A model generated the notes under the pieces. It searched no databases. It saw only the letters and a program-made list of their open reading frames with translations, and was not told where the DNA came from. Shown piece by piece: positions 1-64,000 of a stretch of DNA of 64,000 nt. The stretch is from Campylobacterales bacterium (GTDB lineage: Bacteria; Campylobacterota; Campylobacteria; Campylobacterales; QNZT01). Where the stretch lies: NCBI GenBank assembly GCA_024278835.1, contig JAJRSK010000053.1, positions 1 to 64,000 on the forward strand, written 5' to 3'. The number at the start of each line of letters is the position of its first letter. Positions within the stretch are counted from its first letter, which is position 1. The translations under genes and the position numbers were made by a program.

Positions 1-285
1 GAGCATCTGAGGCACAACACCAGACTCTTCAAGTTTTTTAATCTCACCATCTAACTCTTCTTGATAACTCATCATCATGTCAGCCGCTAGTACACCAGGT
101 ACTTTTTGTAGCTGTGTAAGCTTGGCAATCTCTTCTTCTACGCCTTCGCCCTCAATCGTCACGATAATCTTGCCCTTCTCTTTATCACCAAAGTGATAGT
201 CACAAAGTTCATTCTCTTCGCACCATGTTTTTACTTTTTCAAAATTTTCTTGCTTGCATTGTACGACTATACTTGAAATATTCAT
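1..285 (-). CDS. napD: NapD, nitrate reductase maturation chaperone (C-terminus cut by window edge)
   Basis: Translating the minus strand from the ATG at 285-283 gives 95 codons running off the window edge. The start reads MNISSIVVQC, the NapD pattern of an N-terminal beta strand, and the GV-LAADMM segment near residues 65-72 is also typical. NapD is a small cytoplasmic ferredoxin-fold protein that binds the Tat signal peptide of NapA until the molybdenum cofactor and Fe-S cluster are in place. It follows napL with an 11-base gap and is the last nap gene visible. The C-terminal tail is unusually acidic and lysine-rich. The stop codon lies outside the window. Confidence 0.85.
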   Translation of the reverse strand, partial: MNISSIVVQCKQENFEKVKTWCEENELCDYHFGDKEKGKIIVTIEGEGVEEEIAKLTQLQKVPGVLAADMMMSYQEELDGEIKKLEESGVVPQML

Positions 286-296
286 CTTAATTTTCC

Positions 297-1250
297 TTAG
301 TTTAATTTCCACATCATGATAACATTATCATCACTCGAAGAAAGAAGTCTATCTTCATCTAAAAAGATGATAGTGTTTAATGTACTTTTTTGCCCTTTTA
401 AAAGTGCGATACGTGACTTTGTTGATATATTGTAAATCGAAATATCATTATCCTCATCCATGGCAAAAGCAACTCTCTTTGCGCTGGGGCTTAAGCCCGT
501 AGCATAGATAAGAAACTTACCTTGTAAAAAATCACCCTTTCCACTCTTAGTATCATACAAAGAACCTTTTCTATCTTGTCCAGCGCCAGAGACAATCCCT
601 TGTTTGAAATCTACTTTATAGACATTGTCAAGATTGATACCTTCTAGGACTTTAACTATTTTACCTGTTTTTGTATCTATGATATTTAATACACCACTTT
701 CACAAGCATATACCGCTCGTGATTTATCTTCGTTAAGTTTGAAATCGGAAAATTTAGATGGGCTCAATTGTACACGATAAAGCTCTTTTTTTGTCTTGAT
801 ATCAAACAAGCCGGCTTCATTTCCTAGATAACCAAATAACACATGTTCTTTATCCACTAACTTTGCCTTTATGATAGCTTTTTTTGATGAATAATCCATA
901 AGCAGTTTGGTTTCATTATTCTCATGCATCCAAAGGTTGGCATAACCACCTTTTCCACTATCACTCAGTAGCAGAAACCTACCATCTATAAAATCAACTG
1001 AAAAAACTTTAGGAGGTATCATATCTCCCATAAAGTCTTTTACTTTTGGCAATGATATCTCTTGAACAAACTCTTTTTTTTCTATATCATAGACTTGTAC
1101 CACACCACAATCTGTAGCAATATAAAGCTTATTAGCTTCTATCATGATATCTTTTACCGTCCCCTTTGCCTCTATCTCTAAAATAGGCGTAACATTCCCT
1201 GCATAACTAGCACAATGAAGCATCAAAGAGAGTATAAAAGCCTTTATCAT
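297..1250 (-). CDS. napL: NapL, periplasmic beta-propeller protein of the nap cluster
   Basis: This 317-residue protein begins with a Sec signal peptide (about residues 1-18, ending SYAG) and then shows repeated blocks of the kind YDxxSGKG, IDTKTGKIVKVLEG and IYNISTKSRIALLKG, typical of WD40/quinoprotein-like propellers. NapL is found in the nap clusters of Campylobacter and Wolinella; its exact biochemical role is not settled. The ATG (1250-1248) lies inside a TATCATGATA palindrome and overlaps the TGA of the preceding gene. Assignment rests on position between napF and napD plus the propeller pattern. Confidence 0.82.
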   Translation of the reverse strand: MIKAFILSLMLHCASYAGNVTPILEIEAKGTVKDIMIEANKLYIATDCGVVQVYDIEKKEFVQEISLPKVKDFMGDMIPPKVFSVDFIDGRFLLLSDSGKGGYANLWMHENNETKLLMDYSSKKAIIKAKLVDKEHVLFGYLGNEAGLFDIKTKKELYRVQLSPSKFSDFKLNEDKSRAVYACESGVLNIIDTKTGKIVKVLEGINLDNVYKVDFKQGIVSGAGQDRKGSLYDTKSGKGDFLQGKFLIYATGLSPSAKRVAFAMDEDNDISIYNISTKSRIALLKGQKSTLNTIIFLDEDRLLSSSDDNVIMMWKLN

Positions 1251-1591
1251 GATAGTGTTTCTTCCATGATGCTTAACATGCTTTTGGCGATACCTGCATC
1301 ATCTAAAGTTGTCATCACACCATACATATCACTCTCATGGGCATAAAAATCTTTATAATCATCACTTTCTTTCAACTTTTCTATCGCCTTTTGCAATCTT
1401 TCTTCACCCAAAGCTTCTTGCAACGCTTCTGTCACATAAATCATATAGTTAAATTCACTTGGGTCAAAAACATCAAATTCATCAGAATCGACATCATCAT
1501 AGTTCTCATCTATCACCAAAAGAAGTCTCACTTCTTCTATTTCTTCTTTTAGTCCTGCTGTGATGCGCGGAAAGTCACTTTTTAAATTCAC
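1247..1591 (-). CDS. Conserved-looking small acidic protein inserted between napF and napL
   Basis: The 114-residue product has no signal peptide, membrane segment or cysteine and is strongly acidic (a DDVDSDEFDVFD-type stretch at residues 32-43). It looks helical in its second half. The start overlaps the napF stop and its own TGA overlaps the napL ATG, so it is translationally locked into the nap operon. It is not one of the standard nap genes I know. A cytoplasmic assembly or chaperone-like role is a guess from position only. Confidence 0.7.
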   Translation of the reverse strand: MNLKSDFPRITAGLKEEIEEVRLLLVIDENYDDVDSDEFDVFDPSEFNYMIYVTEALQEALGEERLQKAIEKLKESDDYKDFYAHESDMYGVMTTLDDAGIAKSMLSIMEETLS

Positions 1592-2115
1592 ATTGCTTCC
1601 TTTTGTTTTATCTGTGTTGCTTCATAGCTGATAGCATTGGTCGGGCATCTACTCTGGCAAAATCCACACCCTGTGCAGAGATTCATATCTATCACGGGAT
1701 TAAACAAGCCATTAAATAAAATAGCATCATCGATACATGGCTCTTTGCATGAAAAACAGATGACATCGTTGTGTGCGACGCAAGCTTCAGTAGAGATAAT
1801 AAAACGCGCATTGATTGTTTCGCTTGTGTGGATGTTATTTAAACTGAGTACATCTGGTTCACATGCTTCTGCACAGGCTTCACAAAATGTACAACCCTTT
1901 TTAGAGAAGTTCAGCATCGGTGTACCATCTGCACGGATTAAAACGATTTCCTCTTCACAAGAAGAAACACAAGCTTTGCTCTCACATACCACACACTCAC
2001 TCTGAAAAAGAGATTCTTCCAATCCATAAGGAGGTCTTACGATAAGTTCTTCCTTCTCAGTAACTTTTTCTAACGGCTTTCTAAAAGCCGTTAGAAAATC
2101 CCTCCTACTCGCCAC
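1588..2115 (-). CDS. napF: NapF, cytoplasmic ferredoxin-type protein
   Basis: This 175-residue protein carries cysteine groups for several 4Fe-4S clusters: CVVCESKAC near residue 40, CTFCEACAEAC near 75, a C-x7-C-x2-C-x3-C group near 112-125 and CTGCGFCQSRCP near 145. An N-terminal SRRDFL stretch resembles a Tat motif, but NapF is usually cytoplasmic and interacts with NapA. The start is GTG (2115-2113), sharing bases with the napB2 stop (TAGTG). NapF is thought to help load or repair the NapA Fe-S centre. Confidence 0.85.
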   Translation of the reverse strand: MASRRDFLTAFRKPLEKVTEKEELIVRPPYGLEESLFQSECVVCESKACVSSCEEEIVLIRADGTPMLNFSKKGCTFCEACAEACEPDVLSLNNIHTSETINARFIISTEACVAHNDVICFSCKEPCIDDAILFNGLFNPVIDMNLCTGCGFCQSRCPTNAISYEATQIKQKEAM

Positions 2116-2888
2116 TACTTCACACCCTCATTGATTGTATCGATGAGATTTGAACTATTTTTACCATCTTTTGAGAGAAAGTCTGGTGTAAAGGTATTTT
2201 CCACAAGTGGCGCACCCGTAGATTGAGGCGCATGACATTGTGAACAGTTAAATCTAGCATTACTCAACTTATCTAGTTTATGTACTACTGTTTTAAAATC
2301 ACTTGTATTTTTTACTGCTTTTCCTTCTTTTACCACAGCACCATTTTTAGCAATCGTTGTGACTGGTCTAAATGAAGCAAAGTGAGATTTAGGAATCGGT
2401 GTTGCACCCATACTTGGCGCAACTTCTGGCATATGACATCCGGTACAAGCATTGTTTCCTATCTTGATAGGTAACATTCCCTCTACATCATGAGGAATCA
2501 TTGGAGGTGCATTTTCATACGCTCTCTCAAACTTTTTTGATGTACCCGCTGCTGCTTTTCCATAAGTAGCCTTTTCACCAACAGTTTCTGATTTCTCCGT
2601 ATAGAGATTTGTCTTTCTTAGTCCTAGTGACTCTTCACTTATTGTACCTTTTGCAGCAGCTATAGATACAACAGCCATCTTGTCCATTTTCTTAACTGCT
2701 ACTTCAAGAACCGGTGTTGTTTCAACCGCTACAGATACAGCTGGTTCAGCTACTACGGGCGTTACAACACCCTGCGCAGCTTTCATCTGCCGTACTATTT
2801 CATTGACTCTATCCATATCCATGGCATGTAAAGAGACAGAAGCAAAAAAAGCTACCAATACGGTTGTACATATTTTTTTTTGTAACAT
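2115..2888 (-). CDS. napB: Second NapB-type diheme cytochrome c with extra N-terminal segment
   Basis: Residues 81-257 match the upstream NapB at 166 of 177 positions, including the CTGCH and CSQCH haem motifs (about residues 148 and 215). Residues 1-22 are a Sec signal peptide ending LHA. Residues 23-80 are unique: a short helix (VNEIVRQMKAAQ) followed by a Pro/Val/Ala linker. NapB passes electrons to NapA in the periplasm. The near identity points to a recent tandem duplication or gene conversion. The extension could change localisation or partner choice. It is followed immediately by napF. Confidence 0.88.
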   Translation of the reverse strand: MLQKKICTTVLVAFFASVSLHAMDMDRVNEIVRQMKAAQGVVTPVVAEPAVSVAVETTPVLEVAVKKMDKMAVVSIAAAKGTISEESLGLRKTNLYTEKSETVGEKATYGKAAAGTSKKFERAYENAPPMIPHDVEGMLPIKIGNNACTGCHMPEVAPSMGATPIPKSHFASFRPVTTIAKNGAVVKEGKAVKNTSDFKTVVHKLDKLSNARFNCSQCHAPQSTGAPLVENTFTPDFLSKDGKNSSNLIDTINEGVK

Positions 2889-2952
2889 TTGAAACCTTTA
2901 TAAAAAATTTTCACAAGAACACCATCAAGAACAGTTGCTCTGGTGAAGATTT

Positions 2953-2982
2953 TAAAAGAAAGAGGAGGATTGCCCCCTCTTT
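2953..2982 (-). terminator. Hairpin with T-run between the two napB copies
   Basis: Read on the minus strand, a 10-bp stem with one mismatch (AAAGAGGGGG / CCTCCTCTTT) and a CAAT loop is followed by CTTTTAAAA. This has the form of a rho-independent terminator just downstream of the first napB stop. Because napB2, napF, napL and napD follow in the same direction, it would act as a partial terminator or 3' stabiliser that lowers expression of the distal genes. Confidence 0.6.
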
Positions 2983-2991
2983 AGATATTTA

Positions 2992-3600
2992 TTACTTCAC
3001 ACCCTCATTGATTGTGTCAATAAGATTTGATCTATGTTTTGCATCTTTAGACTGGAAATCTGGTGTAAAAGTATTTCCAACAAGTGGTGCCCCCGTTGAT
3101 TGTGGTGCATGACATTGTGAGCAGTTAAATCTAGCATTACTCAACTTGTCTAGTTTATGTACCACTGTTTTAAAATCACTTGTATTTTTTACTGCTTTTC
3201 CTTCTTTTACCACAGCACCATTCTTAGCAATCGTTGTAATTGGTCTAAATGAAGCAAAGTGAGATTTAGGAATCGGTGTTGCACCCATACTCGACGCAAC
3301 TTCTGGCATATGACACCCTGTACAAGCATTGTTTCCTATCTTGATAGGTAACATTCCTTCTACATCATGAGGAATCATTGGCGGTGCATTTTCAAATGCT
3401 CTATCAAATCTCTTTGATGTACCCGCTGCTGCTTTTCCATAAGTCGCTACTTCACCAACAGTTTCTGATTTCTCCGTATAGAGATTTGTCTTTCTTAGTC
3501 CTAGTGACTCTTCACTTATTGTACCACCGCCTGAGGCACAACCCACTGCAACTATCGCTACAAGTGATAATAAGCTAATCCATGACTTTTTCAATTTCAT
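2992..3600 (-). CDS. napB: NapB, diheme cytochrome c subunit (predicted lipoprotein form)
   Basis: The 202-residue protein carries two haem c motifs, CTGCH (residues 93-97) and CSQCH (160-164), with conserved PIPKSHF and the MIPHDVEG region expected of NapB. The N-terminus is a hydrophobic signal ending AIVAVG-C21, which resembles a lipobox, so the mature protein may be lipid-anchored. That differs from the usual soluble NapB. A clear AGGAGAG ribosome site precedes the ATG. It follows napH by 12 bases and is the upstream member of a tandem pair. Confidence 0.92.
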   Translation of the reverse strand: MKLKKSWISLLSLVAIVAVGCASGGGTISEESLGLRKTNLYTEKSETVGEVATYGKAAAGTSKRFDRAFENAPPMIPHDVEGMLPIKIGNNACTGCHMPEVASSMGATPIPKSHFASFRPITTIAKNGAVVKEGKAVKNTSDFKTVVHKLDKLSNARFNCSQCHAPQSTGAPLVGNTFTPDFQSKDAKHRSNLIDTINEGVK

Positions 3601-3612
3601 TGTCTCTCTCCT

Positions 3613-4416
3613 TTATTTTAAAAAGTTTCTTATATTAAATGCTAACGCATCATCATCACATACATCCACACATCTTCCACAGTTTGTACATTCAACTTTA
3701 ACAACAAACTCGCTCCGCTTACCAATCATATTTAATACCGGAGTTTCAGGACAAACTTCTTTACACTTCATACAAAGTGTGCAGTTTTCACTGTTATGTT
3801 TGACACGAAATAGGTTATATTTACCTATGATGGCGTATGTTCCACCTAGTGGACATATATGTCCACACCAACCATTTTTAAGAACAAATAAATCAAATAA
3901 AAATATAGCTACCAATAACCCTGCACCTGCACCAAAGCCAAAAATAAGACCTCGATTCATAATCGTGATAGGTGAGATAATCTCAAATGCTGCCAATCCT
4001 GCTATTGCCGAAACAACCAACGCCAAACCAAGCATATAATAACGGATATTGCGACTCGCCCAAACTTTTCTCTCGATTTTATCGAGATAAAACTTCCGTC
4101 TAAGCCAATCAGCTAAATCTGTTATCATGTTTACAGGACAAACCCAGCTACAAAATGCTCGACCACCAATCACACCATAAAATAGCATGATAATCATAGC
4201 ACCTATGATAGCACTAGCACCTACTGTTGCACCGGCAGCCAACATCTGTAAAATAGCAAAAGGGTCGCTCAAAGGCACTGCACCCAAGATGGAAGAGGAA
4301 GAGAGATTTCCACTCAGCATCTTCCATCCATAGGCATTTGCCCCAAAGTACAAGGTGATAAGTGTAAGCTGCGTTATACGTCTCAAAATGAGATATTTAT
4401 AATTACTCCACTTCAT
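3613..4416 (-). CDS. napH: NapH, membrane ferredoxin-type quinol dehydrogenase subunit
   Basis: This 267-residue protein has about four membrane helices, two CxxxCP motifs facing the cytoplasm (CSWVCP near residue 90, CGHICP near 185) and a C-terminal pair of 4Fe-4S motifs (CTLCMKCKEVCP and CTNCGRCVDVC). NapH and NapG replace NapC in Campylobacterota, taking electrons from menaquinol to NapB/NapA. napH starts directly after the napG stop, as expected for stoichiometric production. Confidence 0.94.
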   Translation of the reverse strand: MKWSNYKYLILRRITQLTLITLYFGANAYGWKMLSGNLSSSSILGAVPLSDPFAILQMLAAGATVGASAIIGAMIIMLFYGVIGGRAFCSWVCPVNMITDLADWLRRKFYLDKIERKVWASRNIRYYMLGLALVVSAIAGLAAFEIISPITIMNRGLIFGFGAGAGLLVAIFLFDLFVLKNGWCGHICPLGGTYAIIGKYNLFRVKHNSENCTLCMKCKEVCPETPVLNMIGKRSEFVVKVECTNCGRCVDVCDDDALAFNIRNFLK

Positions 4417-5265
4417 CTAATACTCCACATCCATGTTTAAATAGTCAGCAGCCTCTTTTTCACTACGCTTTGTCCTCGTTGTAACATCCTTGTCTGCTCT
4501 GTTTTTTATTCGTTCTTGATCTTTTTTATCCCACCCTTTTACATAGTGATCACCTGGACGACCAAGTGCTACTTCACGCGGTTGCACAAATATGGCTGGT
4601 TTCTCAGTAACGCATGCAATCTCACAAAGACCGCACCCCGTACAAGCGTCCATATGCACCACCGGTTCTAAAAAGGCATGTTTACCCGTTCTTTCATTTC
4701 TAGTATATTCTAAAGAGATAGCAACATCCAACAGTGGACAAGCACGATAACAAGCATCACACTGGATTCCCCAAAATGCAATACATGAGTTTCTATCCAC
4801 TACTGCTATACCCATATCCATCATGGTAGGATCTAACTCATTGTTCTTGTTGGTAACAGAAGCCAAGTCCAATGCACCTGTAGGACACACCGGTACACAA
4901 GGGATATCTTCACACATATAACATGCAACATCTCTTGCGATAAAAAATGGTGTACCTATGGTCACATCATCTCCAGCTTTTGCCATCTTCAAAGTAGCAG
5001 GGCGTTGTAATCCCGTCTCTTTGTCGATATTACTATCACGATTATAACACGCTTCCGCGCATAATCCACACTTGATACAAGTGCTTAAAAAATCATCTTC
5101 TGGCAAGGCAGCAGGAGGTCTGAGTGTCAGAGACGAACCTTTTGCTTTAGAAGCATATCCAGTCCACACCAAGCCACCCATCATTCCAAGACCAGCGTTT
5201 TGAGCTAAAAGTGTAAAAAACTTTCGTCTTTCACTGATTTTAGGTTTTTTTACTTTGTCTCCCAC
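4417..5265 (-). CDS. napG: NapG, Tat-exported ferredoxin-type protein
   Basis: The 282-residue protein opens with a twin-arginine signal (RRKFFTLL, residues 14-21). It then has four cysteine clusters: CIKCGLCAEAC near 63, CYMCEDIPCVPVCP near 117, a third group CDACYRACP near 172 and CTGCGLCEIAC near 209. This is the NapG/MauM pattern. The protein sits on the periplasmic face and works with NapH as a quinol dehydrogenase feeding NapB. It lies between napA and napH in the usual napA-G-H order. Confidence 0.94.
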   Translation of the reverse strand: MGDKVKKPKISERRKFFTLLAQNAGLGMMGGLVWTGYASKAKGSSLTLRPPAALPEDDFLSTCIKCGLCAEACYNRDSNIDKETGLQRPATLKMAKAGDDVTIGTPFFIARDVACYMCEDIPCVPVCPTGALDLASVTNKNNELDPTMMDMGIAVVDRNSCIAFWGIQCDACYRACPLLDVAISLEYTRNERTGKHAFLEPVVHMDACTGCGLCEIACVTEKPAIFVQPREVALGRPGDHYVKGWDKKDQERIKNRADKDVTTRTKRSEKEAADYLNMDVEY

Positions 5266-5276
5266 TACTTTCCTTC

Positions 5277-8078
5277 TTATGCTTTATATAGTTTTACTGC
5301 ACATTTTTTGTAATCAGTCTGCTTTGACATAGGACACGTCGCATCTAAACAAACCTTATTGATAAAGACTTTCTCATCAAACCATGGTACAAATACCAAA
5401 CCTTGAGAAGGTCTATTTCTACCTCGAGTCTCCACTCTCGCTTTTACTTTACCACGACGAGAATCAACCCAGATAAGCTCACCATTTTTGAAGCCTTTTT
5501 CTTTAGCATCTAGTGGGTTCATATAACATAATGCTTCAGGAACCGCACGGTAAAGCTCAGGTACACGCATCGTCATCGTACCACTATGCCAGTGCTCTAA
5601 CACACGACCTGTACATAACCATGTATCATAATTTTTATCTGGCATTTCAGGTGGATCCATGTATGGTCTAGCATAAATCTTCGCTTTGTTTTTCAATGAT
5701 TTTTTTGTTTTGTCTTTGATACCTGTCAAGTCACCTTGTGCCAATGCTTTTGCAAGTGTTCCGTAGAATGCAAAATCTCCACCCGGATTTGCTTTAGCAG
5801 CATACGGATCGTACTTCACATTAAATCTCCACTGTGTCTCTTTACCATCAACAACTGGCCACTTAAGTCCACGTACTTTGTGATACACATCAAACGGTGC
5901 AAGATCATGTCCATGTCCACGACCAAAGTCTGCATACTCTTCAAAAAGGTATTTATGGATTTGGAAACCATACCCTTTCCAAGGCTTACCATCAGAACCG
6001 ATAACACCACGACTATCACCTAATGAATCTGAATCATCATACCCTTCACCAACAGGATCATTGGCCGCATAAGATTTTGCTTTTTTATTTCCAAAAAGGA
6101 TATCAAACATGGTTGTATCGTCTGTATAACCCATCTTCTTCGCTTCAGCGATGACATTTGGAAGCACTTTTTTGTTTCTCAAAGTATACTCACCCCAAAG
6201 ATCTGAAACTTTAAATCTTTTTGATAATTCTAGCCACTGCCATGTGTCAGACATCGCATCACCTACTGGAAGTACTTGCTGTCTCCAATGTTGTGTTCGT
6301 CTCTCAGCATTACCATAAGCACCCCATTTCTCATAAATCATCGCAGATGGAAGTACAAGATCCGAAACTTTTGCAGAAATACCTGGGTAACCATCAGAAG
6401 TTACGATGAAGTTATCCATCTCTCTTGCTGCTTTAATCCAGTGCGTGGCACTTGCAGAATCTTGGTAAGGATTACAAACATTTACCCATGCAAATTTCAC
6501 TACGCCATCTTCGATATCTCTGTGAATTTTCATGATGTGTTGGTTACCAACAGGGTTTAGTGTGCCCGCAGGAATAGACCATTTACCCTCAGCAACTTTT
6601 CTATGCTTAGGATTTTTTACCATCATATCTGCTGGAAGCCTGTGACAAAATGTTCCAACTTCTCTAGCCGTACCACAAGCTGAAGGCTGACCAGTAAGTG
6701 AGAATGCACCTGAACCTGGTTTGGCTTGTTTGTTAAGCATAAAGTGAACGTTATATGAAAGTGTATTGACCCAAGTACCACGTGTATGTTGGTTCATACC
6801 CATTGTCCAGAATGATACTACTTTTCTACCTTTTTCGATATATAAATCTGCTAAGAATTGTAATTTTTTCTTGAACTCTTCGATATCTTCATTTGGATCA
6901 CCCTTAGCAATTTTTGCCACATAATCTAATGTATAAGGCTCTAAAGATTTTTTATACTCTTCAAAAGAAATTTCCCAGTGCTTAAGTGTACCGGCAGTAT
7001 GCTTCATCGTATCACCCTCTTTTAGACCATATGGTGCAAGTGCAGGTGCTTCTTTAGCAGATACTTTTTTCTCCATTTCATGCTTGATAGTTTCCATCTC
7101 AAGTGCAGAATATTTACCATCTTTAAGTGATTTTTCACCCGCTCTTCTCATACCATAACCGATATTTGTAGGTCCTACGGCAAAAACCATATGTTTATTG
7201 ACAAAATCCCAATCAATGATTTTTTCTTTATCATCTCTCATCACGATTTCACGTGCAACATAATTCCAAAGAGCAAGATCCGTACTAGGAGAGAATATAA
7301 TCTCAACATCAGCAAGATCAGATGTTCTATGTCTATAAGTAGAGATATTAACAATTTTTACACGATCTGGATCTGAGAGTTTTCTATCCGTTACACGCGA
7401 CCATAAAATCGGGTGCATCTCTGCCATGTTTGAACCCCATGAGATAACTGTATCTGTAAGCTCGATATCATCATAACAACCTGATGGCTCATCGATACCA
7501 AAAGTCTGGTAGAAACCAACAACCGCCGAAGCCATACAGTGACGCGCATTTGGATCAATCGCGTTAGATCTAAATCCAGCTTTCATCATCTTTTGCGCAG
7601 CGTATCCTTCCATAACTGTATATTGCCCAGAAGCAAATACCGCTACACCTTCAGGACCTGAAGCTTTGAGTGCTTTTTTGATGTGAACTTCCATCTCATC
7701 AAATGCTCTTTGCCAAGAAACTTCTGCAAACTTACCTTTTTTATCAAACTCACCTTTACTATTAACACGAAGTAATGGTTTTTTGAGTCTATCTGCACCA
7801 TACATGATTTTAGCGTTAAAATAACCCTTGATACAGTTAAGTCCTCTATTTACTGGAGCTGCAGGATCACCTTTAACAGCAACTATCTTTCCGCCTTTGG
7901 TTGCGAGCATGATACCACACCCTGTACCGCAGAAACGACAAGCTGCCTTATCCCATCTCCAACCTTTTTCCCCCTGAGCTGCCGCTGCTTGCACCTCTAC
8001 TGGAACTGTAATCCCAACTGCGCCCGCTGCCGCTGCCGCTGCCGAACTTTTTAAAAAGTTACGTCTACTAATTGACAT
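5277..8078 (-). CDS. napA: NapA, periplasmic nitrate reductase catalytic subunit
   Basis: This 933-residue molybdoprotein reduces nitrate to nitrite in the periplasm. A Tat signal (SRRNFLKS, residues 4-11) is followed by the 4Fe-4S ligands C47, C50, C54 and C82. The molybdenum-ligating cysteine is visible as C181 in the [10 protein letters not shown] motif. The C-terminal molydopterin-dinucleotide region is intact (FVPWFDE near residue 897). An AAAGGAGG ribosome site precedes the ATG. The length fits the long NapA of Campylobacterota. It is the first gene of the nap operon and is preceded by an FNR-type promoter. Confidence 0.98.
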
Positions 8079-8082
8079 ATAG

Positions 8083-8120
8083 CCTCCTTTAATTAGTTTT
8101 CACCCCCTAATTTTATAATA
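8083..8120 (-). promoter_or_regulatory. napA core promoter and ribosome site
   Basis: Minus strand: a TATTAT -10 element (8120-8115) lies about 27 bases from the centre of the FNR box. It is followed by a short leader and an AAAGGAGG ribosome site (8090-8083), 4 bases before the ATG. No convincing -35 hexamer is visible, which fits activator-dependent class II initiation. The start point is inferred near 8108. Confidence 0.6.
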
Positions 8121-8137
8121 AAGATAGCTATTATTTA

Positions 8138-8151
8138 TTGATATGAATCAA
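8138..8151. promoter_or_regulatory. FNR-type box upstream of napA
   Basis: The sequence TTGATATGAATCAA is a perfect TTGAT-N4-ATCAA dyad centred about 66 bases upstream of the napA ATG, in the gap between napA and the Crp/Fnr gene. Its distance to the -10 element fits activation from a position close to -41.5. A second perfect copy lies upstream of nosZ. Confidence 0.85.
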
Positions 8152-8165
8152 GTAATATAAATTTT

Positions 8166-8810
8166 TTAGGAAAATAGTGCGTTTAGGACGTCATTGTCAT
8201 GAATGGTAATTTGATGTTTTTTGTCAATAGAAATGATTTTTTCACGTTGTAGCTTCGTAAGCATACGTGAAAGTGTTTCAGGTGAAACGTTGAGTATAGA
8301 GGCAATTTGGTTATTTTTAAGTGTCAAAAATAGTTCATGATGTTCAGAGATAAAAGAAGCTACTTTTGCTTCTGAACTTAAAATCATCTCTTTATGGATG
8401 ACATTAGAAAGTATCCTGATCTTTTTAGTCAAAGAAGAGATAAGACTCACACAAATCTCTGGGTTTTGGAGAAACTCACTCTTGAACTTTTTATAGTTTA
8501 TCTTCATCACCTGACCTTTAGTGACAAAGCGCGCTGTAGCTGGAAAGTTCATCTCTTCAAAACAGGCAGCTTCTGCTACCATAGTAACAGGAATAAACTG
8601 GTGCAAATAAACTTCATTGCTCTTGTTATCTGTTTTATAAAGTCGTAGTAGCCCTTCCGTTAATATATAGAGATACTCTGGTTCATCACCTTCATAAAAA
8701 AGAATTTCATCAGCATAAAAAGATTTTAACACGGATATCTTTTCTAACTCTTTTAGCTGCTGATCACTTAGCTGAGAAAAAAGTTGTACTTCCCTTATAC
8801 TTTGCATCAT
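8166..8810 (-). CDS. Crp/Fnr family transcription regulator, likely nap/nos activator
   Basis: The 214-residue protein has a cyclic-nucleotide-binding-type beta barrel (about residues 10-120), a dimerisation helix, and a C-terminal helix-turn-helix (about 165-190). The recognition helix carries E178, S181 and R182, the E-xx-SR arrangement that lets FNR read TTGAT. The N-terminal cysteine cluster of oxygen-sensing FNR is absent; the only cysteines are C83 and C120. It is therefore closer to NO- or nitrosative-stress-sensing relatives (NssR/DNR type). It lies directly upstream of napA in the same direction and a perfect TTGAT box separates the two. Confidence 0.85.
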   Translation of the reverse strand: MMQSIREVQLFSQLSDQQLKELEKISVLKSFYADEILFYEGDEPEYLYILTEGLLRLYKTDNKSNEVYLHQFIPVTMVAEAACFEEMNFPATARFVTKGQVMKINYKKFKSEFLQNPEICVSLISSLTKKIRILSNVIHKEMILSSEAKVASFISEHHELFLTLKNNQIASILNVSPETLSRMLTKLQREKIISIDKKHQITIHDNDVLNALFS

Positions 8811-8934
8811 CCACCCTCTTGACCTTATGTAGGAGAGATTTTATCTGAATAAATGTTAACCTAAAGTAAAAGTATCTTACTAAGTAGAAATATAAATTTT
8901 ATTGGAGGTTGGAATGTTGGGAGATATATAATAT

Positions 8935-9011
<77 letters not shown>

Positions 9012-9037
9012 ACATGAAGGTAAATCTAATTTATAAG

Positions 9038-9112
9038 TGGATGGGGTGAAGGGATTCGAACCCCTGAATGTCGGCACCAAAAGCCGATGCCTTACCGCTT
9101 GGCGACACCCCA
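9038..9112 (-). tRNA. tRNA-Gln (anticodon TTG), with encoded CCA
   Basis: The cloverleaf reads from 9112 to 9038. The acceptor stem TGGGGTG pairs with CACCCCA, the anticodon loop is TTTTGGT with anticodon TTG, the T-loop is GGTTCGAATCC and CCA is encoded. It lies 26 bases upstream of the initiator tRNA on the same strand, so the two are probably co-transcribed. Confidence 0.96.
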
Positions 9113-9199
9113 GTAACTTAATAATTTAAATTTGAGATGTGATTATAGTCCTTTTTTTCTTATTTGTCAAGTACTTTTGGCAAAAAAGAAAAAAAAAGA

Positions 9200-9205
9200 T
9201 ATAAT
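9200..9205 (+). promoter_or_regulatory. -10 element for ribBA
   Basis: TATAAT lies 22 bases before the chosen ATG at 9228. The upstream run is A-rich with no clear -35, as is usual for sigma-70 promoters of this phylum. Confidence 0.55.
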
Positions 9206-9227
9206 TTCGAAAAAATTGGAGCAGAAA

Positions 9228-10250
9228 ATGCCTATAGAACGTGTAAAACAAGCTATCAAAGATACAAAGATGGGAAAAATGGTCATCATGATAGATGATG
9301 AAGATAGGGAAAATGAAGGAGACTTGGTTTACCCAGCGACTTTTTCAAGCCCAGAAAAAGTCAACTTTATGGCAAAAGAGGCAAGAGGACTTATCTGTGT
9401 AGCACTCTCTACAAAGATATCAACACGCTTAGACTTAAATCCGATGGTCGCCAAAAATGACTCCTCATATGAAACAGCCTTTACCGTTTCAGTGGATGCT
9501 AAAGAGTGTGAAACAGGCATCTCAGCGGGTGAGAGAGATATGACGATACAACTACTAGCTTCTTCTCACTCTAAAGCAAGTGACTTGGTTCGCCCTGGAC
9601 ATATATTTCCACTGATTGCCAAAGACGGTGGTACACTTGTACGTACTGGACATACAGAAGGGTCAGTTGATTTATGTAAATTAGCGGGTATCTCACAATC
9701 TTCCGTCATCTGTGAAATCATTAAAGATGATGGTACAATGGCGAGACGAGATGATTTAGAAGTTTTTGCAAAAAAGCATGATTTAAATATCGTATTTATC
9801 TCGGATATCGTAGAATATCGTTTACAACATGAATACCTCATCAAAGTTATCGCAGAATCAAACACAACATTTTTAGATAAAGACGCCAGGCGTATTGATT
9901 TTGTCGATCACAATGACTCCCATCATGTTGCCTTTGTCTTTAATCGTGGAGGTAAACCACAAAATGTTCGTTTTCACAATATCGGGACTGATTTAGAACT
10001 ATTTGCTAAAAACAGATATAACTCTATCATTAAAGCTGTTAATATTTTAGATGCAGAGGGTGGTGTCCTTATCTTTTTAGAAAAATCAATCAATACAAAT
10101 CCTTATATGAAAGAGTATGGTATCGGTGCGCAGATACTGAACTATCTTGAATTTTCAGATATAAAACTATTAACAACACATAAAGGTCGGGAGTTTGTTG
10201 GAATTAGTGGATTTGGATTACAAGTTGTCGAGGAGAGAGTGTTAGGGTAA
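9228..10250 (+). CDS. ribBA: RibBA-type 3,4-dihydroxy-2-butanone-4-phosphate synthase with degenerate GTP cyclohydrolase II domain
   Basis: Residues 1-200 form a complete DHBP synthase, with the acidic DDEDRENEGD site near residues 22-31 and RPGHIFPL near 135. It converts ribulose 5-phosphate to the four-carbon riboflavin precursor. The C-terminal 140 residues align with GTP cyclohydrolase II in general pattern but contain none of the zinc-binding cysteines and no GSLRCDCG motif, so that half is probably inactive. The ATG at 9228 is chosen over longer frames because GGAG precedes it by a few bases and the upstream part covers promoter sequence. Confidence 0.9.
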   Translation: MPIERVKQAIKDTKMGKMVIMIDDEDRENEGDLVYPATFSSPEKVNFMAKEARGLICVALSTKISTRLDLNPMVAKNDSSYETAFTVSVDAKECETGISAGERDMTIQLLASSHSKASDLVRPGHIFPLIAKDGGTLVRTGHTEGSVDLCKLAGISQSSVICEIIKDDGTMARRDDLEVFAKKHDLNIVFISDIVEYRLQHEYLIKVIAESNTTFLDKDARRIDFVDHNDSHHVAFVFNRGGKPQNVRFHNIGTDLELFAKNRYNSIIKAVNILDAEGGVLIFLEKSINTNPYMKEYGIGAQILNYLEFSDIKLLTTHKGREFVGISGFGLQVVEERVLG

Positions 10251-10267
10251 TACTACCCCATACATTC

Positions 10268-10293
10268 ACGAGATGAATAAAAATTCATCTCGT
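10268..10293. terminator. Perfect 11-bp hairpin after ribBA
   Basis: ACGAGATGAAT and ATTCATCTCGT are exact complements separated by AAAA. The hairpin sits 18 bases after the ribBA stop and ahead of a converging gene. There is no T-run, so it may stop transcription poorly or protect the 3' end. Confidence 0.6.
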
Positions 10294-10322
10294 CTGATTA
10301 GAAAATAGTCTACTTTATCTTC

Positions 10323-10532
10323 TTAAGCACTTATCTCATTTTCTGATTCAATAGTTGCCAATCTTCTCTTAACAACTTTCTTTTGGACCTCATACTTAGA
10401 CATCTCTTCTTTGATTTTCATCTCTTTAGAAAGAGAGCTGCATGTTATCAACTCTTGACTCTTAACTTTATATAAAGTATTTAACTCTTCTAAAATATTA
10501 AGACACTCTTCTTTGGTATTTATATTGCTCAT
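10323..10532 (-). CDS. Small hypothetical coiled-coil protein
   Basis: This 69-residue charged, helical protein contains heptad-like Lys/Glu patterns (KEMKIKEEMSKYEVQKK) and two cysteines. A strong AGGAGG site sits 5 bases before the ATG, which is the main reason to accept it. It has no signal peptide or recognisable domain. The 160 bases upstream are very AT-rich and show nothing else coding. Confidence 0.65.
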   Translation of the reverse strand: MSNINTKEECLNILEELNTLYKVKSQELITCSSLSKEMKIKEEMSKYEVQKKVVKRRLATIESENEISA

Positions 10533-10692
10533 TTATCCTCCTAATGCTTTCTCATTTGAAAGTATACCTACGAAATGTTGCCCAAATGTTGTCAAAAAAA
10601 ATATTTTTACAAAAAAAGCACAATTTTTCAATAAAATTTAAATAATTCATTTATTTAAACTAGTATTGAAAATAAAAGTTAATTTTCAATAC

Positions 10693-11352
10693 TTATAAAA
10701 AATAGTTAATTATAAAAGAATTATCTTGACCATTACGTTTTGCATACTCTACAATTTTGCCATGAAATTGTGAATAAATTGTGAAAAATGAAACATCTTC
10801 ATTATAAATCTTACTTATCTCACTATAATGTTCTTCTATACCTCGCATCATCCACTCTTGTAAATCATCATAAGAGTCAAATTCATATCCAAATGCCTTC
10901 ATCATCTTGTTAGTATAATTATCAACCACCATCACATCTCTCTGGCAGGCATAACAGAGTATGGCATCAGCACTCTCAAACCCAATCCCCTTTTGCGCAA
11001 GTAGCCACTCCCTAGAGACCGATGCTTTAAAAGAGGTAAAATCACCAAATGACACTAGAATAGCTTCACAAAGTGTATGTAAAACCTTGGCTTTTTTTCT
11101 ATAATATCCACTTGGTTTTATCAGTTCTTCTACTATCATGATAGGAGTTTCTGATAGTATTTCTAAAGAGAGAAGATTAGCGGTTTTAAGATTTTCTAGT
11201 GATGTTTCTACATTTTTCCACTTTGTCTGTTGGGTTAGAACTGCCCCAACAACAACTTCAAAAGTTCCACAATCTGGCCACCAATTTTTAGGTGATTCTT
11301 TTAAGAGATCTAAGTTCTCAAGAGCCAACCAAAGGCTATAACTATTGTTCAT
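10693..11352 (-). CDS. magIII: MagIII, 3-methyladenine DNA glycosylase of the endonuclease III superfamily
   Basis: The 219-residue protein shows the NWWP start region, the GAVLTQQTKW helix, the helix-hairpin-helix REWLLAQKGIGFESADAI (about residues 121-138) and VMVVDNYT with the catalytic Asp. This combination is the Helicobacter MagIII type, not standard Nth. The C-terminal four-cysteine Fe-S cluster of Nth is absent, as in MagIII. It removes alkylated purines. It overlaps the end of the upstream YmdB-type gene by 11 bases. Confidence 0.88.
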   Translation of the reverse strand: MNNSYSLWLALENLDLLKESPKNWWPDCGTFEVVVGAVLTQQTKWKNVETSLENLKTANLLSLEILSETPIMIVEELIKPSGYYRKKAKVLHTLCEAILVSFGDFTSFKASVSREWLLAQKGIGFESADAILCYACQRDVMVVDNYTNKMMKAFGYEFDSYDDLQEWMMRGIEEHYSEISKIYNEDVSFFTIYSQFHGKIVEYAKRNGQDNSFIINYFL

Positions 11353-12157
11353 GATACGCTTGCTGCACGACTATAGCAACACCATCATCATACGCTTTGA
11401 CTTTAAATGCCTCTGTGCATTTTCCCTCACTATTTAGTTCAAAAATGACTGCTTGTAGCATCTTTTTACATTGATTGGGTACATCAAACCGCCCTGAAAC
11501 TCCCGTCAAAAATCTATCTAAGACTTCTTTGACATCCATCCCTAGTGAATTATCCCGGCATCCTGTCATCCCCACATCAGTGACATAAAAAGTACCTTCA
11601 TCTATCGTGACATCATCTGTGCCTACATGAGTATGTGAGCCAACAATGGCAGAAACCCGTCCCTTTAAAAGTGCTAAAAGTGCTCTTTTTTCACTGGTTG
11701 CTTCGGCATGGAAATCTATCATGATATGTTTCACCTCTGCTTCTTCTAATCGCTCCACCACTTCTAGAACTTTCACAAAAGGATTATCCACCATAGGCAT
11801 CGTAAAATGTCCCATGAGATTGATAACGGCTAGTTTCTCTTCACCTACTTGCATCACTTCAATCCCACGACCTGGTGTGGCTTTTGGATAGTTGATAGGA
11901 CGAAGCAGTGGCATATCATCTAGCAAAGGGATGATATCTTTTTTATCCCAAGTATGATTGCCTCCTGTCATAAGGTCTATGGGGAGTTTGAAAAGTTCTT
12001 TGGCATTTTTTGCACTCAGACCAAAGCCATGACTCGCATTTTCATAGTTTACGATAACTACATCCGCCTTGTATTCTCTTTTGATATGAGCAATGTGCTT
12101 TTTTAGCATATCTCTCCTCGGTCGTCCTACGATATCTGCGCAAAATGCTATTCTCAC
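11342..12157 (-). CDS. YmdB-family metallophosphoesterase
   Basis: The 271-residue protein follows the YmdB family throughout: DIVGRPRR near the start, VNYENASHG (about 38-46), GGNHTWD (66-72), IDFHAEATSEK (147-157) and VGSHTHVGTDD (172-182). The Asp, Asn and His residues form the two-metal site. The family hydrolyses 2',3'-cyclic nucleotides and in Bacillus YmdB affects global expression. It runs in one operon with magIII. Confidence 0.9.
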   Translation of the reverse strand: MRIAFCADIVGRPRRDMLKKHIAHIKREYKADVVIVNYENASHGFGLSAKNAKELFKLPIDLMTGGNHTWDKKDIIPLLDDMPLLRPINYPKATPGRGIEVMQVGEEKLAVINLMGHFTMPMVDNPFVKVLEVVERLEEAEVKHIMIDFHAEATSEKRALLALLKGRVSAIVGSHTHVGTDDVTIDEGTFYVTDVGMTGCRDNSLGMDVKEVLDRFLTGVSGRFDVPNQCKKMLQAVIFELNSEGKCTEAFKVKAYDDGVAIVVQQAYHEQ

Positions 12158-12221
12158 AATTTTCCTTAGAAGCGAGGGGTATATACCCCTCTATTTTTTG
12201 CAAGATTATAACGAAATTTGC

Positions 12222-12227
12222 TACAAT
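12222..12227 (+). promoter_or_regulatory. -10 element at leaderless spacing before the ChaN-PDZ gene
   Basis: TTTGCTACAAT ends six bases before the ATG at 12234. Transcription would start at or within a base or two of the start codon. No ribosome site is present in between. The ATG itself is inside a TATCATGATA palindrome. Confidence 0.5.
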
Positions 12228-12233
12228 CTTATC

Positions 12234-13280
12234 ATGATAAGAAAACTTTTAATACTCCCCTTTTTCCTTCTATTCTTCATCGCTTGCCACCAAGTTATAA
12301 ACACTACTTTACCTAAAATCAAAAATGAGAGGGTACTCTTTATAGGGGAGTATCATGATAACTATGCCCATCATATAAATCAAAAAAATATCATTCAAGA
12401 CCTCCATGAAAAAGGATTTAATATCGCTATAGGTATGGAAATGTTTCAAAGACCATTTCAGCAAGTATTGGATGATTATATCTGCGGAAAAATAGATGAA
12501 AAAACCATGCTTCAAAAAAGTGAATATTTTACACGCTGGGGATACGACTATACACTCTACCAACCTATCATGCTAGTTGCTAAGGAAAATCATATCCCCG
12601 TTATCGCACTCAACCTTGAAAAAGAAATCACTAAAAAAATCTCAAAAAAGGGTCTAGAATCTCTCACTAAAGAAGAGAAAAATAAGCTTCCCAAAAGTTT
12701 AGACTTTTCAGATTCAGCATACAAAGAACGCTTAGTCAAAGTTTTTAATGACCCTGAACATTTAGCAGCCATGCCAAAGAAGTACCATCTAAATCCTGAT
12801 TTCCTTTACCAATCACAAATCCTCTGGGATGAAACTATGGCTGAAACAATCGCAAACTATCTTAAAAGCCATCCTCAGACTCTCATGATAGTGTTAGCAG
12901 GTAATGGTCACTTAGCCTATTTTGTCGGGATTCCAAATCGCGTAAAAAGGCGACTGCCACTCCCCATGCGTGTCATCTTGCAAGATAGTGAAAAAGAAAA
13001 AGGCAAAGCTGACCAATATCTCTTTCCTGAAGCTATCATGATAGAACAGACGCCAAAACTTGGCGTTTTGTTATCACCTAAGGGATTGAAAGTGATTGAA
13101 GTTATCAAAGATTCACTAGCGGATAATATAGGCATCAAAGAAGATGATACCCTCATAGCATTTTCTAAAATTCCCATACATAACTTAGCTGATTTAAAGT
13201 TGGCTTTGTATCTTTATCGGAATAAGAAGGATTGGACTGTGAGCGTTAAAAGAGGATCAAAAAAGGTTATATTAAAATGA
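12234..13280 (+). CDS. ChaN-like lipoprotein with C-terminal PDZ domain
   Basis: The 348-residue protein starts with a lipoprotein signal (FFIAC, cysteine near residue 18). A ChaN/Tiki-fold domain covers about 30-255, with FIGEYHDN, GMEMFQR and the late GNGHLAY motif. ChaN proteins bind haem or metal at the outer membrane. Residues about 275-348 form a PDZ domain (LGVLLSPKGLKV, GIKEDDTLIAF). The start at 12234 is taken because it opens the signal peptide; a longer frame upstream overlaps the divergent promoter. The next lipoprotein gene overlaps by ATGA. Confidence 0.82.
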   Translation: MIRKLLILPFFLLFFIACHQVINTTLPKIKNERVLFIGEYHDNYAHHINQKNIIQDLHEKGFNIAIGMEMFQRPFQQVLDDYICGKIDEKTMLQKSEYFTRWGYDYTLYQPIMLVAKENHIPVIALNLEKEITKKISKKGLESLTKEEKNKLPKSLDFSDSAYKERLVKVFNDPEHLAAMPKKYHLNPDFLYQSQILWDETMAETIANYLKSHPQTLMIVLAGNGHLAYFVGIPNRVKRRLPLPMRVILQDSEKEKGKADQYLFPEAIMIEQTPKLGVLLSPKGLKVIEVIKDSLADNIGIKEDDTLIAFSKIPIHNLADLKLALYLYRNKKDWTVSVKRGSKKVILK

Positions 13281-13687
13281 GGTATATACTACTCTTTGTC
13301 TTATTTTTCACAGCATGTCAGGATAAAACTTATTCACGCATTTATAAACAAAGTGAGGTAGGTACCACTATCTTGGCTCTCTCAATCTCTGAAACAAATC
13401 AAACAATAAAAGCTATCGTTCTTAAGGCGTTAAAACATACTGACTTTAAAGTAGTTTCAGGTTCACCTTACGCCTTAGAGATTGACGGTGCTACCTACCC
13501 TAAAAAATGCAACAACCCAACTACATCCACTTATGATGCTACCTACGATGGCTACATCAAACTCACACTCTTAAAAAATATGAAACGCATTTATATATGC
13601 CAGAAAGATTATCATGGCAGATTGGATGAGGGAGCCATTAGCGCACTACTTGAAAAGATGCAAGAAGATTTAAAGATTACCCCTTAG
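13277..13687 (+). CDS. Small predicted lipoprotein of unknown function
   Basis: This 136-residue protein has a signal ending FFTAC (cysteine 14) and no family that I recognise. Three further cysteines occur in the mature part. Its ATG overlaps the TGA of the ChaN-PDZ gene, so the two are translationally coupled and probably act together in the cell envelope. It converges with the PAS gene and shares its last four bases. Confidence 0.75.
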   Translation: MRYILLFVLFFTACQDKTYSRIYKQSEVGTTILALSISETNQTIKAIVLKALKHTDFKVVSGSPYALEIDGATYPKKCNNPTTSTYDATYDGYIKLTLLKNMKRIYICQKDYHGRLDEGAISALLEKMQEDLKITP

Positions 13688-14205
13688 TATAATTTATGGA
13701 TATTTTCTAGTAGATTATCCACAGTGATATCTTCGCCATACTCTTTTAAAAAGGCATTAAGGTACTTTTCACTCGCCTCCATGCCACCCTCTTTTTCTAC
13801 TTCAGTGAGCTTTTTATAAATAGGGTCTAACACATCAGTAACATGTTTAGAAATCTTTTTTCTAGCGGCCTTATAGCCTATCTTCTCACCTTGCGCATTT
13901 TCAATAGGCTCAAAATCAGTAAATACCCAGTAGTATCTGCCATCTTTTGCCAAGTTCTTAATCGCGGCGATAAAGTTTTGATCATTATTGAGCCGCTCCC
14001 ATAATATCTTAAATAATACTTTTGGCATATCAGGATGACGCACAATGCTATGTGCTTTTCCAATAAGTTCTTCTTTGGTGTATCCTGATATCTCTGCAAA
14101 ATAGTCATTGACATGGGTAATAATACCCTTTAAATCTGTATCACTTTCTATATAAACATTGTTTTTTAACGCTATCTCTTCATTAATCGGTTCTGGTTTT
14201 TTCAT
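13684..14205 (-). CDS. Single-PAS-domain protein (Aer-type PAS) at the end of the nos operon
   Basis: The 173-residue protein holds one PAS domain (about residues 15-120) with the Aer-like motifs FAEISGYTKEELIGK, IVRHPDMP and DGRYYWV, followed by a helical tail. Aer PAS domains bind FAD and sense redox state. No signalling output domain is attached. It begins 9 bases after the NosL-like gene, so it is likely co-transcribed with nos. A redox-sensing adaptor role is inference. Confidence 0.78.
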   Translation of the reverse strand: MKKPEPINEEIALKNNVYIESDTDLKGIITHVNDYFAEISGYTKEELIGKAHSIVRHPDMPKVLFKILWERLNNDQNFIAAIKNLAKDGRYYWVFTDFEPIENAQGEKIGYKAARKKISKHVTDVLDPIYKKLTEVEKEGGMEASEKYLNAFLKEYGEDITVDNLLENIHKLY

Positions 14206-14214
14206 CTTTTTCTC

Positions 14215-14676
14215 CTACATGTCTAAGTAACGAATAAGCCCTTTAGAGAGCCTCTCAAATGGTAAGATTTTTGTCCCACCACTTTTCAACATAAATAACT
14301 TTGCACTATCCATAGATTCAAAGGGAATAAGGTCATCACCATGTGGTCCGATAGTACGACTGCCAAACAGATAGACTGCTTTTTTCGCATCTACCCTTCT
14401 GCCGTTGAGATAATCCTGCACATAAATTTTAGCAATTTTATCATCCATAAAATGATTCTTGATAAAATAGTCTTGGTTTCGATAAACTTGCATCATTGAT
14501 TTTACAGAGATAAACTGGACTTTTTTACCATTTTCTAGCACTGCTTCACAAAGCCATTTTGGATATTGTTTAAGCGGTAACACATATATCATATCCGTGC
14601 TATTTTGATCATTTGGTTTTATCGCCTCTGCAGATAAAGTTGCTATCATGATGGATATCATCAGTAAATATTTCAT
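14215..14676 (-). CDS. nosL: NosL-family protein lacking the copper-binding CxxCGM motif
   Basis: The 153-residue exported protein keeps the NosL core: YPKWLCEAV, the RVDAKKAVYLFGS strand and GPHGDDLIPF near 112-121. It has no CxxC-Met site; the only cysteine is C43. Compared with the paralog at 25904 it lacks the segment just before YPKW. It has a Sec signal (residues 1-16). NosL delivers copper to NosZ, so this copy has either changed role or binds copper through other residues such as the many methionines. Confidence 0.75.
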   Translation of the reverse strand: MKYLLMISIMIATLSAEAIKPNDQNSTDMIYVLPLKQYPKWLCEAVLENGKKVQFISVKSMMQVYRNQDYFIKNHFMDDKIAKIYVQDYLNGRRVDAKKAVYLFGSRTIGPHGDDLIPFESMDSAKLFMLKSGGTKILPFERLSKGLIRYLDM

Positions 14677-14686
14677 ATATTATTCC

Positions 14687-15514
14687 TTATAAAAGATCTT
14701 TTTTCTTAAATGCCACATAACCAAAATAGGCAAATATTAACCCTATCATGATAGGATACACAACAGCATAGGCAATCAACATCTTTGATCCCAACGTATC
14801 TAAGAGATAATATGCCACAGGACCAATCACTGTAAGCTCAGGGTCAAACAGGGTAATCGCCCCAATACGGAAAACCTCTATGGGATTTAGCATCGCTAGT
14901 GTCAATATCACTTCATCATTGACTCTATTTTGTAACATCAAGCCTATCAATGCGATATCTATAAATGCCAATAGTATAATCCATACTACAAAGGAACTGC
15001 CAAGTGCAATATCTGTTGATTTGACGATACTAGAGAGGAAAAAAGCGATGCCCAAAAAGACAAAACAAAGTGAAAAAAGAAGCACTGAGTAGAGAAATAT
15101 CATATTCCAAGGTAAATCTCCCCCTTTAAATAGTCCAAAAACCACACCTAAAATCAATGCAAAAAAGACCGGTAAAAAAACGGTTGCAAAACGCCCCAGC
15201 ATTTTTCCCCAATAATAATCTCTAAGAGAAACTGGAAATGAAAGCATATACTCCAAGACATTACTTTCCCTATCACCAGAGATGGATTTTACCGTCGTGA
15301 TCAAGATAAAAATAGGCAAGATAATGATTGTCACTTGTATAAAGATAAGCAACATCCTACTAAGCCCCGTAAATCCAAGCACCACAGCATCAGAGACACC
15401 AGTGATAAAAAAGAGAGCCATCAACCCACCAAAGACCAATGCATACACATAAAACCATTTTGAGCGCAAAGACTCTTTGATATCTAGATAAGCGATTAGC
15501 AAAAGATTTTTCAT
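14687..15514 (-). CDS. nosY: NosY, ABC transporter permease of the nos system
   Basis: The 275-residue polytopic membrane protein has about six helices and the ABC-2 pattern (SISGDRESNVLEYMLSFP near 84-101). NosY pairs with NosF to form an exporter whose partner is NosD; together they are needed to assemble the CuZ centre of NosZ. The ATG overlaps the nosL stop (TAATG). Confidence 0.93.
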   Translation of the reverse strand: MKNLLLIAYLDIKESLRSKWFYVYALVFGGLMALFFITGVSDAVVLGFTGLSRMLLIFIQVTIIILPIFILITTVKSISGDRESNVLEYMLSFPVSLRDYYWGKMLGRFATVFLPVFFALILGVVFGLFKGGDLPWNMIFLYSVLLFSLCFVFLGIAFFLSSIVKSTDIALGSSFVVWIILLAFIDIALIGLMLQNRVNDEVILTLAMLNPIEVFRIGAITLFDPELTVIGPVAYYLLDTLGSKMLIAYAVVYPIMIGLIFAYFGYVAFKKKDLL

Positions 15515-15984
15515 TATTGTGCCCCTACTTTTTGTACATTGAGATTTTCAATCACAAATACTTTTTTTGCCATCTCATCAAAATTGATAGTATGGTGATT
15601 TTTTGGCACTGTTTCTTGTGCATATGCCGCAAAACCAAATGCCATAGGTGTGATGGAATCATCCGTATAGATAGCCTTTTTGGCATCTATCCAAGTGCCT
15701 GTCTTCGCATCCGTAATCCAAATCTTGGCTTGATCTTTCCAAGAAATGTGTTCATCATCAAACCACAAAAGTGCACATCCGATATCATCAAATTTATAAC
15801 TTTTATCCGTTTTTGGATTGATAACCTGTACTGCATATTTACGCTCACTAATTGCCATCTTACAGCGTTCACACATATCACGATCCCAGTGCATTTTATC
15901 CACAGAGCCCCGAGGCTTTTTATCACATGCTCCCAAAGAAAACACTATCATGATAGCAGCAAAAAGAACACTAAATCCTCTCAT
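15514..15984 (-). CDS. nosL: NosL, copper-binding lipoprotein
   Basis: The 156-residue protein has a lipobox ending SLGAC (cysteine 20) and the metal site CERCKM (C38, C41, M43). The FDDIGCALLW strand and a TWIDAKKAIY segment are typical of NosL. It donates copper for NosZ assembly at the membrane. It overlaps the end of nosF by 14 bases, so the operon order here is nosF-nosL-nosY. Its signal peptide contains the Ile-Met-Ile encoded by a TATCATGATA copy. Confidence 0.93.
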   Translation of the reverse strand: MRGFSVLFAAIMIVFSLGACDKKPRGSVDKMHWDRDMCERCKMAISERKYAVQVINPKTDKSYKFDDIGCALLWFDDEHISWKDQAKIWITDAKTGTWIDAKKAIYTDDSITPMAFGFAAYAQETVPKNHHTINFDEMAKKVFVIENLNVQKVGAQ

Positions 15985-16612
15985 CTTCTACTACCTTTCC
16001 CAAATCCATATAAATCTTTCTATTGACCAAAGACGCTATCTCATCTAGTCTATGGGTGATAAAAAGTGTAGAACAATCTGCATCTATATCTGTTAAAAGT
16101 TCATAAAACTGTTCACGACCTTTTGGATCTAAATTGGCAGTTGGTTCATCAAATATCAGTAAATCACTCTTTTTCGAAAGAGCTATGGCTATAAGTAATT
16201 TTTGTTTCATACCACCTGAGAGCTTGTAAAACGGTTTACTGATATGCGTTTTTAAATCAAGATCCATCTGTGAAGCTTGTAAGAAAATCTTCTCCTTGGA
16301 TATCTGTGAACTTTTTGTAACAAAAGTAAGTAATTCATCAATACTAAGTTTCACAGGAGGGGGTAGCTGGGGAATAAAACTAATATGTTTCAAAACCTCT
16401 ACCCGCTGATTAATCGGCTCATAATCCAATACTTTAAGTCGCCCACTATCCAAATGATAAAAACCCAATATCGCACGAACTAGTGTTGTTTTACCCGCAC
16501 CATTTGGTCCCATTAATGCAATTCTGTCGCCTCTATTAATAGTCATACTCACCGTATCTAATACCTTAGATCCCATGAAGTTTTTTGTGATTTCTTCTGC
16601 AACTACTAACAT
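15971..16612 (-). CDS. nosF: NosF, ABC transporter ATPase of the nos system
   Basis: The 213-residue cytoplasmic ATPase has Walker A GPNGAGKTT (about 35-43), signature LSGGMKQK (about 128-135), Walker B LLIFDEPTANLDP (about 146-158) and the switch histidine TLFITHR. It energises NosY in maturation of the NosZ copper centre. It starts right after the nosH stop. Confidence 0.94.
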   Translation of the reverse strand: MLVVAEEITKNFMGSKVLDTVSMTINRGDRIALMGPNGAGKTTLVRAILGFYHLDSGRLKVLDYEPINQRVEVLKHISFIPQLPPPVKLSIDELLTFVTKSSQISKEKIFLQASQMDLDLKTHISKPFYKLSGGMKQKLLIAIALSKKSDLLIFDEPTANLDPKGREQFYELLTDIDADCSTLFITHRLDEIASLVNRKIYMDLGKVVEDERI

Positions 16613-17524
16613 CTAGACCAAATCTTTCAATCTAAACTCATAGTTATAGGCATCTGTATGACAGACATCAAAACACCTACCACAAAGGGTACAATCACCA
16701 TTTAAAACAACTTGTTTCGTGACACCATTTTTGGCTCTCTCTTTATCATGTTTTGGTTTAATAAACTCTAACACATGCTCTTCAAAACAGGCATCTAAAC
16801 AGGCACCACAGTGGTCACATTTATCCATATCCCACTGCACTTTAGTTAAACTTACCCATCCTAGCATATTGTAAGTGGTGCCAACAGGACAGACATATTT
16901 GCACCATGCACGGCGGGAGTACACTATCTCCAAAGCCAAGATGATAAGAACCCAGACAAGTGCCAAGCTCCAGCCATATGTAATCGCCCGACTCACGATA
17001 CCAATAGGATTGAGTACTTCAAACACAAGATATCCATCAACGGCAGCAGCAACAAGAAAAATAGCCCAAAAAATAAATCGAATGTTAGGATTATGTTTAC
17101 GCTCTTTTATAATTTTTTTACGCACCAATTTTTGATGTATTCGTTCACCTATCTCACTCAGTAAGCCATAAGGACAAACCCAAGAGCAGTACGCTTTACC
17201 CCCAGCAATAAAATAAAATACTAAAAGTGTAACACTTCCGATAATAACATTGGTATGTATCTCATGTTCAGCCACAAATATTTCAAGAGCAGTAAAAGGG
17301 TCAATCATATGAAATCCTAACAATCTTGACCCATTAAGTGTCCCCTCAAGGAACTGAAAATCTATAAAAAAAGAGAGGAAAAAGGCAAGATTTATGATGA
17401 TGATACTCATCCATCTCCATGCTCTAAGTGTTAGTCTACTCTTGCCCTCTTTTGTTTTATAATAAAATGTAGACAAAAAAGGAGCATTTACTAAGTCTCT
17501 TACTTTGGCATTATATCTATCCAT
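16613..17524 (-). CDS. nosH: NosH, membrane ferredoxin-type protein of the nos cluster
   Basis: The 303-residue protein resembles NapH: several membrane helices, CSWVCPYG near residue 117, CKYVCPVG near 213 and two C-terminal 4Fe-4S motifs (CDHCGACLDAC, CTLCGRCFDVC). With NosG it is proposed to form a menaquinol dehydrogenase that feeds the NosC cytochromes and then NosZ. A strong AGGAGGAGG ribosome site is present. Confidence 0.93.
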   Translation of the reverse strand: MDRYNAKVRDLVNAPFLSTFYYKTKEGKSRLTLRAWRWMSIIIINLAFFLSFFIDFQFLEGTLNGSRLLGFHMIDPFTALEIFVAEHEIHTNVIIGSVTLLVFYFIAGGKAYCSWVCPYGLLSEIGERIHQKLVRKKIIKERKHNPNIRFIFWAIFLVAAAVDGYLVFEVLNPIGIVSRAITYGWSLALVWVLIILALEIVYSRRAWCKYVCPVGTTYNMLGWVSLTKVQWDMDKCDHCGACLDACFEEHVLEFIKPKHDKERAKNGVTKQVVLNGDCTLCGRCFDVCHTDAYNYEFRLKDLV

Positions 17525-17548
17525 CTTTCCCTCCTCCTGATATCTTGG

Positions 17549-18076
17549 TTATTTTGTTGCTTCGTCTAATTTTGATTGAAATGTACCAATCTCTTTAGAA
17601 AGTTCAACAAGCTGTTCATCACTCATATTGCCGAGTAATCCATACATAACATAATTTTTACGATTACCATTTTTAAAATCTTGCAAATCTTTTAGGACTG
17701 TTTCTGAAGATAATCCCATGAGTTTAGGGCCTATGATACCCTGACCTACATTACCATGGCAAGAAGAACAACTCTTTTTGTAAAGTGGACTAACATTAAA
17801 TGCAGCAATATTTCCTGCTTTTTCTTTAAGAGCTCTTAGTTTGTCTTCGATCTCTTTATCTTTAGTACTAGTACCTTGCACCACAGTTTCAACAGCTGAT
17901 GTTTGCACAGGTTGTGTATTCTGTAGCGAATTTAACTTTTTATCTTCCATCGCTGTACTGCTAATGATTTTTGCTATCTTATCAAGTTTTTTTACTTGCA
18001 TATCTGATGTAAACATCATAAAGTAAGACCACGCTGCCAATAACACCGCAATCAGTGCAATTATCTTTTTTATCAT
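17549..18076 (-). CDS. nosC2: NosC2, membrane-anchored monohaem cytochrome c
   Basis: The 175-residue protein has an N-terminal membrane anchor (residues 3-24), a helical linker, and one haem motif CSSCH near residue 107 with the later GPKLMGL loop. It is thought to carry electrons from NosG/NosH toward NosZ. Its ATG overlaps the nosC1 stop (ATGA). Confidence 0.88.
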   Translation of the reverse strand: MIKKIIALIAVLLAAWSYFMMFTSDMQVKKLDKIAKIISSTAMEDKKLNSLQNTQPVQTSAVETVVQGTSTKDKEIEDKLRALKEKAGNIAAFNVSPLYKKSCSSCHGNVGQGIIGPKLMGLSSETVLKDLQDFKNGNRKNYVMYGLLGNMSDEQLVELSKEIGTFQSKLDEATK

Positions 18077-18639
18077 TTTCCACTCCTTAACTTTTGTATC
18101 TCTTTATTAAAATTTGCTATCTCTTGGGCAATGGATTTCAGCTTTGCATCATCCAACTGTGATACTAGCTCTTTCATCAAGGCATTTTTCTTCTCCCCTG
18201 TCTTGAAAGCCATAATCTTCTTATAGATAAAGTCTGCATCTCTACCCAATAATGATGGGCCCACTACGCCATTGGCATAATCATCATGACAAGCTGAACA
18301 TCTGATGATATAGTCATTGCTGAGGCGTTTTATCATCAAAGTAACGCGTACTTTTTCATACGGTGATTTGATATTGAGATAAGCATCTATCGTCGTTCTT
18401 CTATCTTCTGTTTTATCTGTAGAATTATTATTCTCTTTGTTATAAGAGTAATAAAATTGACCACTATTGCTTTTGGAAGCACTTTTTGTCACATTTGTAT
18501 CTACAGCACCCTCTGTTACCTCAATCTGTGGGGCAACATTCGTTGCATTCACACTCTTTTGCTGCTCAGCATCATCACCACATCCTATGAACACAAGTCC
18601 TGTGAGAACCAATGCTACTATCCATTTACTTTTAACCAT
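18073..18639 (-). CDS. nosC1: NosC1, lipoprotein monohaem cytochrome c
   Basis: From the ATG at 18639 the product is 188 residues, with a lipoprotein signal ending VFIGC and one haem motif CSACH in the C-terminal half followed by GPSLLGR. The start is chosen because AAGGG precedes it and the signal peptide begins there; a 13-codon longer frame lacks a ribosome site and lies within nosG. NosC1 is an electron carrier for N2O reduction. Confidence 0.88.
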   Translation of the reverse strand: MVKSKWIVALVLTGLVFIGCGDDAEQQKSVNATNVAPQIEVTEGAVDTNVTKSASKSNSGQFYYSYNKENNNSTDKTEDRRTTIDAYLNIKSPYEKVRVTLMIKRLSNDYIIRCSACHDDYANGVVGPSLLGRDADFIYKKIMAFKTGEKKNALMKELVSQLDDAKLKSIAQEIANFNKEIQKLRSGK

Positions 18640-19426
18640 TTTGTTTTCCCTTCCCATAAATATCTGCATATGTAGCACTAGGTACGATTTCTAGTACATT
18701 TGTCGGGCAAAGTTCTACACATGCACCACAACCAACACATGCTTCCCTAATCTCCGGTATCAATCCACCATCTTTACTCACCATACCGATGGCATCTTTA
18801 GGATCTGGATGAAATGGGCATAAATCAGCACATATAGTACAAGCCTCACCTCTAAACTTTTCCAAATCTTCTAATATTTTTTTTTGTAACTCTTCTTTTT
18901 CATTTTCATCCCCACGCATTATCACTTTGTGTGCCTGACGCTCTTCTTGTGTCAATATGTGTGTATGATTATATATCTTGTCTATAGCACTTGGGGGTAC
19001 AGGCTGATTTCTAAGTGCCAGACATGCACTCTCATTGACGATAACTGCCATACCCATATGTACATATTTTATCGCATCTTTTTCATGATCTAATGCCCCT
19101 GTAGGACAAGCTAAGATACACGGGAATGCTTCACAAAGATAACAACCTCTTTTGGTCGGATCTATATATGCCATGCCCATGCTTGCCCCACCATCTATAT
19201 CCTCAAGCAGTATAGAATCATAAGGGCAGACTTGTAAACATTGTCCACATTTGATACAAAGTTTTAAAAAATCTTCTTCACTTACTGCCCCAGGTGGGCG
19301 TAACAGTAACTCATCTGCTTTAAGATTAGGTGCAAAATAAATACCCCCTCCCGCAGCCAAGCCCAATACACCAAGCCCAGTGATATTTTTTATAAAATCT
19401 CTTCTTTTTTTCTCTTTTGCTGTCAT
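18632..19426 (-). CDS. nosG: NosG, Tat-exported polyferredoxin of the nos cluster
   Basis: The 264-residue protein has a Tat motif (RRDFIKN near residue 8) and NapG-like cysteine clusters: CIKCGQCLQVCP near 57, CYLCEAFPCILACP near 93, CTICADLCP near 194 and CVGCGACVELCP near 233. It acts on the outer face with NosH. nosC1 overlaps its 3' end by 8 bases and its own ATG overlaps the nosD stop. Confidence 0.93.
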   Translation of the reverse strand: MTAKEKKRRDFIKNITGLGVLGLAAGGGIYFAPNLKADELLLRPPGAVSEEDFLKLCIKCGQCLQVCPYDSILLEDIDGGASMGMAYIDPTKRGCYLCEAFPCILACPTGALDHEKDAIKYVHMGMAVIVNESACLALRNQPVPPSAIDKIYNHTHILTQEERQAHKVIMRGDENEKEELQKKILEDLEKFRGEACTICADLCPFHPDPKDAIGMVSKDGGLIPEIREACVGCGACVELCPTNVLEIVPSATYADIYGKGKQNG

Positions 19427-20640
19427 AATACCTTCCCCTCTTTCATTTTAGGATGTTCGTCTGTCAATAGCTTAATTGGTTCGGAAATCGGTGCCAATTT
19501 TGCAAGAAAATTGAGTATCGAAATCACAGGCGAACCATAAAAGAATTTTACATTTGGATTTAAAAGCCACAATTTATCTGCATAATAGTAGAGATTGTGG
19601 GCTGTATCGCCTATGCCATTACCATCTTTGTCAAATCCTTCATAATCATCCCAATAGTTATTATCCCAAATATTTTCAGTCACCTTTGTATTGTATGAGT
19701 CATTGACCACCGTTTCGATGTTCCCTTTTATCACATTGCCAATAAATTTATTATGTAGACTCAAGGAGTGAAAATGTATCCCTTCACTATTATAAAGGAT
19801 ATAATTGCCCTCTATATCATTGGTCGTATCAGGTTCAAAAGGGGATCTATCGATATAAAGACCTCTAGCACAGTACAAAATCTTATTCTCTTTAATCGTA
19901 TAATTAGAACAATCTTTCATACCAATCCCTAGTCCCGTTGTTCCAAGCGAATTTTTGATGATATTGCCTGTGGCAATCGTATCTTGCGAATACATGAAAA
20001 ATATTCCCACGGAATTATGCGTAAACTCATTGTCTTTTACAATGTTTTTTCCCGTATACATAAAGTGCAAGGAGTATCTACCAAACTCAGCATAATTTTT
20101 TTCGATGAGATTACCATGAGAATACCACACTACAAAATCTCTCGCTTTAGTAATATGATTATTTTGCAAGGTATTGTCATTGCTATACCAAAGTCTAATG
20201 GCATCTCCTCTAAGCCCTAAAGAAAATGGCTTAGAAGTGATAAAATTGTTACTGACATTTGATTCATCTGTTTCTTGTAAATCTATTCCAAATAAAACAT
20301 CTTCTAAATGGCAATTAATCACGGCACAATGGTGTACCTTGTTAAGAGAAATTGCAGCATCTACCCGTTCATGCTCTGCACCACTATGTATGATACTAAG
20401 GTTCTTAAGTGTTACAAAAGGGCTCTTGATGGTAATTACTGTACCATTACCATCACCCTTAATCACTGCTTTTTGATTTTTCCCATCGATAATTAATGGT
20501 TTATCGATGACAATATTACCTTCGTATACCCCTGCTGGTAACTCAAGTTTTGAACCTTCTTTTGCCTGATCTATAGCATCCTGCAGTACATTGGCATGAA
20601 GCGACAATGTTAAAAAAAAGAGTACAAAAACTTTTATCAT
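19423..20640 (-). CDS. nosD: NosD, periplasmic parallel beta-helix protein
   Basis: The 405-residue protein has a short Sec signal (MIKVFVLFFLTLSLHA) and many right-handed beta-helix repeats of the kind ENNxI, NSNDNTLQNNHI and GNYILYNSEGIH (about residues 90-320). NosD is needed with NosF and NosY to build the CuZ cluster of NosZ. The ATG is inside a TATCATGATA palindrome, with only a weak upstream ribosome site. Confidence 0.94.
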   Translation of the reverse strand: MIKVFVLFFLTLSLHANVLQDAIDQAKEGSKLELPAGVYEGNIVIDKPLIIDGKNQKAVIKGDGNGTVITIKSPFVTLKNLSIIHSGAEHERVDAAISLNKVHHCAVINCHLEDVLFGIDLQETDESNVSNNFITSKPFSLGLRGDAIRLWYSNDNTLQNNHITKARDFVVWYSHGNLIEKNYAEFGRYSLHFMYTGKNIVKDNEFTHNSVGIFFMYSQDTIATGNIIKNSLGTTGLGIGMKDCSNYTIKENKILYCARGLYIDRSPFEPDTTNDIEGNYILYNSEGIHFHSLSLHNKFIGNVIKGNIETVVNDSYNTKVTENIWDNNYWDDYEGFDKDGNGIGDTAHNLYYYADKLWLLNPNVKFFYGSPVISILNFLAKLAPISEPIKLLTDEHPKMKEGKVL

Positions 20641-20651
20641 GATAAGTCTTT

Positions 20652-21434
20652 CTAGTTTTCTTGTGCTTTGAGCGCTTTATTTCTAGAAACAATCGCTAAA
20701 AGACTTAAAATACTGATGGCGACTAAAAGCCAAAAACCTGTTGTGGGATAAGAATGCGTTGTAAACTGCGCTACTTTACCATCTCCAAATACCGTAGGTG
20801 TAAAAGGCTTGATTTTAAAGGCACCCCATTCATGCATATGATGACCAAACCAGTAAAGCCAATAAGAGTAAAATCCGATAAATACAAGCGGTAAAGCAAC
20901 AGGAATGAGCATGAATAAATTTAAAATTTTTGCACTAAAGAGCATATAAAAGACAAATATAAGTGCTACAAAAACAAGCGCATATGGCGCAGCTGCTCTT
21001 AGGTAAGGTGCTCCCCTATCCATAGAATCCATACCTATATAGTGGTTGATTGTCTCCATTTCAAAGACATCTCCGCTAAATCCATCAAAATGATAGTAGA
21101 CGGGAATTCCCTCTGGAAATGTCTCTTTAGGATAGTTTGGTGCTTCAAGTGCCACATACCAAATCGGTGCAGTGGCTACACCTATCTCCATATCATCTTC
21201 TATCAATTTTTGAAGATGCCCCGCTACCTCTTTGGGTACGGTTGGACTTCTATAGGCATTTTTATTGTAATAATCCCATACTTTTGTTGTTAGTGGTGAG
21301 ATTTTATCACTCATGCCCTCTTCTTTTAGTTCTACAACATTGTGTGTCAATACTGCAGGTATCACAAAAAAATACATCAATATACCAAACGCCAAAAATG
21401 TAAAAATCCTTGATTTCATTAAAGACTTATTCAT
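20652..21434 (-). CDS. nosB: NosB, integral membrane protein of the nos cluster
   Basis: The 260-residue protein has one N-terminal helix, a periplasmic domain of about 120 residues (containing PIWYVALEAPNYP), and several C-terminal helices with HHMHEWG near 200. Its place between nosZ and nosD matches nosB of Wolinella, where it is needed for N2O respiration; its molecular role is not known. I choose the ATG at 21434 because GAGGAGG lies 6 bases before it; an ATG 6 bases upstream directly abuts the ribosome site. Confidence 0.85.
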   Translation of the reverse strand: MNKSLMKSRIFTFLAFGILMYFFVIPAVLTHNVVELKEEGMSDKISPLTTKVWDYYNKNAYRSPTVPKEVAGHLQKLIEDDMEIGVATAPIWYVALEAPNYPKETFPEGIPVYYHFDGFSGDVFEMETINHYIGMDSMDRGAPYLRAAAPYALVFVALIFVFYMLFSAKILNLFMLIPVALPLVFIGFYSYWLYWFGHHMHEWGAFKIKPFTPTVFGDGKVAQFTTHSYPTTGFWLLVAISILSLLAIVSRNKALKAQEN

Positions 21435-21530
21435 CCTCATCCTCCTCTATACAAGTTTTAGTTTTATAATTTTTTTTTATAATTATACACTTTTTTATCT
21501 TCACTGAAAAAATAAAAAAGTATATAATGA

Positions 21531-21556
21531 AGACAACGGGAAAAGCCCCGCTGTCT
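21531..21556 (-). terminator. Hairpin downstream of nosZ
   Basis: Minus strand: AGACAGCGGG and CCCGTTGTCT form a 10-bp stem with one G-T pair and a six-base loop. An AT-rich stretch with a run of six T follows about 15 bases further on. It sits 12 bases after the nosZ stop and about 100 bases before nosB. It probably ends most nosZ transcripts or protects their 3' end while allowing readthrough into nosB-nosY. Confidence 0.6.
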
Positions 21557-21567
21557 AATGGAATCGC

Positions 21568-24171
21568 TTAGAACAAGTTCGCGTTCTGATCAATCCATTT
21601 AAGATATTTGATGATGTCATCTGTTTGATCTTCGGACATACCTTGGTTAGGCATTCTAAGATTAAAGTAATTAGTCATCGATTTGATATAGTCATTGTCA
21701 TACATTTTTTCAGGATGCATAATCCATTGTTTGACCCACTTCTCACCATTTTCATGACGACCAAGTACACCAACCAAATCTGGTCCAGAACTTACCTTAC
21801 CGATAACGTGACAACCATTACAACCACCTTCTAGGTATGCTGAATGTCCGCGTTGCTGCGCTTCGCTCATAGGTGATGCAACTTTCTTCACAAGTAAGTC
21901 TTTGGCTCTGATTCCAACATCTGCTGTTTTAACCATATACTGCCAAATCATATTTTCAAAAAGAATTGCTTTATCCATGTCTCCAGCTTTCACTGCTTCA
22001 TCAGATTTCTTCTTCTCTTCTGCGATTTTACCATACTGATCTAAAGCATCTGTCACAAGATTTTTTACCGTGTTATGTTTTTCATAGTGGTTGTCTTTCA
22101 AGAACTTAACAACACTTTGAATAACGGCGTCAGTTGCTGTATTTGTCGCTACTGTTTTGTCATACTCCGCTTTGAGTTGTTCAGGTGTCATTTTTGCTAT
22201 TTTAAGTTTTGCTGCTGCTGTATACTTTTTGTTAGGATCTTTTACAAGTAAATAACCCATCATCTCCAAGTGAAGTGCAGAACAGAACTCTGTACAATAG
22301 TAAGGGAATACACCTTCCATATCAGCCGTAAAAGTAACCGCCACTGTTTTACCAGGCTCTAGCGATGTGTGAACATTGTATTGATCGACTGTAAATCCAT
22401 GTGTCTCATCTTCTGCACGCTCTAAGTTAGTCAAATAGAAAGTAACAGTGTCACCTTTATTAACAGTTAAGTGCTCAGGATTGATGTGAGATCTTACAAC
22501 GGTTCCATACACATAGACATGGTTACCTTTTCGAACCACTTTTTCTTGTCCAGCAAGTGTTTTACCAACATGCGTTTTACCCGTAAAGGCATTAGTACCC
22601 ATTTTATATCTTACATGAGGATGCAATTTAGACGCTCTAATTGCCACTGCTTGATGTGGTTCACCAAGAGGAATTGGCATATCATACAAGAGTTGCATCT
22701 TTTTACCCCGGATATCAATCAACTGGTGATTTTGTGGATGCAATGGTCCAATCTCATTAAATCTATCAATCGCTAGTTTATTAAGTGCGATGATATACTC
22801 ACCTTGAGGATCTTCTGTTTTACCTTCCATTCCACATAAGTGACCGATATTGTAGTTAACATTTTGTCTATCTAGTACCTTACAAGTAAGATAATCCCAC
22901 TTCACTACTTGACTATCAACATAGAGTGACGTATAAATCTCACCATTATCTTTCCAACCTGGTCCAAACTGGTTGTGCAGTGGCCCAAGACCCAACTCTG
23001 CTTGACAATGCATCGCTTTTTTCATATCTAAGATAGGTATGCCATAGGGATCTTTACCAGCATATTCTTTGTTTTTAATCAACTTTTGAATTTTTGCCCA
23101 TGAATAAACTGTCGCATGTGTATCTAGTTTACCACACACTACGATATATTTACCATCTGGAGATACATCTACACCATGTGGAGACTTTGGTTCAGGAACA
23201 AGGAAAAGTGCATTGTTTTTAATCGCAACATCCATAGGAACTACTCTATGGTTATTGATAATTTTAACATTTTTATCATCTTTTGCAAGTTCTGCCAATT
23301 TTTTCCAGTTATACACATGTAAAAAATCCGTATCATTACGGCTACATCCTGCTTCAAAAGGAGGAAGCCCTTTTTCGATACCACCTGTATACATTTCAGA
23401 GTTGAAGCTGTTTGTAAATCCCCACCCATCACAAACTTCTTTACCTGCATCTGAAAGATCTTGCATGTAAGGAGGCATTTCAATTGTAAATGATTTTTTA
23501 GGTTCTATTTTACCTATCTTTGGATCAAATTTCCAAACAGTCACACCACCACGGTATGTCTCTTTATACTCTTCCATCGGGTGATAGTTATTATCTAGAG
23601 GTGCACCATACTGACACGCTTCTAAGATACGCTCAGAGTCTGGTGTAAAAAACGCCCCACCATGATCTGATTTAAATACAGGATTGACCACAATTTGTTT
23701 GGTAACAAAGTCTGCTAAATCAATAACTGCTATACGGGGATTGGCTTTATCGTTGACAACCAACCATTTACCATCATACTTACCATCAGTTTCTGAGAGT
23801 GCTGGGTGGTGTGTATCACCCCAAGTTATCTCTTTACCTCTGATATTTCCCTGCGCAAGCACTTTTTTGGTGTCATCATCATATCCCCAACCCTGCCATG
23901 GCTCTGGTGTAAATACACCAATGTATTTTAAGAGTCTCATAGAAGGAACTCCATATACCAACATTTGTCCAGATTGACCACCTGAACTAAACACGATATA
24001 TTTATCCCGTCCACCACTTGGTGTGTATGTTTTAGCTGCTGCAAGTAAATCAGACTGTGAAAGACCTCTATCTTTCATAACCTTATCTAGTTCTGTTGCA
24101 GCATTACCAAAAGTCATACTAACCATCGTGCCAATTGCGATAATTGACAATTTCTTTACGATTGACTTCAT
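21568..24171 (-). CDS. nosZ: NosZ, clade II cytochrome-c nitrous oxide reductase
   Basis: This 867-residue enzyme reduces N2O to N2. It has a Sec signal (residues 1-24, ending GNAA) rather than a Tat signal, which marks clade II. The beta-propeller with CuZ histidines (DTHHPALSETDGKYDGKW, DHGGAFFTPD, PHGVDVSPDG) is followed by a cupredoxin domain with the CuA ligands C-x3-C near 627-631 and HLEMMGY. A C-terminal haem domain carries CNGCH near 784. It heads the nos operon and has an FNR-type promoter. Confidence 0.98.
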   Translation of the reverse strand: MKSIVKKLSIIAIGTMVSMTFGNAATELDKVMKDRGLSQSDLLAAAKTYTPSGGRDKYIVFSSGGQSGQMLVYGVPSMRLLKYIGVFTPEPWQGWGYDDDTKKVLAQGNIRGKEITWGDTHHPALSETDGKYDGKWLVVNDKANPRIAVIDLADFVTKQIVVNPVFKSDHGGAFFTPDSERILEACQYGAPLDNNYHPMEEYKETYRGGVTVWKFDPKIGKIEPKKSFTIEMPPYMQDLSDAGKEVCDGWGFTNSFNSEMYTGGIEKGLPPFEAGCSRNDTDFLHVYNWKKLAELAKDDKNVKIINNHRVVPMDVAIKNNALFLVPEPKSPHGVDVSPDGKYIVVCGKLDTHATVYSWAKIQKLIKNKEYAGKDPYGIPILDMKKAMHCQAELGLGPLHNQFGPGWKDNGEIYTSLYVDSQVVKWDYLTCKVLDRQNVNYNIGHLCGMEGKTEDPQGEYIIALNKLAIDRFNEIGPLHPQNHQLIDIRGKKMQLLYDMPIPLGEPHQAVAIRASKLHPHVRYKMGTNAFTGKTHVGKTLAGQEKVVRKGNHVYVYGTVVRSHINPEHLTVNKGDTVTFYLTNLERAEDETHGFTVDQYNVHTSLEPGKTVAVTFTADMEGVFPYYCTEFCSALHLEMMGYLLVKDPNKKYTAAAKLKIAKMTPEQLKAEYDKTVATNTATDAVIQSVVKFLKDNHYEKHNTVKNLVTDALDQYGKIAEEKKKSDEAVKAGDMDKAILFENMIWQYMVKTADVGIRAKDLLVKKVASPMSEAQQRGHSAYLEGGCNGCHVIGKVSSGPDLVGVLGRHENGEKWVKQWIMHPEKMYDNDYIKSMTNYFNLRMPNQGMSEDQTDDIIKYLKWIDQNANLF

Positions 24172-24193
24172 CGTAATACCTCCTTTATGTAAA

Positions 24194-24220
24194 ATTTCCT
24201 ACGGGCATATTATAGGAAAT
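24194..24220. promoter_or_regulatory. Inverted repeat ATTTCCTA-N11-TAGGAAAT over the nosZ start site
   Basis: A perfect 8-bp dyad spans the nosZ -10 element and predicted start point (arms 24194-24201 and 24213-24220). The placement is that of a repressor or response-regulator operator. One half-site, ATTTCCTA, recurs at 25864-25871 upstream of the second nosL. The regulator encoded next door is a candidate binder; this is inference. Confidence 0.45.
24209..24214 (-). promoter_or_regulatory. -10 element for nosZ
   Basis: The minus strand reads TATAAT here. The inferred start near 24202 places the FNR box centre at about -41.5. An AAGGAGGT ribosome site lies at 24185-24178, just before the nosZ ATG. 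Confidence 0.7.
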
Positions 24221-24236
24221 ATCATGACTAAAGGGG

Positions 24237-24250
24237 TTGATACACATCAA
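24237..24250. promoter_or_regulatory. FNR-type box between nosZ and the two-component operon
   Basis: TTGATACACATCAA is a perfect TTGAT-N4-ATCAA dyad, 72 bases upstream of the nosZ ATG and 81 bases upstream of the divergent response-regulator ATG. For nosZ the geometry is ideal for class II activation. It may also influence the divergent genes. Confidence 0.85.
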
Positions 24251-24312
24251 GAAAACAAATAATTTTTATATTTAAAGTTAATATTTACGTTATAGTATAA
24301 ATAATTCTATGC

Positions 24313-24318
24313 TATACT
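24313..24318 (+). promoter_or_regulatory. -10 element at leaderless spacing before the response regulator
   Basis: TATACT ends six bases before the ATG at 24325, in the sequence GCTATACTTCCATCATG. No ribosome site intervenes. The spacing matches the leaderless candidates at 12222 and 30981. Confidence 0.5.
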
Positions 24319-24324
24319 TCCATC

Positions 24325-24993
24325 ATGATAAGCCAATCCATCCATATCCTCATCCTAGAAGATGACACCCTTTTTGCGGAGAGTTTAGAAGACTTTTTAG
24401 AAGAAGAGGGATTTTTTATCACCCTTGCACATGATGGTGAAAAAGCGTTGGAACTAGCCTACGAAAAGTATTTTGATTTGTTGTTACTGGATGTCAATGT
24501 ACCTAAACTCACGGGTTTTGAGTTTCTATCTCATTTGCGAGAAAGACAACAAAATACACCTGCTATCTTCATCACCTCATTTAAAGATAAGCAAAGTATC
24601 AAAAAAGGCTTTCTACAAGGGGCGGATGACTATCTCACAAAACCTGTAGATTTAGATGAATTGTTATTGCGTATTGTAGCTTTGCTGCGACGCTGCCACA
24701 AACTAGAGGAGTCTATCATGATAGGCACTGCCATCTTCTATCCCAAAAAGGGAATCATTCACTCCCAAGGAGAGAAATATCAACCATCCAAAAAAGTTAT
24801 TTTACTCTTAGAACTCCTTATAGCACATCAAAATACTATCGTTTCCACTGAACGTATCTATGCGCATCTATGGGCTTGGGATGAGACACCTAGCCCCTCC
24901 TCTTTGCGTGTTTATATCAATGATCTCAAGAAGATATTAGGCAAAGAGCATATCATCAATCATAAAGGCATAGGATATAAACTTGCACTCTAA
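24325..24993 (+). CDS. OmpR-family response regulator divergent from nosZ
   Basis: The 222-residue protein has a receiver domain (about 1-120) with the acidic pair in LILEDD, the phosphoacceptor Asp in LLLLDVNVPK (near 53) and the conserved Lys in YLTKPVD. The C-terminal winged helix covers about 130-220 (SLRVYINDLKKILG, HKGIGYKLAL). It pairs with the histidine kinase that overlaps it. Targets are unknown; nosZ and its own accessory operon are the obvious candidates. Confidence 0.9.
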   Translation: MISQSIHILILEDDTLFAESLEDFLEEEGFFITLAHDGEKALELAYEKYFDLLLLDVNVPKLTGFEFLSHLRERQQNTPAIFITSFKDKQSIKKGFLQGADDYLTKPVDLDELLLRIVALLRRCHKLEESIMIGTAIFYPKKGIIHSQGEKYQPSKKVILLLELLIAHQNTIVSTERIYAHLWAWDETPSPSSLRVYINDLKKILGKEHIINHKGIGYKLAL

Positions 24994-25825
24994 ACACGAA
25001 AGTTTTTACTTCAACAACGCCCTTATCATGATAGCTGTTATCAGTCTTGTTTTACTCTTGGAGTACTTTTTAACACCTTTTATACCACTCACTTCATTGC
25101 GTACTATCATCATTATTTTACTAGCATTAGCCGTACATTTTTTTCTCTCTACCTCCCTGCTTGAACACTACAAAGAACAAGAAAAAAATCTCAAAAATCT
25201 CGTTGATGAAACACTACACGAACTCAATACACCTATCAGTACTATCGAAGCCAATCTCAAAATGTTACAAAACGCACACAGCGATGAAAAAACCCTCAAA
25301 CGTCTAGCAAGGATAAGCCAAGCGTCTAAAAACCTCAGCCACCTTTATGAAAGTATCGAGCACTCCATTAAAAATGAGATAGATACACTTGAAAAAGAGA
25401 CCTTTGAACTGCATAGCCTAGTCAGGGATAGTATAGGAAAAGTGGTCGATATCCAAGGGGATATCATGATAGAAAATAGTATACCCACTATCATGATAAG
25501 TGCTAACAAGAATGGCTTTGAACGCAGCATCGATAACCTCCTCTCCAACGCCATCAAGTACAACAAAAAAAAGGGATTTGTAAAATTTTATTTGCAAGAT
25601 AAAAAACTTTTTATTCAAGACTCTGGACATGGGATAGATAGCAAAAATCTTTTTATCATCTTTGACAAGTCCTACCAAGAAAACCCCACAACTTTAGGCT
25701 TTGGTATAGGTTTAAGTATCGTAAAATCGTATTGTGACAAAGAGAAAATTGATATCAAAATAGATACAAAGAAGTCCATTGGTACCACTATCATGATGGA
25801 CTTAAAAAATCTTATTAACGATTAA
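24983..25825 (+). CDS. Sensor histidine kinase with two membrane helices and no periplasmic sensor domain
   Basis: The 280-residue kinase starts with TTG (24983), overlapping the regulator stop. Two adjacent hydrophobic helices (about 12-30 and 38-57) have only a short loop between them. The H-box is HELNTPIS (His near 79), followed by N-box SIDNLLSNAIKYN, QDSGHG and GFGIGLSIV. With no sensor domain it may sense within the membrane or through a partner such as the adjacent NosL or the CPFC membrane protein. Confidence 0.88.
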   Translation: MHSKHESFYFNNALIMIAVISLVLLLEYFLTPFIPLTSLRTIIIILLALAVHFFLSTSLLEHYKEQEKNLKNLVDETLHELNTPISTIEANLKMLQNAHSDEKTLKRLARISQASKNLSHLYESIEHSIKNEIDTLEKETFELHSLVRDSIGKVVDIQGDIMIENSIPTIMISANKNGFERSIDNLLSNAIKYNKKKGFVKFYLQDKKLFIQDSGHGIDSKNLFIIFDKSYQENPTTLGFGIGLSIVKSYCDKEKIDIKIDTKKSIGTTIMMDLKNLIND

Positions 25826-25863
25826 TTAACACTTCCTTGTTATACTTCTCTTGTCTATGAGAA

Positions 25864-25871
25864 ATTTCCTA
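25864..25871 (+). promoter_or_regulatory. Half-site ATTTCCTA upstream of the second nosL
   Basis: This 8-mer repeats one arm of the nosZ inverted repeat, within the shared 11-mer AAATTTCCTAC also present at 24192. It is 33 bases before the nosL ATG and close to a TTGTTATACTT promoter-like sequence at about 25839. A common regulator is possible; chance is not excluded. Confidence 0.3.
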
Positions 25872-25903
25872 CAAAAATTTTCAAAGTACAAGGTTGTATA
25901 TAT

Positions 25904-26539
25904 ATGATATATAAAATGTTTATAACGCTAATACTGCTATCAACCTCCTCATATGGTAGCCTATACGATAAGGGCGAAAAGATCTACTCTATTATGTGTG
26001 ATAAAGAGAAGATTTCTACCCTTAGTTATAGCGATGCTGATACGCTTAAACAGCAAATAAAAAGCCAAAAACTATGCGGTAATTTAAATGATAAAAAGCT
26101 AAATGCTCTTAGCCATTTTCTCACTTCTAAAGAAAAAAGTACCAAAACAAAACATCTCGTAGTGCCTGAAGAATCTCGTTGTCCTGTTTGTGGTATGTTT
26201 ATCTCCAAATATCCAAAGTGGGTTGCTATCATCGAAACTAAAGGGGGAGAGAAATATTATTTTGATGGTGTCAAAGATATGATGAAATTTTATTTTGATC
26301 CTCTCAAGTTTCATCATGATAGGGAAGCAATTTCTCACATCATGGTGAGTGATTATTATACGATTGAAGGGATAAATGCTAAAGAGGCTTACTATGTCAT
26401 CGGCTCCAACATCTATGGACCTATGGGAGAAGAGTTGATACCCTTCAAAACGCAAGCCGATGCGCAAAACTTCTCGGATGAGCATCACGGAAAAAAGATA
26501 CTTTCTTTTGATATGATACAAGAAAAATTTCTCTACTAA
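25904..26539 (+). CDS. nosL: NosL-family copper chaperone with N-terminal extension
   Basis: The 211-residue exported protein has the full NosL metal site CPVCGM (C93, C96, M98), then YPKW, KYYFDGVKDMMKFY and a GPMGEELIPF motif. Residues 20-75 precede the NosL domain and recall a c-type cytochrome fold (KGEKIYSIMC) without a CxxCH motif. Signal peptide is at 1-18. It follows the two-component pair and is likely a copper donor for NosZ or another copper enzyme. Confidence 0.85.
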   Translation: MIYKMFITLILLSTSSYGSLYDKGEKIYSIMCDKEKISTLSYSDADTLKQQIKSQKLCGNLNDKKLNALSHFLTSKEKSTKTKHLVVPEESRCPVCGMFISKYPKWVAIIETKGGEKYYFDGVKDMMKFYFDPLKFHHDREAISHIMVSDYYTIEGINAKEAYYVIGSNIYGPMGEELIPFKTQADAQNFSDEHHGKKILSFDMIQEKFLY

Positions 26540-26590
26540 GGCCAGATCATCAGTACACTTACTAAAAGTTTTATCACTGCATTTACACTT

Positions 26591-26758
26591 ATGATAGCAC
26601 TCTTTAGCTTGCTAATCTTTTCGCCAAAACGCTATCATGATAGTGGTATATCTCCACTAATCTCACGCGCAGGATTAGTACAAAGCAAGTCCGCTTATGA
26701 AGAGGATTTCTACCCTGCCCTTAAAGCGATCAATTACCAAGGATTTGTCCATGAATAA
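26591..26758 (+). CDS. 55-residue membrane-anchored or exported small protein
   Basis: From ATG 26591 the product has a hydrophobic segment (IALFSLLIF) followed by a polar tail with PKRYHDSGISP and AYEEDFYPALKAINY. The TAA lies 3 bases past the ATG of the permease gene, so it is translationally coupled. The same frame is open back to the nosL TAA, and 14 further plausible residues (ISTLTKSFITAFTL) precede the ATG; an ATC codon at 26546 or 26549 behind AAGG could be a non-standard start. Function unknown; likely a small component of the adjacent ABC system. Confidence 0.65.
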   Translation: MIALFSLLIFSPKRYHDSGISPLISRAGLVQSKSAYEEDFYPALKAINYQGFVHE

Positions 26759-27929
26759 ATCTGCATTTTTAAATTTTTTGTTTCTCTCACTTTACAAGCA
26801 TAGAGCCAAACATATCGCGATATTTATCATTTCAACGCTGTTAATTTTCCTTCTTTCATCGATGACTTTTATCTCCTCAGCCCTACAACAAGAGTCACTA
26901 AACACTCTCAAAGGAGAGAGCGACTTTCTACTTCAAAAGATGCGTTCAGGTCAGGCAGTGGACACACCGATAGCATGGGTAGATGAGATAGAAAAGATAC
27001 GCGGTGTCTCCGTTGTTACCCCACGCATATATGGCAAATACCTCTTGCCCTATGATGAAAAGTACTTCACCATCATAGGCGTGGACTTTTTTGACGAACA
27101 AATCGTAGCAAACCTTAAAAAACTCTTCTTGGACCTTGATATAAAAAGCTTTTTACAAAAGGATCAGATGATAGTCGGCGAAGGGGTAAGAGCCTACATG
27201 AAACAAAATCACTATGATACATACTTCAACTTTTTAACACCACAAGGCGAAGAAAAAAGCGTTTCTATTTACGATAACTTTTCTCACGAAGGCAACTTAG
27301 TCAGCAATGATCTCATCATCATGAGTGCCGACTTAGCCAGAGAAATTTTGGGTGTCGATGAAGAGGAAGTCAGTGACATCTCCATCTCCGTGCCCAACGA
27401 AGCTGAGAGGGATAATATCGCCTTTAAATTAAAATCTTTACATTTTGACGCACGCATCATCGCCAAAACAGATATGCAAAGTGCCTATGAAAAATTTTAT
27501 AACTATAAATCAGGGATATTTTTACTACTTTTTATCCTCTCACTTAGTACTTTTATGCTTATCCTCTACCAAAGATATGCGATGGTAGGTAGCAGCGATA
27601 AAAAAGAGATTGCTATCCTAAGGATGCTTGGTTGGAGTATCAAAGATGTACTCAAACTCAAACTCTATGAGACACTTTTTATCAGTATATTTTCCTTTAT
27701 GTTAGGCATCGTTTTGGCTTATGTTTTTGTCTTTGTTTTTAACGCACCCCTACTTCGTGATATCTTTTTAGGCTTTGGTAACTTAACGAACAACCCTTCG
27801 TTTCAACCTGTCATAGATGGAGGATTGATAGCTTCACTCTTTCTCTTTTTTATCTTACCTTTTGTCTTTGCCGTTATCATCCCCGTGTGGCGTATCGCTA
27901 TCATCGACCCTTACGAAGGTATGAAATGA
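26751..27929 (+). CDS. ABC transporter permease, FtsX/MacB type
   Basis: From ATG 26751 the protein is 392 residues: one N-terminal helix, a periplasmic MacB-type domain (about 45-240, with VTPRIYGKYLLP), and three C-terminal helices with the FtsX motif EIAILRMLGWSIKDV (about 285-299). Such permeases act as mechanotransmitters or lipoprotein releasers rather than channels. The start is chosen at the coupled ATG; an 18-codon longer frame lies within the small upstream gene. The ATPase follows. Confidence 0.87.
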   Translation: MNKSAFLNFLFLSLYKHRAKHIAIFIISTLLIFLLSSMTFISSALQQESLNTLKGESDFLLQKMRSGQAVDTPIAWVDEIEKIRGVSVVTPRIYGKYLLPYDEKYFTIIGVDFFDEQIVANLKKLFLDLDIKSFLQKDQMIVGEGVRAYMKQNHYDTYFNFLTPQGEEKSVSIYDNFSHEGNLVSNDLIIMSADLAREILGVDEEEVSDISISVPNEAERDNIAFKLKSLHFDARIIAKTDMQSAYEKFYNYKSGIFLLLFILSLSTFMLILYQRYAMVGSSDKKEIAILRMLGWSIKDVLKLKLYETLFISIFSFMLGIVLAYVFVFVFNAPLLRDIFLGFGNLTNNPSFQPVIDGGLIASLFLFFILPFVFAVIIPVWRIAIIDPYEGMK

Positions 27930-27943
27930 CAAGGAGTAAAGCA

Positions 27944-28612
27944 ATGATACAGATAACAAACCTCAACAAAACATTTCACCCAGACACGGCACGCGCTTTC
28001 ACAGCACTAGATAGTATCAACTTACAAATCAAAGAAAATGAACTCATCATCCTAAAAGGCGTCAGTGGTAGTGGCAAATCCACCCTACTTTCCATCATTG
28101 CTGGTTTACAAAAACCAACCCATGGAGAACTTTTAGTAGAAGGGGAATCCATCTCTAAACTTCCCGACTTGCACGCTTCACATTTTCGTGCCTCAAGCAT
28201 CGGGTTCATCCCCCAAGCCTTCAATCTTTTTGAGACCTTAAGCGTAGAAGAAAATCTCTCCGTGGCACTCATCCCTCTAGGATTTTCGCCAAAAGAGATA
28301 GCCAAAAAAACCCAAAAAGCCCTAGAATTAGCGCTGATATCTCATAAAAGAAAAGAACTCATCACTAATCTTTCAGGGGGCGAAAAGCAACGAACTGCCA
28401 TCGCCAGAGCCCTCGTCAATGACGCGAAAATCATCCTTTGTGATGAACCCACCGCAAACCTTGATACCCAAAATAGTAAAAAATTTATCATCATCATAGA
28501 AGAGCTTAAACGATTAGGGAAAACCATCATTATTGCCACACATGACCCATTATTTGACACCCTATCCTTTAGCGACCGTATCATCAAAATGGAAGATGGA
28601 AAAATCTTGTGA
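27944..28612 (+). CDS. ABC transporter ATPase, LolD/MacB type
   Basis: The 222-residue ATPase shows Walker A GVSGSGKST (about 37-45), Q-loop, LSGGEKQRTAIARAL (about 142-156), Walker B ILCDEPTANLD and the IIATHD switch. The start at 27944 is preceded by AAGGAG at 7 bases. It works with the upstream FtsX-type permease. Its last bases overlap the GTG of the next gene. Confidence 0.92.
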   Translation: MIQITNLNKTFHPDTARAFTALDSINLQIKENELIILKGVSGSGKSTLLSIIAGLQKPTHGELLVEGESISKLPDLHASHFRASSIGFIPQAFNLFETLSVEENLSVALIPLGFSPKEIAKKTQKALELALISHKRKELITNLSGGEKQRTAIARALVNDAKIILCDEPTANLDTQNSKKFIIIIEELKRLGKTIIIATHDPLFDTLSFSDRIIKMEDGKIL

Positions 28613-29577
28613 CTGCCCAAATCCTCTTGCAAAATGAAGTCCTTATCTCTCTCTTTTCAGAGACACTCATCCTCATCCTCAACATCATCGCTATCATAGG
28701 TACCATAAAAATTCTCAAAAACTGGGACTTCAGTTCCACTTCACCCCAACAATATAAACTAGAAAAACGTAGCTACCTTATCGTCCTCATCATCACAGTA
28801 TCGCTACTTTTCAACATCTTACTCTTACCTTATTTTGCCTTTTGCCTTGAGAGTCTCTCTGCTATCGTACCTGGTGCGATGTGTGGTGCAGGAGTCATCT
28901 CTGCCAACCCCTATGGAAACCCTCTACTACTTCTAAAAATCCTCATACTCTTTTTCATCGGCATCTGGCTCCTCATCAACCACGAAGATTTAAAAGCCAA
29001 AAACTACCCCTATACACGCAAAAAGTTTTGGTTTTTCTCCATCATCTTTATCATGATAGCCACTTCTTATATATTAGAAATCGCCTATTTTAGCAATATA
29101 TCCCTAGAAAAACCCGTCTCATGCTGCTCCGTCATCTTTGGACTTAGTGGTGCCAACAGCTTGCCATTTGGCTTAAGCACACTCATGATAGTGGCTATCT
29201 TCTATCTACTAGCCTTACTAAGTTTTCTCTTTATATGGCAAAAACAAGCCTTTGCTTTGGCGTTCTCTAGTATAGGATTTTTATTTGTCGCGTACTACGC
29301 GATAACACACTTCTTTGGTACTTATATCTACCAACTCCCCACTCATATATGCCCTTTTTGTATGTTGCAAGGAGAGTACTACTATGTAGGATACTTGATA
29401 TGGGGTTTACTCTTTGTAAGCGTATTTTTTGGAATAGCCAACGCAGTCCTAAGACTTATCATCGGCAAAGAGTTAGTACGATTTTATCATTATGCCTTTA
29501 TTACTTTGGTTTCCTTTATCATCATAACAGCTGGATATGTGGTAGTTTATGTTTTGAAAAATGGGGTTTGGTTATAA
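28609..29577 (+). CDS. Polytopic membrane protein with CPFC motif, unknown function
   Basis: The 322-residue protein begins with GTG overlapping the ATPase stop (GTGA). About eight membrane helices are visible. Notable cysteines are C79 and C92 (region MCGAG), C172-C173 and C248-C251 (HICPFC), the last resembling thiol-redox or metal-relay motifs of DsbB/VKOR-type proteins, although I cannot assign the family. It closes the operon of two-component pair, NosL, small protein and ABC transporter, so a role in thiol or copper handling for N2O reductase is proposed. Confidence 0.7.
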   Translation: MTAQILLQNEVLISLFSETLILILNIIAIIGTIKILKNWDFSSTSPQQYKLEKRSYLIVLIITVSLLFNILLLPYFAFCLESLSAIVPGAMCGAGVISANPYGNPLLLLKILILFFIGIWLLINHEDLKAKNYPYTRKKFWFFSIIFIMIATSYILEIAYFSNISLEKPVSCCSVIFGLSGANSLPFGLSTLMIVAIFYLLALLSFLFIWQKQAFALAFSSIGFLFVAYYAITHFFGTYIYQLPTHICPFCMLQGEYYYVGYLIWGLLFVSVFFGIANAVLRLIIGKELVRFYHYAFITLVSFIIITAGYVVVYVLKNGVWL

Positions 29578-29885
29578 AAAATACTATCCATAAATAGTGA
29601 CTTTTTTAACACTTATCTAGCACATTGTTATCACGATGGTAATATTTTAAGAAAAAGTTTATTTTAAACTTTAAATGATTTTAACTTTACAAATAGTTTC
29701 GGGTCTAACCTTATTAGACTTACATTTTGTGATTAGATAAATTATAGGATATCTGATTCTTTTATAACCACTCCCTCACAACTTTTTAAAAGTTGGATAA
29801 AAACTTTAAAGAAAAACAAAAGTGTCAGATTTTTTGTTATAATGAGTAAAGGGCACCTCTAAAGATAAAGGCATTGGAGATAATC
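29578..29885. other. Non-coding gap of about 300 bases
   Basis: No gene is visible. It holds a short dyad CAACTTTTTAAAAGTTG near 29780, some AT-rich repeats of AAACTTTAAA type, and near its end a TTTTTGTTATAAT promoter (-10 at 29838-29843) for the next small gene. The dyad could act as a weak terminator for the upstream operon. Confidence 0.5.
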
Positions 29886-30122
29886 ATGCAAACATTAACA
29901 ATACAATTCAAAGATGACTTTATGAGTGAGGTTATTAAGTTTATTGAAACAGCAAAAGATAATATTGTGATAAAGAAAGACAAAAATTTAGAACTTGACC
30001 CATATTTTTATGAGAGACAAAAAGATTTACAAAAAATACTAAATGATGATAACCAAATGAGAACTCACGATGAGTTGTGGGCTAAAGTACATAAACATCT
30101 TGAAAAAACTCACTCCCAATAA
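29886..30122 (+). CDS. Orphan antitoxin-like small protein
   Basis: The 78-residue product starts with a short strand and helix (LTIQFKDDFMSEVIKFI) and continues LDPYFYERQKDLQKI, a pattern I associate with RelB/DinJ-type antitoxins of Campylobacterota. ATG 29886 is preceded by TTGGAG. No toxin gene follows: the next 94 bases are non-coding and then comes a methyltransferase. It is probably a solitary antitoxin remnant or regulator. Confidence 0.55.
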   Translation: MQTLTIQFKDDFMSEVIKFIETAKDNIVIKKDKNLELDPYFYERQKDLQKILNDDNQMRTHDELWAKVHKHLEKTHSQ

Positions 30123-30216
30123 TGCAAATTACTTTTTAATCCTAAAAAAATATTATAATAGTTTATGTTTTGAGAAATAGAATCTGCTTATAATGAAAGC
30201 TAAAAAAGGAAGATAA

Positions 30217-30954
30217 ATGATGAAAAAATACTTGATATTTTCATACGCAATAATTGGCTATTTATTTGCACTTAGCACTTTAACTTTTTTGATTTTCTGG
30301 GTCTATCCTTGGGACTTTATGCCCTTATATATCGACAATCCTATGAGTAATGTAGGCATGAATCCTCTTATCATCGACATCAGTTTATTGCTCTTTTTTG
30401 CTTTGCAGCACTCTCTTATGGCTAGAAGTTTTTTTAAAGATGGGTTATTTAAAGACATTTCATATGCCGTAAAATCTGCCACTTACTCTCTTGCTTCGTC
30501 ACTCTGTCTCCTGCTTATCTACTACTTTTGGCAGCCACTTTATGGATATGTTTGGGTATTTGAAAACAGCTTTATGTCTTGGGTGCTTAGTGCTGTATAT
30601 CTCACTGGATGGTTCATTGCCTTTCTTGCTACTTTTATCATTGACCATTTTGAACTTTTTGGCTTGCATCAAGGATATAGAGTTTTGAAAAACATTCCTG
30701 AACCAGAAATTACGTTTCAAGTACGTTATTTTTATAAATATATCAGACATCCTATCCAGGCAGGTACACTGGTGGGTCTATGGGCGACACCTTCTATGAG
30801 TTATACTCATCTATTGTTAAGTATTGGTATGACTATTTATGTATTGATAGGTCTATATTTTGAAGAAAAAAGTCTGCTAGTTACTTTTGGTGATGCATAC
30901 AAAAACTATATGAAAACCACACCTATGTTAATTCCACTTATCAAAAGAAATTAA
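30217..30954 (+). CDS. Membrane S-methyltransferase of the MddA/NnrU type
   Basis: The 245-residue protein has about six helices, the FFALQHSLMAR motif (about 61-71), a YRVLKNIPEP loop and the YKYIRHPIQAG motif of isoprenylcysteine-methyltransferase-like enzymes (about 173-183), ending FGDAYKNYMK. This combination is typical of methanethiol S-methyltransferase MddA and of NnrU. MddA would make dimethylsulfide from methanethiol; NnrU is linked to denitrification. A good AAGGAAG site precedes two adjacent ATGs. Confidence 0.65.
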   Translation: MMKKYLIFSYAIIGYLFALSTLTFLIFWVYPWDFMPLYIDNPMSNVGMNPLIIDISLLLFFALQHSLMARSFFKDGLFKDISYAVKSATYSLASSLCLLLIYYFWQPLYGYVWVFENSFMSWVLSAVYLTGWFIAFLATFIIDHFELFGLHQGYRVLKNIPEPEITFQVRYFYKYIRHPIQAGTLVGLWATPSMSYTHLLLSIGMTIYVLIGLYFEEKSLLVTFGDAYKNYMKTTPMLIPLIKRN

Positions 30955-30980
30955 CAAATCTTCTATCATGATAACTATGC

Positions 30981-30986
30981 TATAAT
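30981..30986 (+). promoter_or_regulatory. -10 element at leaderless spacing before the third nosL
   Basis: ATGCTATAAT ends six bases before ATG 30993, with CCTCTT between. A TATCATGATA copy (30964-30973) overlaps the expected upstream promoter region. Confidence 0.55.
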
Positions 30987-30992
30987 CCTCTT

Positions 30993-31496
30993 ATGAAAAA
31001 ATTAGCACCTATATTCACCACTGTACTTATCATGGCTATCATCATGATAATCTTCTTTTCACTAGCAAAACAAGAGCAAATGATAACGGTCTATAAAGAC
31101 AACCATACCCAGGAACCACTTAAGCTAAATCTCCACCACCTACAGGATCCCCAATGTGCCATGGTCGTAGAAAAAAATGAATATGCCGCGCAACTGGCCG
31201 CAAAGAGCGGTAAAACTTGGGTATTTGATGATATCGGATGTTTGGTACTATGGCAAGATGATAAAGTATTTATGGATGAACCAAGATTGTGGGTTTATAC
31301 GATGGACTCTAAAAAGTGGATAGACGCCAAAAAAGCACACTACTCTGCTACAGAACGTACTCCTATGATTCATGGCTTTGGTGCGTATGAATATCCTGAT
31401 GCAAAACTCATCGACTACGAGGAGATGCGCTTACGCGTGCTTCGTGGCGAAGATATGACCAACCCAATTATCCGTAAAAAACTCTTAGGGATATAG
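30993..31496 (+). CDS. nosL: NosL-family protein with single-cysteine metal site
   Basis: The 167-residue protein is anchored by an N-terminal helix (8-24). The NosL pattern is DPQCAMVV (C55, M57), WVFDDIGCLVLWQDD and KWIDAKKAHY. Only one cysteine stands where NosL has CxxC. It is most similar in layout to the operon nosL at 15514. The next gene starts directly after the stop, so it is paired with a SafE/DsbD-type membrane protein. A copper-transfer role is likely; its target is unknown. Confidence 0.78.
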   Translation: MKKLAPIFTTVLIMAIIMIIFFSLAKQEQMITVYKDNHTQEPLKLNLHHLQDPQCAMVVEKNEYAAQLAAKSGKTWVFDDIGCLVLWQDDKVFMDEPRLWVYTMDSKKWIDAKKAHYSATERTPMIHGFGAYEYPDAKLIDYEEMRLRVLRGEDMTNPIIRKKLLGI

Positions 31497-32204
31497 ATGG
31501 ACTCTATCAATCTACTCTCTATCATGACCATTGCCTTTTTAGGCTCATTTGGACACTGCGTAGGGATGTGTGGCGGTATTGTAGTCGCATATACCAGTAC
31601 CAAAGTAGATGAAAAATGGTCAAAAACCACCCAAGCTTTTGCGCATTTCACCTACTCTTTGGGGCGTGTGAGCACATATGTACTCTTAGGTGCGCTCTTT
31701 GGTTATCTCGGTGGTGTGGCAACGTTTAACAACTATACCAATGGTGGCTTACTCGTCTTTGCCGGGGTCATCATGATACTAGCGGGGCTCTCTTTGATGG
31801 GTAAGGTCAAGTTTCTCACACTCATCGAACACTCTTTTTCAAAGTCCGAATGGTATCAAAAAAGTTTTCGCTCCCTATTGCACTCTAAAACACTCTTTTC
31901 TTTTTATCTATTGGGAATGTTAAACGGGCTTTTACCTTGTGGTTTTGTCTACTTTTTTGCCATCACTGCGGCAAGTACTGGTAGTGCACTTTGGGGTGCG
32001 ATAGTGATGTTAGTATTTGGTTTGAGTACTATTCCTGCGATGTTTTCTATGGGATTTTTTGTGGGTCTATTTAAACAAAGTTCTTTTCGCTCACTTATGA
32101 TAAAGTTCGCTTCCATCGCGGTCATAGGCTACGGATTGTTTACTATCTATAATGGATATGGATTTATTACAGATCCAACAAGGACGTTGTTACACTGTCA
32201 CTGA
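31497..32204 (+). CDS. SafE/DsbD-type membrane protein (HCVGMCGG family)
   Basis: The 235-residue protein has six helices and the motif HCVGMCGG (H20-G27) with a partner cysteine in LLPCGFVY (near 143), the arrangement of the cytochrome-biogenesis/DsbD-like transmembrane family often annotated as sulfite exporter TauE/SafE. Members are found near copper-oxidase assembly genes. Adjacent placement to a NosL protein suggests copper or thiol transfer across the membrane. Its end overlaps the convergent trmH gene by 7 bases. Confidence 0.8.
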   Translation: MDSINLLSIMTIAFLGSFGHCVGMCGGIVVAYTSTKVDEKWSKTTQAFAHFTYSLGRVSTYVLLGALFGYLGGVATFNNYTNGGLLVFAGVIMILAGLSLMGKVKFLTLIEHSFSKSEWYQKSFRSLLHSKTLFSFYLLGMLNGLLPCGFVYFFAITAASTGSALWGAIVMLVFGLSTIPAMFSMGFFVGLFKQSSFRSLMIKFASIAVIGYGLFTIYNGYGFITDPTRTLLHCH

Positions 32205-32857
32205 TGCTTATCATGATAGGGCGTTGGTTCCTTCAGTGAGATACGTCCTTTGCTTCTTCTTGCTACCGTATCTCTGTAAATCCATGCTTTTTTTATCTCT
32301 TCCCGACTCTCACAAGAAAGTTGAGGCTTCTCATACATTCCCTTGGCCTCTCTTTGCCCTTGTGCCTCATAAAGTACCAGTGCTGTAGCTACAGAGACAT
32401 TAAGACTTTGTACCATGCCTTGCATGGGGATTGTGATGGTTTTGTCTGCTAACATGATAAGCTCTTGCGAAACACCGTCTTTTTCGTTACCCACTATCAT
32501 GATAGTAGGTAAGGTATAATCCACCTCTCTAAAAGAGATAGCATTTTTATCTAAGTGCGTAACAATCAGCTGATACCCTTGGGAGTGCTTTTGCTTTAAA
32601 AATTGAATCTTCTTCTCTTCATCTATCCTAAAACGATTTACCCAGCGGTGGGCACCTTGGGTGATAACTTTATGTGTATGAAAATGATTATTATCTTTAT
32701 GGGTATAAAAAAGTTCTAGTACCCCAACAGCGTCACAGCTTCGAACGATAGCAGAAAGATTGTGAGCGTCGTGGACATCTTCCAAAAAAAGTAGTAGCGT
32801 GGGTTGCTTATTTTGTAGTGTTTTATCTATCTTTTCTTGACGTTTTTCACTATTCAT
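32198..32857 (-). CDS. trmH: TrmH-type tRNA (guanosine-2'-O)-methyltransferase
   Basis: The 219-residue SPOUT enzyme shows the N-terminal LEDVHDAHNLSAIVRSCDA motif with catalytic Arg (about 26-44), IVGNEKDGVS (about 121-130) and IPMQGMVQSLNVSVA (142-156). TrmH methylates G18 in the D-loop of tRNAs. The C-terminal extension (about 170-219) fits the TrmH subfamily rather than the rRNA enzyme RlmB. The last codons include a TATCATGATA copy encoding Tyr-His-Asp. Confidence 0.85.
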   Translation of the reverse strand: MNSEKRQEKIDKTLQNKQPTLLLFLEDVHDAHNLSAIVRSCDAVGVLELFYTHKDNNHFHTHKVITQGAHRWVNRFRIDEEKKIQFLKQKHSQGYQLIVTHLDKNAISFREVDYTLPTIMIVGNEKDGVSQELIMLADKTITIPMQGMVQSLNVSVATALVLYEAQGQREAKGMYEKPQLSCESREEIKKAWIYRDTVARRSKGRISLKEPTPYHDKHQ

Positions 32858-32862
32858 TTGTG

Positions 32863-33144
32863 TCAGTCATCTAACTCATCCAGTACTTCTACCTGATAGT
32901 GTATCAATTCTAATTCTCTTTTGAGATGGGAATTTTCTTCTTTTAGGGCTGTGTAAGTATGGTATAAACCATTGATTTTTTTACTGCTATAGTAGATTTG
33001 GTTACTGATATATATCTTTGGAAGTAGTAAAAGAAGGACGGTAAAAATAGTGATAAAAACAAAGATGAGATTTTTAAAAGAGATATTTTCTGCCTCATTT
33101 AAGGCTTCATCATACTCTTCTAAAAGTAAATCTTTTTCGCGCAT
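32863..33144 (-). CDS. FtsL-like bitopic division protein
   Basis: Directly downstream of rsmH, where ftsL usually lies. From ATG 33144 it is 93 residues: a short acidic cytoplasmic tail, one membrane helix (FVFITIFTVLLLLL) and a coiled coil with leucine spacing (YTALKEENSHLKRELELIHYQVEVL). This is the FtsL/DivIC layout, though sequence similarity is too weak to prove it. A longer frame from 33216 would overlap rsmH by 65 bases; GAGAG before 33144 supports the shorter form. Confidence 0.65.
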   Translation of the reverse strand: MREKDLLLEEYDEALNEAENISFKNLIFVFITIFTVLLLLLPKIYISNQIYYSSKKINGLYHTYTALKEENSHLKRELELIHYQVEVLDELDD

Positions 33145-33151
33145 ATCACTC

Positions 33152-34063
33152 TCAGTTGGTACGAAAAATTCTGAGTTTGGAGCTTCTACTTCTAAGGTTT
33201 TTTGCAATCTCTTCACCTGTTGGGATAATCGGTTTTTTTGTCACAATTTTACCTATATCATGATTGTTTCCACAAAGACAACGCATCACTTCTGGTGGAC
33301 AAATACAGCTTTGACTCCACTCACGAAATGTCTGTTTCACGATACGATCTTCGAGGGAGTGAAAAGAGATTATAGCCACTAAACATTTAGATAGTTTTAA
33401 ATTCCTAATAGAATCTAACAATTCTTTTAATTCTCCCAACTCATCATTGACTTCAATACGTATGGCTTGAAAAGGTAAAGTAGCAGGATGAATCTTCTTT
33501 GCATACAGATGCTTGGCGATAAATTCGCTTAGCTCTTTAGCAGATTCAAAATATTTCTCTTCTCTTTTTTTTACTATCAAATCAGCCAATTTTTTATATT
33601 CTCTCACTTCACCATAAACTTTAAAAATCTCTTCTAACTCTTCTCTTGTATAATGATTCACAACATCATAGGCACTTAGTGCATGTTGAGGATCCATGCG
33701 CATATCCAAAATTTCGCTCTCAAAAGAAAATCCCCGACTCATTTTATCCAGCTGCAAAGAGGAGATACCAATATCTGCCAAAATACCTTTTATATCATAA
33801 CCCTCAAACTCTTTTATTATAGTAGAAAAGCGTCCTTTGGCGAAAATTATCCTATCATGATAGCCCTCTAGCCTCTTTTTGGAAAATGCCAAAGCTTCTT
33901 CATCTTGATCTATACAAATCATTTTTATATTGGGGTTTGATGCGAGGATTAGTTCACTATGTCCACCATAGCCAACCGTACAATCTACGACATAGCCCTC
34001 TTTGATGTCAGCAAAAATTGCCTCTACTTCTGTAGGTAATACGGGAATATGTGGTATTTGCAA
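33152..34063 (-). CDS. rsmH: RsmH (MraW), 16S rRNA m4C1402 methyltransferase
   Basis: The 303-residue protein has the expected motifs: HIPVLPTEV at the start, VDCTVGYGGHS (about 27-37), GILADIGISSLQLD (about 104-117), FSFESEILDMRMDP, LVAIISFHSLEDRIVK (about 235-250) and the C-terminal SRSSKLRI. It methylates N4 of C1402 in the ribosomal decoding centre. It is followed by the FtsL-like gene as in classical dcw clusters. Confidence 0.95.
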   Translation of the reverse strand: MQIPHIPVLPTEVEAIFADIKEGYVVDCTVGYGGHSELILASNPNIKMICIDQDEEALAFSKKRLEGYHDRIIFAKGRFSTIIKEFEGYDIKGILADIGISSLQLDKMSRGFSFESEILDMRMDPQHALSAYDVVNHYTREELEEIFKVYGEVREYKKLADLIVKKREEKYFESAKELSEFIAKHLYAKKIHPATLPFQAIRIEVNDELGELKELLDSIRNLKLSKCLVAIISFHSLEDRIVKQTFREWSQSCICPPEVMRCLCGNNHDIGKIVTKKPIIPTGEEIAKNLRSRSSKLRIFRTN

Positions 34064-34082
34064 ATGAGACCTTTTTTAGAAT

Positions 34083-34104
34083 ATTATAACAAATTCGTTA
34101 TAAT
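34083..34104. promoter_or_regulatory. Back-to-back -10 elements between rsmH and the aldolase-like gene
   Basis: A TTATAAC-N6-GTTATAA dyad gives TATAAT on the minus strand (34088-34083, for rsmH) and on the plus strand (34099-34104, for the gene at 34140). The symmetry is explained by two divergent promoters with short leaders, so no separate operator need be assumed. Confidence 0.6.
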
Positions 34105-34139
34105 TCTAACAAAATTAGCTAGCAAAAAGGGAAATCTCC

Positions 34140-34736
34140 ATGGAAATACACCTCGTACAAGAGTTAAAAGCAGCTTCACTCTCCATGTTTTCTAAAAACT
34201 TTGTAGGTATATTTCATGGTTCAATCTCAGCCAAAGTAGAAGATGGTAAATTTATCATCAATGAACGGGATTCAATCTTTGATCACTTAGAGGATGAAGA
34301 CTTCATCGAACTCTATACCAAAAAAGATTATCGTTGGACGAGTGCTAGTATTGATGCGGATATTCATCTTCATATCTATCAAAATATCTCCGAAGCAAAA
34401 TATATTGCCTATACAATGGCACCTTTTATGACAGCGTACGCTATGAAACATGACATCATCATTCCAAAAGATTATTTTGGAGATCAAATAATCGGAGAGC
34501 TTGCTGTCTATGACCCTGGTAACTTTGATACTTGGTATGATAGGGCAAAAGATGAAATATATAGACATTTTGAAGACACTGATACCGACATGATGATTAT
34601 CCGTGGGTATGGACTCTATGCCCATTGTCGAGATTTAAATACTTTAATTAAAAAAATCGCTATTTTAGAAAACTCTTGTAAGATGCTACACCGTGGTACC
34701 CTAGAAAAAAACACTAGAAACTTCTCTATATCTTAA
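34140..34736 (+). CDS. Class II aldolase/adducin-like protein of unknown substrate
   Basis: The 198-residue protein has an FHGSISAKVEDGKFIIN segment (about 24-40, like SGNISxR in aldolases), DADIHLHIYQNISEAKYI with two histidines in the metal-ligand position (about 78-95) and a MIIRGYGLYAHCRDLN stretch (147-162), similar to the GHGxxxxG region of the family. It probably binds zinc. No sugar-pathway genes are nearby. A good AAAGGG site precedes the ATG. Confidence 0.65.
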   Translation: MEIHLVQELKAASLSMFSKNFVGIFHGSISAKVEDGKFIINERDSIFDHLEDEDFIELYTKKDYRWTSASIDADIHLHIYQNISEAKYIAYTMAPFMTAYAMKHDIIIPKDYFGDQIIGELAVYDPGNFDTWYDRAKDEIYRHFEDTDTDMMIIRGYGLYAHCRDLNTLIKKIAILENSCKMLHRGTLEKNTRNFSIS

Positions 34737-34858
34737 ATTTTTATAAACCTAAACATATAGAATATAAAATTAGGTTTAACTCAGTAAAAACTATAAAGGG
34801 TTTTAACTTTTTAGACTATAATGTATTATTATTTATAAATTAAAAGTTAGGGTTATTG

Positions 34859-36322
34859 ATGATCACATGGATGCAAACGCATAGAAAGTATTTAGTTCCA
34901 ACAATTTGGATAAGCACTATCGCCTTTGTTGGCGCTGGTTTCGTGGGCTGGGGTGCTTATGACTATGGAAAGAATAAAAGTGACACCGTGGCACTTGTGG
35001 GTGAAAAAGTAGTTAGCGTCAGTGAACTACAGAGTTCTTACTCTAAACTATTTTCTTACTACAATCAAGTTTTTGGTGGTACACTTACACAAGAAAAAGC
35101 AACACAACTCAACCTTCAAGGTATTGCATTAGAGCAGTTGACGAACCAAGCATTGCTACTTAACTACGCAAATGAACTTGGAATCAAGGCACTTGACTCT
35201 GAAGTGATCGACCAATACACTTCTATCAAAGCATTTCAAGAAAATGGTGTTTTTAATAAAGATACTTATGAAAAGGTACTTCGGGCACAAGGCTTGGATA
35301 AAAAATCTTTTGAAAAAGAGTTAGAAAAAAGTGTCATCTTAAAAAAGATGCAAGCAATTCTTACACTTCCTGCAACAGAACTTGAAGAAGAAGTTACTTT
35401 TTCTGCTTCTTCTTTAGCAGATCACCTCCTCATCAAAAAAATTACCCAAGATTTATCCGCCATCACTATCGGTGAAGAAGAGTTGAAAAAAGCATGGGAA
35501 GATAGCAAAAATGACTATATGAGTCTTATCTCTTATCAACTTGAAACTATCAAAGTACCGGCAAGTGATATCACAGTAACAGATACGCAAGTAACAGAAT
35601 TTTATAATGAGAAAAAATTCAAATTTAAAGATAGCGATGGGAAAATATTAAGCTTTGAAAAAGCAAAAGATGCTGTGACTAAAGCCACGCAACTAAAAGG
35701 AGCTAAAACGGCTGTACTCAAAAAATACCTTGCCTTTAAAAAAGGTGAGATTAGCGCAGACAACGTGATAAAGGTTGATGCCACAAGTAGTGACTTTCCT
35801 TTCCAAGAGCTTAAAGATAAACAAGATGGTTCATACCTCAAAGCAATTGCTTTGGAAGATGGATACATGACAGCTAGAGTTAAGTCTATCACACAACCAC
35901 AACCGCTCTCTTTTGAAGATGCTAAAGAGAAAGTTGAAAAAAGATTGCGTCAAGCAAAAGCAAATGTACTACTGGAAGAAAAAGCTAAAGCCCAAAGTGG
36001 AGCACTTAGTGATGGCAAAGACCTTGGATTTATCACAATGAAAGATAGTGATAAGCTTGAAGGGATTAACCCTCAAGAAGCATCGCAGTTTTTACGCTAT
36101 GTTTTTTCCAAAGATGATAAAAAGGGTTATTTTATTTCGGGGAATAGTGCCATCGTCTACAATATAAAAGAGCAAAAACTTTTTGATGCGGAAAAGTTTA
36201 CAGCCCAAAAAGAGGCAATTGCTAAAGAAGTTGCAAAGATGAAAGAAAATGCCCTAGAACGTGGATTGGTAAAAGAGTTAAAGAAAAGATATACAATCCA
36301 AACATTTTTAAAGGAAGGATAA
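34859..36322 (+). CDS. PpiD/SurA-like periplasmic folding factor
   Basis: The 487-residue protein has one N-terminal helix (about 12-32), a SurA_N-like helical domain with VALVGEKVVSVSEL and LEQLTNQALLLNYANELGI, and a middle region where the parvulin domain should lie but whose catalytic motifs I cannot recognise. It is probably an inner-membrane chaperone. ATG 34859 has an AGGG site 6 bases upstream; a TTG one codon earlier is also possible. It lies 5' of ftsA with no real gap, and a TATAAT at 34817 is its likely promoter. Confidence 0.8.
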   Translation: MITWMQTHRKYLVPTIWISTIAFVGAGFVGWGAYDYGKNKSDTVALVGEKVVSVSELQSSYSKLFSYYNQVFGGTLTQEKATQLNLQGIALEQLTNQALLLNYANELGIKALDSEVIDQYTSIKAFQENGVFNKDTYEKVLRAQGLDKKSFEKELEKSVILKKMQAILTLPATELEEEVTFSASSLADHLLIKKITQDLSAITIGEEELKKAWEDSKNDYMSLISYQLETIKVPASDITVTDTQVTEFYNEKKFKFKDSDGKILSFEKAKDAVTKATQLKGAKTAVLKKYLAFKKGEISADNVIKVDATSSDFPFQELKDKQDGSYLKAIALEDGYMTARVKSITQPQPLSFEDAKEKVEKRLRQAKANVLLEEKAKAQSGALSDGKDLGFITMKDSDKLEGINPQEASQFLRYVFSKDDKKGYFISGNSAIVYNIKEQKLFDAEKFTAQKEAIAKEVAKMKENALERGLVKELKKRYTIQTFLKEG

Positions 36323-36323
36323 G

Positions 36324-37700
36324 TTGAGTATGATTATTTTAAGCGTCGATATCGGATCTACTAAGATATGCGCCATTATCGCTCAAAAGAGTGAAGATGG
36401 CATCAAAATTCTTGGAGCTGGTATCTCAAAATCTCAGGGTATCAAAAAAGGTATTATCACAAACATAGAACTTGCATCAAGATCGATTAAGCATGCTATC
36501 AATGATGCTAAACGTGTGGCAGGTACACACTATGATAGAGTTGTTGTCTCCATCTCTGGTGCTTACACAAAAAGCGTAGATAGTTATGGTGTAGTCAATG
36601 TACCAAACAAAGAGATTGGTATCAAAGAAATCAATCGTGTTTTACAGATGGCAGACCACAATGCAAATATCCCAAACGAATATGAAAAGCTACATGTATT
36701 ACCCTATAATTTCAAAGTAGACGAGCACTCAAATATTGATGATCCTCTTGGCATGAATGGTTCTCGTTTAGAAGTACAAGTGCACATCATTACCGTGCTA
36801 AAATCAAGCTTAAACAATCTCAAAAAAGCGGTTAAGTCTGCTTCTATAGAGATAGACAATATCGTCTTAAATGGATATGCTTCTAGCATCGCTGTTTTAA
36901 ATGAAGATGAAAAAGAATTAGGTGTTGCCGTGATAGATTTAGGTGGTGCTACGTCAAATATTGCGATACATTTAGGAAATTCTATCCGCTATAATGACTT
37001 TTTAGGTGTAGGAAGTAATAACGTCACAAATGACCTTTCTATGGCACTTCACACCCCTATCGGTGCAGCTGAGAGAGTCAAGATAGACTATGGAAGCTTA
37101 AAGTCTGACTCTAATGATATCATCGAATTGCCTTCTATAGGTGACGAGTCAAATAGCAATGATGTCTCTTTAGAAATTGTTACTAATGTCATCTATGCAA
37201 GGGTTGAAGAGACCTTGATGATTATAGCAAAATCCATAGACGACAGTGGCTTTAGAGATCAATTAGGGGCAGGTATCGTACTCACAGGTGGCTTAACCAA
37301 ACTTGATGGAATTAGAGAATTAGCACAAGCTATATTTAATAATATGCCGGTAAGATTAGCCAAGCCAAATGAACATACTATCGAGGGAATGTTTGACACA
37401 CTCAAAGGCCCTGAGTTTGCAACATCGATAGGTCTGCTTCTTTATGGTACGGGTGGGTTTACACCTTATGAAATGGATTCTCAGAGGAAACTTCGTTATA
37501 AAGATGAAACAATTGAGCCTAGTAAAAATCCAGCAAACTTCGAAGAAGAGGAACAAGAGGTAAGTAACTTTAACTCTCTTAAAAATGACCTAGAGATAAG
37601 TGACAGAAATGATGACTTTACTATTGATGATCTTGTTGGTAGAGATTCTAAGGATAGTGGTTTACAAAAATTGTGGAATAAAATCACACAACTATTTTAA
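36324..37700 (+). CDS. ftsA: FtsA, actin-like division protein
   Basis: The 458-residue protein starts SVDIGSTKICAII (phosphate 1 loop, about 7-19) and contains RVVVSISGAY, VAVIDLGGATSNIAI (about 201-215) and IVLTGGLTKLDGI (about 318-330). The extreme C-terminus (GLQKLWNKITQLF) forms the amphipathic membrane-targeting helix. FtsA tethers FtsZ to the membrane. The start could be TTG 36324 or ATG 36330; AAGGAAGG favours the TTG by spacing. Confidence 0.94.
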   Translation: MSMIILSVDIGSTKICAIIAQKSEDGIKILGAGISKSQGIKKGIITNIELASRSIKHAINDAKRVAGTHYDRVVVSISGAYTKSVDSYGVVNVPNKEIGIKEINRVLQMADHNANIPNEYEKLHVLPYNFKVDEHSNIDDPLGMNGSRLEVQVHIITVLKSSLNNLKKAVKSASIEIDNIVLNGYASSIAVLNEDEKELGVAVIDLGGATSNIAIHLGNSIRYNDFLGVGSNNVTNDLSMALHTPIGAAERVKIDYGSLKSDSNDIIELPSIGDESNSNDVSLEIVTNVIYARVEETLMIIAKSIDDSGFRDQLGAGIVLTGGLTKLDGIRELAQAIFNNMPVRLAKPNEHTIEGMFDTLKGPEFATSIGLLLYGTGGFTPYEMDSQRKLRYKDETIEPSKNPANFEEEEQEVSNFNSLKNDLEISDRNDDFTIDDLVGRDSKDSGLQKLWNKITQLF

Positions 37701-37727
37701 AAAATTGATTAAAAAAGAGGAGAAGAA

Positions 37728-38858
37728 ATGTCTAAAAAAATTAGTCCAGTTATAGGTGCAAAAATCAAAGTTATCGGTGTCGGTGGTGGCGGTGGTAATA
37801 TGATTAATCATATGATTTCACAAGGTATTGGTGAAATAGAGCTTATTGCAGCAAATACAGATGCACAAGCACTTGAAGCTTCACTCGCTGATAAAAAGAT
37901 CCAGCTAGGTGAAAGAAAGACTAGAGGTCTTGGTGCTGGCATGAAACCTGAAGTGGGTAAAAATGCTGCCTTAGAGAGTTTTGAAGATTTAAAAGAATCT
38001 ATGGAAGGTTCAGATATCGTTTTCATCGCAACTGGTATGGGTGGAGGAACAGGTACTGGTGCTACACCGGTAGTAGCACAAGCAGCTAAAGAAGTTGGTG
38101 CCTTAACTGTTTCTGTCGTCACTAAACCATTTGCTTTTGAAGGTAGAAAGAGAACTAAATTGGCTGATTTAGGTATCGAAGACTTGAAAAAAGAGAGTGA
38201 TTCTATCGTCGTTATCCCAAATGATAAACTTCTCTCTATTGTTGATAAGAACTTGGGCATCAAAGAGAGTTTCAGACTTGTTGATGACATTCTTGCCCGT
38301 GCTGTTGGTGGTATGAGTGCCGTTGTTCTTTCACATGGTGCAAATGATATCAACCTCGATTTTGCCGATGTACAAACAGTTATGAGTCATAAAGGTATGG
38401 CGATTCTTGGTGTTGGTGAAGCAGAGGGTGACGAATCAGCAGTTGAAGCGGTTAAAAATGCTATCGAGTCTCCACTCCTTGATAACTTATCAATTAATGG
38501 TGCTATGGGTGTACTTGTACACTTTCACATCAATCCAAACTTCCCATTAACGCAAATTCAAGCGGCTATGGAAATCATTTATGATAGTGCTGATGAAGAT
38601 GCTGATGTTATCTTTGGTACAACAACAAATGAAAGTTTTTCTGAAAATGAAGTCAAAATCACTATCGTTGCTACTGGTTTTGACTCAAAAGAAGAAATTT
38701 TACCGGCAAACACAGTAACAACAAATGTGATTCAAGAAGTCGCAACACAAGCACAAAAGGTGAGAACGCCTCAGGTAAGAAAGATAAGTGGCGGTGGTGA
38801 CTATGTAGATACCACAGACTTGGACTACCCTACTTTTCTTAGAAGACAAATGGACTAA
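37728..38858 (+). CDS. ftsZ: FtsZ, tubulin-like division GTPase
   Basis: The 376-residue protein shows GVGGGGGNMINHMI near the start, the tubulin signature GMGGGTGTGATP (about 103-114), NDKLL, and a C-terminal tail ending with the conserved DYVDTTDLDYPTFLRRQ peptide for FtsA binding. It follows ftsA by 27 bases with an AGAGGAG ribosome site. This is the usual ftsA-ftsZ pair. Confidence 0.97.
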   Translation: MSKKISPVIGAKIKVIGVGGGGGNMINHMISQGIGEIELIAANTDAQALEASLADKKIQLGERKTRGLGAGMKPEVGKNAALESFEDLKESMEGSDIVFIATGMGGGTGTGATPVVAQAAKEVGALTVSVVTKPFAFEGRKRTKLADLGIEDLKKESDSIVVIPNDKLLSIVDKNLGIKESFRLVDDILARAVGGMSAVVLSHGANDINLDFADVQTVMSHKGMAILGVGEAEGDESAVEAVKNAIESPLLDNLSINGAMGVLVHFHINPNFPLTQIQAAMEIIYDSADEDADVIFGTTTNESFSENEVKITIVATGFDSKEEILPANTVTTNVIQEVATQAQKVRTPQVRKISGGGDYVDTTDLDYPTFLRRQMD

Positions 38859-38883
38859 AAAGAAAATTCTCCTTTTCTTTTCA

Positions 38884-38907
38884 GCGCGATGGGCTTTTCC
38901 ATCGTGC
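38884..38907. terminator. Hairpin between convergent ftsZ and Sel1 gene
   Basis: GCGCGATGG and CCATCGTGC pair over nine positions with one G-T and a GCTTTT loop. It is 25 bases past the ftsZ stop and 6 bases before the stop of the converging gene. A T-rich stretch lies only on one side, so termination is plausible but not certain. Confidence 0.5.
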
Positions 38908-38913
38908 TATTAA

Positions 38914-39411
38914 CTAATCTGCTCTCGCTTGATACTCTAACTCTTTTTTACTATACTGTACATTTGACAACCACTTAAACGCTTCATCCATATCTTTTTT
39001 GATTTCCCCTTTTCCTTCTTTATAAATCATGGCTAAATTATACTGAGAAAGGATATCACCTTGAACTGCTGCTTTTTTATACAGTGTAACAGCTCTAGGC
39101 ATATTAGCTGCTACTTTAATGCCGTTTTCATACATAAAACCCAAAAGATATTGTGCTTCTGCATCACCAGTATTTGCTGCTTTTGATATCCAGTAAAATG
39201 CTTTTTTCACATCTACATCAGTTCCTATGCCGTCAAGATACATTTCTCCTAAAAGCGTTTGCGAATCCACATCCCCACTCTTTGCTAATTGAAAAAATGT
39301 CTCATACGCTTTTAAATCTTTTTTACCATCCAAATCACTTAATCCGCTTTTAAAATCACTAGCCATTAAGCCTACTGTGACACATAATGCCCCTAAAAAT
39401 ACTTTTTTCAT
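38914..39411 (-). CDS. Exported Sel1-like repeat protein
   Basis: The 165-residue protein has a Sec signal (1-17, ending LMAS) and four Sel1-type repeats of about 36 residues (SQTLLGEMYLDGIG, AQYLLGFMYENGIK, SQYNLAMIYKEGKG). Such solenoids mediate protein contacts in the periplasm; several Helicobacter relatives are cysteine-rich, but this one has a single cysteine, in the signal peptide. Upstream, an AAGGTA/TACCTT dyad at 39451-39471 may be part of its promoter. Confidence 0.82.
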   Translation of the reverse strand: MKKVFLGALCVTVGLMASDFKSGLSDLDGKKDLKAYETFFQLAKSGDVDSQTLLGEMYLDGIGTDVDVKKAFYWISKAANTGDAEAQYLLGFMYENGIKVAANMPRAVTLYKKAAVQGDILSQYNLAMIYKEGKGEIKKDMDEAFKWLSNVQYSKKELEYQARAD

Positions 39412-39531
39412 ATCTATCTCTCCTATAAGTTATTACTCACAGATCGACCAAAGGTAATATATATATACCTTAGTATGGAAATTTTTATGATATTAGGGGA
39501 TTTTTTACATTGTTTGGTAATATTTACTCAC

Positions 39532-40401
39532 TTAGTCAATAAATCTTTTCGTTATTTTATCATATGCATCTATTCTTCTATCTCTTAAAAATGGCCATAT
39601 GCGTCTAGTCTCTTCTGCCTTTTGCATATCCACTTCCACGACTGCCACCTCTGCTTGTTGCCCACAACGGTGCAGATACTCACCCTGTGCCCCTACGATA
39701 AAAGAGTTTCCCCAAAATGAGATACCAGACATCACACCTGAATCATCTTTTTCAAATCCAACACGATTAACTGCTACCAAAGGTAAAGCGTTTGCTATGG
39801 CATGACCTCGTTGCACCGTACCCCACGCATCTAGTTGTCTCTCTTTCTCCTCTTGGCTATCTTCATCAAACCATCCAATCGCCGTAGGATATAGTAGTAT
39901 CTCAGCCCCTTTAAGCGCCATCAAACGTGCTGCTTCAGGATACCATTGATCCCAGCAGATAAGCACACCTAACTTTCCAACACTTGTATCAATAGGCTCA
40001 AATCCTAAATCACCTGGTGTAAAATAAAACTTTTCATAAAAACCAGGATCATCAGGAATATGCATCTTTCTATATTTTCCTGCGATGGTGCCATCTTTTT
40101 CAAAAACTACTGCCGTATTATGATAAAGTCCAATAGCTCTTTTTTCAAAAAGAGACGTAACCAGAACTACTGCATACTCTTTGGCAACTTTAGCCCAAAA
40201 CACCAAAGTCTCCTCAAAGTCATCTGCCAAATCAAAATTATCCACATTTTCGCTTTGACAAAAATAGTGATTCTCATGCAACTCTTGTAATATGATAAGC
40301 TCTGCACCTTTAGCTTTAGCTTCAGTAATCTTTGCAATTGTTTCTTCCCGCATACTACTCTTCTCACCAGTAAATGAGAGCTGTATCATGCCTATTTTCA
40401 T
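39532..40401 (-). CDS. aguB: AguB, N-carbamoylputrescine amidase
   Basis: The 289-residue nitrilase-family enzyme has the catalytic triad: Glu in ILQELHEN (near 41), Lys in KYRKMHIPDDPGF (near 112) and Cys in GVLICWDQWYPE (near 149). The pattern of flanking residues is that of AguB, which releases putrescine from N-carbamoylputrescine in polyamine synthesis. The ATG overlaps the folP stop (ATGA). It is the last gene of the lysC-hobA-holB-folP run. Confidence 0.9.
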   Translation of the reverse strand: MKIGMIQLSFTGEKSSMREETIAKITEAKAKGAELIILQELHENHYFCQSENVDNFDLADDFEETLVFWAKVAKEYAVVLVTSLFEKRAIGLYHNTAVVFEKDGTIAGKYRKMHIPDDPGFYEKFYFTPGDLGFEPIDTSVGKLGVLICWDQWYPEAARLMALKGAEILLYPTAIGWFDEDSQEEKERQLDAWGTVQRGHAIANALPLVAVNRVGFEKDDSGVMSGISFWGNSFIVGAQGEYLHRCGQQAEVAVVEVDMQKAEETRRIWPFLRDRRIDAYDKITKRFID

Positions 40402-41543
40402 ATCGTCACACCTTGCAAAGCATTGTGTATACTCAACGCTTGCTTATGCGATTTAACATCGTGTACACGCAAGATACTAGCACCCTCTTCTATCGCTTTT
40501 AGATGAATCGCCAAAGTTGCAGGCAACCTCTCTTCTACAGGTGTAGGTAAAATCATATCTATCATACTTTTTCTACTAGCCCCAATGAGTAACTCTTTTT
40601 GAAAATGTCTGAAATGTCCCAGATGTTTTAAAAGCAAAAGATTATGCTCTAGTGTTTTACCAAATCCCAGTCCAATGTCTAATATCACATCTTTGATACC
40701 AAATTGCTCTGCTTTTTGCAGACGCTCATGGAAAAAAGCATCTACCTCAGCGATAAGATTGGTATAGTGAGGACTTACCTGCATCGTTTGTGGTGTGCCT
40801 TGCATATGCATCAACACAACGGTAGCTTTATACGATGCAGCAAGTTGACATACTTTATCAGAACTTAGTCCTGTGATATCATTGACTATCGTAAAGCCCT
40901 TATCAAGTGCATACGCCAAAGGTTTTAAAGCATAACTATCTAGACTAAATCGTACTTTATCAGCGTAGCGACCAAGATAAATGACATCAATAATTTGTTT
41001 CACCCTTCTAAACTCTTCATCCTCGCTCACACTCTCCGCACCAGGTCTTGAAGAAACAGCACCGATATCTATAATATCCGCTCCTTCCTCTATCATCTTC
41101 TCTATCATGATAGAGTGATTTTTTTCATCAACACGACTATTTTGAAAAAAGCTATCTTCATTGGCATTAAGTACACCCATGATTTTAGGTTCATAAACTC
41201 TTAAACGCAGATATTCTTTGAGTGTTAAAGCCAGCGTTTTTAAGCCAAAAGGTTGTGCTAACTCTTTTTTTGCCAAAATCTTCAACTGTTTATCCGTAGC
41301 AATAAGTAAGGCATCCACTGTCTCATCACGGCAAAGTATCGTATCTTTCTCAACTGCTAGCTCTGCTCCAATAGAGAGGGCATCTTGTTTGAGTATATTA
41401 GCAGCAGGAGTCCTGAGGTCTTTTATATAGAAAAAATGTGTCTGCATCTTCTCCATCATGATAAACTTACCCTCTCTGGTAGAACCCACTTTTTCTAATA
41501 AGGCTTTTTTGTCACTTGTGTTGGAGAGTTTGGTAATTATCAT
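40398..41543 (-). CDS. folP: Dihydropteroate synthase with N-terminal extension
   Basis: The C-terminal 270 residues are a standard DHPS: GVLNANEDSFFQ (about 120-131), GADIIDIGAVSSRPGA, VNDITGL, VLMHMQGTPQTM and GASRKSMI. It joins pABA to the pterin in folate synthesis. Residues 1-115 form an extra N-terminal domain, as in other Campylobacterota FolP proteins of about 380 residues. The ATG lies in a TATCATGATA palindrome that also provides the holB stop. Confidence 0.93.
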   Translation of the reverse strand: MIITKLSNTSDKKALLEKVGSTREGKFIMMEKMQTHFFYIKDLRTPAANILKQDALSIGAELAVEKDTILCRDETVDALLIATDKQLKILAKKELAQPFGLKTLALTLKEYLRLRVYEPKIMGVLNANEDSFFQNSRVDEKNHSIMIEKMIEEGADIIDIGAVSSRPGAESVSEDEEFRRVKQIIDVIYLGRYADKVRFSLDSYALKPLAYALDKGFTIVNDITGLSSDKVCQLAASYKATVVLMHMQGTPQTMQVSPHYTNLIAEVDAFFHERLQKAEQFGIKDVILDIGLGFGKTLEHNLLLLKHLGHFRHFQKELLIGASRKSMIDMILPTPVEERLPATLAIHLKAIEEGASILRVHDVKSHKQALSIHNALQGVTI

Positions 41544-42157
41544 GATAGCTTCCTTCCCCTTGCATGGTATAGCATCAGTAGTAAAGTTGAAAGTATCGTT
41601 TGAGGTCTGGTATTTAACTCTGCTAAGAGTAAAGATTTATTAAAAAGTACCAACTCACTCTCTCTTAATTTTATCTTTGCCCCAATCAATGAAACTTTTA
41701 ACATTGTTTCAATCGTATCTTTTAAAACAATTTTTGAGATATTTTTATTTTTCTTTAAAAAGTTAAAAATATCCCCTAATTCCATCTTCGCGATATCAAT
41801 TTCCAAGACAAATGGCTCTTTCTCAAATGCCACACTCTCTATCTGCATACGTGAGCGAATGGTTGGTAAAAGAGCAGTTTTAGACTTTGCAATGAGGATA
41901 AAAACGATATTGCGTGGTGGTTCTTCTAAGAGTTTTAAAAGGGCATTTTGCGCTTCTATACGATACGTTGTAGCTACGATGATGAGATGTTTTATGCTCT
42001 CTTCTGCTATATAGGCTTCCCTCATCACCATCTTGGCATCATCAACTTTAAACTCATCACTAAAGTAGACTTTTGTCAGCTTAGAGTCTATACTGGAAAG
42101 TATCTGATTCTTTGCATACTCCATGTCCGCACAGGTCACAATCTTCGCTTCCATCAA
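41540..42157 (-). CDS. holB: DNA polymerase III delta' subunit, short form
   Basis: The 205-residue protein keeps the AAA+ core of delta': EAYIAEESIKHLIIVATTYRIEAQ, then ALLKLLEEPPRNIVFILIA and a LPTIRSRMQ segment (sensor 1 to arginine-finger region). It lacks the Walker A and zinc motifs of longer forms, which is normal for delta' in this phylum. It loads the sliding clamp with DnaX and HolA. It is overlapped at both ends by hobA and folP. Confidence 0.85.
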   Translation of the reverse strand: MMEAKIVTCADMEYAKNQILSSIDSKLTKVYFSDEFKVDDAKMVMREAYIAEESIKHLIIVATTYRIEAQNALLKLLEEPPRNIVFILIAKSKTALLPTIRSRMQIESVAFEKEPFVLEIDIAKMELGDIFNFLKKNKNISKIVLKDTIETMLKVSLIGAKIKLRESELVLFNKSLLLAELNTRPQTILSTLLLMLYHARGRKLS

Positions 42158-42708
42158 AGTGCCCCTTCGCTATCCACCTCAGAAAACATGATAGCATCGA
42201 TACTTTTGTCAAAAAGTGTGATGAGTTGAATCAACTTGATATCAAGATTTTCATCCTCACAATTCATATAAAAACTATTTTGCGCCCTTTCATTAAAAAG
42301 CCATGTCAGTGAATCATCTTTACTTTTTGCTATTTTTGCGCGTGGATGATTGCCTTTGCCAATATAAAAGTACGTATAACCATTGGGGAAGGATAAAGAG
42401 AGCATATCATCTAAAAGTTCCATCTGTTCTGCATCTTTGATACTGTCGACGTGAGGAAAGATGGAAGAGAGAGAAAGGATAGGTAACAGTGGTCTATCAA
42501 AAGAAGCTTTATTCAGTCTATTTAAGATGTACTCACCAAACCACTCTCTATCATTGTCCGTGATAAGTAAAAAAGTTTGGGCATTAATCAGACGATTGAT
42601 AGAGGAGGCAACCAAAGGCACCCACTCAAAACGTTTCTCCTCCATCCAAGCAAAGGAAGAGCCATCTTTACGGATGTTTTCCAATGTCCAAGAGGAGAAG
42701 GTTGTCAT
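42154..42708 (-). CDS. hobA: HobA, DnaA-binding initiation factor
   Basis: The 184-residue protein fits HobA in length, in its opening WTLENIRKDGSSFAWMEEKRFEWVPL-type pattern and in the LLITDNDREWF segment (about 47-57). Position between lysC and holB also matches. HobA is restricted to Campylobacterota and, like DiaA, builds tetramers that order DnaA on oriC. It is one of the best lineage markers in this window. Confidence 0.88.
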   Translation of the reverse strand: MTTFSSWTLENIRKDGSSFAWMEEKRFEWVPLVASSINRLINAQTFLLITDNDREWFGEYILNRLNKASFDRPLLPILSLSSIFPHVDSIKDAEQMELLDDMLSLSFPNGYTYFYIGKGNHPRAKIAKSKDDSLTWLFNERAQNSFYMNCEDENLDIKLIQLITLFDKSIDAIMFSEVDSEGAL

Positions 42709-43910
42709 TATTTGTACATCTCATATGCATTGTGAAGCGCACGTACAGCTAACTCACTATACTTCTCCGCTACTACCATAGAAATCTTTATCTCAGAGGT
42801 ACTAATCATCTCGATATTGATATTTTCTTTCGCTAAGGTTTCAAAGGCACGACTCGCCACACCTGAGTGCGACTTCATCCCTACACCGACAATAGAAACC
42901 TTTGCGATATCACTATCAAACTCCAAGTGCGCAGCAGCATTGAGTTCAAGCATAATCTCTTTTGCTTTTTCCAACTCATTTTCAGGGACGGTAAATCCTA
43001 GATTGGTAGAACTATCTTCACCAACATTTTGAATAATCATATCTACGTTGACATTGTTTTTAGCCAGCGTCGAAAAAATCTCTGCAGCGATGCCCGGCTT
43101 GTCACTCACACCACGAAGTGTGATTCTTGCTTGATTTTTATCTACTGCAACACCTGAAACGATTGGTTTTTCCATAATATTCTCTTCCTTTGTAATCAGC
43201 GTTCCTTCATTATCATTGAAAGAACTTCTCGTGACTAAATTAACATTTAATTTTTTAGCAAGCTCAACAGAACGATTTTGTAAGACTTTTGCACCTAAAG
43301 AGGCAAACTCTAACATCTCATCATAAGAGATTTTTTCTATCTTTTTTGCCTTAGGCTCGATGCGGGGATCAGTGGTATATATCCCATCAACATCGGTATA
43401 AATCTCACATAAATCTGCATTCAATGCACCAGCAACTGCCACAGCAGAGAGATCAGAACCCCCACGTCCAAGTGTGCTCACCGTGCCATCTTCAGTGATA
43501 CCCTGAAAACCGGCTACCACGATGACTTTACCCTTTGCCAATTCAGACTTCATCTTTGTGTTGTCGATATGCTCAATCCGCGCCATCGTATGCACATCAT
43601 CTGTATAAATCCCTGCCTGTCTCCCCGTTAAGGCAAGAGCGGGAAATCCCATCTCACTCAAAGCTATTGCCAAAAGTGCAGACGTTACACGTTCACCAGA
43701 ACTTAAGAGTATATCCATTTCACGCGCTGAAGGCGTCTCTGAAAAGTGTTGGGCATACCCTACCAGCTTATTGGTCTCTCCACTCATCGCAGAGACGACT
43801 ACCACAACATCATGTCCCTCTTTTTTAGCCTTCGCTACTCTAGAGGCAACATTCCCTATGCGCTCTAAGTCTCCGACACTTGTGCCCCCATACTTTTGTA
43901 CAATCAACAT
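42708..43910 (-). CDS. lysC: Aspartate kinase with two ACT domains
   Basis: The 400-residue enzyme begins VQKYGGTSVGD (residues 4-14) and includes SSGERVTSAL, GFQGITEDG and TLGRGGSDLSAVA. Two ACT domains follow (about 265-400), the site of lysine or threonine feedback control. It makes aspartyl phosphate for lysine, methionine and threonine. It starts one base after the rppH stop and overlaps hobA by a base. Confidence 0.95.
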   Translation of the reverse strand: MLIVQKYGGTSVGDLERIGNVASRVAKAKKEGHDVVVVVSAMSGETNKLVGYAQHFSETPSAREMDILLSSGERVTSALLAIALSEMGFPALALTGRQAGIYTDDVHTMARIEHIDNTKMKSELAKGKVIVVAGFQGITEDGTVSTLGRGGSDLSAVAVAGALNADLCEIYTDVDGIYTTDPRIEPKAKKIEKISYDEMLEFASLGAKVLQNRSVELAKKLNVNLVTRSSFNDNEGTLITKEENIMEKPIVSGVAVDKNQARITLRGVSDKPGIAAEIFSTLAKNNVNVDMIIQNVGEDSSTNLGFTVPENELEKAKEIMLELNAAAHLEFDSDIAKVSIVGVGMKSHSGVASRAFETLAKENINIEMISTSEIKISMVVAEKYSELAVRALHNAYEMYK

Positions 43911-43911
43911 A

Positions 43912-44385
43912 CTACAGATATCCCTCTTTCTTAAAATGTGTCAATACCCTCTTATAGATAGGTTTTTTGATATTTGATATCGTCTCCATCACCTCTTTGT
44001 AGGCGATAAACTTATATGCCATAAACTCTGGTTCTTTTGTATCTAGATTTATCTCAGCACCTGATTTTAACTTCACTAAAAAATACTTTTGCGTTTGTCC
44101 ATCAAAAGGATATATCTTTTTCGCACCCTTATTTAGAAATTCATAACTTATCCAGTCAGGATGTTCTGCAATGATATCTATCTCATCCGTACCAATTTCC
44201 TCACGTAATTCTCGGAAAAGTGCTTCCTGCGGTGTTTCACCTTCATCTATACCGCCTTGAGGAAACTGCCAAGCATCACTTCGGATATCGATACGATTTG
44301 CGACCATAATCTCGTTGGTAAAGGGGTATTTTGAAGAGAGTACTATAGCCGCGACATTGGGTCTATAGGTTTTTTCTTTTGCCAT
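43912..44385 (-). CDS. rppH: RppH (NudH), RNA pyrophosphohydrolase
   Basis: From ATG 44385 the product is 157 residues: YRPNVAAIVLSSKYP at the N-terminus, WQFPQGGIDEGETPQEALFRELREEIG (the Nudix box, with the G-x5-E-x7-RE-x2-EE-x-G residues at about 43-65), then the WISYEF and FDGQTQKYFL segments of RppH. It removes pyrophosphate from 5' triphosphate RNA to start decay. GAGGAAAAG precedes the ATG; a frame 14 codons longer has no ribosome site. Confidence 0.9.
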   Translation of the reverse strand: MAKEKTYRPNVAAIVLSSKYPFTNEIMVANRIDIRSDAWQFPQGGIDEGETPQEALFRELREEIGTDEIDIIAEHPDWISYEFLNKGAKKIYPFDGQTQKYFLVKLKSGAEINLDTKEPEFMAYKFIAYKEVMETISNIKKPIYKRVLTHFKKEGYL

Positions 44386-44444
44386 CTTTTCCTCTTCTAT
44401 TTTTATATGATATACTACCAAAAACAAAGTTAAAAAAGGTGCAA

Positions 44445-45500
44445 ATGCTTCTCTACTTACACATTCCTTTTTGCGATAGCAAGTGTCACTATTGTGCCTT
44501 CAACTCTTATACCCATTTGCATCACCTCAGAAAAGCATATATGTCAGCTATCATGATACAGTTAGAAAGCGAATTTGAACGCTTTGAGGTGACTAAGAAC
44601 TCTATAGAAACACTCTTCATTGGAGGAGGCACACCCTCTTGTGTCTCAGCACAAGAGTATAAGCCATTTTTTGATTTTATCTCTCCTTTTCTTGCAGCAG
44701 ATGCAGAGATAAGCACCGAAGCAAATCCAAACTCAGCCACTTTTACATGGCTACAAGGGATGTATGACTTAGGTGTCAATCGTGTTAGTTTTGGTGTACA
44801 AAGTTTTAACGTAGAGAAACTTAAACGTTTAAACCGGAACCACACTCCTTCTGATGCCCGGCAAGCTATACAAAATGCCAAAAATATAGGCTTCAAAAAT
44901 CTCTCTCTAGATTTGATATATGGCACAGACATCGATACACAAGCTCTTTTATTGCACGATATCGAAACGGCATTTTCTCTACCTATCAACCATATAAGTG
45001 CTTATTCGCTTACTATTGAGGAGGGGACAAAGTTTTTTGAGACACCAGAGGTCGCACACGATGATGAGTCACAGGCTTTCTGGTTTGTCAAAGAGATAGA
45101 AAAAAGAGGTTTTCAAAGTTACGAAATCTCTAACTTTGGCACATATCAGTCAAAACACAACCGAGGTTATTGGGAGTATAAAGATTATTTAGGAGTTGGT
45201 TCAGGTGCCGTTGGGTTTTTAAAAGATACGCGTTTTTACACACAAAGTGATGTGCATGCCTATATCAAAGACCCTCTAAATATCACTATCGAAGCACTAA
45301 ATGAAGAAGATATAAAAAATGAGAAAATTCTTCTGGGACTTCGCTCCAATGTAGGATTTTCAGAAAGTATACTCAGTCATGATGAACGTCAAAAAGCCCA
45401 ACATCTTATAGAAGAGAAAAAAATCACCTACCATGATAAGAGATATTATAATAATGACTTTTTTCTATCTGATGAACTCACACTCTATATTACTAGCTAA
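44445..45500 (+). CDS. hemW: HemW-type radical SAM haem chaperone
   Basis: The 351-residue protein begins LLYLHIPFCDSKCHYCAFNSY with the C-x3-C-x2-C cluster of radical SAM enzymes. It then has ETLFIGGGTPS, EANPNS, NRVSFGVQSF and GYWEYKDYLGVGSGAVGF. This fits HemW, a haem-delivery protein, rather than true coproporphyrinogen oxidase HemN. ATG 44445 follows AAAAGGTG and a TATACT element at 44411. The upstream neighbour rppH is divergent. Confidence 0.88.
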   Translation: MLLYLHIPFCDSKCHYCAFNSYTHLHHLRKAYMSAIMIQLESEFERFEVTKNSIETLFIGGGTPSCVSAQEYKPFFDFISPFLAADAEISTEANPNSATFTWLQGMYDLGVNRVSFGVQSFNVEKLKRLNRNHTPSDARQAIQNAKNIGFKNLSLDLIYGTDIDTQALLLHDIETAFSLPINHISAYSLTIEEGTKFFETPEVAHDDESQAFWFVKEIEKRGFQSYEISNFGTYQSKHNRGYWEYKDYLGVGSGAVGFLKDTRFYTQSDVHAYIKDPLNITIEALNEEDIKNEKILLGLRSNVGFSESILSHDERQKAQHLIEEKKITYHDKRYYNNDFFLSDELTLYITS

Positions 45501-46446
45501 GTTTAGACTCTTGTTTAAACTTTTTAGCCAAAGCATAATAAAAAGTAGCACGGTACTTGTTGCGTGAAGCTTTTAACTCTTCGCATACTTCTTTGATAGC
45601 ACTATTAAGTACATCATCACCCTCTTTCATCTGTAGCTTTTTCACTAAGAAGTTATTTCTGACGGTATCCAACTCTTTAGGATCAGAGCATGAGACAAGT
45701 TCGGCATCTTTTCTATAGATAGAAGGTCCCAAGTTCTTAACAACAATCGCTAAAAAGGCTTCATCTACTTTTCCATAATGTTTTGTGATATCGGCACTAT
45801 AAAGTGCTATTTTTGCTTCTCTTTTGGATGCTGGTTTTGTAGTAGATGCCACCTTCCTTTTTGCTGCGCTTGGCTTACTTGTCTCATTCTTATTTGATGG
45901 GGTTTTCTTTGCTGGTGATTTTTTAGATGTTTCTGTATCCTTAGTAACAGACTTTTCTACTTTCTTTGCTGCTGTTTTTTCCGTTTTCTTGACTACAGGT
46001 TTTTCACTTTTTTTAGGAGCAGATTTTTCAACTACTACCTCTTCTGACTTTTCTTCAGCTACTGGCTTGACCGCTTCTTTCGTTATTTTTGCCGCTTGCT
46101 CTTTCGTCACCTTAGGCTCTTCTTTTTTTGTAGTTGGTTTTTTCTCTGCTTTTTGGGCAGATGCTCTCATGACTTCATTCGCCGCGTCACTTCTGACACC
46201 CTCTTCTACTTTACTCTTAAGTTCCTTGGCTACTTCAACACTTTTTTCTATCTCTTCTTTGATAGCATCAGGCTGGAGTTTCTCTTTAACCTTTTTAAAA
46301 TCCTCTTTAAACTCTGCTTCTCTGCGCTTGTTCTCTTCTACAGATATTGCAGCTTCTTCTGCCCACTTTTTCTTTTTTTCTGTTATCTTTTCACCCACTT
46401 TTCCCAAAAGCGACTTTGTTAACTTTACAACGGCTAACTCTTTCAT
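45493..46446 (-). CDS. Lysine/alanine-rich protein with C-terminal DUF2853 domain
   Basis: The 317-residue protein has three parts: a charged coiled-coil N-terminus (1-90), a low-complexity Lys/Ala/Pro/Ser middle (about 95-205, with PAKKTPSNK and similar tracts) like histone H1-type tails, and a C-terminal DUF2853 domain (about 210-310: ITKHYGKVDEAFLAIV, LGPSIYRKDAELVSCSDP, YRATFYYALAKKF). The lysine-rich tail suggests nucleic acid or polyanion binding. Function unknown. Confidence 0.75.
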   Translation of the reverse strand: MKELAVVKLTKSLLGKVGEKITEKKKKWAEEAAISVEENKRREAEFKEDFKKVKEKLQPDAIKEEIEKSVEVAKELKSKVEEGVRSDAANEVMRASAQKAEKKPTTKKEEPKVTKEQAAKITKEAVKPVAEEKSEEVVVEKSAPKKSEKPVVKKTEKTAAKKVEKSVTKDTETSKKSPAKKTPSNKNETSKPSAAKRKVASTTKPASKREAKIALYSADITKHYGKVDEAFLAIVVKNLGPSIYRKDAELVSCSDPKELDTVRNNFLVKKLQMKEGDDVLNSAIKEVCEELKASRNKYRATFYYALAKKFKQESKLS

Positions 46447-46540
46447 AATATTCTCCTTTAAATTGCTATTTTGTTATTATATCGCAAAATTATTATATTC
46501 TTTTAGATACAATAACGCTACTTTAATTACAGGAAATTAT

Positions 46541-46918
46541 ATGTTTGGAATGAGCTTTGGCGAGATACTTATCATCGCTGTCATCGCGATACTGTTTATA
46601 GGCCCCGATAAACTCCCCGATGCGATGGTAAAAGTCGCAAAATTCTTTAGAAGCTTTAAGAAAACAGTTAATGAGACAAAAGAGAGCATTGAACAAGAGA
46701 TGCATTTGGCTGAACTAAAAGAAGAAGCTATCTCTTACAAAGAGAAACTTGATGGTGCTGTTAATGACTTTAAACTCGATACTGATGTTAATATCGTTGA
46801 TGATTTAAATAAAAGTGTCAAAGAGATAGAAACTTCTGTCAAGCAGATAAGCAGTGATAGCAAACCAAAAAAATCAAAGAAAAGTAAGAAAAAGAGCGCT
46901 AAGGATCAAGATGTTTAG
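46541..46918 (+). CDS. tatB: TatB, twin-arginine translocase subunit
   Basis: The 125-residue protein has the short N-terminal helix and GP hinge of TatA/B (FGEILIIAVIAILFIGPDKLPDA, with Glu near residue 7), then an amphipathic helix and a long charged, lysine-rich tail. The long tail and position before tatC fit TatB. It serves export of NapA, NapG and NosG. TACAAT at 46508 is a likely -10. The ATG at 46541 follows AGGAAATT. Confidence 0.88.
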   Translation: MFGMSFGEILIIAVIAILFIGPDKLPDAMVKVAKFFRSFKKTVNETKESIEQEMHLAELKEEAISYKEKLDGAVNDFKLDTDVNIVDDLNKSVKEIETSVKQISSDSKPKKSKKSKKKSAKDQDV

Positions 46919-47654
46919 TGATTTAAAACCACATCTCATAGAACTTAGAAAGCGATTGGCTATCTCAGTTGGCTCTATCATCGTACTTTTCTTTGTCATC
47001 TTTGCACTTTTTTGGCAACCTATCCTAGACTGGATGACTTTCCCCCTTAAAGAAGTTTTAGATGAAAACAGTCATATGATATTTACCAAAGTGCAAGAGA
47101 AGTTTTTTACAGCACTTAAGGTCTCATTTTTTACGGGCTTTATGGCAGCCCTTCCTATTATATTTTGGCAATTTTGGCTTTTTGTCTCTCCGGGTTTATA
47201 TGCCAATGAGAAAAAGATGGTTTTACCTTTTGTCACCGGTGCTACCAGCATGTTTCTTATCGGAGCAGCATTTTGTTACTATGTAGTTATCCCTTTTGGT
47301 TTTGACTTTCTTATCAATTTTGGTGGGACAGAACAATTCACTGCTATGCCTAGTATCGGTGAATATGTAGGCTTTTTTACCAAGCTTCTTTTTGGCTTTG
47401 GACTTGCTTTTGAGATGCCTGTTATCACCTTTTTATTAGCAGTGCTAGGACTTGTGACGGATAAAACATTAAAAGAATTTTTTCGCTACGCACTGGTTAT
47501 TATCTTCATGGTTTCCGCACTTCTTACACCACCAGATATCTTGACACAGTTTTTGATGGCAGGACCTATGATACTCCTTTATGGTCTCTCTATTTTAATA
47601 GCCAAAAAAATAAATCCAGAAGAAGCAGAAGAACTGGAAGAGGACGATGCCTAG
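46911..47654 (+). CDS. tatC: TatC, twin-arginine translocase core subunit
   Basis: The 247-residue membrane protein opens LKPHLIELRKRLAIS with the essential HLxELRxR motif, and has FWQFWLFVSPGLYANEKK (about 90-107) and six helices. It binds the RR signal of folded cofactor proteins. Its ATG lies within the end of tatB (8-base overlap), and queA overlaps its end. Confidence 0.95.
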   Translation: MFSDLKPHLIELRKRLAISVGSIIVLFFVIFALFWQPILDWMTFPLKEVLDENSHMIFTKVQEKFFTALKVSFFTGFMAALPIIFWQFWLFVSPGLYANEKKMVLPFVTGATSMFLIGAAFCYYVVIPFGFDFLINFGGTEQFTAMPSIGEYVGFFTKLLFGFGLAFEMPVITFLLAVLGLVTDKTLKEFFRYALVIIFMVSALLTPPDILTQFLMAGPMILLYGLSILIAKKINPEEAEELEEDDA

Positions 47655-48675
47655 CCCTAACCCTCTTCTGGTAGACTCGTATGACTATACTCTACCAGAA
47701 GAGTTGATTGCTTCTTCTCCTGCTGTCCCTAAAGACTCGGCAAAACTCTTGGTTTATAACCGTCAAACTGATACGATCACCCATGCTACGTTTAGAGATA
47801 TCCACTCTTTTATTCCACAAGATACAACGATAGTGTTAAATGATACCAAAGTGATAAAAGCAAGAATTTTTGGTGAAAAAAAGAGCGGTGGGAAAGTAGA
47901 ATTACTCATCAATACTCCTTTAGAAAATAATCAATTTTTAGTCTATATCAGAGGACGTGTAAAACTCACCACACAGCTCTATTTTGAAGATGGCTTAATC
48001 GCCAATATTTTAGCCCTCAATACAGACGGCACCCGAGTAGTTAACTTCTATCATGATAAGAAAAAGTTAGACTTTGAGAGCCTAAATATCATACTAAATA
48101 AAATCGGTCATATTCCACTACCTTCTTATATCAAAAGAGAAGACTCCAAAGAAGATGAAAAAGATTATCAAACACTCTTTGCTAAAAAGATAGGTGCCGT
48201 AGCAGCACCTACTGCTTCTTTGCATTTTACAGAAGCACTTTTCAAAGAGGTAAAAGAGAACTTTAATGCACATTTTATTACCCTACACGTGGGGGCTGGG
48301 ACATTTAAACCTGTTGAATGTAAACAGATTAAAGAACATGTGATGCATAAAGAGTTTTTTGATATTCCTGCCAAAACAGAAGCATTGCTAAAAAGTGATA
48401 AAAATATCTTAGCCGTGGGCACAACCGTCACACGTACTATAGAATACTACGCTAGAGAAAAAAAAGTACATGGGGAGTCAGATCTCTTTTTACACCCGGA
48501 GAACAGACCCCTTCGTGTGACGCATCTCTTAACCAATTTCCATTTACCAAAGTCAACACTACTTATGCTAGTAGCTAGTTTTGTGGGGCTTGAAAAGGCT
48601 CTTTCTCTTTATGAAGAGGCAATCAAACAAGAGTATAAATTTTATTCGTATGGTGATGCCATGCTGATACTATAA
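47647..48675 (+). CDS. queA: QueA, S-adenosylmethionine:tRNA ribosyltransferase-isomerase
   Basis: The 342-residue enzyme has DYTLPEELIA near the start, LNDTKVIKARIFG, GHIPLPSYIKRED, AAPTASLHFTEAL, LHVGAGTFKPV and the NFHLPKSTLLMLVASF motif. It makes epoxyqueuosine in tRNA. A TATCATGATA copy encodes Tyr-His-Asp near residue 136. It is overlapped by tatC at its start. Confidence 0.96.
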   Translation: MPSPNPLLVDSYDYTLPEELIASSPAVPKDSAKLLVYNRQTDTITHATFRDIHSFIPQDTTIVLNDTKVIKARIFGEKKSGGKVELLINTPLENNQFLVYIRGRVKLTTQLYFEDGLIANILALNTDGTRVVNFYHDKKKLDFESLNIILNKIGHIPLPSYIKREDSKEDEKDYQTLFAKKIGAVAAPTASLHFTEALFKEVKENFNAHFITLHVGAGTFKPVECKQIKEHVMHKEFFDIPAKTEALLKSDKNILAVGTTVTRTIEYYAREKKVHGESDLFLHPENRPLRVTHLLTNFHLPKSTLLMLVASFVGLEKALSLYEEAIKQEYKFYSYGDAMLIL

Positions 48676-48683
48676 GGATTGAA

Positions 48684-49028
48684 ATGATTACGATATATGG
48701 CATTAAAAACTGTGACTCGGTGAGAAAAGCAATAAAATATATGAAAAGTAATGATTTAACATATCAGTTTGTTGACTTTAGAGAAACACCCATTGATGAA
48801 AAAAAAATAGCCTTATGGCTTGAAAAAGTCTCTATAGACACACTATTTAACAAACGTGGAACAACATATAGAAGTTTAAAATTAAAAGAGTTAAACCTGA
48901 GTGATGAGGAAAAGGAAGCATGGCTATCTAAAGAATATATGCTTATAAAACGTCCTGTTCTTGAGTATCATGATAAAGTCATAGTTGGCTTTAATGAGGC
49001 AGTTTATGATACAACGTTTACAGGATAA
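48684..49028 (+). CDS. ArsC/YffB-family thioredoxin-fold protein
   Basis: The 114-residue protein shows YGIKNCDSVRKAIKYM with a single active cysteine (residue 9), RETPIDEKKI and LIKRPVLEY. This is the YffB/Spx-type branch, usually annotated as arsenate reductase-like; whether it reduces arsenate is doubtful. AAGGATTG precedes the ATG. Its end overlaps the convergent methyltransferase gene by 11 bases. Confidence 0.85.
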   Translation: MITIYGIKNCDSVRKAIKYMKSNDLTYQFVDFRETPIDEKKIALWLEKVSIDTLFNKRGTTYRSLKLKELNLSDEEKEAWLSKEYMLIKRPVLEYHDKVIVGFNEAVYDTTFTG

Positions 49029-49446
49029 AGGGAATAATCATCTTTGTTCTCTTTTTGTATGCTAAGTAATCTTCATGATGATTGCTCCAAAGCTTCTCTT
49101 CTTTAAAGGCTTTGAGTGAAACTGCTACTATCATGATACAAAGAGCAAGAACATTGATGACATTAAAATGCCACAGTACAATTCCCAAGACAAACAAAAT
49201 CAAAGAACTATACATAGGGTGTCTTACATAACGATAAGGACCTGTCACAATCAGTTTTGCATTGTCTCTTATCTCAGGCACGACATTAAAATTACCTACT
49301 CTGTTATGTGCAAATATCCATAATGCTGTAACCGTAGCAATGCACAGCAATACCCACCAAAATGGTATTATCATGATAGAGGATTTGGGTATCATGATAA
49401 CAAATATAGCCAAGAACTGTATCCCTACTAAGACCAAAGAATTCAT
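49018..49446 (-). CDS. Isoprenylcysteine-methyltransferase-like membrane protein
   Basis: The 142-residue protein has about four helices and the motifs KLIVTGPYRYVRHPMYSS (about 63-80) and EEKLWSNHHEDYLAYKKRTK, typical of phospholipid/ICMT-type S-adenosylmethionine methyltransferases. Substrate is unknown. It overlaps ruvX by four bases. Three TATCATGATA copies lie within it, each encoding Ile-Met-Ile, the highest density in the window. Confidence 0.78.
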   Translation of the reverse strand: MNSLVLVGIQFLAIFVIMIPKSSIMIIPFWWVLLCIATVTALWIFAHNRVGNFNVVPEIRDNAKLIVTGPYRYVRHPMYSSLILFVLGIVLWHFNVINVLALCIMIVAVSLKAFKEEKLWSNHHEDYLAYKKRTKMIIPFIL

Positions 49447-49826
49447 CGACTAAGCCACCGATCAAGTATAATCTGCGCAGCGATAGAGTCCACCTTACCG
49501 TCACGTTTTTGTTTTACTTTGCCTTTCATCATCTCTTTCGCTTCCCCACTACTACCATACTCATCATGATAAAAAACTTCACCAGAAAATTCTAATAAAG
49601 AGACAAAGTGTTCTATACGCCTTGTCATCTCTGCTTCACTACTACCACCCTTTGGCAGACCAACCACAAGCGTTTTTATCTCCCATTCTATAAGCATAGC
49701 ATCTACATCTCTTGCTGCTTGATTTCTATTTTTTCTCAAAATGGAAGTTTGTGGAACAACTATCTTTTCATCCAAACGTATTGCCACCCCGATACGTTTT
49801 AATCCGACATCAATCGCGGCTATCAT
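49443..49826 (-). CDS. ruvX: RuvX/YqgF family Holliday-junction resolvase
   Basis: The 127-residue RNase H-fold protein has AAIDVGLKRIGVAI at the start (catalytic Asp 5), TLVVGLPKGG and FYHDEYGSSGEAKEM, ending with KVDSIAAQIILDRWL. Family members process 16S rRNA ends or resolve junctions. The ATG is inside a TATCATGATA palindrome that also supplies the dprA stop. Confidence 0.88.
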   Translation of the reverse strand: MIAAIDVGLKRIGVAIRLDEKIVVPQTSILRKNRNQAARDVDAMLIEWEIKTLVVGLPKGGSSEAEMTRRIEHFVSLLEFSGEVFYHDEYGSSGEAKEMMKGKVKQKRDGKVDSIAAQIILDRWLSR

Positions 49827-50587
49827 GATAAGCTCACTTTAAGATTTTTGATAGTGATTTTTCCTTCTAACTCTAACTCATATATCTTATCACCAAACTT
49901 TTCTAAACTTTCTGCCAGCGTGGGAGTAGATTTAAAAAAGACCAACTCACCAAGCTCTTCTTCTGTTATCTTACCAAACTTTGCGATAAAATCATCGATA
50001 TTTGTGATGATTTCTGCATGCCCCTCACGCAGTAGTTTTTGTGTGCCGAGACTTTCTCCCACACGTTGTGCAAGGACATAAATCTTTTTGCCCATCTCTA
50101 TGGCTATTTCCGCACTCCTCATAGTACCAGAGTTTTCATCCGCCTCTGTGATAATCAACACCTCTCCCAAAGCCACCACGATACTATTTCGTATCACAAA
50201 AGTATACTTTGTCGCACGCATCGTTACTTCATATTCACTCAGAACCAAAGCCTCTTTTTGCATCGCCTGTATCAACTTTTTATTGACAGCTGGATAGGCG
50301 ATATCTAGTGAATTTGCCATCACGGCTATGGTATTGGGAAATGCACCATGATGAGACACAGCATCTACACCCATCGCTGCACCACTCACGACTACGATAC
50401 ATAAACTTGAAAATTTTTCTGCTAGTTCTCTTGTCTTCTCTTTAGTATATTGACTAGGACGACGTGTGCCTACAATAGAAATTTTTCTTTTTTCTAAAAA
50501 AGTTTGATTCCCTATAGCATAAAGCTGGGCAGGTGGTTTTTTTAGTTTAGCTAAAGAGTTGGGGATAGTACAAAGTTTTTCAATCAT
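49823..50587 (-). CDS. dprA: DprA, DNA-processing protein for natural transformation
   Basis: The 254-residue protein has the Rossmann-like core KISIVGTRRPSQYT, VVSGAAMGVDAVSHHGAF, VMANSLDIAYPAVN and ITEADENSGTMRSAEIAIEMGK. DprA loads RecA on incoming single-stranded DNA. N- and C-terminal extra domains are short, as in this phylum. It overlaps ruvX and the yibQ-like gene by four bases each. Confidence 0.93.
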   Translation of the reverse strand: MIEKLCTIPNSLAKLKKPPAQLYAIGNQTFLEKRKISIVGTRRPSQYTKEKTRELAEKFSSLCIVVVSGAAMGVDAVSHHGAFPNTIAVMANSLDIAYPAVNKKLIQAMQKEALVLSEYEVTMRATKYTFVIRNSIVVALGEVLIITEADENSGTMRSAEIAIEMGKKIYVLAQRVGESLGTQKLLREGHAEIITNIDDFIAKFGKITEEELGELVFFKSTPTLAESLEKFGDKIYELELEGKITIKNLKVSLS

Positions 50588-51579
50588 AATAACTCATCTA
50601 TAAAAACCATCTTCACATCTTTGAGTAGATAGGATGCCTCTTTAAATGCTTCAAATGTTTCAGGACGAGGATGACATATCGCGATAGCTTCACCATGTTT
50701 TTTGGCATACCTTACCGCTTTTTTGAGCTGATTTAATATATAAGCGACATCAGGTTCATTATCCAAAAAGATATTGCGCTCTAGTACAACTCTGTTATGT
50801 AACTTTCCTGTCTCTTTACCTCTAGTATGAGGTGCTGTTTTACTATCTATAAAATTTATATCATACTTATCTAAGACACAAAAAAGTCTGTCCATTGCCT
50901 TAGCGTCAGAAGTAAATCTGCTACCTGTATGGTTATTGATAGCCACGGCATTTGGAAAATCTTGATACATAGCAGCAATCTTTTCTTCTATAAGATCAAG
51001 AGAATCTGAAACTTCTAAGGTATTCTCTTCGGGTCGAGAAAAATTAAATGCTTCCATAGGCATATGTACCATATAACATTTAAATTTTTTTGCAAAAAGT
51101 GGTGTATCCCTATGCTTTTGAGTGGCAGGAAAGATTGAAGGGGTGATGGCAAAAGGAATCTTTTGAAAAGCCCTTACTTGCTTAGCATTACCTATATCAT
51201 CCATGATGATGGCCAATCTAGGAACATTGTCAGAAAAAGCTTTTTTAATCCTCTTTGGTATCTTTACAATCACTTTACAAGAGGGCTTCACTAAAAGAAC
51301 AGAATGATTGTCATCTTTATGTTTTTGACTATAGATGTAGTCATCAATCTCTGTTGCGATACTCAAAATATCTGTTTTCTCTTTTTTCTTTATCTCTAAC
51401 AAGGTTGTTTCAAGTTTTTTTACTTCATCGATCTTTTCATTTACTGGGGCTAAGGGTTTAGGGGATATATGGGTGGAGGGATGTTTTATATAAAATTTTT
51501 CATATATGGCAACACTTAGCAATATCACGGCAACCGCTGCAAATAATGAAAGTGCTACATATAAAAAAGTTTTTTTCAT
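50584..51579 (-). CDS. YibQ-type divergent polysaccharide deacetylase
   Basis: The 331-residue protein has an N-terminal helix (3-25) and a C-terminal divergent deacetylase domain (about 120-331) with PRLAIIMDDIGNAKQ, FAITPSIFP, HMPMEAFN, NNHTGSRFTSD and ICHPRPETFE. The Asp and His residues suggest a metal site. Probably acts on periplasmic glycan. It lies between minE and dprA, sharing ATGA with dprA. Confidence 0.85.
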   Translation of the reverse strand: MKKTFLYVALSLFAAVAVILLSVAIYEKFYIKHPSTHISPKPLAPVNEKIDEVKKLETTLLEIKKKEKTDILSIATEIDDYIYSQKHKDDNHSVLLVKPSCKVIVKIPKRIKKAFSDNVPRLAIIMDDIGNAKQVRAFQKIPFAITPSIFPATQKHRDTPLFAKKFKCYMVHMPMEAFNFSRPEENTLEVSDSLDLIEEKIAAMYQDFPNAVAINNHTGSRFTSDAKAMDRLFCVLDKYDINFIDSKTAPHTRGKETGKLHNRVVLERNIFLDNEPDVAYILNQLKKAVRYAKKHGEAIAICHPRPETFEAFKEASYLLKDVKMVFIDELL

Positions 51580-51586
51580 ACTACTC

Positions 51587-51832
51587 TTAGTTTTTGCCTA
51601 GGGAGATTTCAAGTTCTAACATATCAACTTCATCATTTTTTTCTGTTTTGATATTGACGTCAGGAGCGGAGCCTGTATATTTTTTCACCACTTCTAAAAT
51701 TTCACGTTTTAAATCTTCCAAATAAGGGATATTACAATCTGCTCTCTCAGTTGCCAACATAACTTTTAATCTTGCTTTTGCATTGCCAGCAGATGCTTTC
51801 TTTTTTCCGAACATTCTCTCAAACAAGGTCAT
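51587..51832 (-). CDS. minE: MinE, division-site topological factor
   Basis: The 81-residue protein has [15 protein letters not shown] (about 19-33), the MinD-stimulating segment, and [15 protein letters not shown]. It drives MinD oscillation to keep the Z-ring at mid-cell. It overlaps minD by four bases. Confidence 0.93.
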
Positions 51833-52629
51833 CCAAATAACCTTTTGAAAAAACCTTTTTTAGTACTAAGATCTAAAAAAGAAACTTCTTCACCTAAAAC
51901 GCGTTTAGCGATACGTCTATATGCTTCAGCCGCTAAAGAATTTTTATCATAATAGATAGGTTCACCATCATTGGTTGATGTGATAATTTTCTCATCGTCT
52001 GGGATCACACCAATAAGTGGCAATGCCAAGATACTTAACACATCTTCCACTGAGAGCATAGAACCACTCTCTACCATATCAGGACGCAGTCTATTGATGA
52101 CAACATGCTTTAGCACTTCTTCACCATCCTTTGCTTTTTGACTTTTTGCATCGATGATACCAATGACACGATCAGCATCTCTGACTGCAGATACATCAGG
52201 AGTAGACACCACGATAGCACGATCAGCTAAAAAGATTGAGTGTTCAAAGCCACTCTCGATTCCCGCGGGGGAATCAAGTATGATAAAATCAAATTCTTTT
52301 TTAAGTGCGGCAATTAACTCAGCCACTTTTTCTTTGTTAAGTATATCTTTATCACTTGTCTGAGAAGCTGGTAGAAAATAGAGTGATTTAGATCTTTTAT
52401 CATTGATGAGTGCTTGAGAGAGATTACATCTACCCTCCATCACATCAATGACATCATAGACGATTCTATTTTCAAGACCCAAAATCATATCAAGATTTCT
52501 AAGCCCTATATCAAAATCAACAGCAACCACTTTTTTACCAGCTTCTGCTAAACCTACAGCGAGATTCGCCGAAAGTGTTGACTTCCCTACTCCCCCTTTT
52601 CCAGAGGTGACGGTTATAACTTCTGACAT
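51829..52629 (-). CDS. minD: MinD, division-site ATPase
   Basis: The 266-residue ParA-type ATPase has the deviant Walker [10 protein letters not shown] (about 10-18), [26 protein letters not shown] and a C-terminal amphipathic membrane helix ([10 protein letters not shown]). With MinE and MinC it prevents polar division. It follows ilvC by 11 bases; the ilvC-minD-minE order is common in this phylum. Confidence 0.96.
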
Positions 52630-52640
52630 ATCAGCCTCTT

Positions 52641-53675
<1,035 letters not shown>

Positions 53676-53734
53676 CTATAATATTTTGGGAGATTTTACT
53701 ACAATGTTTCTTTATACCACCTCACAATAAAAAA

Positions 53735-54175
53735 CTAAAAGAATTTTTTGCGTGTTTTTAAGATAGTATCACTGTTTAAAAAAGAGCCATCATGATAGGA
53801 GTTCTGTTTTACTTTTACTTCCCTAGCAAAGGTGTTAACAGGAGTATAATTTTTCACTAACTTTCTTATTTTTTTGCTAGCAGAAAAAGCACTAGGATTT
53901 GACTTTTTTACCTCTACTAATATCCTTGCATAATCATCTTTTTTTATATTCACAATATAAAATCTATTAAAAATTTTTCCATATTCTACAAAAGTATTGT
54001 ACTGAGAAAATAGTCGATTTTGGTGCAAAATATTTTTTCTTTCCTTAAAAGCTCCCACTTGAATTGCTTCAAAATGCACTGAAATTTCTTCTATTTTTAG
54101 ATTCTTAGCTGAAGCTGAAGTGAGGGCTGTGAAACTTAAGAGCAGTAAAGTAAACATTTTTTTGAGTCTATTCAT
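53735..54175 (-). CDS. Exported SPOR-like small protein
   Basis: The 146-residue protein has a Sec signal (about 1-23, ending ASA). Residues 32-105 read like a SPOR domain (FEAIQVGAFKERKNI, FNRFYIVNIKKDDYARI), the fold that binds denuded peptidoglycan at division sites. The tail is basic. The match is by pattern only. It is divergent from the secreted repeat-protein gene. Confidence 0.6.
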   Translation of the reverse strand: MNRLKKMFTLLLLSFTALTSASAKNLKIEEISVHFEAIQVGAFKERKNILHQNRLFSQYNTFVEYGKIFNRFYIVNIKKDDYARILVEVKKSNPSAFSASKKIRKLVKNYTPVNTFAREVKVKQNSYHDGSFLNSDTILKTRKKFF

Positions 54176-54331
54176 ATGATTTTCCTTACCTATTAATTAT
54201 ATATGGCCTAATATCGACAAAACAAGATAGTAAATTTAAGATTAAATAAAACTGAAAGTAAACGAATATTAAACAGACTTTAATATATTTCACTATTATT
54301 TTATTTTATTGCAATAATAAAATTAAAAAGC

Positions 54332-54337
54332 TATAAT
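54332..54337 (+). promoter_or_regulatory. -10 element of the 12-repeat protein gene
   Basis: AAGCTATAATTTT places TATAAT 32 bases before the ATG. An AAAAGGATTTT ribosome site lies at about 54356-54366. Confidence 0.6.
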
Positions 54338-54369
54338 TTTCGAGTCTAAAAAATTTAAAAGGATTTTGA

Positions 54370-55749
54370 ATGAAAAATTACAAATTATCAACAGCTTTAG
54401 CCGTATCTCTAGCTGTCGCATCAACAAGCTTAGTAGCGGACGCTACAGATATCTCTGGGATTTTACCAAATGCACAACCAGGTGAGTGTTATGCAAAAGT
54501 TATCATTCCCGCAAAATTTGAAACTACTACTGAAAAAGTTCTTGCAAAAGAAGCTTCAGAAAGACTCCAAATTATTCCCGCAAAATATGGAACAGCAAGT
54601 GAAAGAATCTTAGTTAAAGAAGCGTCAACTAGACTTTCTGTTATTCCTGCAACATACACTAAAACATCTGAAAAAGTTTTAGTAAGAGATGCAGAAGTTA
54701 TGTGGCATACAAGCTTAAAAAATTCTATTCCTGTTTCTGCTGAGATTTTAGCTGCGGCAAAGACAGGTGGTGCTGATATAGATAGCATGGAAGTTGGTTC
54801 TTGTTATAGAGAGTATTTCACTCCTGCAACTTATGCAACTTCAAGCCAAACTTATGTTTCTAAAGAAGCAAGCGCATCTTTAAAAGTTGTTCCTGCAACT
54901 TATGAGTATGCAGAAGAGAGAGTACTTGTAAAAGAAGCTTCTCAAAGAATCGTTAAAGTTCCAGCTACTTATGGCACAGTGAGTGAAAAAGTACTTGTAG
55001 AGCCAGAAAAAACAATGTGGAAAAAATCACAATGTAATGGCAGAAACAATGACTGTGGTGTTATGTGTCTTATCACTACACCTGCTCGATACAAAACAGT
55101 TACTAAAAGAGTTGTTAAAACACCTGCGACTACAAAAGTTATTGATATCCCTGCAGTTTATAAAACTGTTAAAGTTAGAAAACTTGCAACTCCTGCTACA
55201 GTACAAGAAATTGCTATTCCTGAGCAAACTTCTTCATACAGTGTTAGAAGCAAAACTGGTGATGCAACATTTTCATGGGCAAAAGTTGGTTCTAAAACAA
55301 CTGGCAAATATACAGGTCACCAAGTTTGTAAACTTGCTACGCCTGCACAATACAGAACTATCACAAAAACTGTTGTAGCAACACCAGCAACAACTAAAGA
55401 GACGGAAATTCCAGCAGTATATAAAGATATCACAGTAACTAAACTTGTTACTCCAGCAGAAGTAAAAAGAATTGTGATTCCTGAGACTTACCAAACAATT
55501 ACAAAAAGAGATATGATTTCTCCAAGTTCAGTACAATGGAAAAAAGTTGTATGTCAATCAAGCATGGGTACATCTACTTTAAGAGCGGTTCAAACTGCAC
55601 TTAAAAATGAAGGTCTTTACAAAGGTCCAATCGATGGTATCAATGGTATTTTAACTAGAAATGCTGTTAAGGCTTACCAAAAAGCACATGGATTATATGT
55701 TGGTGGATTAACTCACGAAGTTATGAAGTCACTAGGTGTTTCTTTCTAA
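54370..55749 (+). CDS. Secreted 12-repeat protein with C-terminal peptidoglycan-binding domain
   Basis: The 459-residue protein has a Sec signal (1-23), then four blocks, C40-W112, C145-W217, C233-W303 and C320-W390, each made of three repeats of about 23 residues on the pattern IPAxYxTxSExVLVKEAS; the last is followed by a PG_binding_1 domain (about 400-459, ALKNEGLYKGPIDGINGILTRN). Cys-to-Trp spacing is 72, 72, 70 and 70. The repeats are likely beta-rich envelope modules. A strong ribosome site, TATAAT promoter and terminator suggest a monocistronic, well expressed gene. Confidence 0.85.
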   Translation: MKNYKLSTALAVSLAVASTSLVADATDISGILPNAQPGECYAKVIIPAKFETTTEKVLAKEASERLQIIPAKYGTASERILVKEASTRLSVIPATYTKTSEKVLVRDAEVMWHTSLKNSIPVSAEILAAAKTGGADIDSMEVGSCYREYFTPATYATSSQTYVSKEASASLKVVPATYEYAEERVLVKEASQRIVKVPATYGTVSEKVLVEPEKTMWKKSQCNGRNNDCGVMCLITTPARYKTVTKRVVKTPATTKVIDIPAVYKTVKVRKLATPATVQEIAIPEQTSSYSVRSKTGDATFSWAKVGSKTTGKYTGHQVCKLATPAQYRTITKTVVATPATTKETEIPAVYKDITVTKLVTPAEVKRIVIPETYQTITKRDMISPSSVQWKKVVCQSSMGTSTLRAVQTALKNEGLYKGPIDGINGILTRNAVKAYQKAHGLYVGGLTHEVMKSLGVSF

Positions 55750-55767
55750 TCTAAACATTTAATTATT

Positions 55768-55805
55768 GATTACTCAGTCGCTGCAGCGGCTGAGTAATCA
55801 TTTTT
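55768..55805. terminator. Bidirectional terminator after the 12-repeat gene
   Basis: GATTACTCAG and CTGAGTAATC form a near-perfect dyad (55768-55799) with a further paired core around CGCTGCAGCG and only one G-T pair. ATTTTT follows on the plus strand. It separates two convergent genes. Confidence 0.85.
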
Positions 55806-56208
55806 ATGCCGCTATTTTCCTACTTGTACTGTCATAAATCTTTTGTAGTAATTTTTTCATATCTACTGGTTTTGTCAAAAAACAAAATATATTTAATTTG
55901 GACAACTTTGTCAAATACTCTATCTCTGCATAGGCAGACAATACTATCACCACTTGGGAAGGATATACTTTTTGAATCTTCTCTACCATCTCTAAACCAT
56001 CCATAACTGGCATGTTGATATCTGTGATTACTAAATCAAAGCTCTCATTTTGATATTTCATCAACCCTTCATAGCCATTTTCTGCATAAACAACTTTCTT
56101 AAAAATTTCATTAAACATCTCTAATTTAACATTTTTAAGTTGTTCATTGTCTTCGACATAAAGTAGTGTTAACTCTTTGGTTTGTTCTTTCAATATTTTT
56201 ATATTCAT
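55804..56208 (-). CDS. Single-domain response regulator
   Basis: The 134-residue protein is a lone receiver: LLYVEDNEQ (acidic pair), LVITDINMPVMDGLEM (phosphoacceptor near 59), VIVLSAYAE and CFLTKPVD (conserved Lys). No output domain is present. The nearest neighbours are unrelated, so the partner kinase is unknown. The 248 bases between it and acs hold no convincing gene. Confidence 0.88.
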   Translation of the reverse strand: MNIKILKEQTKELTLLYVEDNEQLKNVKLEMFNEIFKKVVYAENGYEGLMKYQNESFDLVITDINMPVMDGLEMVEKIQKVYPSQVVIVLSAYAEIEYLTKLSKLNIFCFLTKPVDMKKLLQKIYDSTSRKIAA

Positions 56209-56456
56209 CTATTTCCTTCCATTTTTCACACAAAATGGTATCCCCCCCACTCTCTGTACTAATTCTATATCGGTCATAAATAGAAAAAAACGAATAATAA
56301 TTTTATAGTAAAAAGAGTTACTGTAAGTAATTACATAAGCACTTGAAGGAAGTACCCAAAAGATGAAATAGTATGAAATATTGGAGAAATAAAAAGTTTT
56401 TATACTTTTCAAGAGAGTTTACAAAAAGTATCAAAAAGCCCAAAAAGGCTTTTTGA

Positions 56457-58394
56457 CTAAGCCTCTTTTACCGCTTTTTCTATCTGTCCGACAACAGCTG
56501 GATCTTCTAAAGTAGAAGTATCTTGGGTGATAGCTTCACCAATAGCAATGGAGCGTAAAATACGTCTCATAATCTTTCCAGAACGCGTCTTGGGAAGCCC
56601 TGGAACAACTACTATGTCATCTGCCTTAGCGATGTTTCCAATCTCGCTTGAAAGTAAATCATTGATATGTTTTTTCATATCTTTTTCTGCTTCACTTTTT
56701 AGTACAACATAGATAAAGATTGATTCACCCTTGATATCATGATGACGACCAACAACCGCTACTTCAGCAACATAGTCATCTTCTGTCACAACAGCTTCAA
56801 TCTCTGCTGAGCCCATTCTATGCCCTGAAACATTGATAACATCATCCATGCGCCCGGTGATAGTAATATAACCATCTTTATCTACATTGGCTCCATCTCC
56901 TGTAAAGTAGACAGGTTTACCATCTTTTTTGGCATCTCCAAAATAAGCAGATTTAAACCTCTCAGGATCTCCCCAGATATTACGAATCATACTTGGCCAA
57001 GGCTTGGTAATACAAAGCAATCCTGTTTCACCTAACTCTTTTGCATTGCCATCTGCATCCATCACTTCTGCCATGATCCCAGGTAGTGCATAAGTCGCAC
57101 AGGCTGGCTTGATAGGTGTAGCCCCAGGAAGTGGTGAAATCATATGCCCACCTGTCTCAGTTTGCCAGTATGTATCAACGATAGCACACTGACTACCGCC
57201 AACGGCTTCATAGTACCATTTCCATGCAGGAGGATCGATAGGTTCACCTACGGTTCCTAACACTTTTAGACTACTAAGATCATACTTTGAAGGTTCATCT
57301 TCACCCATTTTATGCAACACTCTAATCGCTGTAGGTGCCGTGTAAAATTGTGTGATTTTATGATCTTGTACCATTTTCCAAGCACGCCCAGCATCAGGAT
57401 AAGTCGGCACACCTTCAAACATCAATGTTGTCGTTCCTGCCGCCAATGGACCATAGACGATATAAGTATGTCCTGTGATCCAACCGATATCTGCTGTGCA
57501 CCAGTAAACATCATCACCTTGCACATCAAAGACCCACTCCATCGTCATCTGTGCCCAGAGGATATACCCAGCCGTGTTGTGTTGCACCCCTTTTGGCTTT
57601 CCTGTACTGCCTGAAGTATAAAGTAAAAAAAGAGGATCTTCACTATCCATTGGTTCAAATGGGCATTCGTCAGATTCAGCCCCAATAAGCGCGTTATAAT
57701 CATGGTCTCTCCCCTCTTCCCAGTGGATATCTTCATTGTTTCTCTTTACAACCAAGACGGCTTCAACACAATCAATTTTCTTGTCTAATGCATCATCAAC
57801 AACGGGCTTTAGAAGATAGGGTTTTCCTTTTCTATAAGCACCATCTGCGGTGATAACAAGTTTTGCTTTGGCATCTTCGATTCTATCCTTTAGTGCTCCG
57901 GCTGAAAATCCACCAAAAACGATCGAGTGAATCGCACCAATTCGTGCACATGCTAGCATCGCATAAGCTGCTTCAGGAATCATTGGCATATAGAGAATAA
58001 CCCTATCACCCTTTTTAACACCAAATTTATTTTTCAAAAGATTGGCAAATTTATTCACTCTTTTGCTAAGTTCCGCGTAAGTAATTTTCTCTATATCACC
58101 ACGATCACCTTCAAACAAAATAGCAACTTTGTTACTCTTTTGGGCTAAATGTCTGTCGATACATTGATTTGAAACATTGAGCTTACCCTTCGTGAACCAC
58201 TTGTAAAAAGGGGCATCTGACTCATCAAGCACTTTGTCATAGGAAGCCAACCACTCTATCTTTTCATCAGCATACTCTTTCCAAAAACCTTCATAGTCCT
58301 CATCCGCTTTTTTCATCAGCGCATTGTACTCATCCATACTCTTTATATGTGCATTTTTAGAAAATTCTGCATTTGGTTGAAAAATATTTTCCAT
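56457..58394 (-). CDS. acs: Acs, acetyl-CoA synthetase
   Basis: The 645-residue adenylate-forming enzyme has [16 protein letters not shown] (AMP-binding P-loop, about 255-270), [27 protein letters not shown], and the C-terminal [17 protein letters not shown] and [12 protein letters not shown] with the acetylation-target Lys near 611. It activates acetate to acetyl-CoA. It appears monocistronic. Confidence 0.97.
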
Positions 58395-58507
58395 TTTTAT
58401 CCTTCGTAAGTTTTATTATTATTTATTATATCCTAAATGCTAACGCTTATCTAGGAGTTAATTAGGGTTATTTAATCTATCATGATAGATTATTTCAATT
58501 TGTAACA

Positions 58508-59308
58508 CTAATACATCGCGACGCTTAAATGTCCTTCTACCCTCACCTTCTCACCTGTATTGATACTAGAGGTTTGATAATTTAAAATTTGTGGTTTTAA
58601 ACCCTGTTTTTTAGAAATAGCTATCAACGCCTTGATTGCCATTAATCCTGAAGCATTACATCCAGAATGTAGTCTATCATTCTCAAGCATCGTAAGGGCA
58701 TTGAGATAAGTCGCGTCAATGATACCAAGCTCTTTTTGCTCTTCCAAGTTGCCCAAGTCCGTACAGATAACCACGATATTTTCTGAATCTCTTAAAGAAG
58801 TTTCAATGACTTTTTCAAGCTCCCCTTGCATCACATCCCCATATACAAGCTCAACGACTTTCAAATCACCAAGATAATGTTTGATAAAAGGCATTTGCAC
58901 TTCTGTAGATTCTTCCTTGTGGGCTTTTTTTTCAAAACCAATACCACAAGCATTTTTTAACATCTCTAAATAAGCTATATCAATCTTTAGTTTTCCACAA
59001 GGTGTTTTATAACTTTTATAAAAACTCCCACTTATTCCAGAAAATCTTTTATGTTGACTCGGGCCTATCACAATGATTCTCTTCTTGCCTTCGGATTTCT
59101 CTTGCAACAATCTATAAGTAAAATTTGCCGTAAATCCAGAGTACAGCATGCCTGCATGAGGTACTATCACCGCACGTGGTGTAAAGGCTGGGAGTCTATT
59201 CTCGCCAAGTGCATGGTCTAGTTTTTCATTGAAACTCTCTATGAGTGACTCACACTCTTGGCAGCTCTCTGGATAGAGTGACTCCTGCGCATACATCTTT
59301 CTTTTCAT
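58508..59308 (-). CDS. MEMO1-family (AmmeMemoRadiSam B) protein
   Basis: The 266-residue protein has RAVIVPHAGMLYSGF (about 46-60), RIIVIGPSQHKRF, EESTEVQMPFIKHYL and VVICTDLG. This is the MEMO fold related to extradiol dioxygenases; bacterial members occur with AMMECR1 and a radical SAM protein but those are not here. It overlaps the pseudo-dihydroorotase by four bases. Confidence 0.85.
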   Translation of the reverse strand: MKRKMYAQESLYPESCQECESLIESFNEKLDHALGENRLPAFTPRAVIVPHAGMLYSGFTANFTYRLLQEKSEGKKRIIVIGPSQHKRFSGISGSFYKSYKTPCGKLKIDIAYLEMLKNACGIGFEKKAHKEESTEVQMPFIKHYLGDLKVVELVYGDVMQGELEKVIETSLRDSENIVVICTDLGNLEEQKELGIIDATYLNALTMLENDRLHSGCNASGLMAIKALIAISKKQGLKPQILNYQTSSINTGEKVRVEGHLSVAMY

Positions 59309-60522
59309 AATAGTTCTCCTTGTTTGATAACTTCTTTTACTTCTCCAAAAATTTCCAGACCAAAAAGTAGAGAATTTTTATCGCCACATATCTTTTTGAC
59401 ACTTGGATTAAAAAGTATGACATCCGCGATATATCCCTCTTGGATCTTACCTACATTCTCCAACTCTAAAATCTCAGCAGGCACTTCACTCATAAGAGCA
59501 ATGAGCCTCTGCATATCTATATGTCCTGCCTTTACCAACGATGTATAACAAAGTGCCAAATATTCCTCTAGCGAATCCACACCATAAGAAGCATCATTAA
59601 AAGGGACATCTTTACTATTAAAAGATTTTGCAGCGTGCAATGACGTCAATATATCGATTTTACCCACCTTAAGCGCCTCCATCAACTTTCCTCTCTCCCC
59701 TTCATCACGTAAAGGAGGCATCAGCTTTGCCAAAGTATTAAAGTCACCACAGGCTTCATCGCTGAAAATAAGATGAAAGATAGAAACCTCTGCATAGATC
59801 TGAGGATTTGTAAACTTCGCACGCGCAACCATATCGAGAGAAGAAGCAGTTGAAAGGGATTGAAAAACTGTTTTAGCCCCATAATACTCTGCCATCGCCG
59901 ACACTTTAGCCACTTCCGAAATCTCACTTACTTTGCTTATCCCAGCCAATCCAAGTTTAGAAGAAGTCACCCCTTCATGCATAACGCCATTATCATTTAA
60001 ATCAGGATTATCACAAAAACAAAAAAACGGTACTTTTTTCATCAATGCATACTGCAAGATACGTCTTAAAAGGTTACCGTTGATATGAGAATTTTCTTGG
60101 ATGAGCGTCGCGCCAGAACCAAGCAGGCGTGAGATATTGTTTAACTTATTTTTCTCACCAACTTGTAAACCTTTGATGGAAAGTTTCATAGCATCATCTA
60201 ACTTATGTTCCAGTAACTCCATGAAGGTATCACTCTCTACAGAAGGAGTGAAGTCTGGCATCAAGGCAAAGCTTGTCACACCTGACTTTTTCGCTTTATT
60301 TTTAAGTCGTTTGATATGTGCTTTACTTAAAACATCATCTTTAAAACGCACATTGAGATCGATGATACCCGGAAGCAGATAGAGTCCCTTTGCATCTATC
60401 ATGCTAGCTGTTTCTTCTTCTATACACGCATCAATTTTGGCTATTTTATCCTCTTTTATCAAAACATCTTTTATGAACTCTTCACCCTCACTAAAGAGCG
60501 TGGCATTTTTTATCAATAACAT
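59305..60522 (-). CDS. Dihydroorotase-like protein without the HxH metal site
   Basis: The 405-residue amidohydrolase-fold protein matches dihydroorotase in layout (MLLIKNATLF, LYLLPGIIDLNVRF, ALMPDFTPSVES, IYAEVSIFHLIF). At the first metal site the usual DxHxH reads D55-L-N57-V-R59. Both histidines are missing, so catalysis is unlikely. Similar inactive partners (PyrX or pDHO) hold aspartate transcarbamoylase in some bacteria. It is coupled to the MEMO gene. Confidence 0.8.
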   Translation of the reverse strand: MLLIKNATLFSEGEEFIKDVLIKEDKIAKIDACIEEETASMIDAKGLYLLPGIIDLNVRFKDDVLSKAHIKRLKNKAKKSGVTSFALMPDFTPSVESDTFMELLEHKLDDAMKLSIKGLQVGEKNKLNNISRLLGSGATLIQENSHINGNLLRRILQYALMKKVPFFCFCDNPDLNDNGVMHEGVTSSKLGLAGISKVSEISEVAKVSAMAEYYGAKTVFQSLSTASSLDMVARAKFTNPQIYAEVSIFHLIFSDEACGDFNTLAKLMPPLRDEGERGKLMEALKVGKIDILTSLHAAKSFNSKDVPFNDASYGVDSLEEYLALCYTSLVKAGHIDMQRLIALMSEVPAEILELENVGKIQEGYIADVILFNPSVKKICGDKNSLLFGLEIFGEVKEVIKQGELL

Positions 60523-60562
60523 TTACTACCTCACTTAACAGCTATTATACTAAAATTTTTGC

Positions 60563-60568
60563 TATAAT
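60563..60568 (+). promoter_or_regulatory. -10 element for the cyclophilin gene
   Basis: TTTTTGCTATAAT gives an extended -10 (TATAAT, 60563-60568). ATTCAAGGATTT carries the ribosome site before ATG 60601. Confidence 0.6.
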
Positions 60569-60600
60569 CGCACTTCAATTACATTCAAGGATTTAAAATT

Positions 60601-61083
60601 ATGAAAACATATGATTTTTCAGCAGACGAAATGGCATCATTTCAATATGCTACAATGAAAACAAACAAGGGTGATATCAAACTCAAGCTTTATGTTGATG
60701 AGACACCAAACACCGTAGCAAACTTTGCACACTTAGCCAACGAAGGTTTTTATGATGATAAAATCTTCCACAGAGTTATCCCAGGATTTATGGCACAAGG
60801 TGGTTGTCCTACAGGCACAGGTACAGGTGGTCCTGGTTGGAGTATCGCATGTGAAACAGATAAAAACACCCATAAACACGTCAAAGGAACGCTCTCTATG
60901 GCACACGCTGGACCAAACACAGGTGGTAGTCAATTCTTCATCTGCTTTGTAGCTTGTCCTCACTTAGATGGTGTTCACACAGTATTTGGTGGTATCGAAG
61001 AAGGTGATGAAGAGAGTTTCAAAGTACTTGATAGCCTCGAAGGTCATGACAAGATAGAGTCAGTTACTATTTCTGCCTCATAA
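60601..61083 (+). CDS. Cyclophilin-type peptidyl-prolyl isomerase
   Basis: The 160-residue protein has [13 protein letters not shown] (about 59-71), [13 protein letters not shown] (catalytic-site region) and [11 protein letters not shown]. There is no signal peptide, so it is cytoplasmic (PpiB-type). Its stop is followed by a strong symmetrical hairpin built from two TATCATGATA copies. Confidence 0.95.
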
Positions 61084-61090
61084 ACTATCT

Positions 61091-61120
61091 GTTATCATGA
61101 TAGGCAGCTATCATGATAAC
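61091..61120. terminator. 13-bp hairpin made of two TATCATGATA copies
   Basis: GTTATCATGATAG and CTATCATGATAAC are perfect complements with a GCAG loop, so both arms contain the window's iterated palindrome. It lies exactly between two convergent genes and touches the repressor stop codon (CTA at 61120-61122). It has no T-run. Confidence 0.6.
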
Positions 61121-61773
61121 TATATGCTTCGCATACTCCCTACTACTTTTCCAACAACTTCAACGCTACTACTCTCTACAGACTCAATAGAATAAAGCGC
61201 ATTATCAGAAATCAAATCCAACATCCCATTACTTCTAAGCGATAAGCGTTTGATAAACAGACCATTAGGCGTTGCCACGACAAATACCCCACCTCGGTTT
61301 ATCTCTTTTTGACTACGATTGATAAATACCATGTCATTTTCATAAAAAGTTGGCTCCATCGAGTCACCCATGACATTGATAGAGTCGATATACTTTATCT
61401 CTCTTTGCCCACCTAACATATCTACCATATGAGGATCTAGCACAACAGAATCATGTGCTTCATCATCAGTAAATGACCCTCCCCCCGCAGAGGCATAGAT
61501 ATCACCAAAGTAACGGACATTGGCATACTTTTCTGTCTCTTCTTCTAGTGAGCGGGTAGCTTGATTATAAAAGAGCCAATTGATAGAAATCTTTCTCTGT
61601 GCGCAAAAGTTTAGTACCTCTTCATAAGGTACTTTTCCTCTATTTTTCATCGTAGCAAAAGTAAGATGATTTATCTCTAAGGCATCTGCGATATCTTTAT
61701 CAAATACCTTTTTATCACCCAACTCTTGGGAGATAACATCTTTTAACTTTGGTAATAGGTCTTTAAAATTCAT
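61120..61773 (-). CDS. S24-family (CI/LexA-like) repressor
   Basis: The 217-residue protein has an N-terminal helix-turn-helix (about 20-60) and a C-terminal S24 autoprotease domain: cleavage region YASAGGG (about 92-98), catalytic Ser in VMGDSMEP and Lys in GLFIKRLS. Such repressors cut themselves when RecA filaments form. It is divergent from a Y-family polymerase gene. Well-studied Campylobacterota such as Campylobacter and Helicobacter lack LexA, so this is the local candidate for damage-responsive control. No phage genes adjoin it. Confidence 0.88.
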   Translation of the reverse strand: MNFKDLLPKLKDVISQELGDKKVFDKDIADALEINHLTFATMKNRGKVPYEEVLNFCAQRKISINWLFYNQATRSLEEETEKYANVRYFGDIYASAGGGSFTDDEAHDSVVLDPHMVDMLGGQREIKYIDSINVMGDSMEPTFYENDMVFINRSQKEINRGGVFVVATPNGLFIKRLSLRSNGMLDLISDNALYSIESVESSSVEVVGKVVGSMRSI

Positions 61774-61801
61774 TTATAGGCTCCTTTACTATTTTTCAAA
61801 G

Positions 61802-61845
61802 CCCTAAATCTAGGGTTTTTCCTAAAAAACATTTCATTTTGAAAT
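61802..61845. promoter_or_regulatory. Candidate operators between repressor and polymerase genes
   Basis: Two dyads lie in the divergent region: CCCTA-N4-TAGGG (61802-61815) and ATTTC-N5-GAAAT (61831-61845). Both are of a size suited to a dimeric helix-turn-helix repressor. TACAAT at about 61874 is a likely -10 for the rightward transcript. Binding by the S24 protein is inference. Confidence 0.45.
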
Positions 61846-61910
61846 ATTATTGTAGCATAAAAAATAATTTTATTACAATACGACTATAAAAATTACAAAA
61901 GGATTTAAAA

Positions 61911-61994
61911 ATGACTACATTATTAAACATCATAGACCAACTATTAACAGTGATTGAAAACTCAGTATTAAAGATTAATGAGCTTGTACTTTAA
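61911..61994 (+). CDS. 27-residue leader-like peptide before the Y-family polymerase
   Basis: An ATG with AAAAGGATTT at good distance opens a 27-codon frame (starting MTTLLNIIDQLL, ending VLKINELVL) that stops 5 bases before the polymerase ATG. The peptide is hydrophobic and amphipathic with heptad-like leucines. The polymerase ATG itself has no ribosome site, so translational coupling through this peptide is likely. No family recognised; it could also be a small membrane peptide in its own right. Confidence 0.55.
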   Translation: MTTLLNIIDQLLTVIENSVLKINELVL

Positions 61995-61999
61995 CTATC

Positions 62000-63262
62000 A
62001 TGATAATGCATCTGGATTTAGATGCATTTTTTGCATCAGCTGAACGGATAGGTAATCCTCACTTAGATAATATACCTATCGCTGTAGGTGGAAGGGCTGA
62101 TCCTTTTATCTTTGATAAAACAGCAAAAAGCAAAAAGGTCACTTTGGATAATGCTGGGGCATTTGTCCCTACCCTTTTTCACAGAGAAATAGCTGCCAAT
62201 TTTGAGGGCTATTTTAAAGAGAAAGAGAAGATACGTGGCATCATAGTCACCTCCTCCTACGAAGCCCGTGCCTTTGGCATCAAAACAGCCATGCCACTAG
62301 CCCAAGCACTCAAACTCTGCCCTCATCTCACCATCTGCCTGCCTCGCCATCATCTCTATCATGAACTCTCCCATAAACTCAAACTCTTTTTAGAAACAAA
62401 GATACCTTCTGTGGAACAGTATAGTATTGATGAGTTTTTTGCTGATGTAAGTGGATGGATAAAAGATGATGAGATTGAAGCATTTGCCAAAGGATTAAAA
62501 AAAGAGATTTTAGAAGAGTTTTCTCTACCTATCTCCATAGGTGTTGCCAAGACAAAGTGGCTGGCTAAGCTCTCCACTAACTTTGCTAAACCTGATGGCG
62601 TAAAACTCTTAAAGCCAGAAGATATCTCCTCTTTTATCCATGATATCCCCATAGAAGAATTCCCTGGAATTGGCAAAGCCACCCAAAAAAAACTTCACCA
62701 TTATCAGAAAAAAACCCTAGGTGATATAGAAAACTCAAAAAACCTTTTGTACTCATGGGGAAATAGTGGCAAAGTCCTTTATGATAGAGTTTGTGGCTTA
62801 GATCATGATCTTATAGAGCATAAAAGGGATAGAAAATCCATCGGTATTTCACGTACCTTTGATACCATAGACGATAGAACTGAAATAAAACGACGACTCA
62901 CTATCCTTTCTCGTCACCTCATATTTTTAGTTTCTAAACTACATTTACATCCCAAAACACTTTTTGTAGGTATTCGTTACCAGTATCAGTCAAGTAAAAA
63001 ACAGATAAGTTTTGAGAGGTTACTGCATGAAGATTTTTTACTAAAGAAAAGCTTAGAGGTTTTTGAAGAACTAGATATATATCCTAAAAGCAGCGTTATT
63101 CGTTTAAGCATATCGCTGACTAATTTTCAAGAAAATCCTATAAAATATCCCTCACTTTTTGACTATGCAGACGACCGAATATCGCATAAACTAACAGAGA
63201 AAACACAAAAGATGCGAGAAAAATATGGCGTGGATATCATCAAGAGAGGGTCTGAGTTGTAG
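62000..63262 (+). CDS. Y-family translesion DNA polymerase with internal insertion
   Basis: The 420-residue protein has the palm motifs HLDLDAFFAS (Asp 6 and 8 region), SSYEARAFGIKTAMP and YSIDEFFADVSG, a helix-hairpin-helix FPGIGKATQKKL and a little-finger domain (about 290-390). Between AVGGR (about 32) and GIIVTSSYE (about 80) is an extra stretch of roughly 45 residues not found in standard DinB. The start could be ATG 62000 or 62006. It is preceded by the 27-residue peptide and probably controlled by the S24 repressor. Confidence 0.88.
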   Translation: MIMHLDLDAFFASAERIGNPHLDNIPIAVGGRADPFIFDKTAKSKKVTLDNAGAFVPTLFHREIAANFEGYFKEKEKIRGIIVTSSYEARAFGIKTAMPLAQALKLCPHLTICLPRHHLYHELSHKLKLFLETKIPSVEQYSIDEFFADVSGWIKDDEIEAFAKGLKKEILEEFSLPISIGVAKTKWLAKLSTNFAKPDGVKLLKPEDISSFIHDIPIEEFPGIGKATQKKLHHYQKKTLGDIENSKNLLYSWGNSGKVLYDRVCGLDHDLIEHKRDRKSIGISRTFDTIDDRTEIKRRLTILSRHLIFLVSKLHLHPKTLFVGIRYQYQSSKKQISFERLLHEDFLLKKSLEVFEELDIYPKSSVIRLSISLTNFQENPIKYPSLFDYADDRISHKLTEKTQKMREKYGVDIIKRGSEL

Positions 63263-63283
63263 AGGATGCCCTTAAGCACCCTC
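63262..63283. terminator. Hairpin between polymerase and hpf genes
   Basis: GAGGATGC and GCACCCTC pair with one mismatch across a CCTTAA loop. A second small dyad, GGCTT-AATA-AAGCC, overlaps the hpf stop. Both lie between convergent genes. No T-run. Confidence 0.45.
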
Positions 63284-63290
63284 CAAAGGC

Positions 63291-63836
63291 TTAATAAAGC
63301 CCGAATTTATTATCTTTTCTTTTGTAAAGTACGCGTGTTTTATCATCCTTATCGTTAAAAATCAAAAATTGCTGATTGGTATCTTTTATCATCTCTAACG
63401 CTTCTTCGATATCAAGTGGCTTATACAAATCAAGTTCCATAGGGATGATTTCATCTGTATCTGCTTCGATATTGTCTTCGATATCTTCTGGCTCTAAAAA
63501 GTTGAGATTCCCAAAGTCTGTAATCTTCGTGACTCTATGACCTACCTCTTTATCATGATAGCGTCTAAGTACCTTCATCGCACGGTCTGTTGCTAAGTCT
63601 ATCGCAGCATATAAATCTTTATCTTTTTGCTTGATAACTACGGCTGTTTTTTGTGGTAAGTTTAGATTTAAATCTACCGTAAAACCCTTTTTCCCGTTTC
63701 TCTCATCCGCGGCAACAACTACCCTTGTTGAGATGATATCAAGATTAAATTTCTTTAAACTATCCACTGAATGTTCTATATGCGTTCTTATCGCATCTGT
63801 CATATCTAGCTGTCTTGCAGCAACACTTAAGTTCAT
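63291..63836 (-). CDS. hpf: Long-form ribosome hibernation promoting factor
   Basis: From ATG 63836 the product is 181 residues. The N-terminal HPF/RaiA fold (about 1-100; MNLSVAARQLDMTDAIRTHIE) is joined by an acidic linker to a C-terminal dimerisation domain (about 125-181, with the LYKPLDIEEALEMI and FLIFND segments). Long HPF forms 100S ribosome dimers in stationary phase. GGGGAAAAT precedes this ATG; a 13-codon longer frame begins within a TATCATGATA copy and lacks a ribosome site. Confidence 0.9.
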   Translation of the reverse strand: MNLSVAARQLDMTDAIRTHIEHSVDSLKKFNLDIISTRVVVAADERNGKKGFTVDLNLNLPQKTAVVIKQKDKDLYAAIDLATDRAMKVLRRYHDKEVGHRVTKITDFGNLNFLEPEDIEDNIEADTDEIIPMELDLYKPLDIEEALEMIKDTNQQFLIFNDKDDKTRVLYKRKDNKFGLY

Positions 63837-63909
63837 ATTTTCCCCTTTCAATATTGGAATAATATACCTTATCATGATACCTAAACTTATGTTTAATTTT
63901 TATTAAAAT

Positions 63910-64000
63910 TTAAGGTTTTTGCAGGGTTCTTCTATGAATGACGATAGGCTCCGTTATCCCAGTCACATCTTGTCGTACAGAGACTCTCACATCTATCATG
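63910..64000 (-). CDS. C-terminal fragment of a gene entering from the right edge
   Basis: The minus strand is open from the window edge to a TAA at 63912-63910, encoding 29 residues (ending VIHRRTLQKP) before the stop. It may be the end of an exported or pilin-like protein, but too little is visible to name it. The last seven bases (TATCATG) could begin another copy of the palindrome. Confidence 0.4.
   Translation of the reverse strand, partial: MIDVRVSVRQDVTGITEPIVIHRRTLQKP

What the first reader, a model, noticed from the sequence alone, without database searches (positions are those of the whole stretch)
1140..63879. Hugely over-represented 10-bp palindrome TATCATGATA (HIP-like element)
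I count 36 copies in 64 kb. With about 36% GC the chance expectation is roughly 0.2, so enrichment exceeds a hundred-fold. Copies occur in unrelated genes and in gaps on a fixed core with a weak Y/R flank, so codon preference alone does not explain them: the same string is read as Ile-Met-Ile in some genes and Tyr-His-Asp in others. Copies are missing from the nap structural genes, nosZ and ftsA/ftsZ, which suggests selection against it in conserved, highly expressed genes. Precedents are HIP1 in cyanobacteria and DNA uptake sequences; dprA shows competence genes are present. Possible roles are a methylase site, uptake or chromosome-organising signal, or a selfish micro-palindrome.
Basis: partly seen in the sequence, partly recalled or inferred. 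Interest (0 to 1): 0.87.

Follow-up and report, generated by a model that had tools for sequence, protein, structure and literature searches.

The report
Genome-wide palindrome around methylase target
A ten-letter DNA palindrome, TATCATGATA, is repeated about 1,550 times across this bacterium's genome, often enough to have changed many of its proteins; it is built around the likely target of a lone DNA-methylating enzyme and resembles the 'HIP1' repeats so far known from cyanobacteria and the DNA-uptake tags of a few other bacteria.

Summary
The window holds 36 copies (0.15 expected). The whole genome holds 1,549, against 7 for the reversed string. The only other sampled member of the genus has 1,009. 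Of 399 genomes of the order the median is 4, and the next highest is 166. No other palindrome behaves this way. The sites arose by substitution and not by insertion, and they overwrote protein sequence: Ile-Met-Ile is the second commonest tripeptide, and 288 of 296 are coded ATCATGATA. They sit in permissive core DNA, are rare in AT-rich islands and conserved genes, and are kept between species four times more often than control 10-mers. The centre, CATG, is the probable target of a solitary D12 adenine methyltransferase shared by both species. Its relatives elsewhere sit beside an IceA/NlaIII nuclease, which is absent here. This parallels cyanobacterial HIP1 nested on orphan-methylase targets, but MutL and Vsr are missing, so the published MutS/MutL-dependent repair model for HIP1 cannot apply as stated. 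I favour a methylation-read self-DNA (uptake/recombination) signal spread by molecular drive (about 0.4). Biased repair or a DNA-binding protein remain open. New variant of a known kind.

The parts
1140..1149 (.). TATCATGATA, in CDS 297-1250(-), I-M-I frame
1245..1254 (.). TATCATGATA at gene edge; central ATG is the start codon of 297-1250(-)
11134..11143 (.). TATCATGATA, I-M-I frame
11717..11726 (.). TATCATGATA, I-M-I frame (YmdB-like gene)
12230..12239 (.). TATCATGATA, I-M-I frame
12351..12360 (.). TATCATGATA, Y-H-D frame
13034..13043 (.). TATCATGATA, I-M-I frame
14744..14753 (.). TATCATGATA, I-M-I frame
15946..15955 (.). TATCATGATA, I-M-I frame
20635..20644 (.). TATCATGATA over start codon of 19423-20640(-)
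24714..24723 (.). TATCATGATA, I-M-I frame
25024..25033 (.). TATCATGATA over an ATG start (25028)
25462..25471 (.). TATCATGATA, I-M-I frame; pair with 25489
25489..25498 (.). TATCATGATA, I-M-I frame; pair with 25462
26633..26642 (.). TATCATGATA, intergenic
29049..29058 (.). TATCATGATA, I-M-I frame
30964..30973 (.). TATCATGATA, intergenic
32209..32218 (.). TATCATGATA, Y-H-D frame (SpoU methylase gene)
32495..32504 (.). TATCATGATA, I-M-I frame
33853..33862 (.). TATCATGATA, Y-H-D frame (mraW)
41103..41112 (.). TATCATGATA, I-M-I frame (pterin-binding enzyme gene)
41538..41547 (.). TATCATGATA at overlapping start/stop of two genes
44549..44558 (.). TATCATGATA, I-M-I frame
48049..48058 (.). TATCATGATA, Y-H-D frame (queA)
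48966..48975 (.). TATCATGATA, Y-H-D frame
49129..49138 (.). TATCATGATA, I-M-I frame
49369..49378 (.). TATCATGATA, I-M-I frame; pair with 49390
49390..49399 (.). TATCATGATA, I-M-I frame; pair with 49369
49821..49830 (.). TATCATGATA at the junction of dprA and the next gene
53424..53433 (.). TATCATGATA, I-M-I frame
58478..58487 (.). TATCATGATA, intergenic
61093..61102 (.). TATCATGATA, intergenic, convergent genes; pair with 61109
61109..61118 (.). TATCATGATA, intergenic; pair with 61093
61996..62005 (.). TATCATGATA over start codon of 62000-63262(+)
63551..63560 (.). TATCATGATA, Y-H-D frame
63870..63879 (.). TATCATGATA over start codon of 63291-63875(-)
49823..50587 (-). dprA (transformation recombination mediator), context only
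   Evidence: PF02481 2e-53

Best explanation
YTATCATGATAR is a HIP-like, genome-wide self-DNA mark. SHOWN: one uniquely enriched palindrome, spread by nucleotide substitution over core DNA of one Campylobacterota genus, overriding codon and amino-acid choice, kept between species, and strictest in its inner bases. SUPPORTED BY HOMOLOGY ONLY: its centre is the Cm6ATG target of a vertically kept, solitary D12 methyltransferase that has no NlaIII/IceA nuclease partner in this genome. INFERRED: methylated copies are recognised as 'self' by the DNA uptake and recombination route (ComEC and DprA are present), as methylated RAATTY is in Campylobacter jejuni. Fragments carrying the exact site are then taken up and recombined preferentially, so exact sites spread by molecular drive, as DUS/USS do, until balanced by mutation and by purifying selection on proteins.
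For: Genome count 1549 vs 7 for the reversed control, sister species 1009, rest of order median 4. Only palindrome of its kind. CATG MTase: D12 336 aa in G000 (L051:1495-2505) and 78% identical in G001 (L052), both next to selO, dN 0.15 / dS 1.8. Relatives sit beside IceA/NlaIII (PF05315, 5e-121; 11 loci), and no IceA is found in G000 or G001. In G001 no PF01555 or C5 MTase was found. High-count genomes carry the MTase: 8 of 9 with at least 35 copies against 26% of all, p=1e-4. DUS-like genomics: rare in AT-rich islands (0.11/kb below 32% GC vs 0.65), denser outside genes and in less conserved genes and positions, conserved 22/76 vs 7%; these match what is reported for neisserial DUS (PMC2397512). 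ComEC and DprA present. Precedent for methylation-dependent transformation in this phylum: CtsM/RAATTY (PMC8627207).
Against: No uptake, methylation or binding data exist here. All known DUS/USS are non-palindromic (own knowledge). The MTase family occurs in 105 of 399 genomes, most without the repeat (medians 4 vs 4), so the MTase is at best necessary. A random palindromic 4-bp centre would match CATG about 1 time in 16. The p-value across genomes is not corrected for phylogeny. MTase specificity is inferred from family and neighbourhood. Other MTases exist: type I-like genes in both species and two C5 MTases in G000 only. ComEC is equally present in relatives without the repeat.
Confidence: 0.4

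Rival explanations
1. Biased repair or gene conversion: an unknown nuclease or repair enzyme acting at (hemi)methylated CATG resolves mismatches towards the full palindrome, so sites accumulate as a by-product without function (Elhai's idea for HIP1 with a different enzyme).
For: Nested MTase target as in HIP1. Deviations concentrate at the outermost bases, as in HIP1: CATCATGATA 104 (about 9 expected), TGTCATGATA 40 (about 4). Sites arise by substitution. Foreign islands are poor in sites, as time-dependent accumulation predicts.
Against: No MutL in G000, G001 or G056, although the search rings in 11 of 14 control genomes, and no Vsr. The published MutS/MutL-dependent version is therefore not available. 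No candidate enzyme was found. Most genomes with the MTase have no repeat.
Confidence: 0.27
2. Selection for sites bound by a chromosome-organising, replication or regulatory protein specific to the genus.
For: Palindromic, strictest in the inner bases with graded outer bases, as for a dimeric binding site; quasi-uniform over the genome.
Against: About 1550 sites, mostly inside genes, with only mild preference among convergent, codirectional and divergent spacers (1.9, 1.7, 1.4 per kb). Known organisers use far fewer sites (own knowledge). AT-rich islands lack the site. Regional polarity could not be tested in the fragmented assembly.
Confidence: 0.2
3. A type I or uncharacterised methyltransferase, not the CATG enzyme, recognises the long palindrome itself.
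For: G000 and G001 each carry N6_Mtase (PF02384) genes.
Against: Type I targets are bipartite (own knowledge). The C5 MTases are absent from G001. The only solitary Type II-like MTase found in both species is the D12 one.
Confidence: 0.06
4. Mobile micro-palindrome inserted by a transposase (REP/RAYT-like).
For: A Y1 transposase of the IS200/RAYT type is present in the genome (L079:13017-13793).
Against: Coding copies replace residues without length change (1 indel in 77); the flanks hold no longer shared unit.
Confidence: 0.02
5. Codon or amino-acid bias or AT composition.
For: Motif is 80% AT in a 38% GC genome.
Against: Shuffles and Markov models, synonymous shuffle 77 vs 442, density rising with GC, two-fold higher density outside genes.
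Confidence: 0.01

Closest known systems
HIP1 (GCGATCGC) and alternate HIPs of cyanobacteria (Elhai 2015, PMC4390886)
   Same: Short palindrome at about 1 per 1-2 kb in genes and spacers; orphan methylase target nested at the centre; deviations concentrated at the outermost bases; sporadic phylogenetic presence
   Different: Different sequence (AT-rich, CATG centre), different phylum, restricted to one genus, adenine-MTase (CATG) family, no MutL so the MutS/MutL repair model is excluded
DNA uptake sequences (Neisseriaceae DUS, Pasteurellaceae USS)
   Same: Copy number and density; core-genome and permissive-site bias; poor in low-GC acquired DNA; conserved despite permissive surroundings (PMC2397512)
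   Different: Palindromic; a methylase target lies inside; no receptor known; uptake untested
CtsM / RAATTY methylation-dependent transformation of Campylobacter jejuni (PMC8627207)
   Same: Same phylum, adenine MTase without a nuclease partner, competence genes present
   Different: Target RAATTY vs inferred CATG; RAATTY is a common degenerate 6-mer (about 28,000 in C. coli), not a highly iterated 10-mer
NlaIII / HpyI (iceA1-hpyIM) CATG restriction-modification
   Same: MTase family and, in relatives, the neighbouring IceA nuclease
   Different: Here the MTase is solitary, without the nuclease

Membership tests
Highly iterated palindrome (HIP), as a class | Single short palindrome grossly over-represented genome-wide, about 0.5-2.5 per kb | tested here: met
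   1549 in 2.51 Mb (0.62/kb), unique among palindromes
Highly iterated palindrome (HIP), as a class | A resident methyltransferase whose target is nested in the palindrome | tested here: inconclusive
   Solitary D12 MTase of the CATG (IceA/NlaIII-linked) family in both species; specificity not measured
Highly iterated palindrome (HIP), as a class | One-base deviations concentrated at the outermost positions | tested here: met
   CATCATGATA 104, TGTCATGATA 40; inner variants are rarer relative to expectation, highest TATTATGATA 23 and TATCTTGATA 36
HIP1 sensu stricto | Sequence GCGATCGC in a cyanobacterium | tested here: not met
   TATCATGATA in a Campylobacterota genome
MutS/MutL-dependent creation of HIPs (Elhai model) | MutL-type mismatch repair present | tested here: not met
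   No PF01119 hit in G000, G001, G056; found in 11 of 14 control genomes
DNA uptake sequence (DUS/USS) | Preferential uptake of DNA bearing the motif | not testable with these tools
   needs a transformation assay
DNA uptake sequence (DUS/USS) | Non-palindromic, oriented core | tested here: not met
   perfect palindrome
DNA uptake sequence (DUS/USS) | Core-genome bias, low density in acquired DNA, permissive positions | tested here: met
DNA uptake sequence (DUS/USS) | Competence genes present | tested here: met
   ComEC, DprA
CATG (NlaIII/HpyI) methyltransferase family | D12 MTase linked to an IceA/NlaIII HNH nuclease | tested here: met
   for family relatives, 11 loci and G006; G000/G001 copies are solitary
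REP/RAYT mobile palindrome | Copies arise by insertion | tested here: not met
   1 indel in 77 coding sites

The most novel reading that the evidence does not exclude
A lineage that lacks MutL mismatch repair has evolved a palindromic, methylation-read self-DNA mark. An ex-restriction CATG methylase labels it and the competence machinery selects it, and the resulting drive has rewritten hundreds of protein sites within one genus. This would join HIP1-type and DUS-type repeats in one mechanism.
Probability: 0.33. Interest if true: 0.88.

Novelty: new variant of a known kind. Interest (0 to 1): 0.7.

Why it matters
HIP1 has lacked an agreed function, and its main molecular model depends on mismatch repair. 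Here is a sequence-independent second case in another phylum, in a genome without MutL, confined to one genus, with close relatives that have the same methylase but not the repeat. That makes cause and effect testable: which added factor, beyond the methylase, triggers a highly iterated palindrome. It also shows DNA-level pressure strong enough to make Ile-Met-Ile the second commonest tripeptide (rank 1908 in G056, an order relative), which anyone interpreting proteins of this genus should know.

Tried and rejected
Codon/amino-acid/composition bias: rejected. Insertion element: rejected for coding copies. Vsr-type and MutS/MutL repair: not available. C5 and PF01555 MTases as the driver: absent from G001 (G001 is 89% complete). 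Terminator or promoter role: spacer densities are similar for convergent, codirectional and divergent genes, and about half of the pairs closer than 60 bp lie in genes; close pairs are only about two-fold in excess. Gap sizes as evidence for avoidance: not significant on their own. blastn-based conservation (40-47%) may be biased because the motif can seed alignments; the protein-guided figure (29%) is used instead. Literature: the 10-mer is not described as an element in any held paper.
Full report
CHECK. TATCATGATA occurs 36 times in the window; dinucleotide shuffles give 0.15, maximum 2. The genome of origin (G000, 2.508 Mb, 77 contigs) has 1549 copies and only 7 of the same letters read backwards. 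In 985 kb of this genome the palindrome stands alone: ATCATGAT 761 (65 expected by order-2 Markov), TATCATGATA 624 (5.8), CTATCATGATAG 231 (0.2); in a 414 kb subset the other 8-, 10- and 12-mer palindromes stay near expectation. The flank outside the 10-mer is C 61%, T 25%, with little information beyond it.

PHYLETIC SPREAD. Across 399 genomes of the order the median count is 4 and the 95th percentile 20. Only the window's genome (1549) and its one sampled congener G001 (1009 at 89% completeness) are extreme; then come G056 in another family (166), G006 (88) and G021 (66). In G001 and G056 the same 10-mer is again the top palindrome. G001 corresponds to a MAG labelled 'Sulfurospirillum sp. 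bin10080' (L150), so the window comes from a Sulfurospirillum-like member of the Campylobacterota; its own name is not known.

DNA-LEVEL PRESSURE. Density is 0.54/kb in genes and 1.05/kb outside. In genes only the two stop-free frames occur: I-M-I 276, Y-H-D 166. Shuffling synonymous codons within genes leaves 77 of 442. Ile-Met-Ile is the second commonest tripeptide, and 288 of 296 are coded ATCATGATA; IMI runs at about 76 per 100,000 in G001 (rank 26) and 17 in G056 (rank 1908). Against outgroup proteins the Met of IMI is matched in 9% of 54 sites, while Met in general is matched in 46%: the motif was written over other residues. Coding copies show one indel in 77 aligned cases, so they arise by substitution and not by insertion.

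WHERE AND HOW KEPT. AT-rich bins, which should favour an AT-rich string, are poor in sites: 0.11/kb below 32% GC, about 0.65 at 36-40%, 1.17 above 42%. The largest empty stretches include a surface-sugar island with NeuB and a CRISPR Cmr/RAMP locus, and also conserved genes such as recA and eno. Genes in the most conserved quartile carry 0.32/kb, the others 0.48-0.98. With protein-guided alignment 22 of 76 coding sites are exactly conserved in G001, against 7.1% of same-composition 10-mers in the same frames (p=4e-8), at dS near saturation (about 1.8 for the MTase gene). Sites therefore turn over but are held well above neutral. Single deviations pile up at the outer bases (CATCATGATA 104, TGTCATGATA 40) and much less in the inner TCATGA.

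METHYLASE. Both species share a 333-336 aa D12 (PF02086) adenine methyltransferase next to selO. It is under purifying selection (dN 0.15, dS 1.8). Among its relatives, 11 fetched loci place it beside a protein of the IceA family (PF05315, 5e-121 in the tested case), most with an accessory MTase, and G006 holds that whole cassette. IceA1 and its neighbour hpyIM are the NlaIII-like CATG system of Helicobacter pylori (PMC13340068, PMC4687069). So CATG, the centre of the palindrome, is the likely target; this is inference from family and neighbourhood. IceA was not found in G000 or G001, so the enzyme is solitary. In G001 no PF01555 or C5 MTase was found; PF02384 genes exist in both. The family occurs in 105 of 399 genomes: medians do not differ, but 8 of 9 genomes with at least 35 copies have it (p=1e-4, not corrected for phylogeny; the counts were transcribed by hand). 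It looks necessary, not sufficient.

MECHANISM. Elhai (PMC4390886) showed that cyanobacterial HIPs contain targets of resident orphan methylases and proposed MutS/MutL repair guided by methylation as their source. The distribution (core, permissive positions, poor in acquired low-GC DNA, conserved in spite of permissive surroundings) matches what is reported for neisserial DUS (PMC2397512). In the same phylum, C. jejuni transformation depends on the methylase CtsM at RAATTY (PMC8627207). ComEC and DprA are present. I therefore commit to a methylation-read self-DNA mark spread by uptake/recombination drive, at 0.4. An unknown repair bias (0.27) and a dimeric DNA-binding protein (0.2) are live alternatives. 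Steps shown: enrichment, restriction to one genus, substitution origin, conservation, core bias, solitary MTase. Steps inferred: CATG specificity, methylation of the sites, recognition by the uptake machinery.

LIMITS. Two genomes, one of them 89% complete; gene calls are simple ORF calls; outgroup sampling is patchy; no methylome, binding or transformation data.

Noticed in passing
L211:9241-9906 and 19 other loci (e.g. L151:8459): A 207-221 aa protein without Pfam or NCBIfam match recurs beside the CATG-type D12 methyltransferase in 20 loci, many of them Flavobacteriia; candidate unrecognised nuclease partner.
   Followed up: partly
G000 (414 kb sample) versus G001: GATC (470 vs 1509 expected) and GGCC (108 vs 625) are strongly depleted in G000, while GATC is at expectation in G001 (1494 vs 1504): lineage-specific restriction avoidance.
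   Followed up: no
L079:13017-13793: Y1 (IS200/RAYT-like) transposase in the same genome (PF01797).
   Followed up: no
L029:1-11619: AT-rich (31% GC) surface-sugar island with NeuB and a cytidylyltransferase, completely free of the palindrome.
   Followed up: partly
window 1245, 20635, 25024, 61996, 63870 and others: Several copies cover a start codon (TATC-ATG-ATA, Met-Ile N-terminus); 60 of 624 sampled copies lie on gene edges.
   Followed up: no
G006:C47:27811-30272: Apparently complete CATG restriction-modification cassette (accessory MTase, IceA, D12 MTase) in a relative with 88 copies.
   Followed up: no
G001 (798 kb sample): Possible dialect: one-base variants TGTCATGATA (68) and GATCATGATA (31) are relatively commoner in G001, CATCATGATA (104) in G000.
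   Followed up: no

Follow-up and report, generated by a model that had tools for sequence, protein, structure and literature searches.

In this Campylobacterales genome, the operon that faces away from nosZ, the gene for the reductase that removes the greenhouse gas N2O, probably forms a cassette that handles copper for respiratory enzymes of the periplasm and is sited here by nosZ. The best reading of the evidence is that it forms a Cu(I)-delivery module common to several respiratory copper enzymes, with NosZ as its likely client in the stretch of DNA analysed. This stretch (the window) comprises 64,000 nt from Campylobacterales bacterium (GCA_024278835.1 JAJRSK010000053.1:1-64000). The genome is Sulfurospirillum-like; among named relatives, a Sulfurospirillum sp. 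MAG encodes the protein closest to the CPFC protein of the operon (80% identity). The features concerned are the following.

21568..24171, minus strand: nosZ, Sec-type (clade II), with a C-terminal cytochrome c domain (TIGR04246, 864.6 bits, cut-off 625)
24237..24250, no strand: perfect FNR-type box TTGATACACATCAA, an exact TTGATN4ATCAA in the nosZ/response-regulator intergenic region
24325..24993, plus strand: OmpR-type response regulator (Pfam Response_reg and Trans_reg_C)
24983..25825, plus strand: sensor-less histidine kinase with two helices (Pfam HisKA and HATPase_c)
25904..26539, plus strand: NosLx, with a NosL copper-chaperone domain (PF05573, 105.2 bits, cut-off 24; AlphaFold; Foldseek)
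26591..26758, plus strand: small one-helix membrane protein of 55 aa, 5' of FtsX (comparable ORFs in relatives)
26754..27929, plus strand: FtsX-type (type VII) ABC permease (PF02687, 43.7 bits, cut-off 25.5; start by homology)
27944..28612, plus strand: ABC ATPase of the LolD/FtsE/MacB type (Pfam ABC_tran)
28609..29577, plus strand: CPFC protein, an eight-helix membrane protein (conserved residues, AlphaFold model)
30993..31496, plus strand: NosL3, a membrane-anchored divergent NosL (35% identity to the nos-operon NosL; position in relatives)
31497..32204, plus strand: DsbD_2/UreH-like membrane protein with a GHCxGMCGG motif (PF13386, 172 bits; position in relatives)

The seven adjacent genes placed at 24325-29577 by the initial annotation are all present there on the plus strand, and other genomes have homologues arranged in the same way, which indicates that these ORFs are not due to chance. 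They had been described as overlapping or abutting, which holds for the other joins, all overlapping, but not for three, where gaps of 78 nt (kinase-NosL), about 51 nt (NosL-55-aa ORF) and 14 nt (FtsX-ATPase) were found. The starts of the FtsX permease (26754, MNKSAFLNF...) and the ATPase (27944) were set by homologues rather than by the earliest start codons. The operon diverges from nosZ, as proposed, across a shared intergenic region of 154 bp. The span 24325-29577 is, however, too short, because NosL3 and the DsbD_2 protein of the cassette are present in the window at 30993-32204, and the unit thus runs past 29577. In many relatives, NosL3 directly follows CPFC and is itself followed by the DsbD_2 protein, whereas two extra ORFs intervene between CPFC and NosL3 in the window, one of them encoding an NnrU-like membrane protein (PF07298) at 30217-30954. 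The genome also encodes a complete nosDFYL system, and a NosL-domain protein found 3' of nosY (14215-14676, minus strand; PF05573, 60.8 bits) brings the number of NosL-type proteins in the window to four.

Homologues of the window genes were mapped at 140 loci in relatives, 129 of which are non-redundant. The order of the cassette is NosL, small one-helix protein, FtsX, ATPase, CPFC, NosL3 and, in some cases, the DsbD_2/UreH-like protein. The FtsX-ATPase-CPFC core is nearly constant across the mapped loci, usually with NosL and the small protein on its 5' side, and with NosL3, often accompanied by the DsbD_2 protein, on its 3' side. By a simple rule, a comparable small ORF precedes FtsX at 71 of 119 loci; the small protein has a C-terminal DFVY-like motif, and no Pfam family matched the 55-aa ORF of the window. 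Arcobacteraceae have a minimal FtsX-ATPase-CPFC core without NosL, standing alone with no copper gene nearby. In a phylogenetic tree, one clade comprises the mcc cassettes and another the Arcobacteraceae cores, and linkage to nos is scattered, which suggests that this linkage has been gained or lost repeatedly. Of the 11 "mcc" labels in the tree, that of L049 is based only on a Sel1-repeat neighbour and is probably wrong. Four cassettes (L133, L156, L159 and L150, the last with nos genes) were found on MAG contigs labelled Krumholzibacteriota or assigned to another non-Campylobacterota bin, reflecting either horizontal transfer or a binning error.

The initial annotation viewed the operon as a possible copper or maturation system for NosZ and called for a survey of co-occurrence with clade II nosZ. 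Across 299 genomes of the order Campylobacterales, including drafts that hide linkage and may hide nosZ, CPFC was found in 147, nosZ in 119 and both in 91 (odds ratio 7.2, p 1e-14, kinship ignored). CPFC is, thus, not confined mostly to nosZ-less genomes, as 62% of the genomes encoding it have nosZ. Thirty-one cassettes lie no more than 20 kb from nosZ, in at least seven families (about 2–3 expected by chance), most of them on the strand of nosZ and either internal to the nos cluster or closing it; the head-to-head arrangement is limited to the cassette of the window (1 of 31). Conversely, 56 of the 147 CPFC genomes have no nosZ, and most of these are at least 90% complete. No CPFC match was obtained for 28 of the 119 nosZ genomes, indicating that CPFC is not essential for NosZ. 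In a published description of the Sulfurospirillum cavolei nos cluster, the genes between nosL and nosY are called a "five-gene insertion" and include those for an ABC permease and an ATPase (PMC4794192). This insertion fits the cassette, which occupies this very place in three relatives (L064-L066), although in the available text of that source it is described as an insertion, with no function proposed and no link made to mcc or to copper uptake.

A second respiratory context was found in the mcc operon. A close MccA, the haem-copper sulfite reductase, is encoded by 28 of the 299 genomes, all of which have CPFC, and 26 cassettes lie 8.4–11.8 kb 3' of mccA on the same strand, where they end the mcc operon. 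In the operons read, the order is MccA, FKBP, FeS, NrfD, CcsBA, Sel1, a double-domain NosL, a small protein, FtsX, ATPase, CPFC and NosL3. MccA counts among the copper enzymes (PMC7558416, citing Hermann 2015). The MccA used for the survey, from a relative, matches PDB 4RKM over its full length (E 0, residues 1-690) and contains seven CxxCH motifs and one CX15CH motif. In one mcc operon (L161, G040:C1:850000-866000), apparently broken by genes resembling transposases, neither mccA nor the front of mccC is left, and the downstream cassette is kept. No description of the genes downstream of mcc, or of NosL-FtsX pairs, was found in the literature searched. The sulfite reductase (mcc) cluster of Wolinella succinogenes and relatives is among the closest known systems, but the window genome differs in having no mccA match. 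This absence, together with the single CPFC copy in the genome, the adjacency of nosZ in the window and the enrichment with nosZ across the order, would suit a second maturation operon specific to NosZ, assembling CuZ or CuA of this enzyme only. We consider such a restriction improbable, given the cassettes present in complete nosZ-less genomes and the 26 located in mcc operons.

Copper uptake and efflux genes provide two further contexts. TonB receptors for which the best family is the copper receptor family TIGR01778 (OprC/NosA), albeit with scores below its cut-off, occur at five cassette loci, and four of the five carry CPNRM and HPM, which constitute both halves of the CxxxM-HxM copper site of OprC (PMC8610252). 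The likeness to OprC/NosA receptors is confined to these relatives, as no OprC/NosA-like receptor was matched at E 1e-60 in the genome of the window itself. Several cassettes are adjoined by TonB/ExbB/ExbD genes, and one (L028) by homologues of CusA and CusB. The copper theme of the cassette is, therefore, well supported, by four copper contexts (nos, mcc, copper uptake and CusAB), and the attachment of the cassette to the mcc operon and to copper-uptake receptors points to a general copper-loading module rather than one for N2O reductase only. The copper role originally proposed has, thus, held up, but its NosZ-specificity has not, a NosZ-only function being rejected on the evidence of the 299-genome survey and the mcc linkage. 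There are 45 CPFC genomes with neither nosZ nor a close mccA, including the Arcobacteraceae with the NosL-less core, and the FtsX-ATPase-CPFC core may, therefore, have a broader role, perhaps for cbb3 oxidase.

The chaperones of the cassette are of two kinds. NosLx is a true NosL: its NosL domain contains CPVCGM, M174 and H194, its AlphaFold model (pLDDT 90) matches NosL 7OG7 in Foldseek (E 3e-8) and the NosL of NosDFYL, and CxxCxM, Met and His, the candidate Cu(I) ligands, are conserved. It has an N-terminal helical domain (25904-26160) with two invariant cysteines (C32 and C58), the sequence pattern of which is reminiscent of a cytochrome c lacking the haem motif; no cytochrome family in Pfam matched this domain, and the Foldseek match to a cytochrome was weak (rank 32, E 4.0). 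NosL3 is more divergent. It can be aligned with the nos-operon NosL (pairwise identity 35%, E 2e-21), and PF05573 weakly matches 16 of 25 family members but not the window copy; a profile search of the PDB with NosL3 retrieved no NosL.

Like NosDFYL (PDB 7OSF-7OSJ, 7ZNQ), the cassette combines a NosL chaperone, an ABC ATPase and a permease near nosZ, but it has an FtsX-type permease instead of NosY, has no NosD beta-helix, and adds a cysteine-rich eight-helix protein and two NosL proteins. The view that its gene mix is unlike NosDFY was borne out, as no gene for a NosD beta-helix or NosY was found within 24325-32204, both being present in the opposite nos operon. In having one FtsX-domain permease and a separate LolD/FtsE-like ATPase, it resembles the type VII systems MacB, LolCDE and FtsEX, from which it differs in the absence of MacA or a lipoprotein-releasing partner, its partners being copper chaperones and CPFC. 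The ATPase is closest to LolD/FtsE-type models, and the permease (391 aa, one FtsX domain, few conserved Cys, His or Met residues) gives a profile that weakly matches LolC, MacB and YtrF in the PDB. The operon does not encode a MacAB system, the ATPase and permease genes being separate and no adaptor gene being present. A general envelope ABC system of the LolCDE or MacB kind, brought near NosL by operon growth and acting on a substrate other than copper, would account for these resemblances and for the NosL-less core of Arcobacteraceae. This seems hardly likely, considering the recurrence of copper-specific neighbourhoods in four contexts, the conserved Cys, His and Met residues of CPFC, and the score of the permease against the LolC/E equivalog TIGR02212 (41.2 bits, cut-off 362.45).

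No Pfam or NCBIfam model matches the CPFC protein of the window. Eight residues are invariant in 61 homologues (M91, C92, C172, C173, H246, C248, P249 and C251), forming Met-Cys (M91-C92), Cys-Cys (C172-C173) and His-x-Cys-Pro-x-Cys (H246-x-C248-P-x-C251) motifs. The AlphaFold model, which is confident (pLDDT 91.8, pTM 0.88), predicts eight long helices, and all these residues fall within the three loops that follow helices 2, 4 and 6. Lysine and arginine are more abundant in the loops on the opposite side (mean 1.0–2.8) than in those on the cysteine side (0.2–1.1), suggesting that the cysteine loops face the periplasm. A Foldseek search of the PDB with this model gave nothing below E 0.001; as modelled, CPFC is a previously undescribed, conserved eight-helix membrane family for which no fold relative was found in the PDB. 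Membership of the VKOR/DsbB family was considered, as hinted at by a DsbB-like CPxCxLQ motif at a helix start and by the VKOR profile PF07884, which does not match the window protein and matches 3 of 44 relatives weakly (best E 0.002), but was rejected, no PDB fold match supporting it. The same features, together with the haem lyase encoded by the mcc operon itself, could be taken to indicate a thiol-redox system, in which CPFC, as a DsbB/VKOR-like quinone-linked oxidoreductase, would set the redox poise of NosL, or of haem- or copper-site cysteines, with the ABC transporter providing power or regulation. We regard this explanation as unlikely, since, despite the confidence of the model, no fold match to VKOR or DsbB was found in the PDB, and the invariant Met and His residues suggest metal ligands. 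The CPFC residues could, nevertheless, be redox-active and bind no metal.

The exact pattern TTGATN4ATCAA occurs twice in the window (0.27 expected), and the 14-mer TTGATACACATCAA once in the genome. The other site (8138-8151) lies upstream of napA, between napA and a gene for a CRP/FNR-type regulator (8166-8810, minus strand). In W. succinogenes, Nss regulators control the nitrate, nitrite and N2O reductases (PMC6682613), and, with perfect boxes at napA and nosZ, joint control is plausible. The kinase is sensor-less, as initially described: it has two helices joined by a short loop, a region without conserved Cys, His or Met in eight aligned homologues. It has an orthologue in 169 of the 299 genomes, nearly always in single copy. 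Among 150 listed copies, 28 have a TonB copper receptor, nosZ, or CPFC or the cassette no more than 20 kb away. CPFC is close to 17 of the copies and nosZ to 14, with about three each expected by chance for genomes of an assumed size of about 2 Mb. Response-regulator homologues adjoin the cassette at ten loci (L028, L048-L051, L061, L078, L090, L113 and L122). This repeated proximity ties the two-component system to the copper theme, yet it is no constant part of the cassette. A sensor-less kinase next to an FtsX-type transporter, and the CusAB genes adjoining the cassette at L028, also recall a Bce-like stress module, in which the two would respond to copper, or to a toxicant acting on the envelope, by inducing defence or efflux. 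This alternative appears very improbable: the kinase resembles the BceAB-RS type but is missing from most cassettes, that of L028 is of another type, the permease, with 391 aa and one FtsX domain, contrasts with the large ten-helix BceB, and copper-uptake receptors lie beside other cassettes.

The operon also contains copies of the palindrome TATCATGATA (24714-24723, 25024-25033 and 29049-29058, for example), of which there are 36 sites in the window, versus 0.15 expected. The genome of the window has 1549 and another genome of the same genus 1009; counts are 3–88 elsewhere in the family and mostly 0–20 per genome in the order (166 in G056), with a count of 7 for the reversed-pattern control. 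It is a genus-specific highly iterated palindrome.

The mechanism that we favour for a Cu(I)-delivery module is as follows. NosL itself carries Cu(I) (PMC6530538, PMC7558416), and the NosL proteins of the cassette would carry it within the periplasm. The ABC transporter, made up of the FtsX permease and the ATPase, would work mechanically, as a motor comparable to NosFY of NosDFYL, rather than as a metal channel. ATP hydrolysis plays a mechanical role in NosDFYL, and the small number of conserved metal ligands in the FtsX permease argues for such a role here. The five invariant cysteines of CPFC, with its His and Met, would face the periplasm and hold Cu(I) or keep the chaperone thiols properly redox-poised. 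ATP hydrolysis would then drive the hand-over of copper to the client: NosZ in the window, MccA elsewhere, and perhaps cbb3 oxidase where both are absent. Expression would be tuned by the two-component system, for which membrane partners possibly do the sensing, and may be coupled to that of nos by the FNR-type box. We infer both the mechanical hand-over and the Cu/thiol site in CPFC from these features. The most specific form of the proposal, a second machine for Cu(I) insertion that is shared among clients, derives its mechanical drive from an FtsX-type ABC system and is built around a new-fold membrane protein holding periplasmic copper, serving both N2O reductase and the haem-copper sulfite reductase, is a tentative one, which we consider possible rather than probable.

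The supply of periplasmic copper to respiratory enzymes is partly known, and NosDFYL is the best worked-out example of ATP-driven hand-over. A second cassette associated with two unrelated copper enzymes would, if confirmed, show ATP-driven hand-over to be more general. It would also offer candidate genes for loading MccA with copper, and possibly the accessory genes so far missing when clade II N2O reductases from Campylobacterota are to be produced in other organisms.
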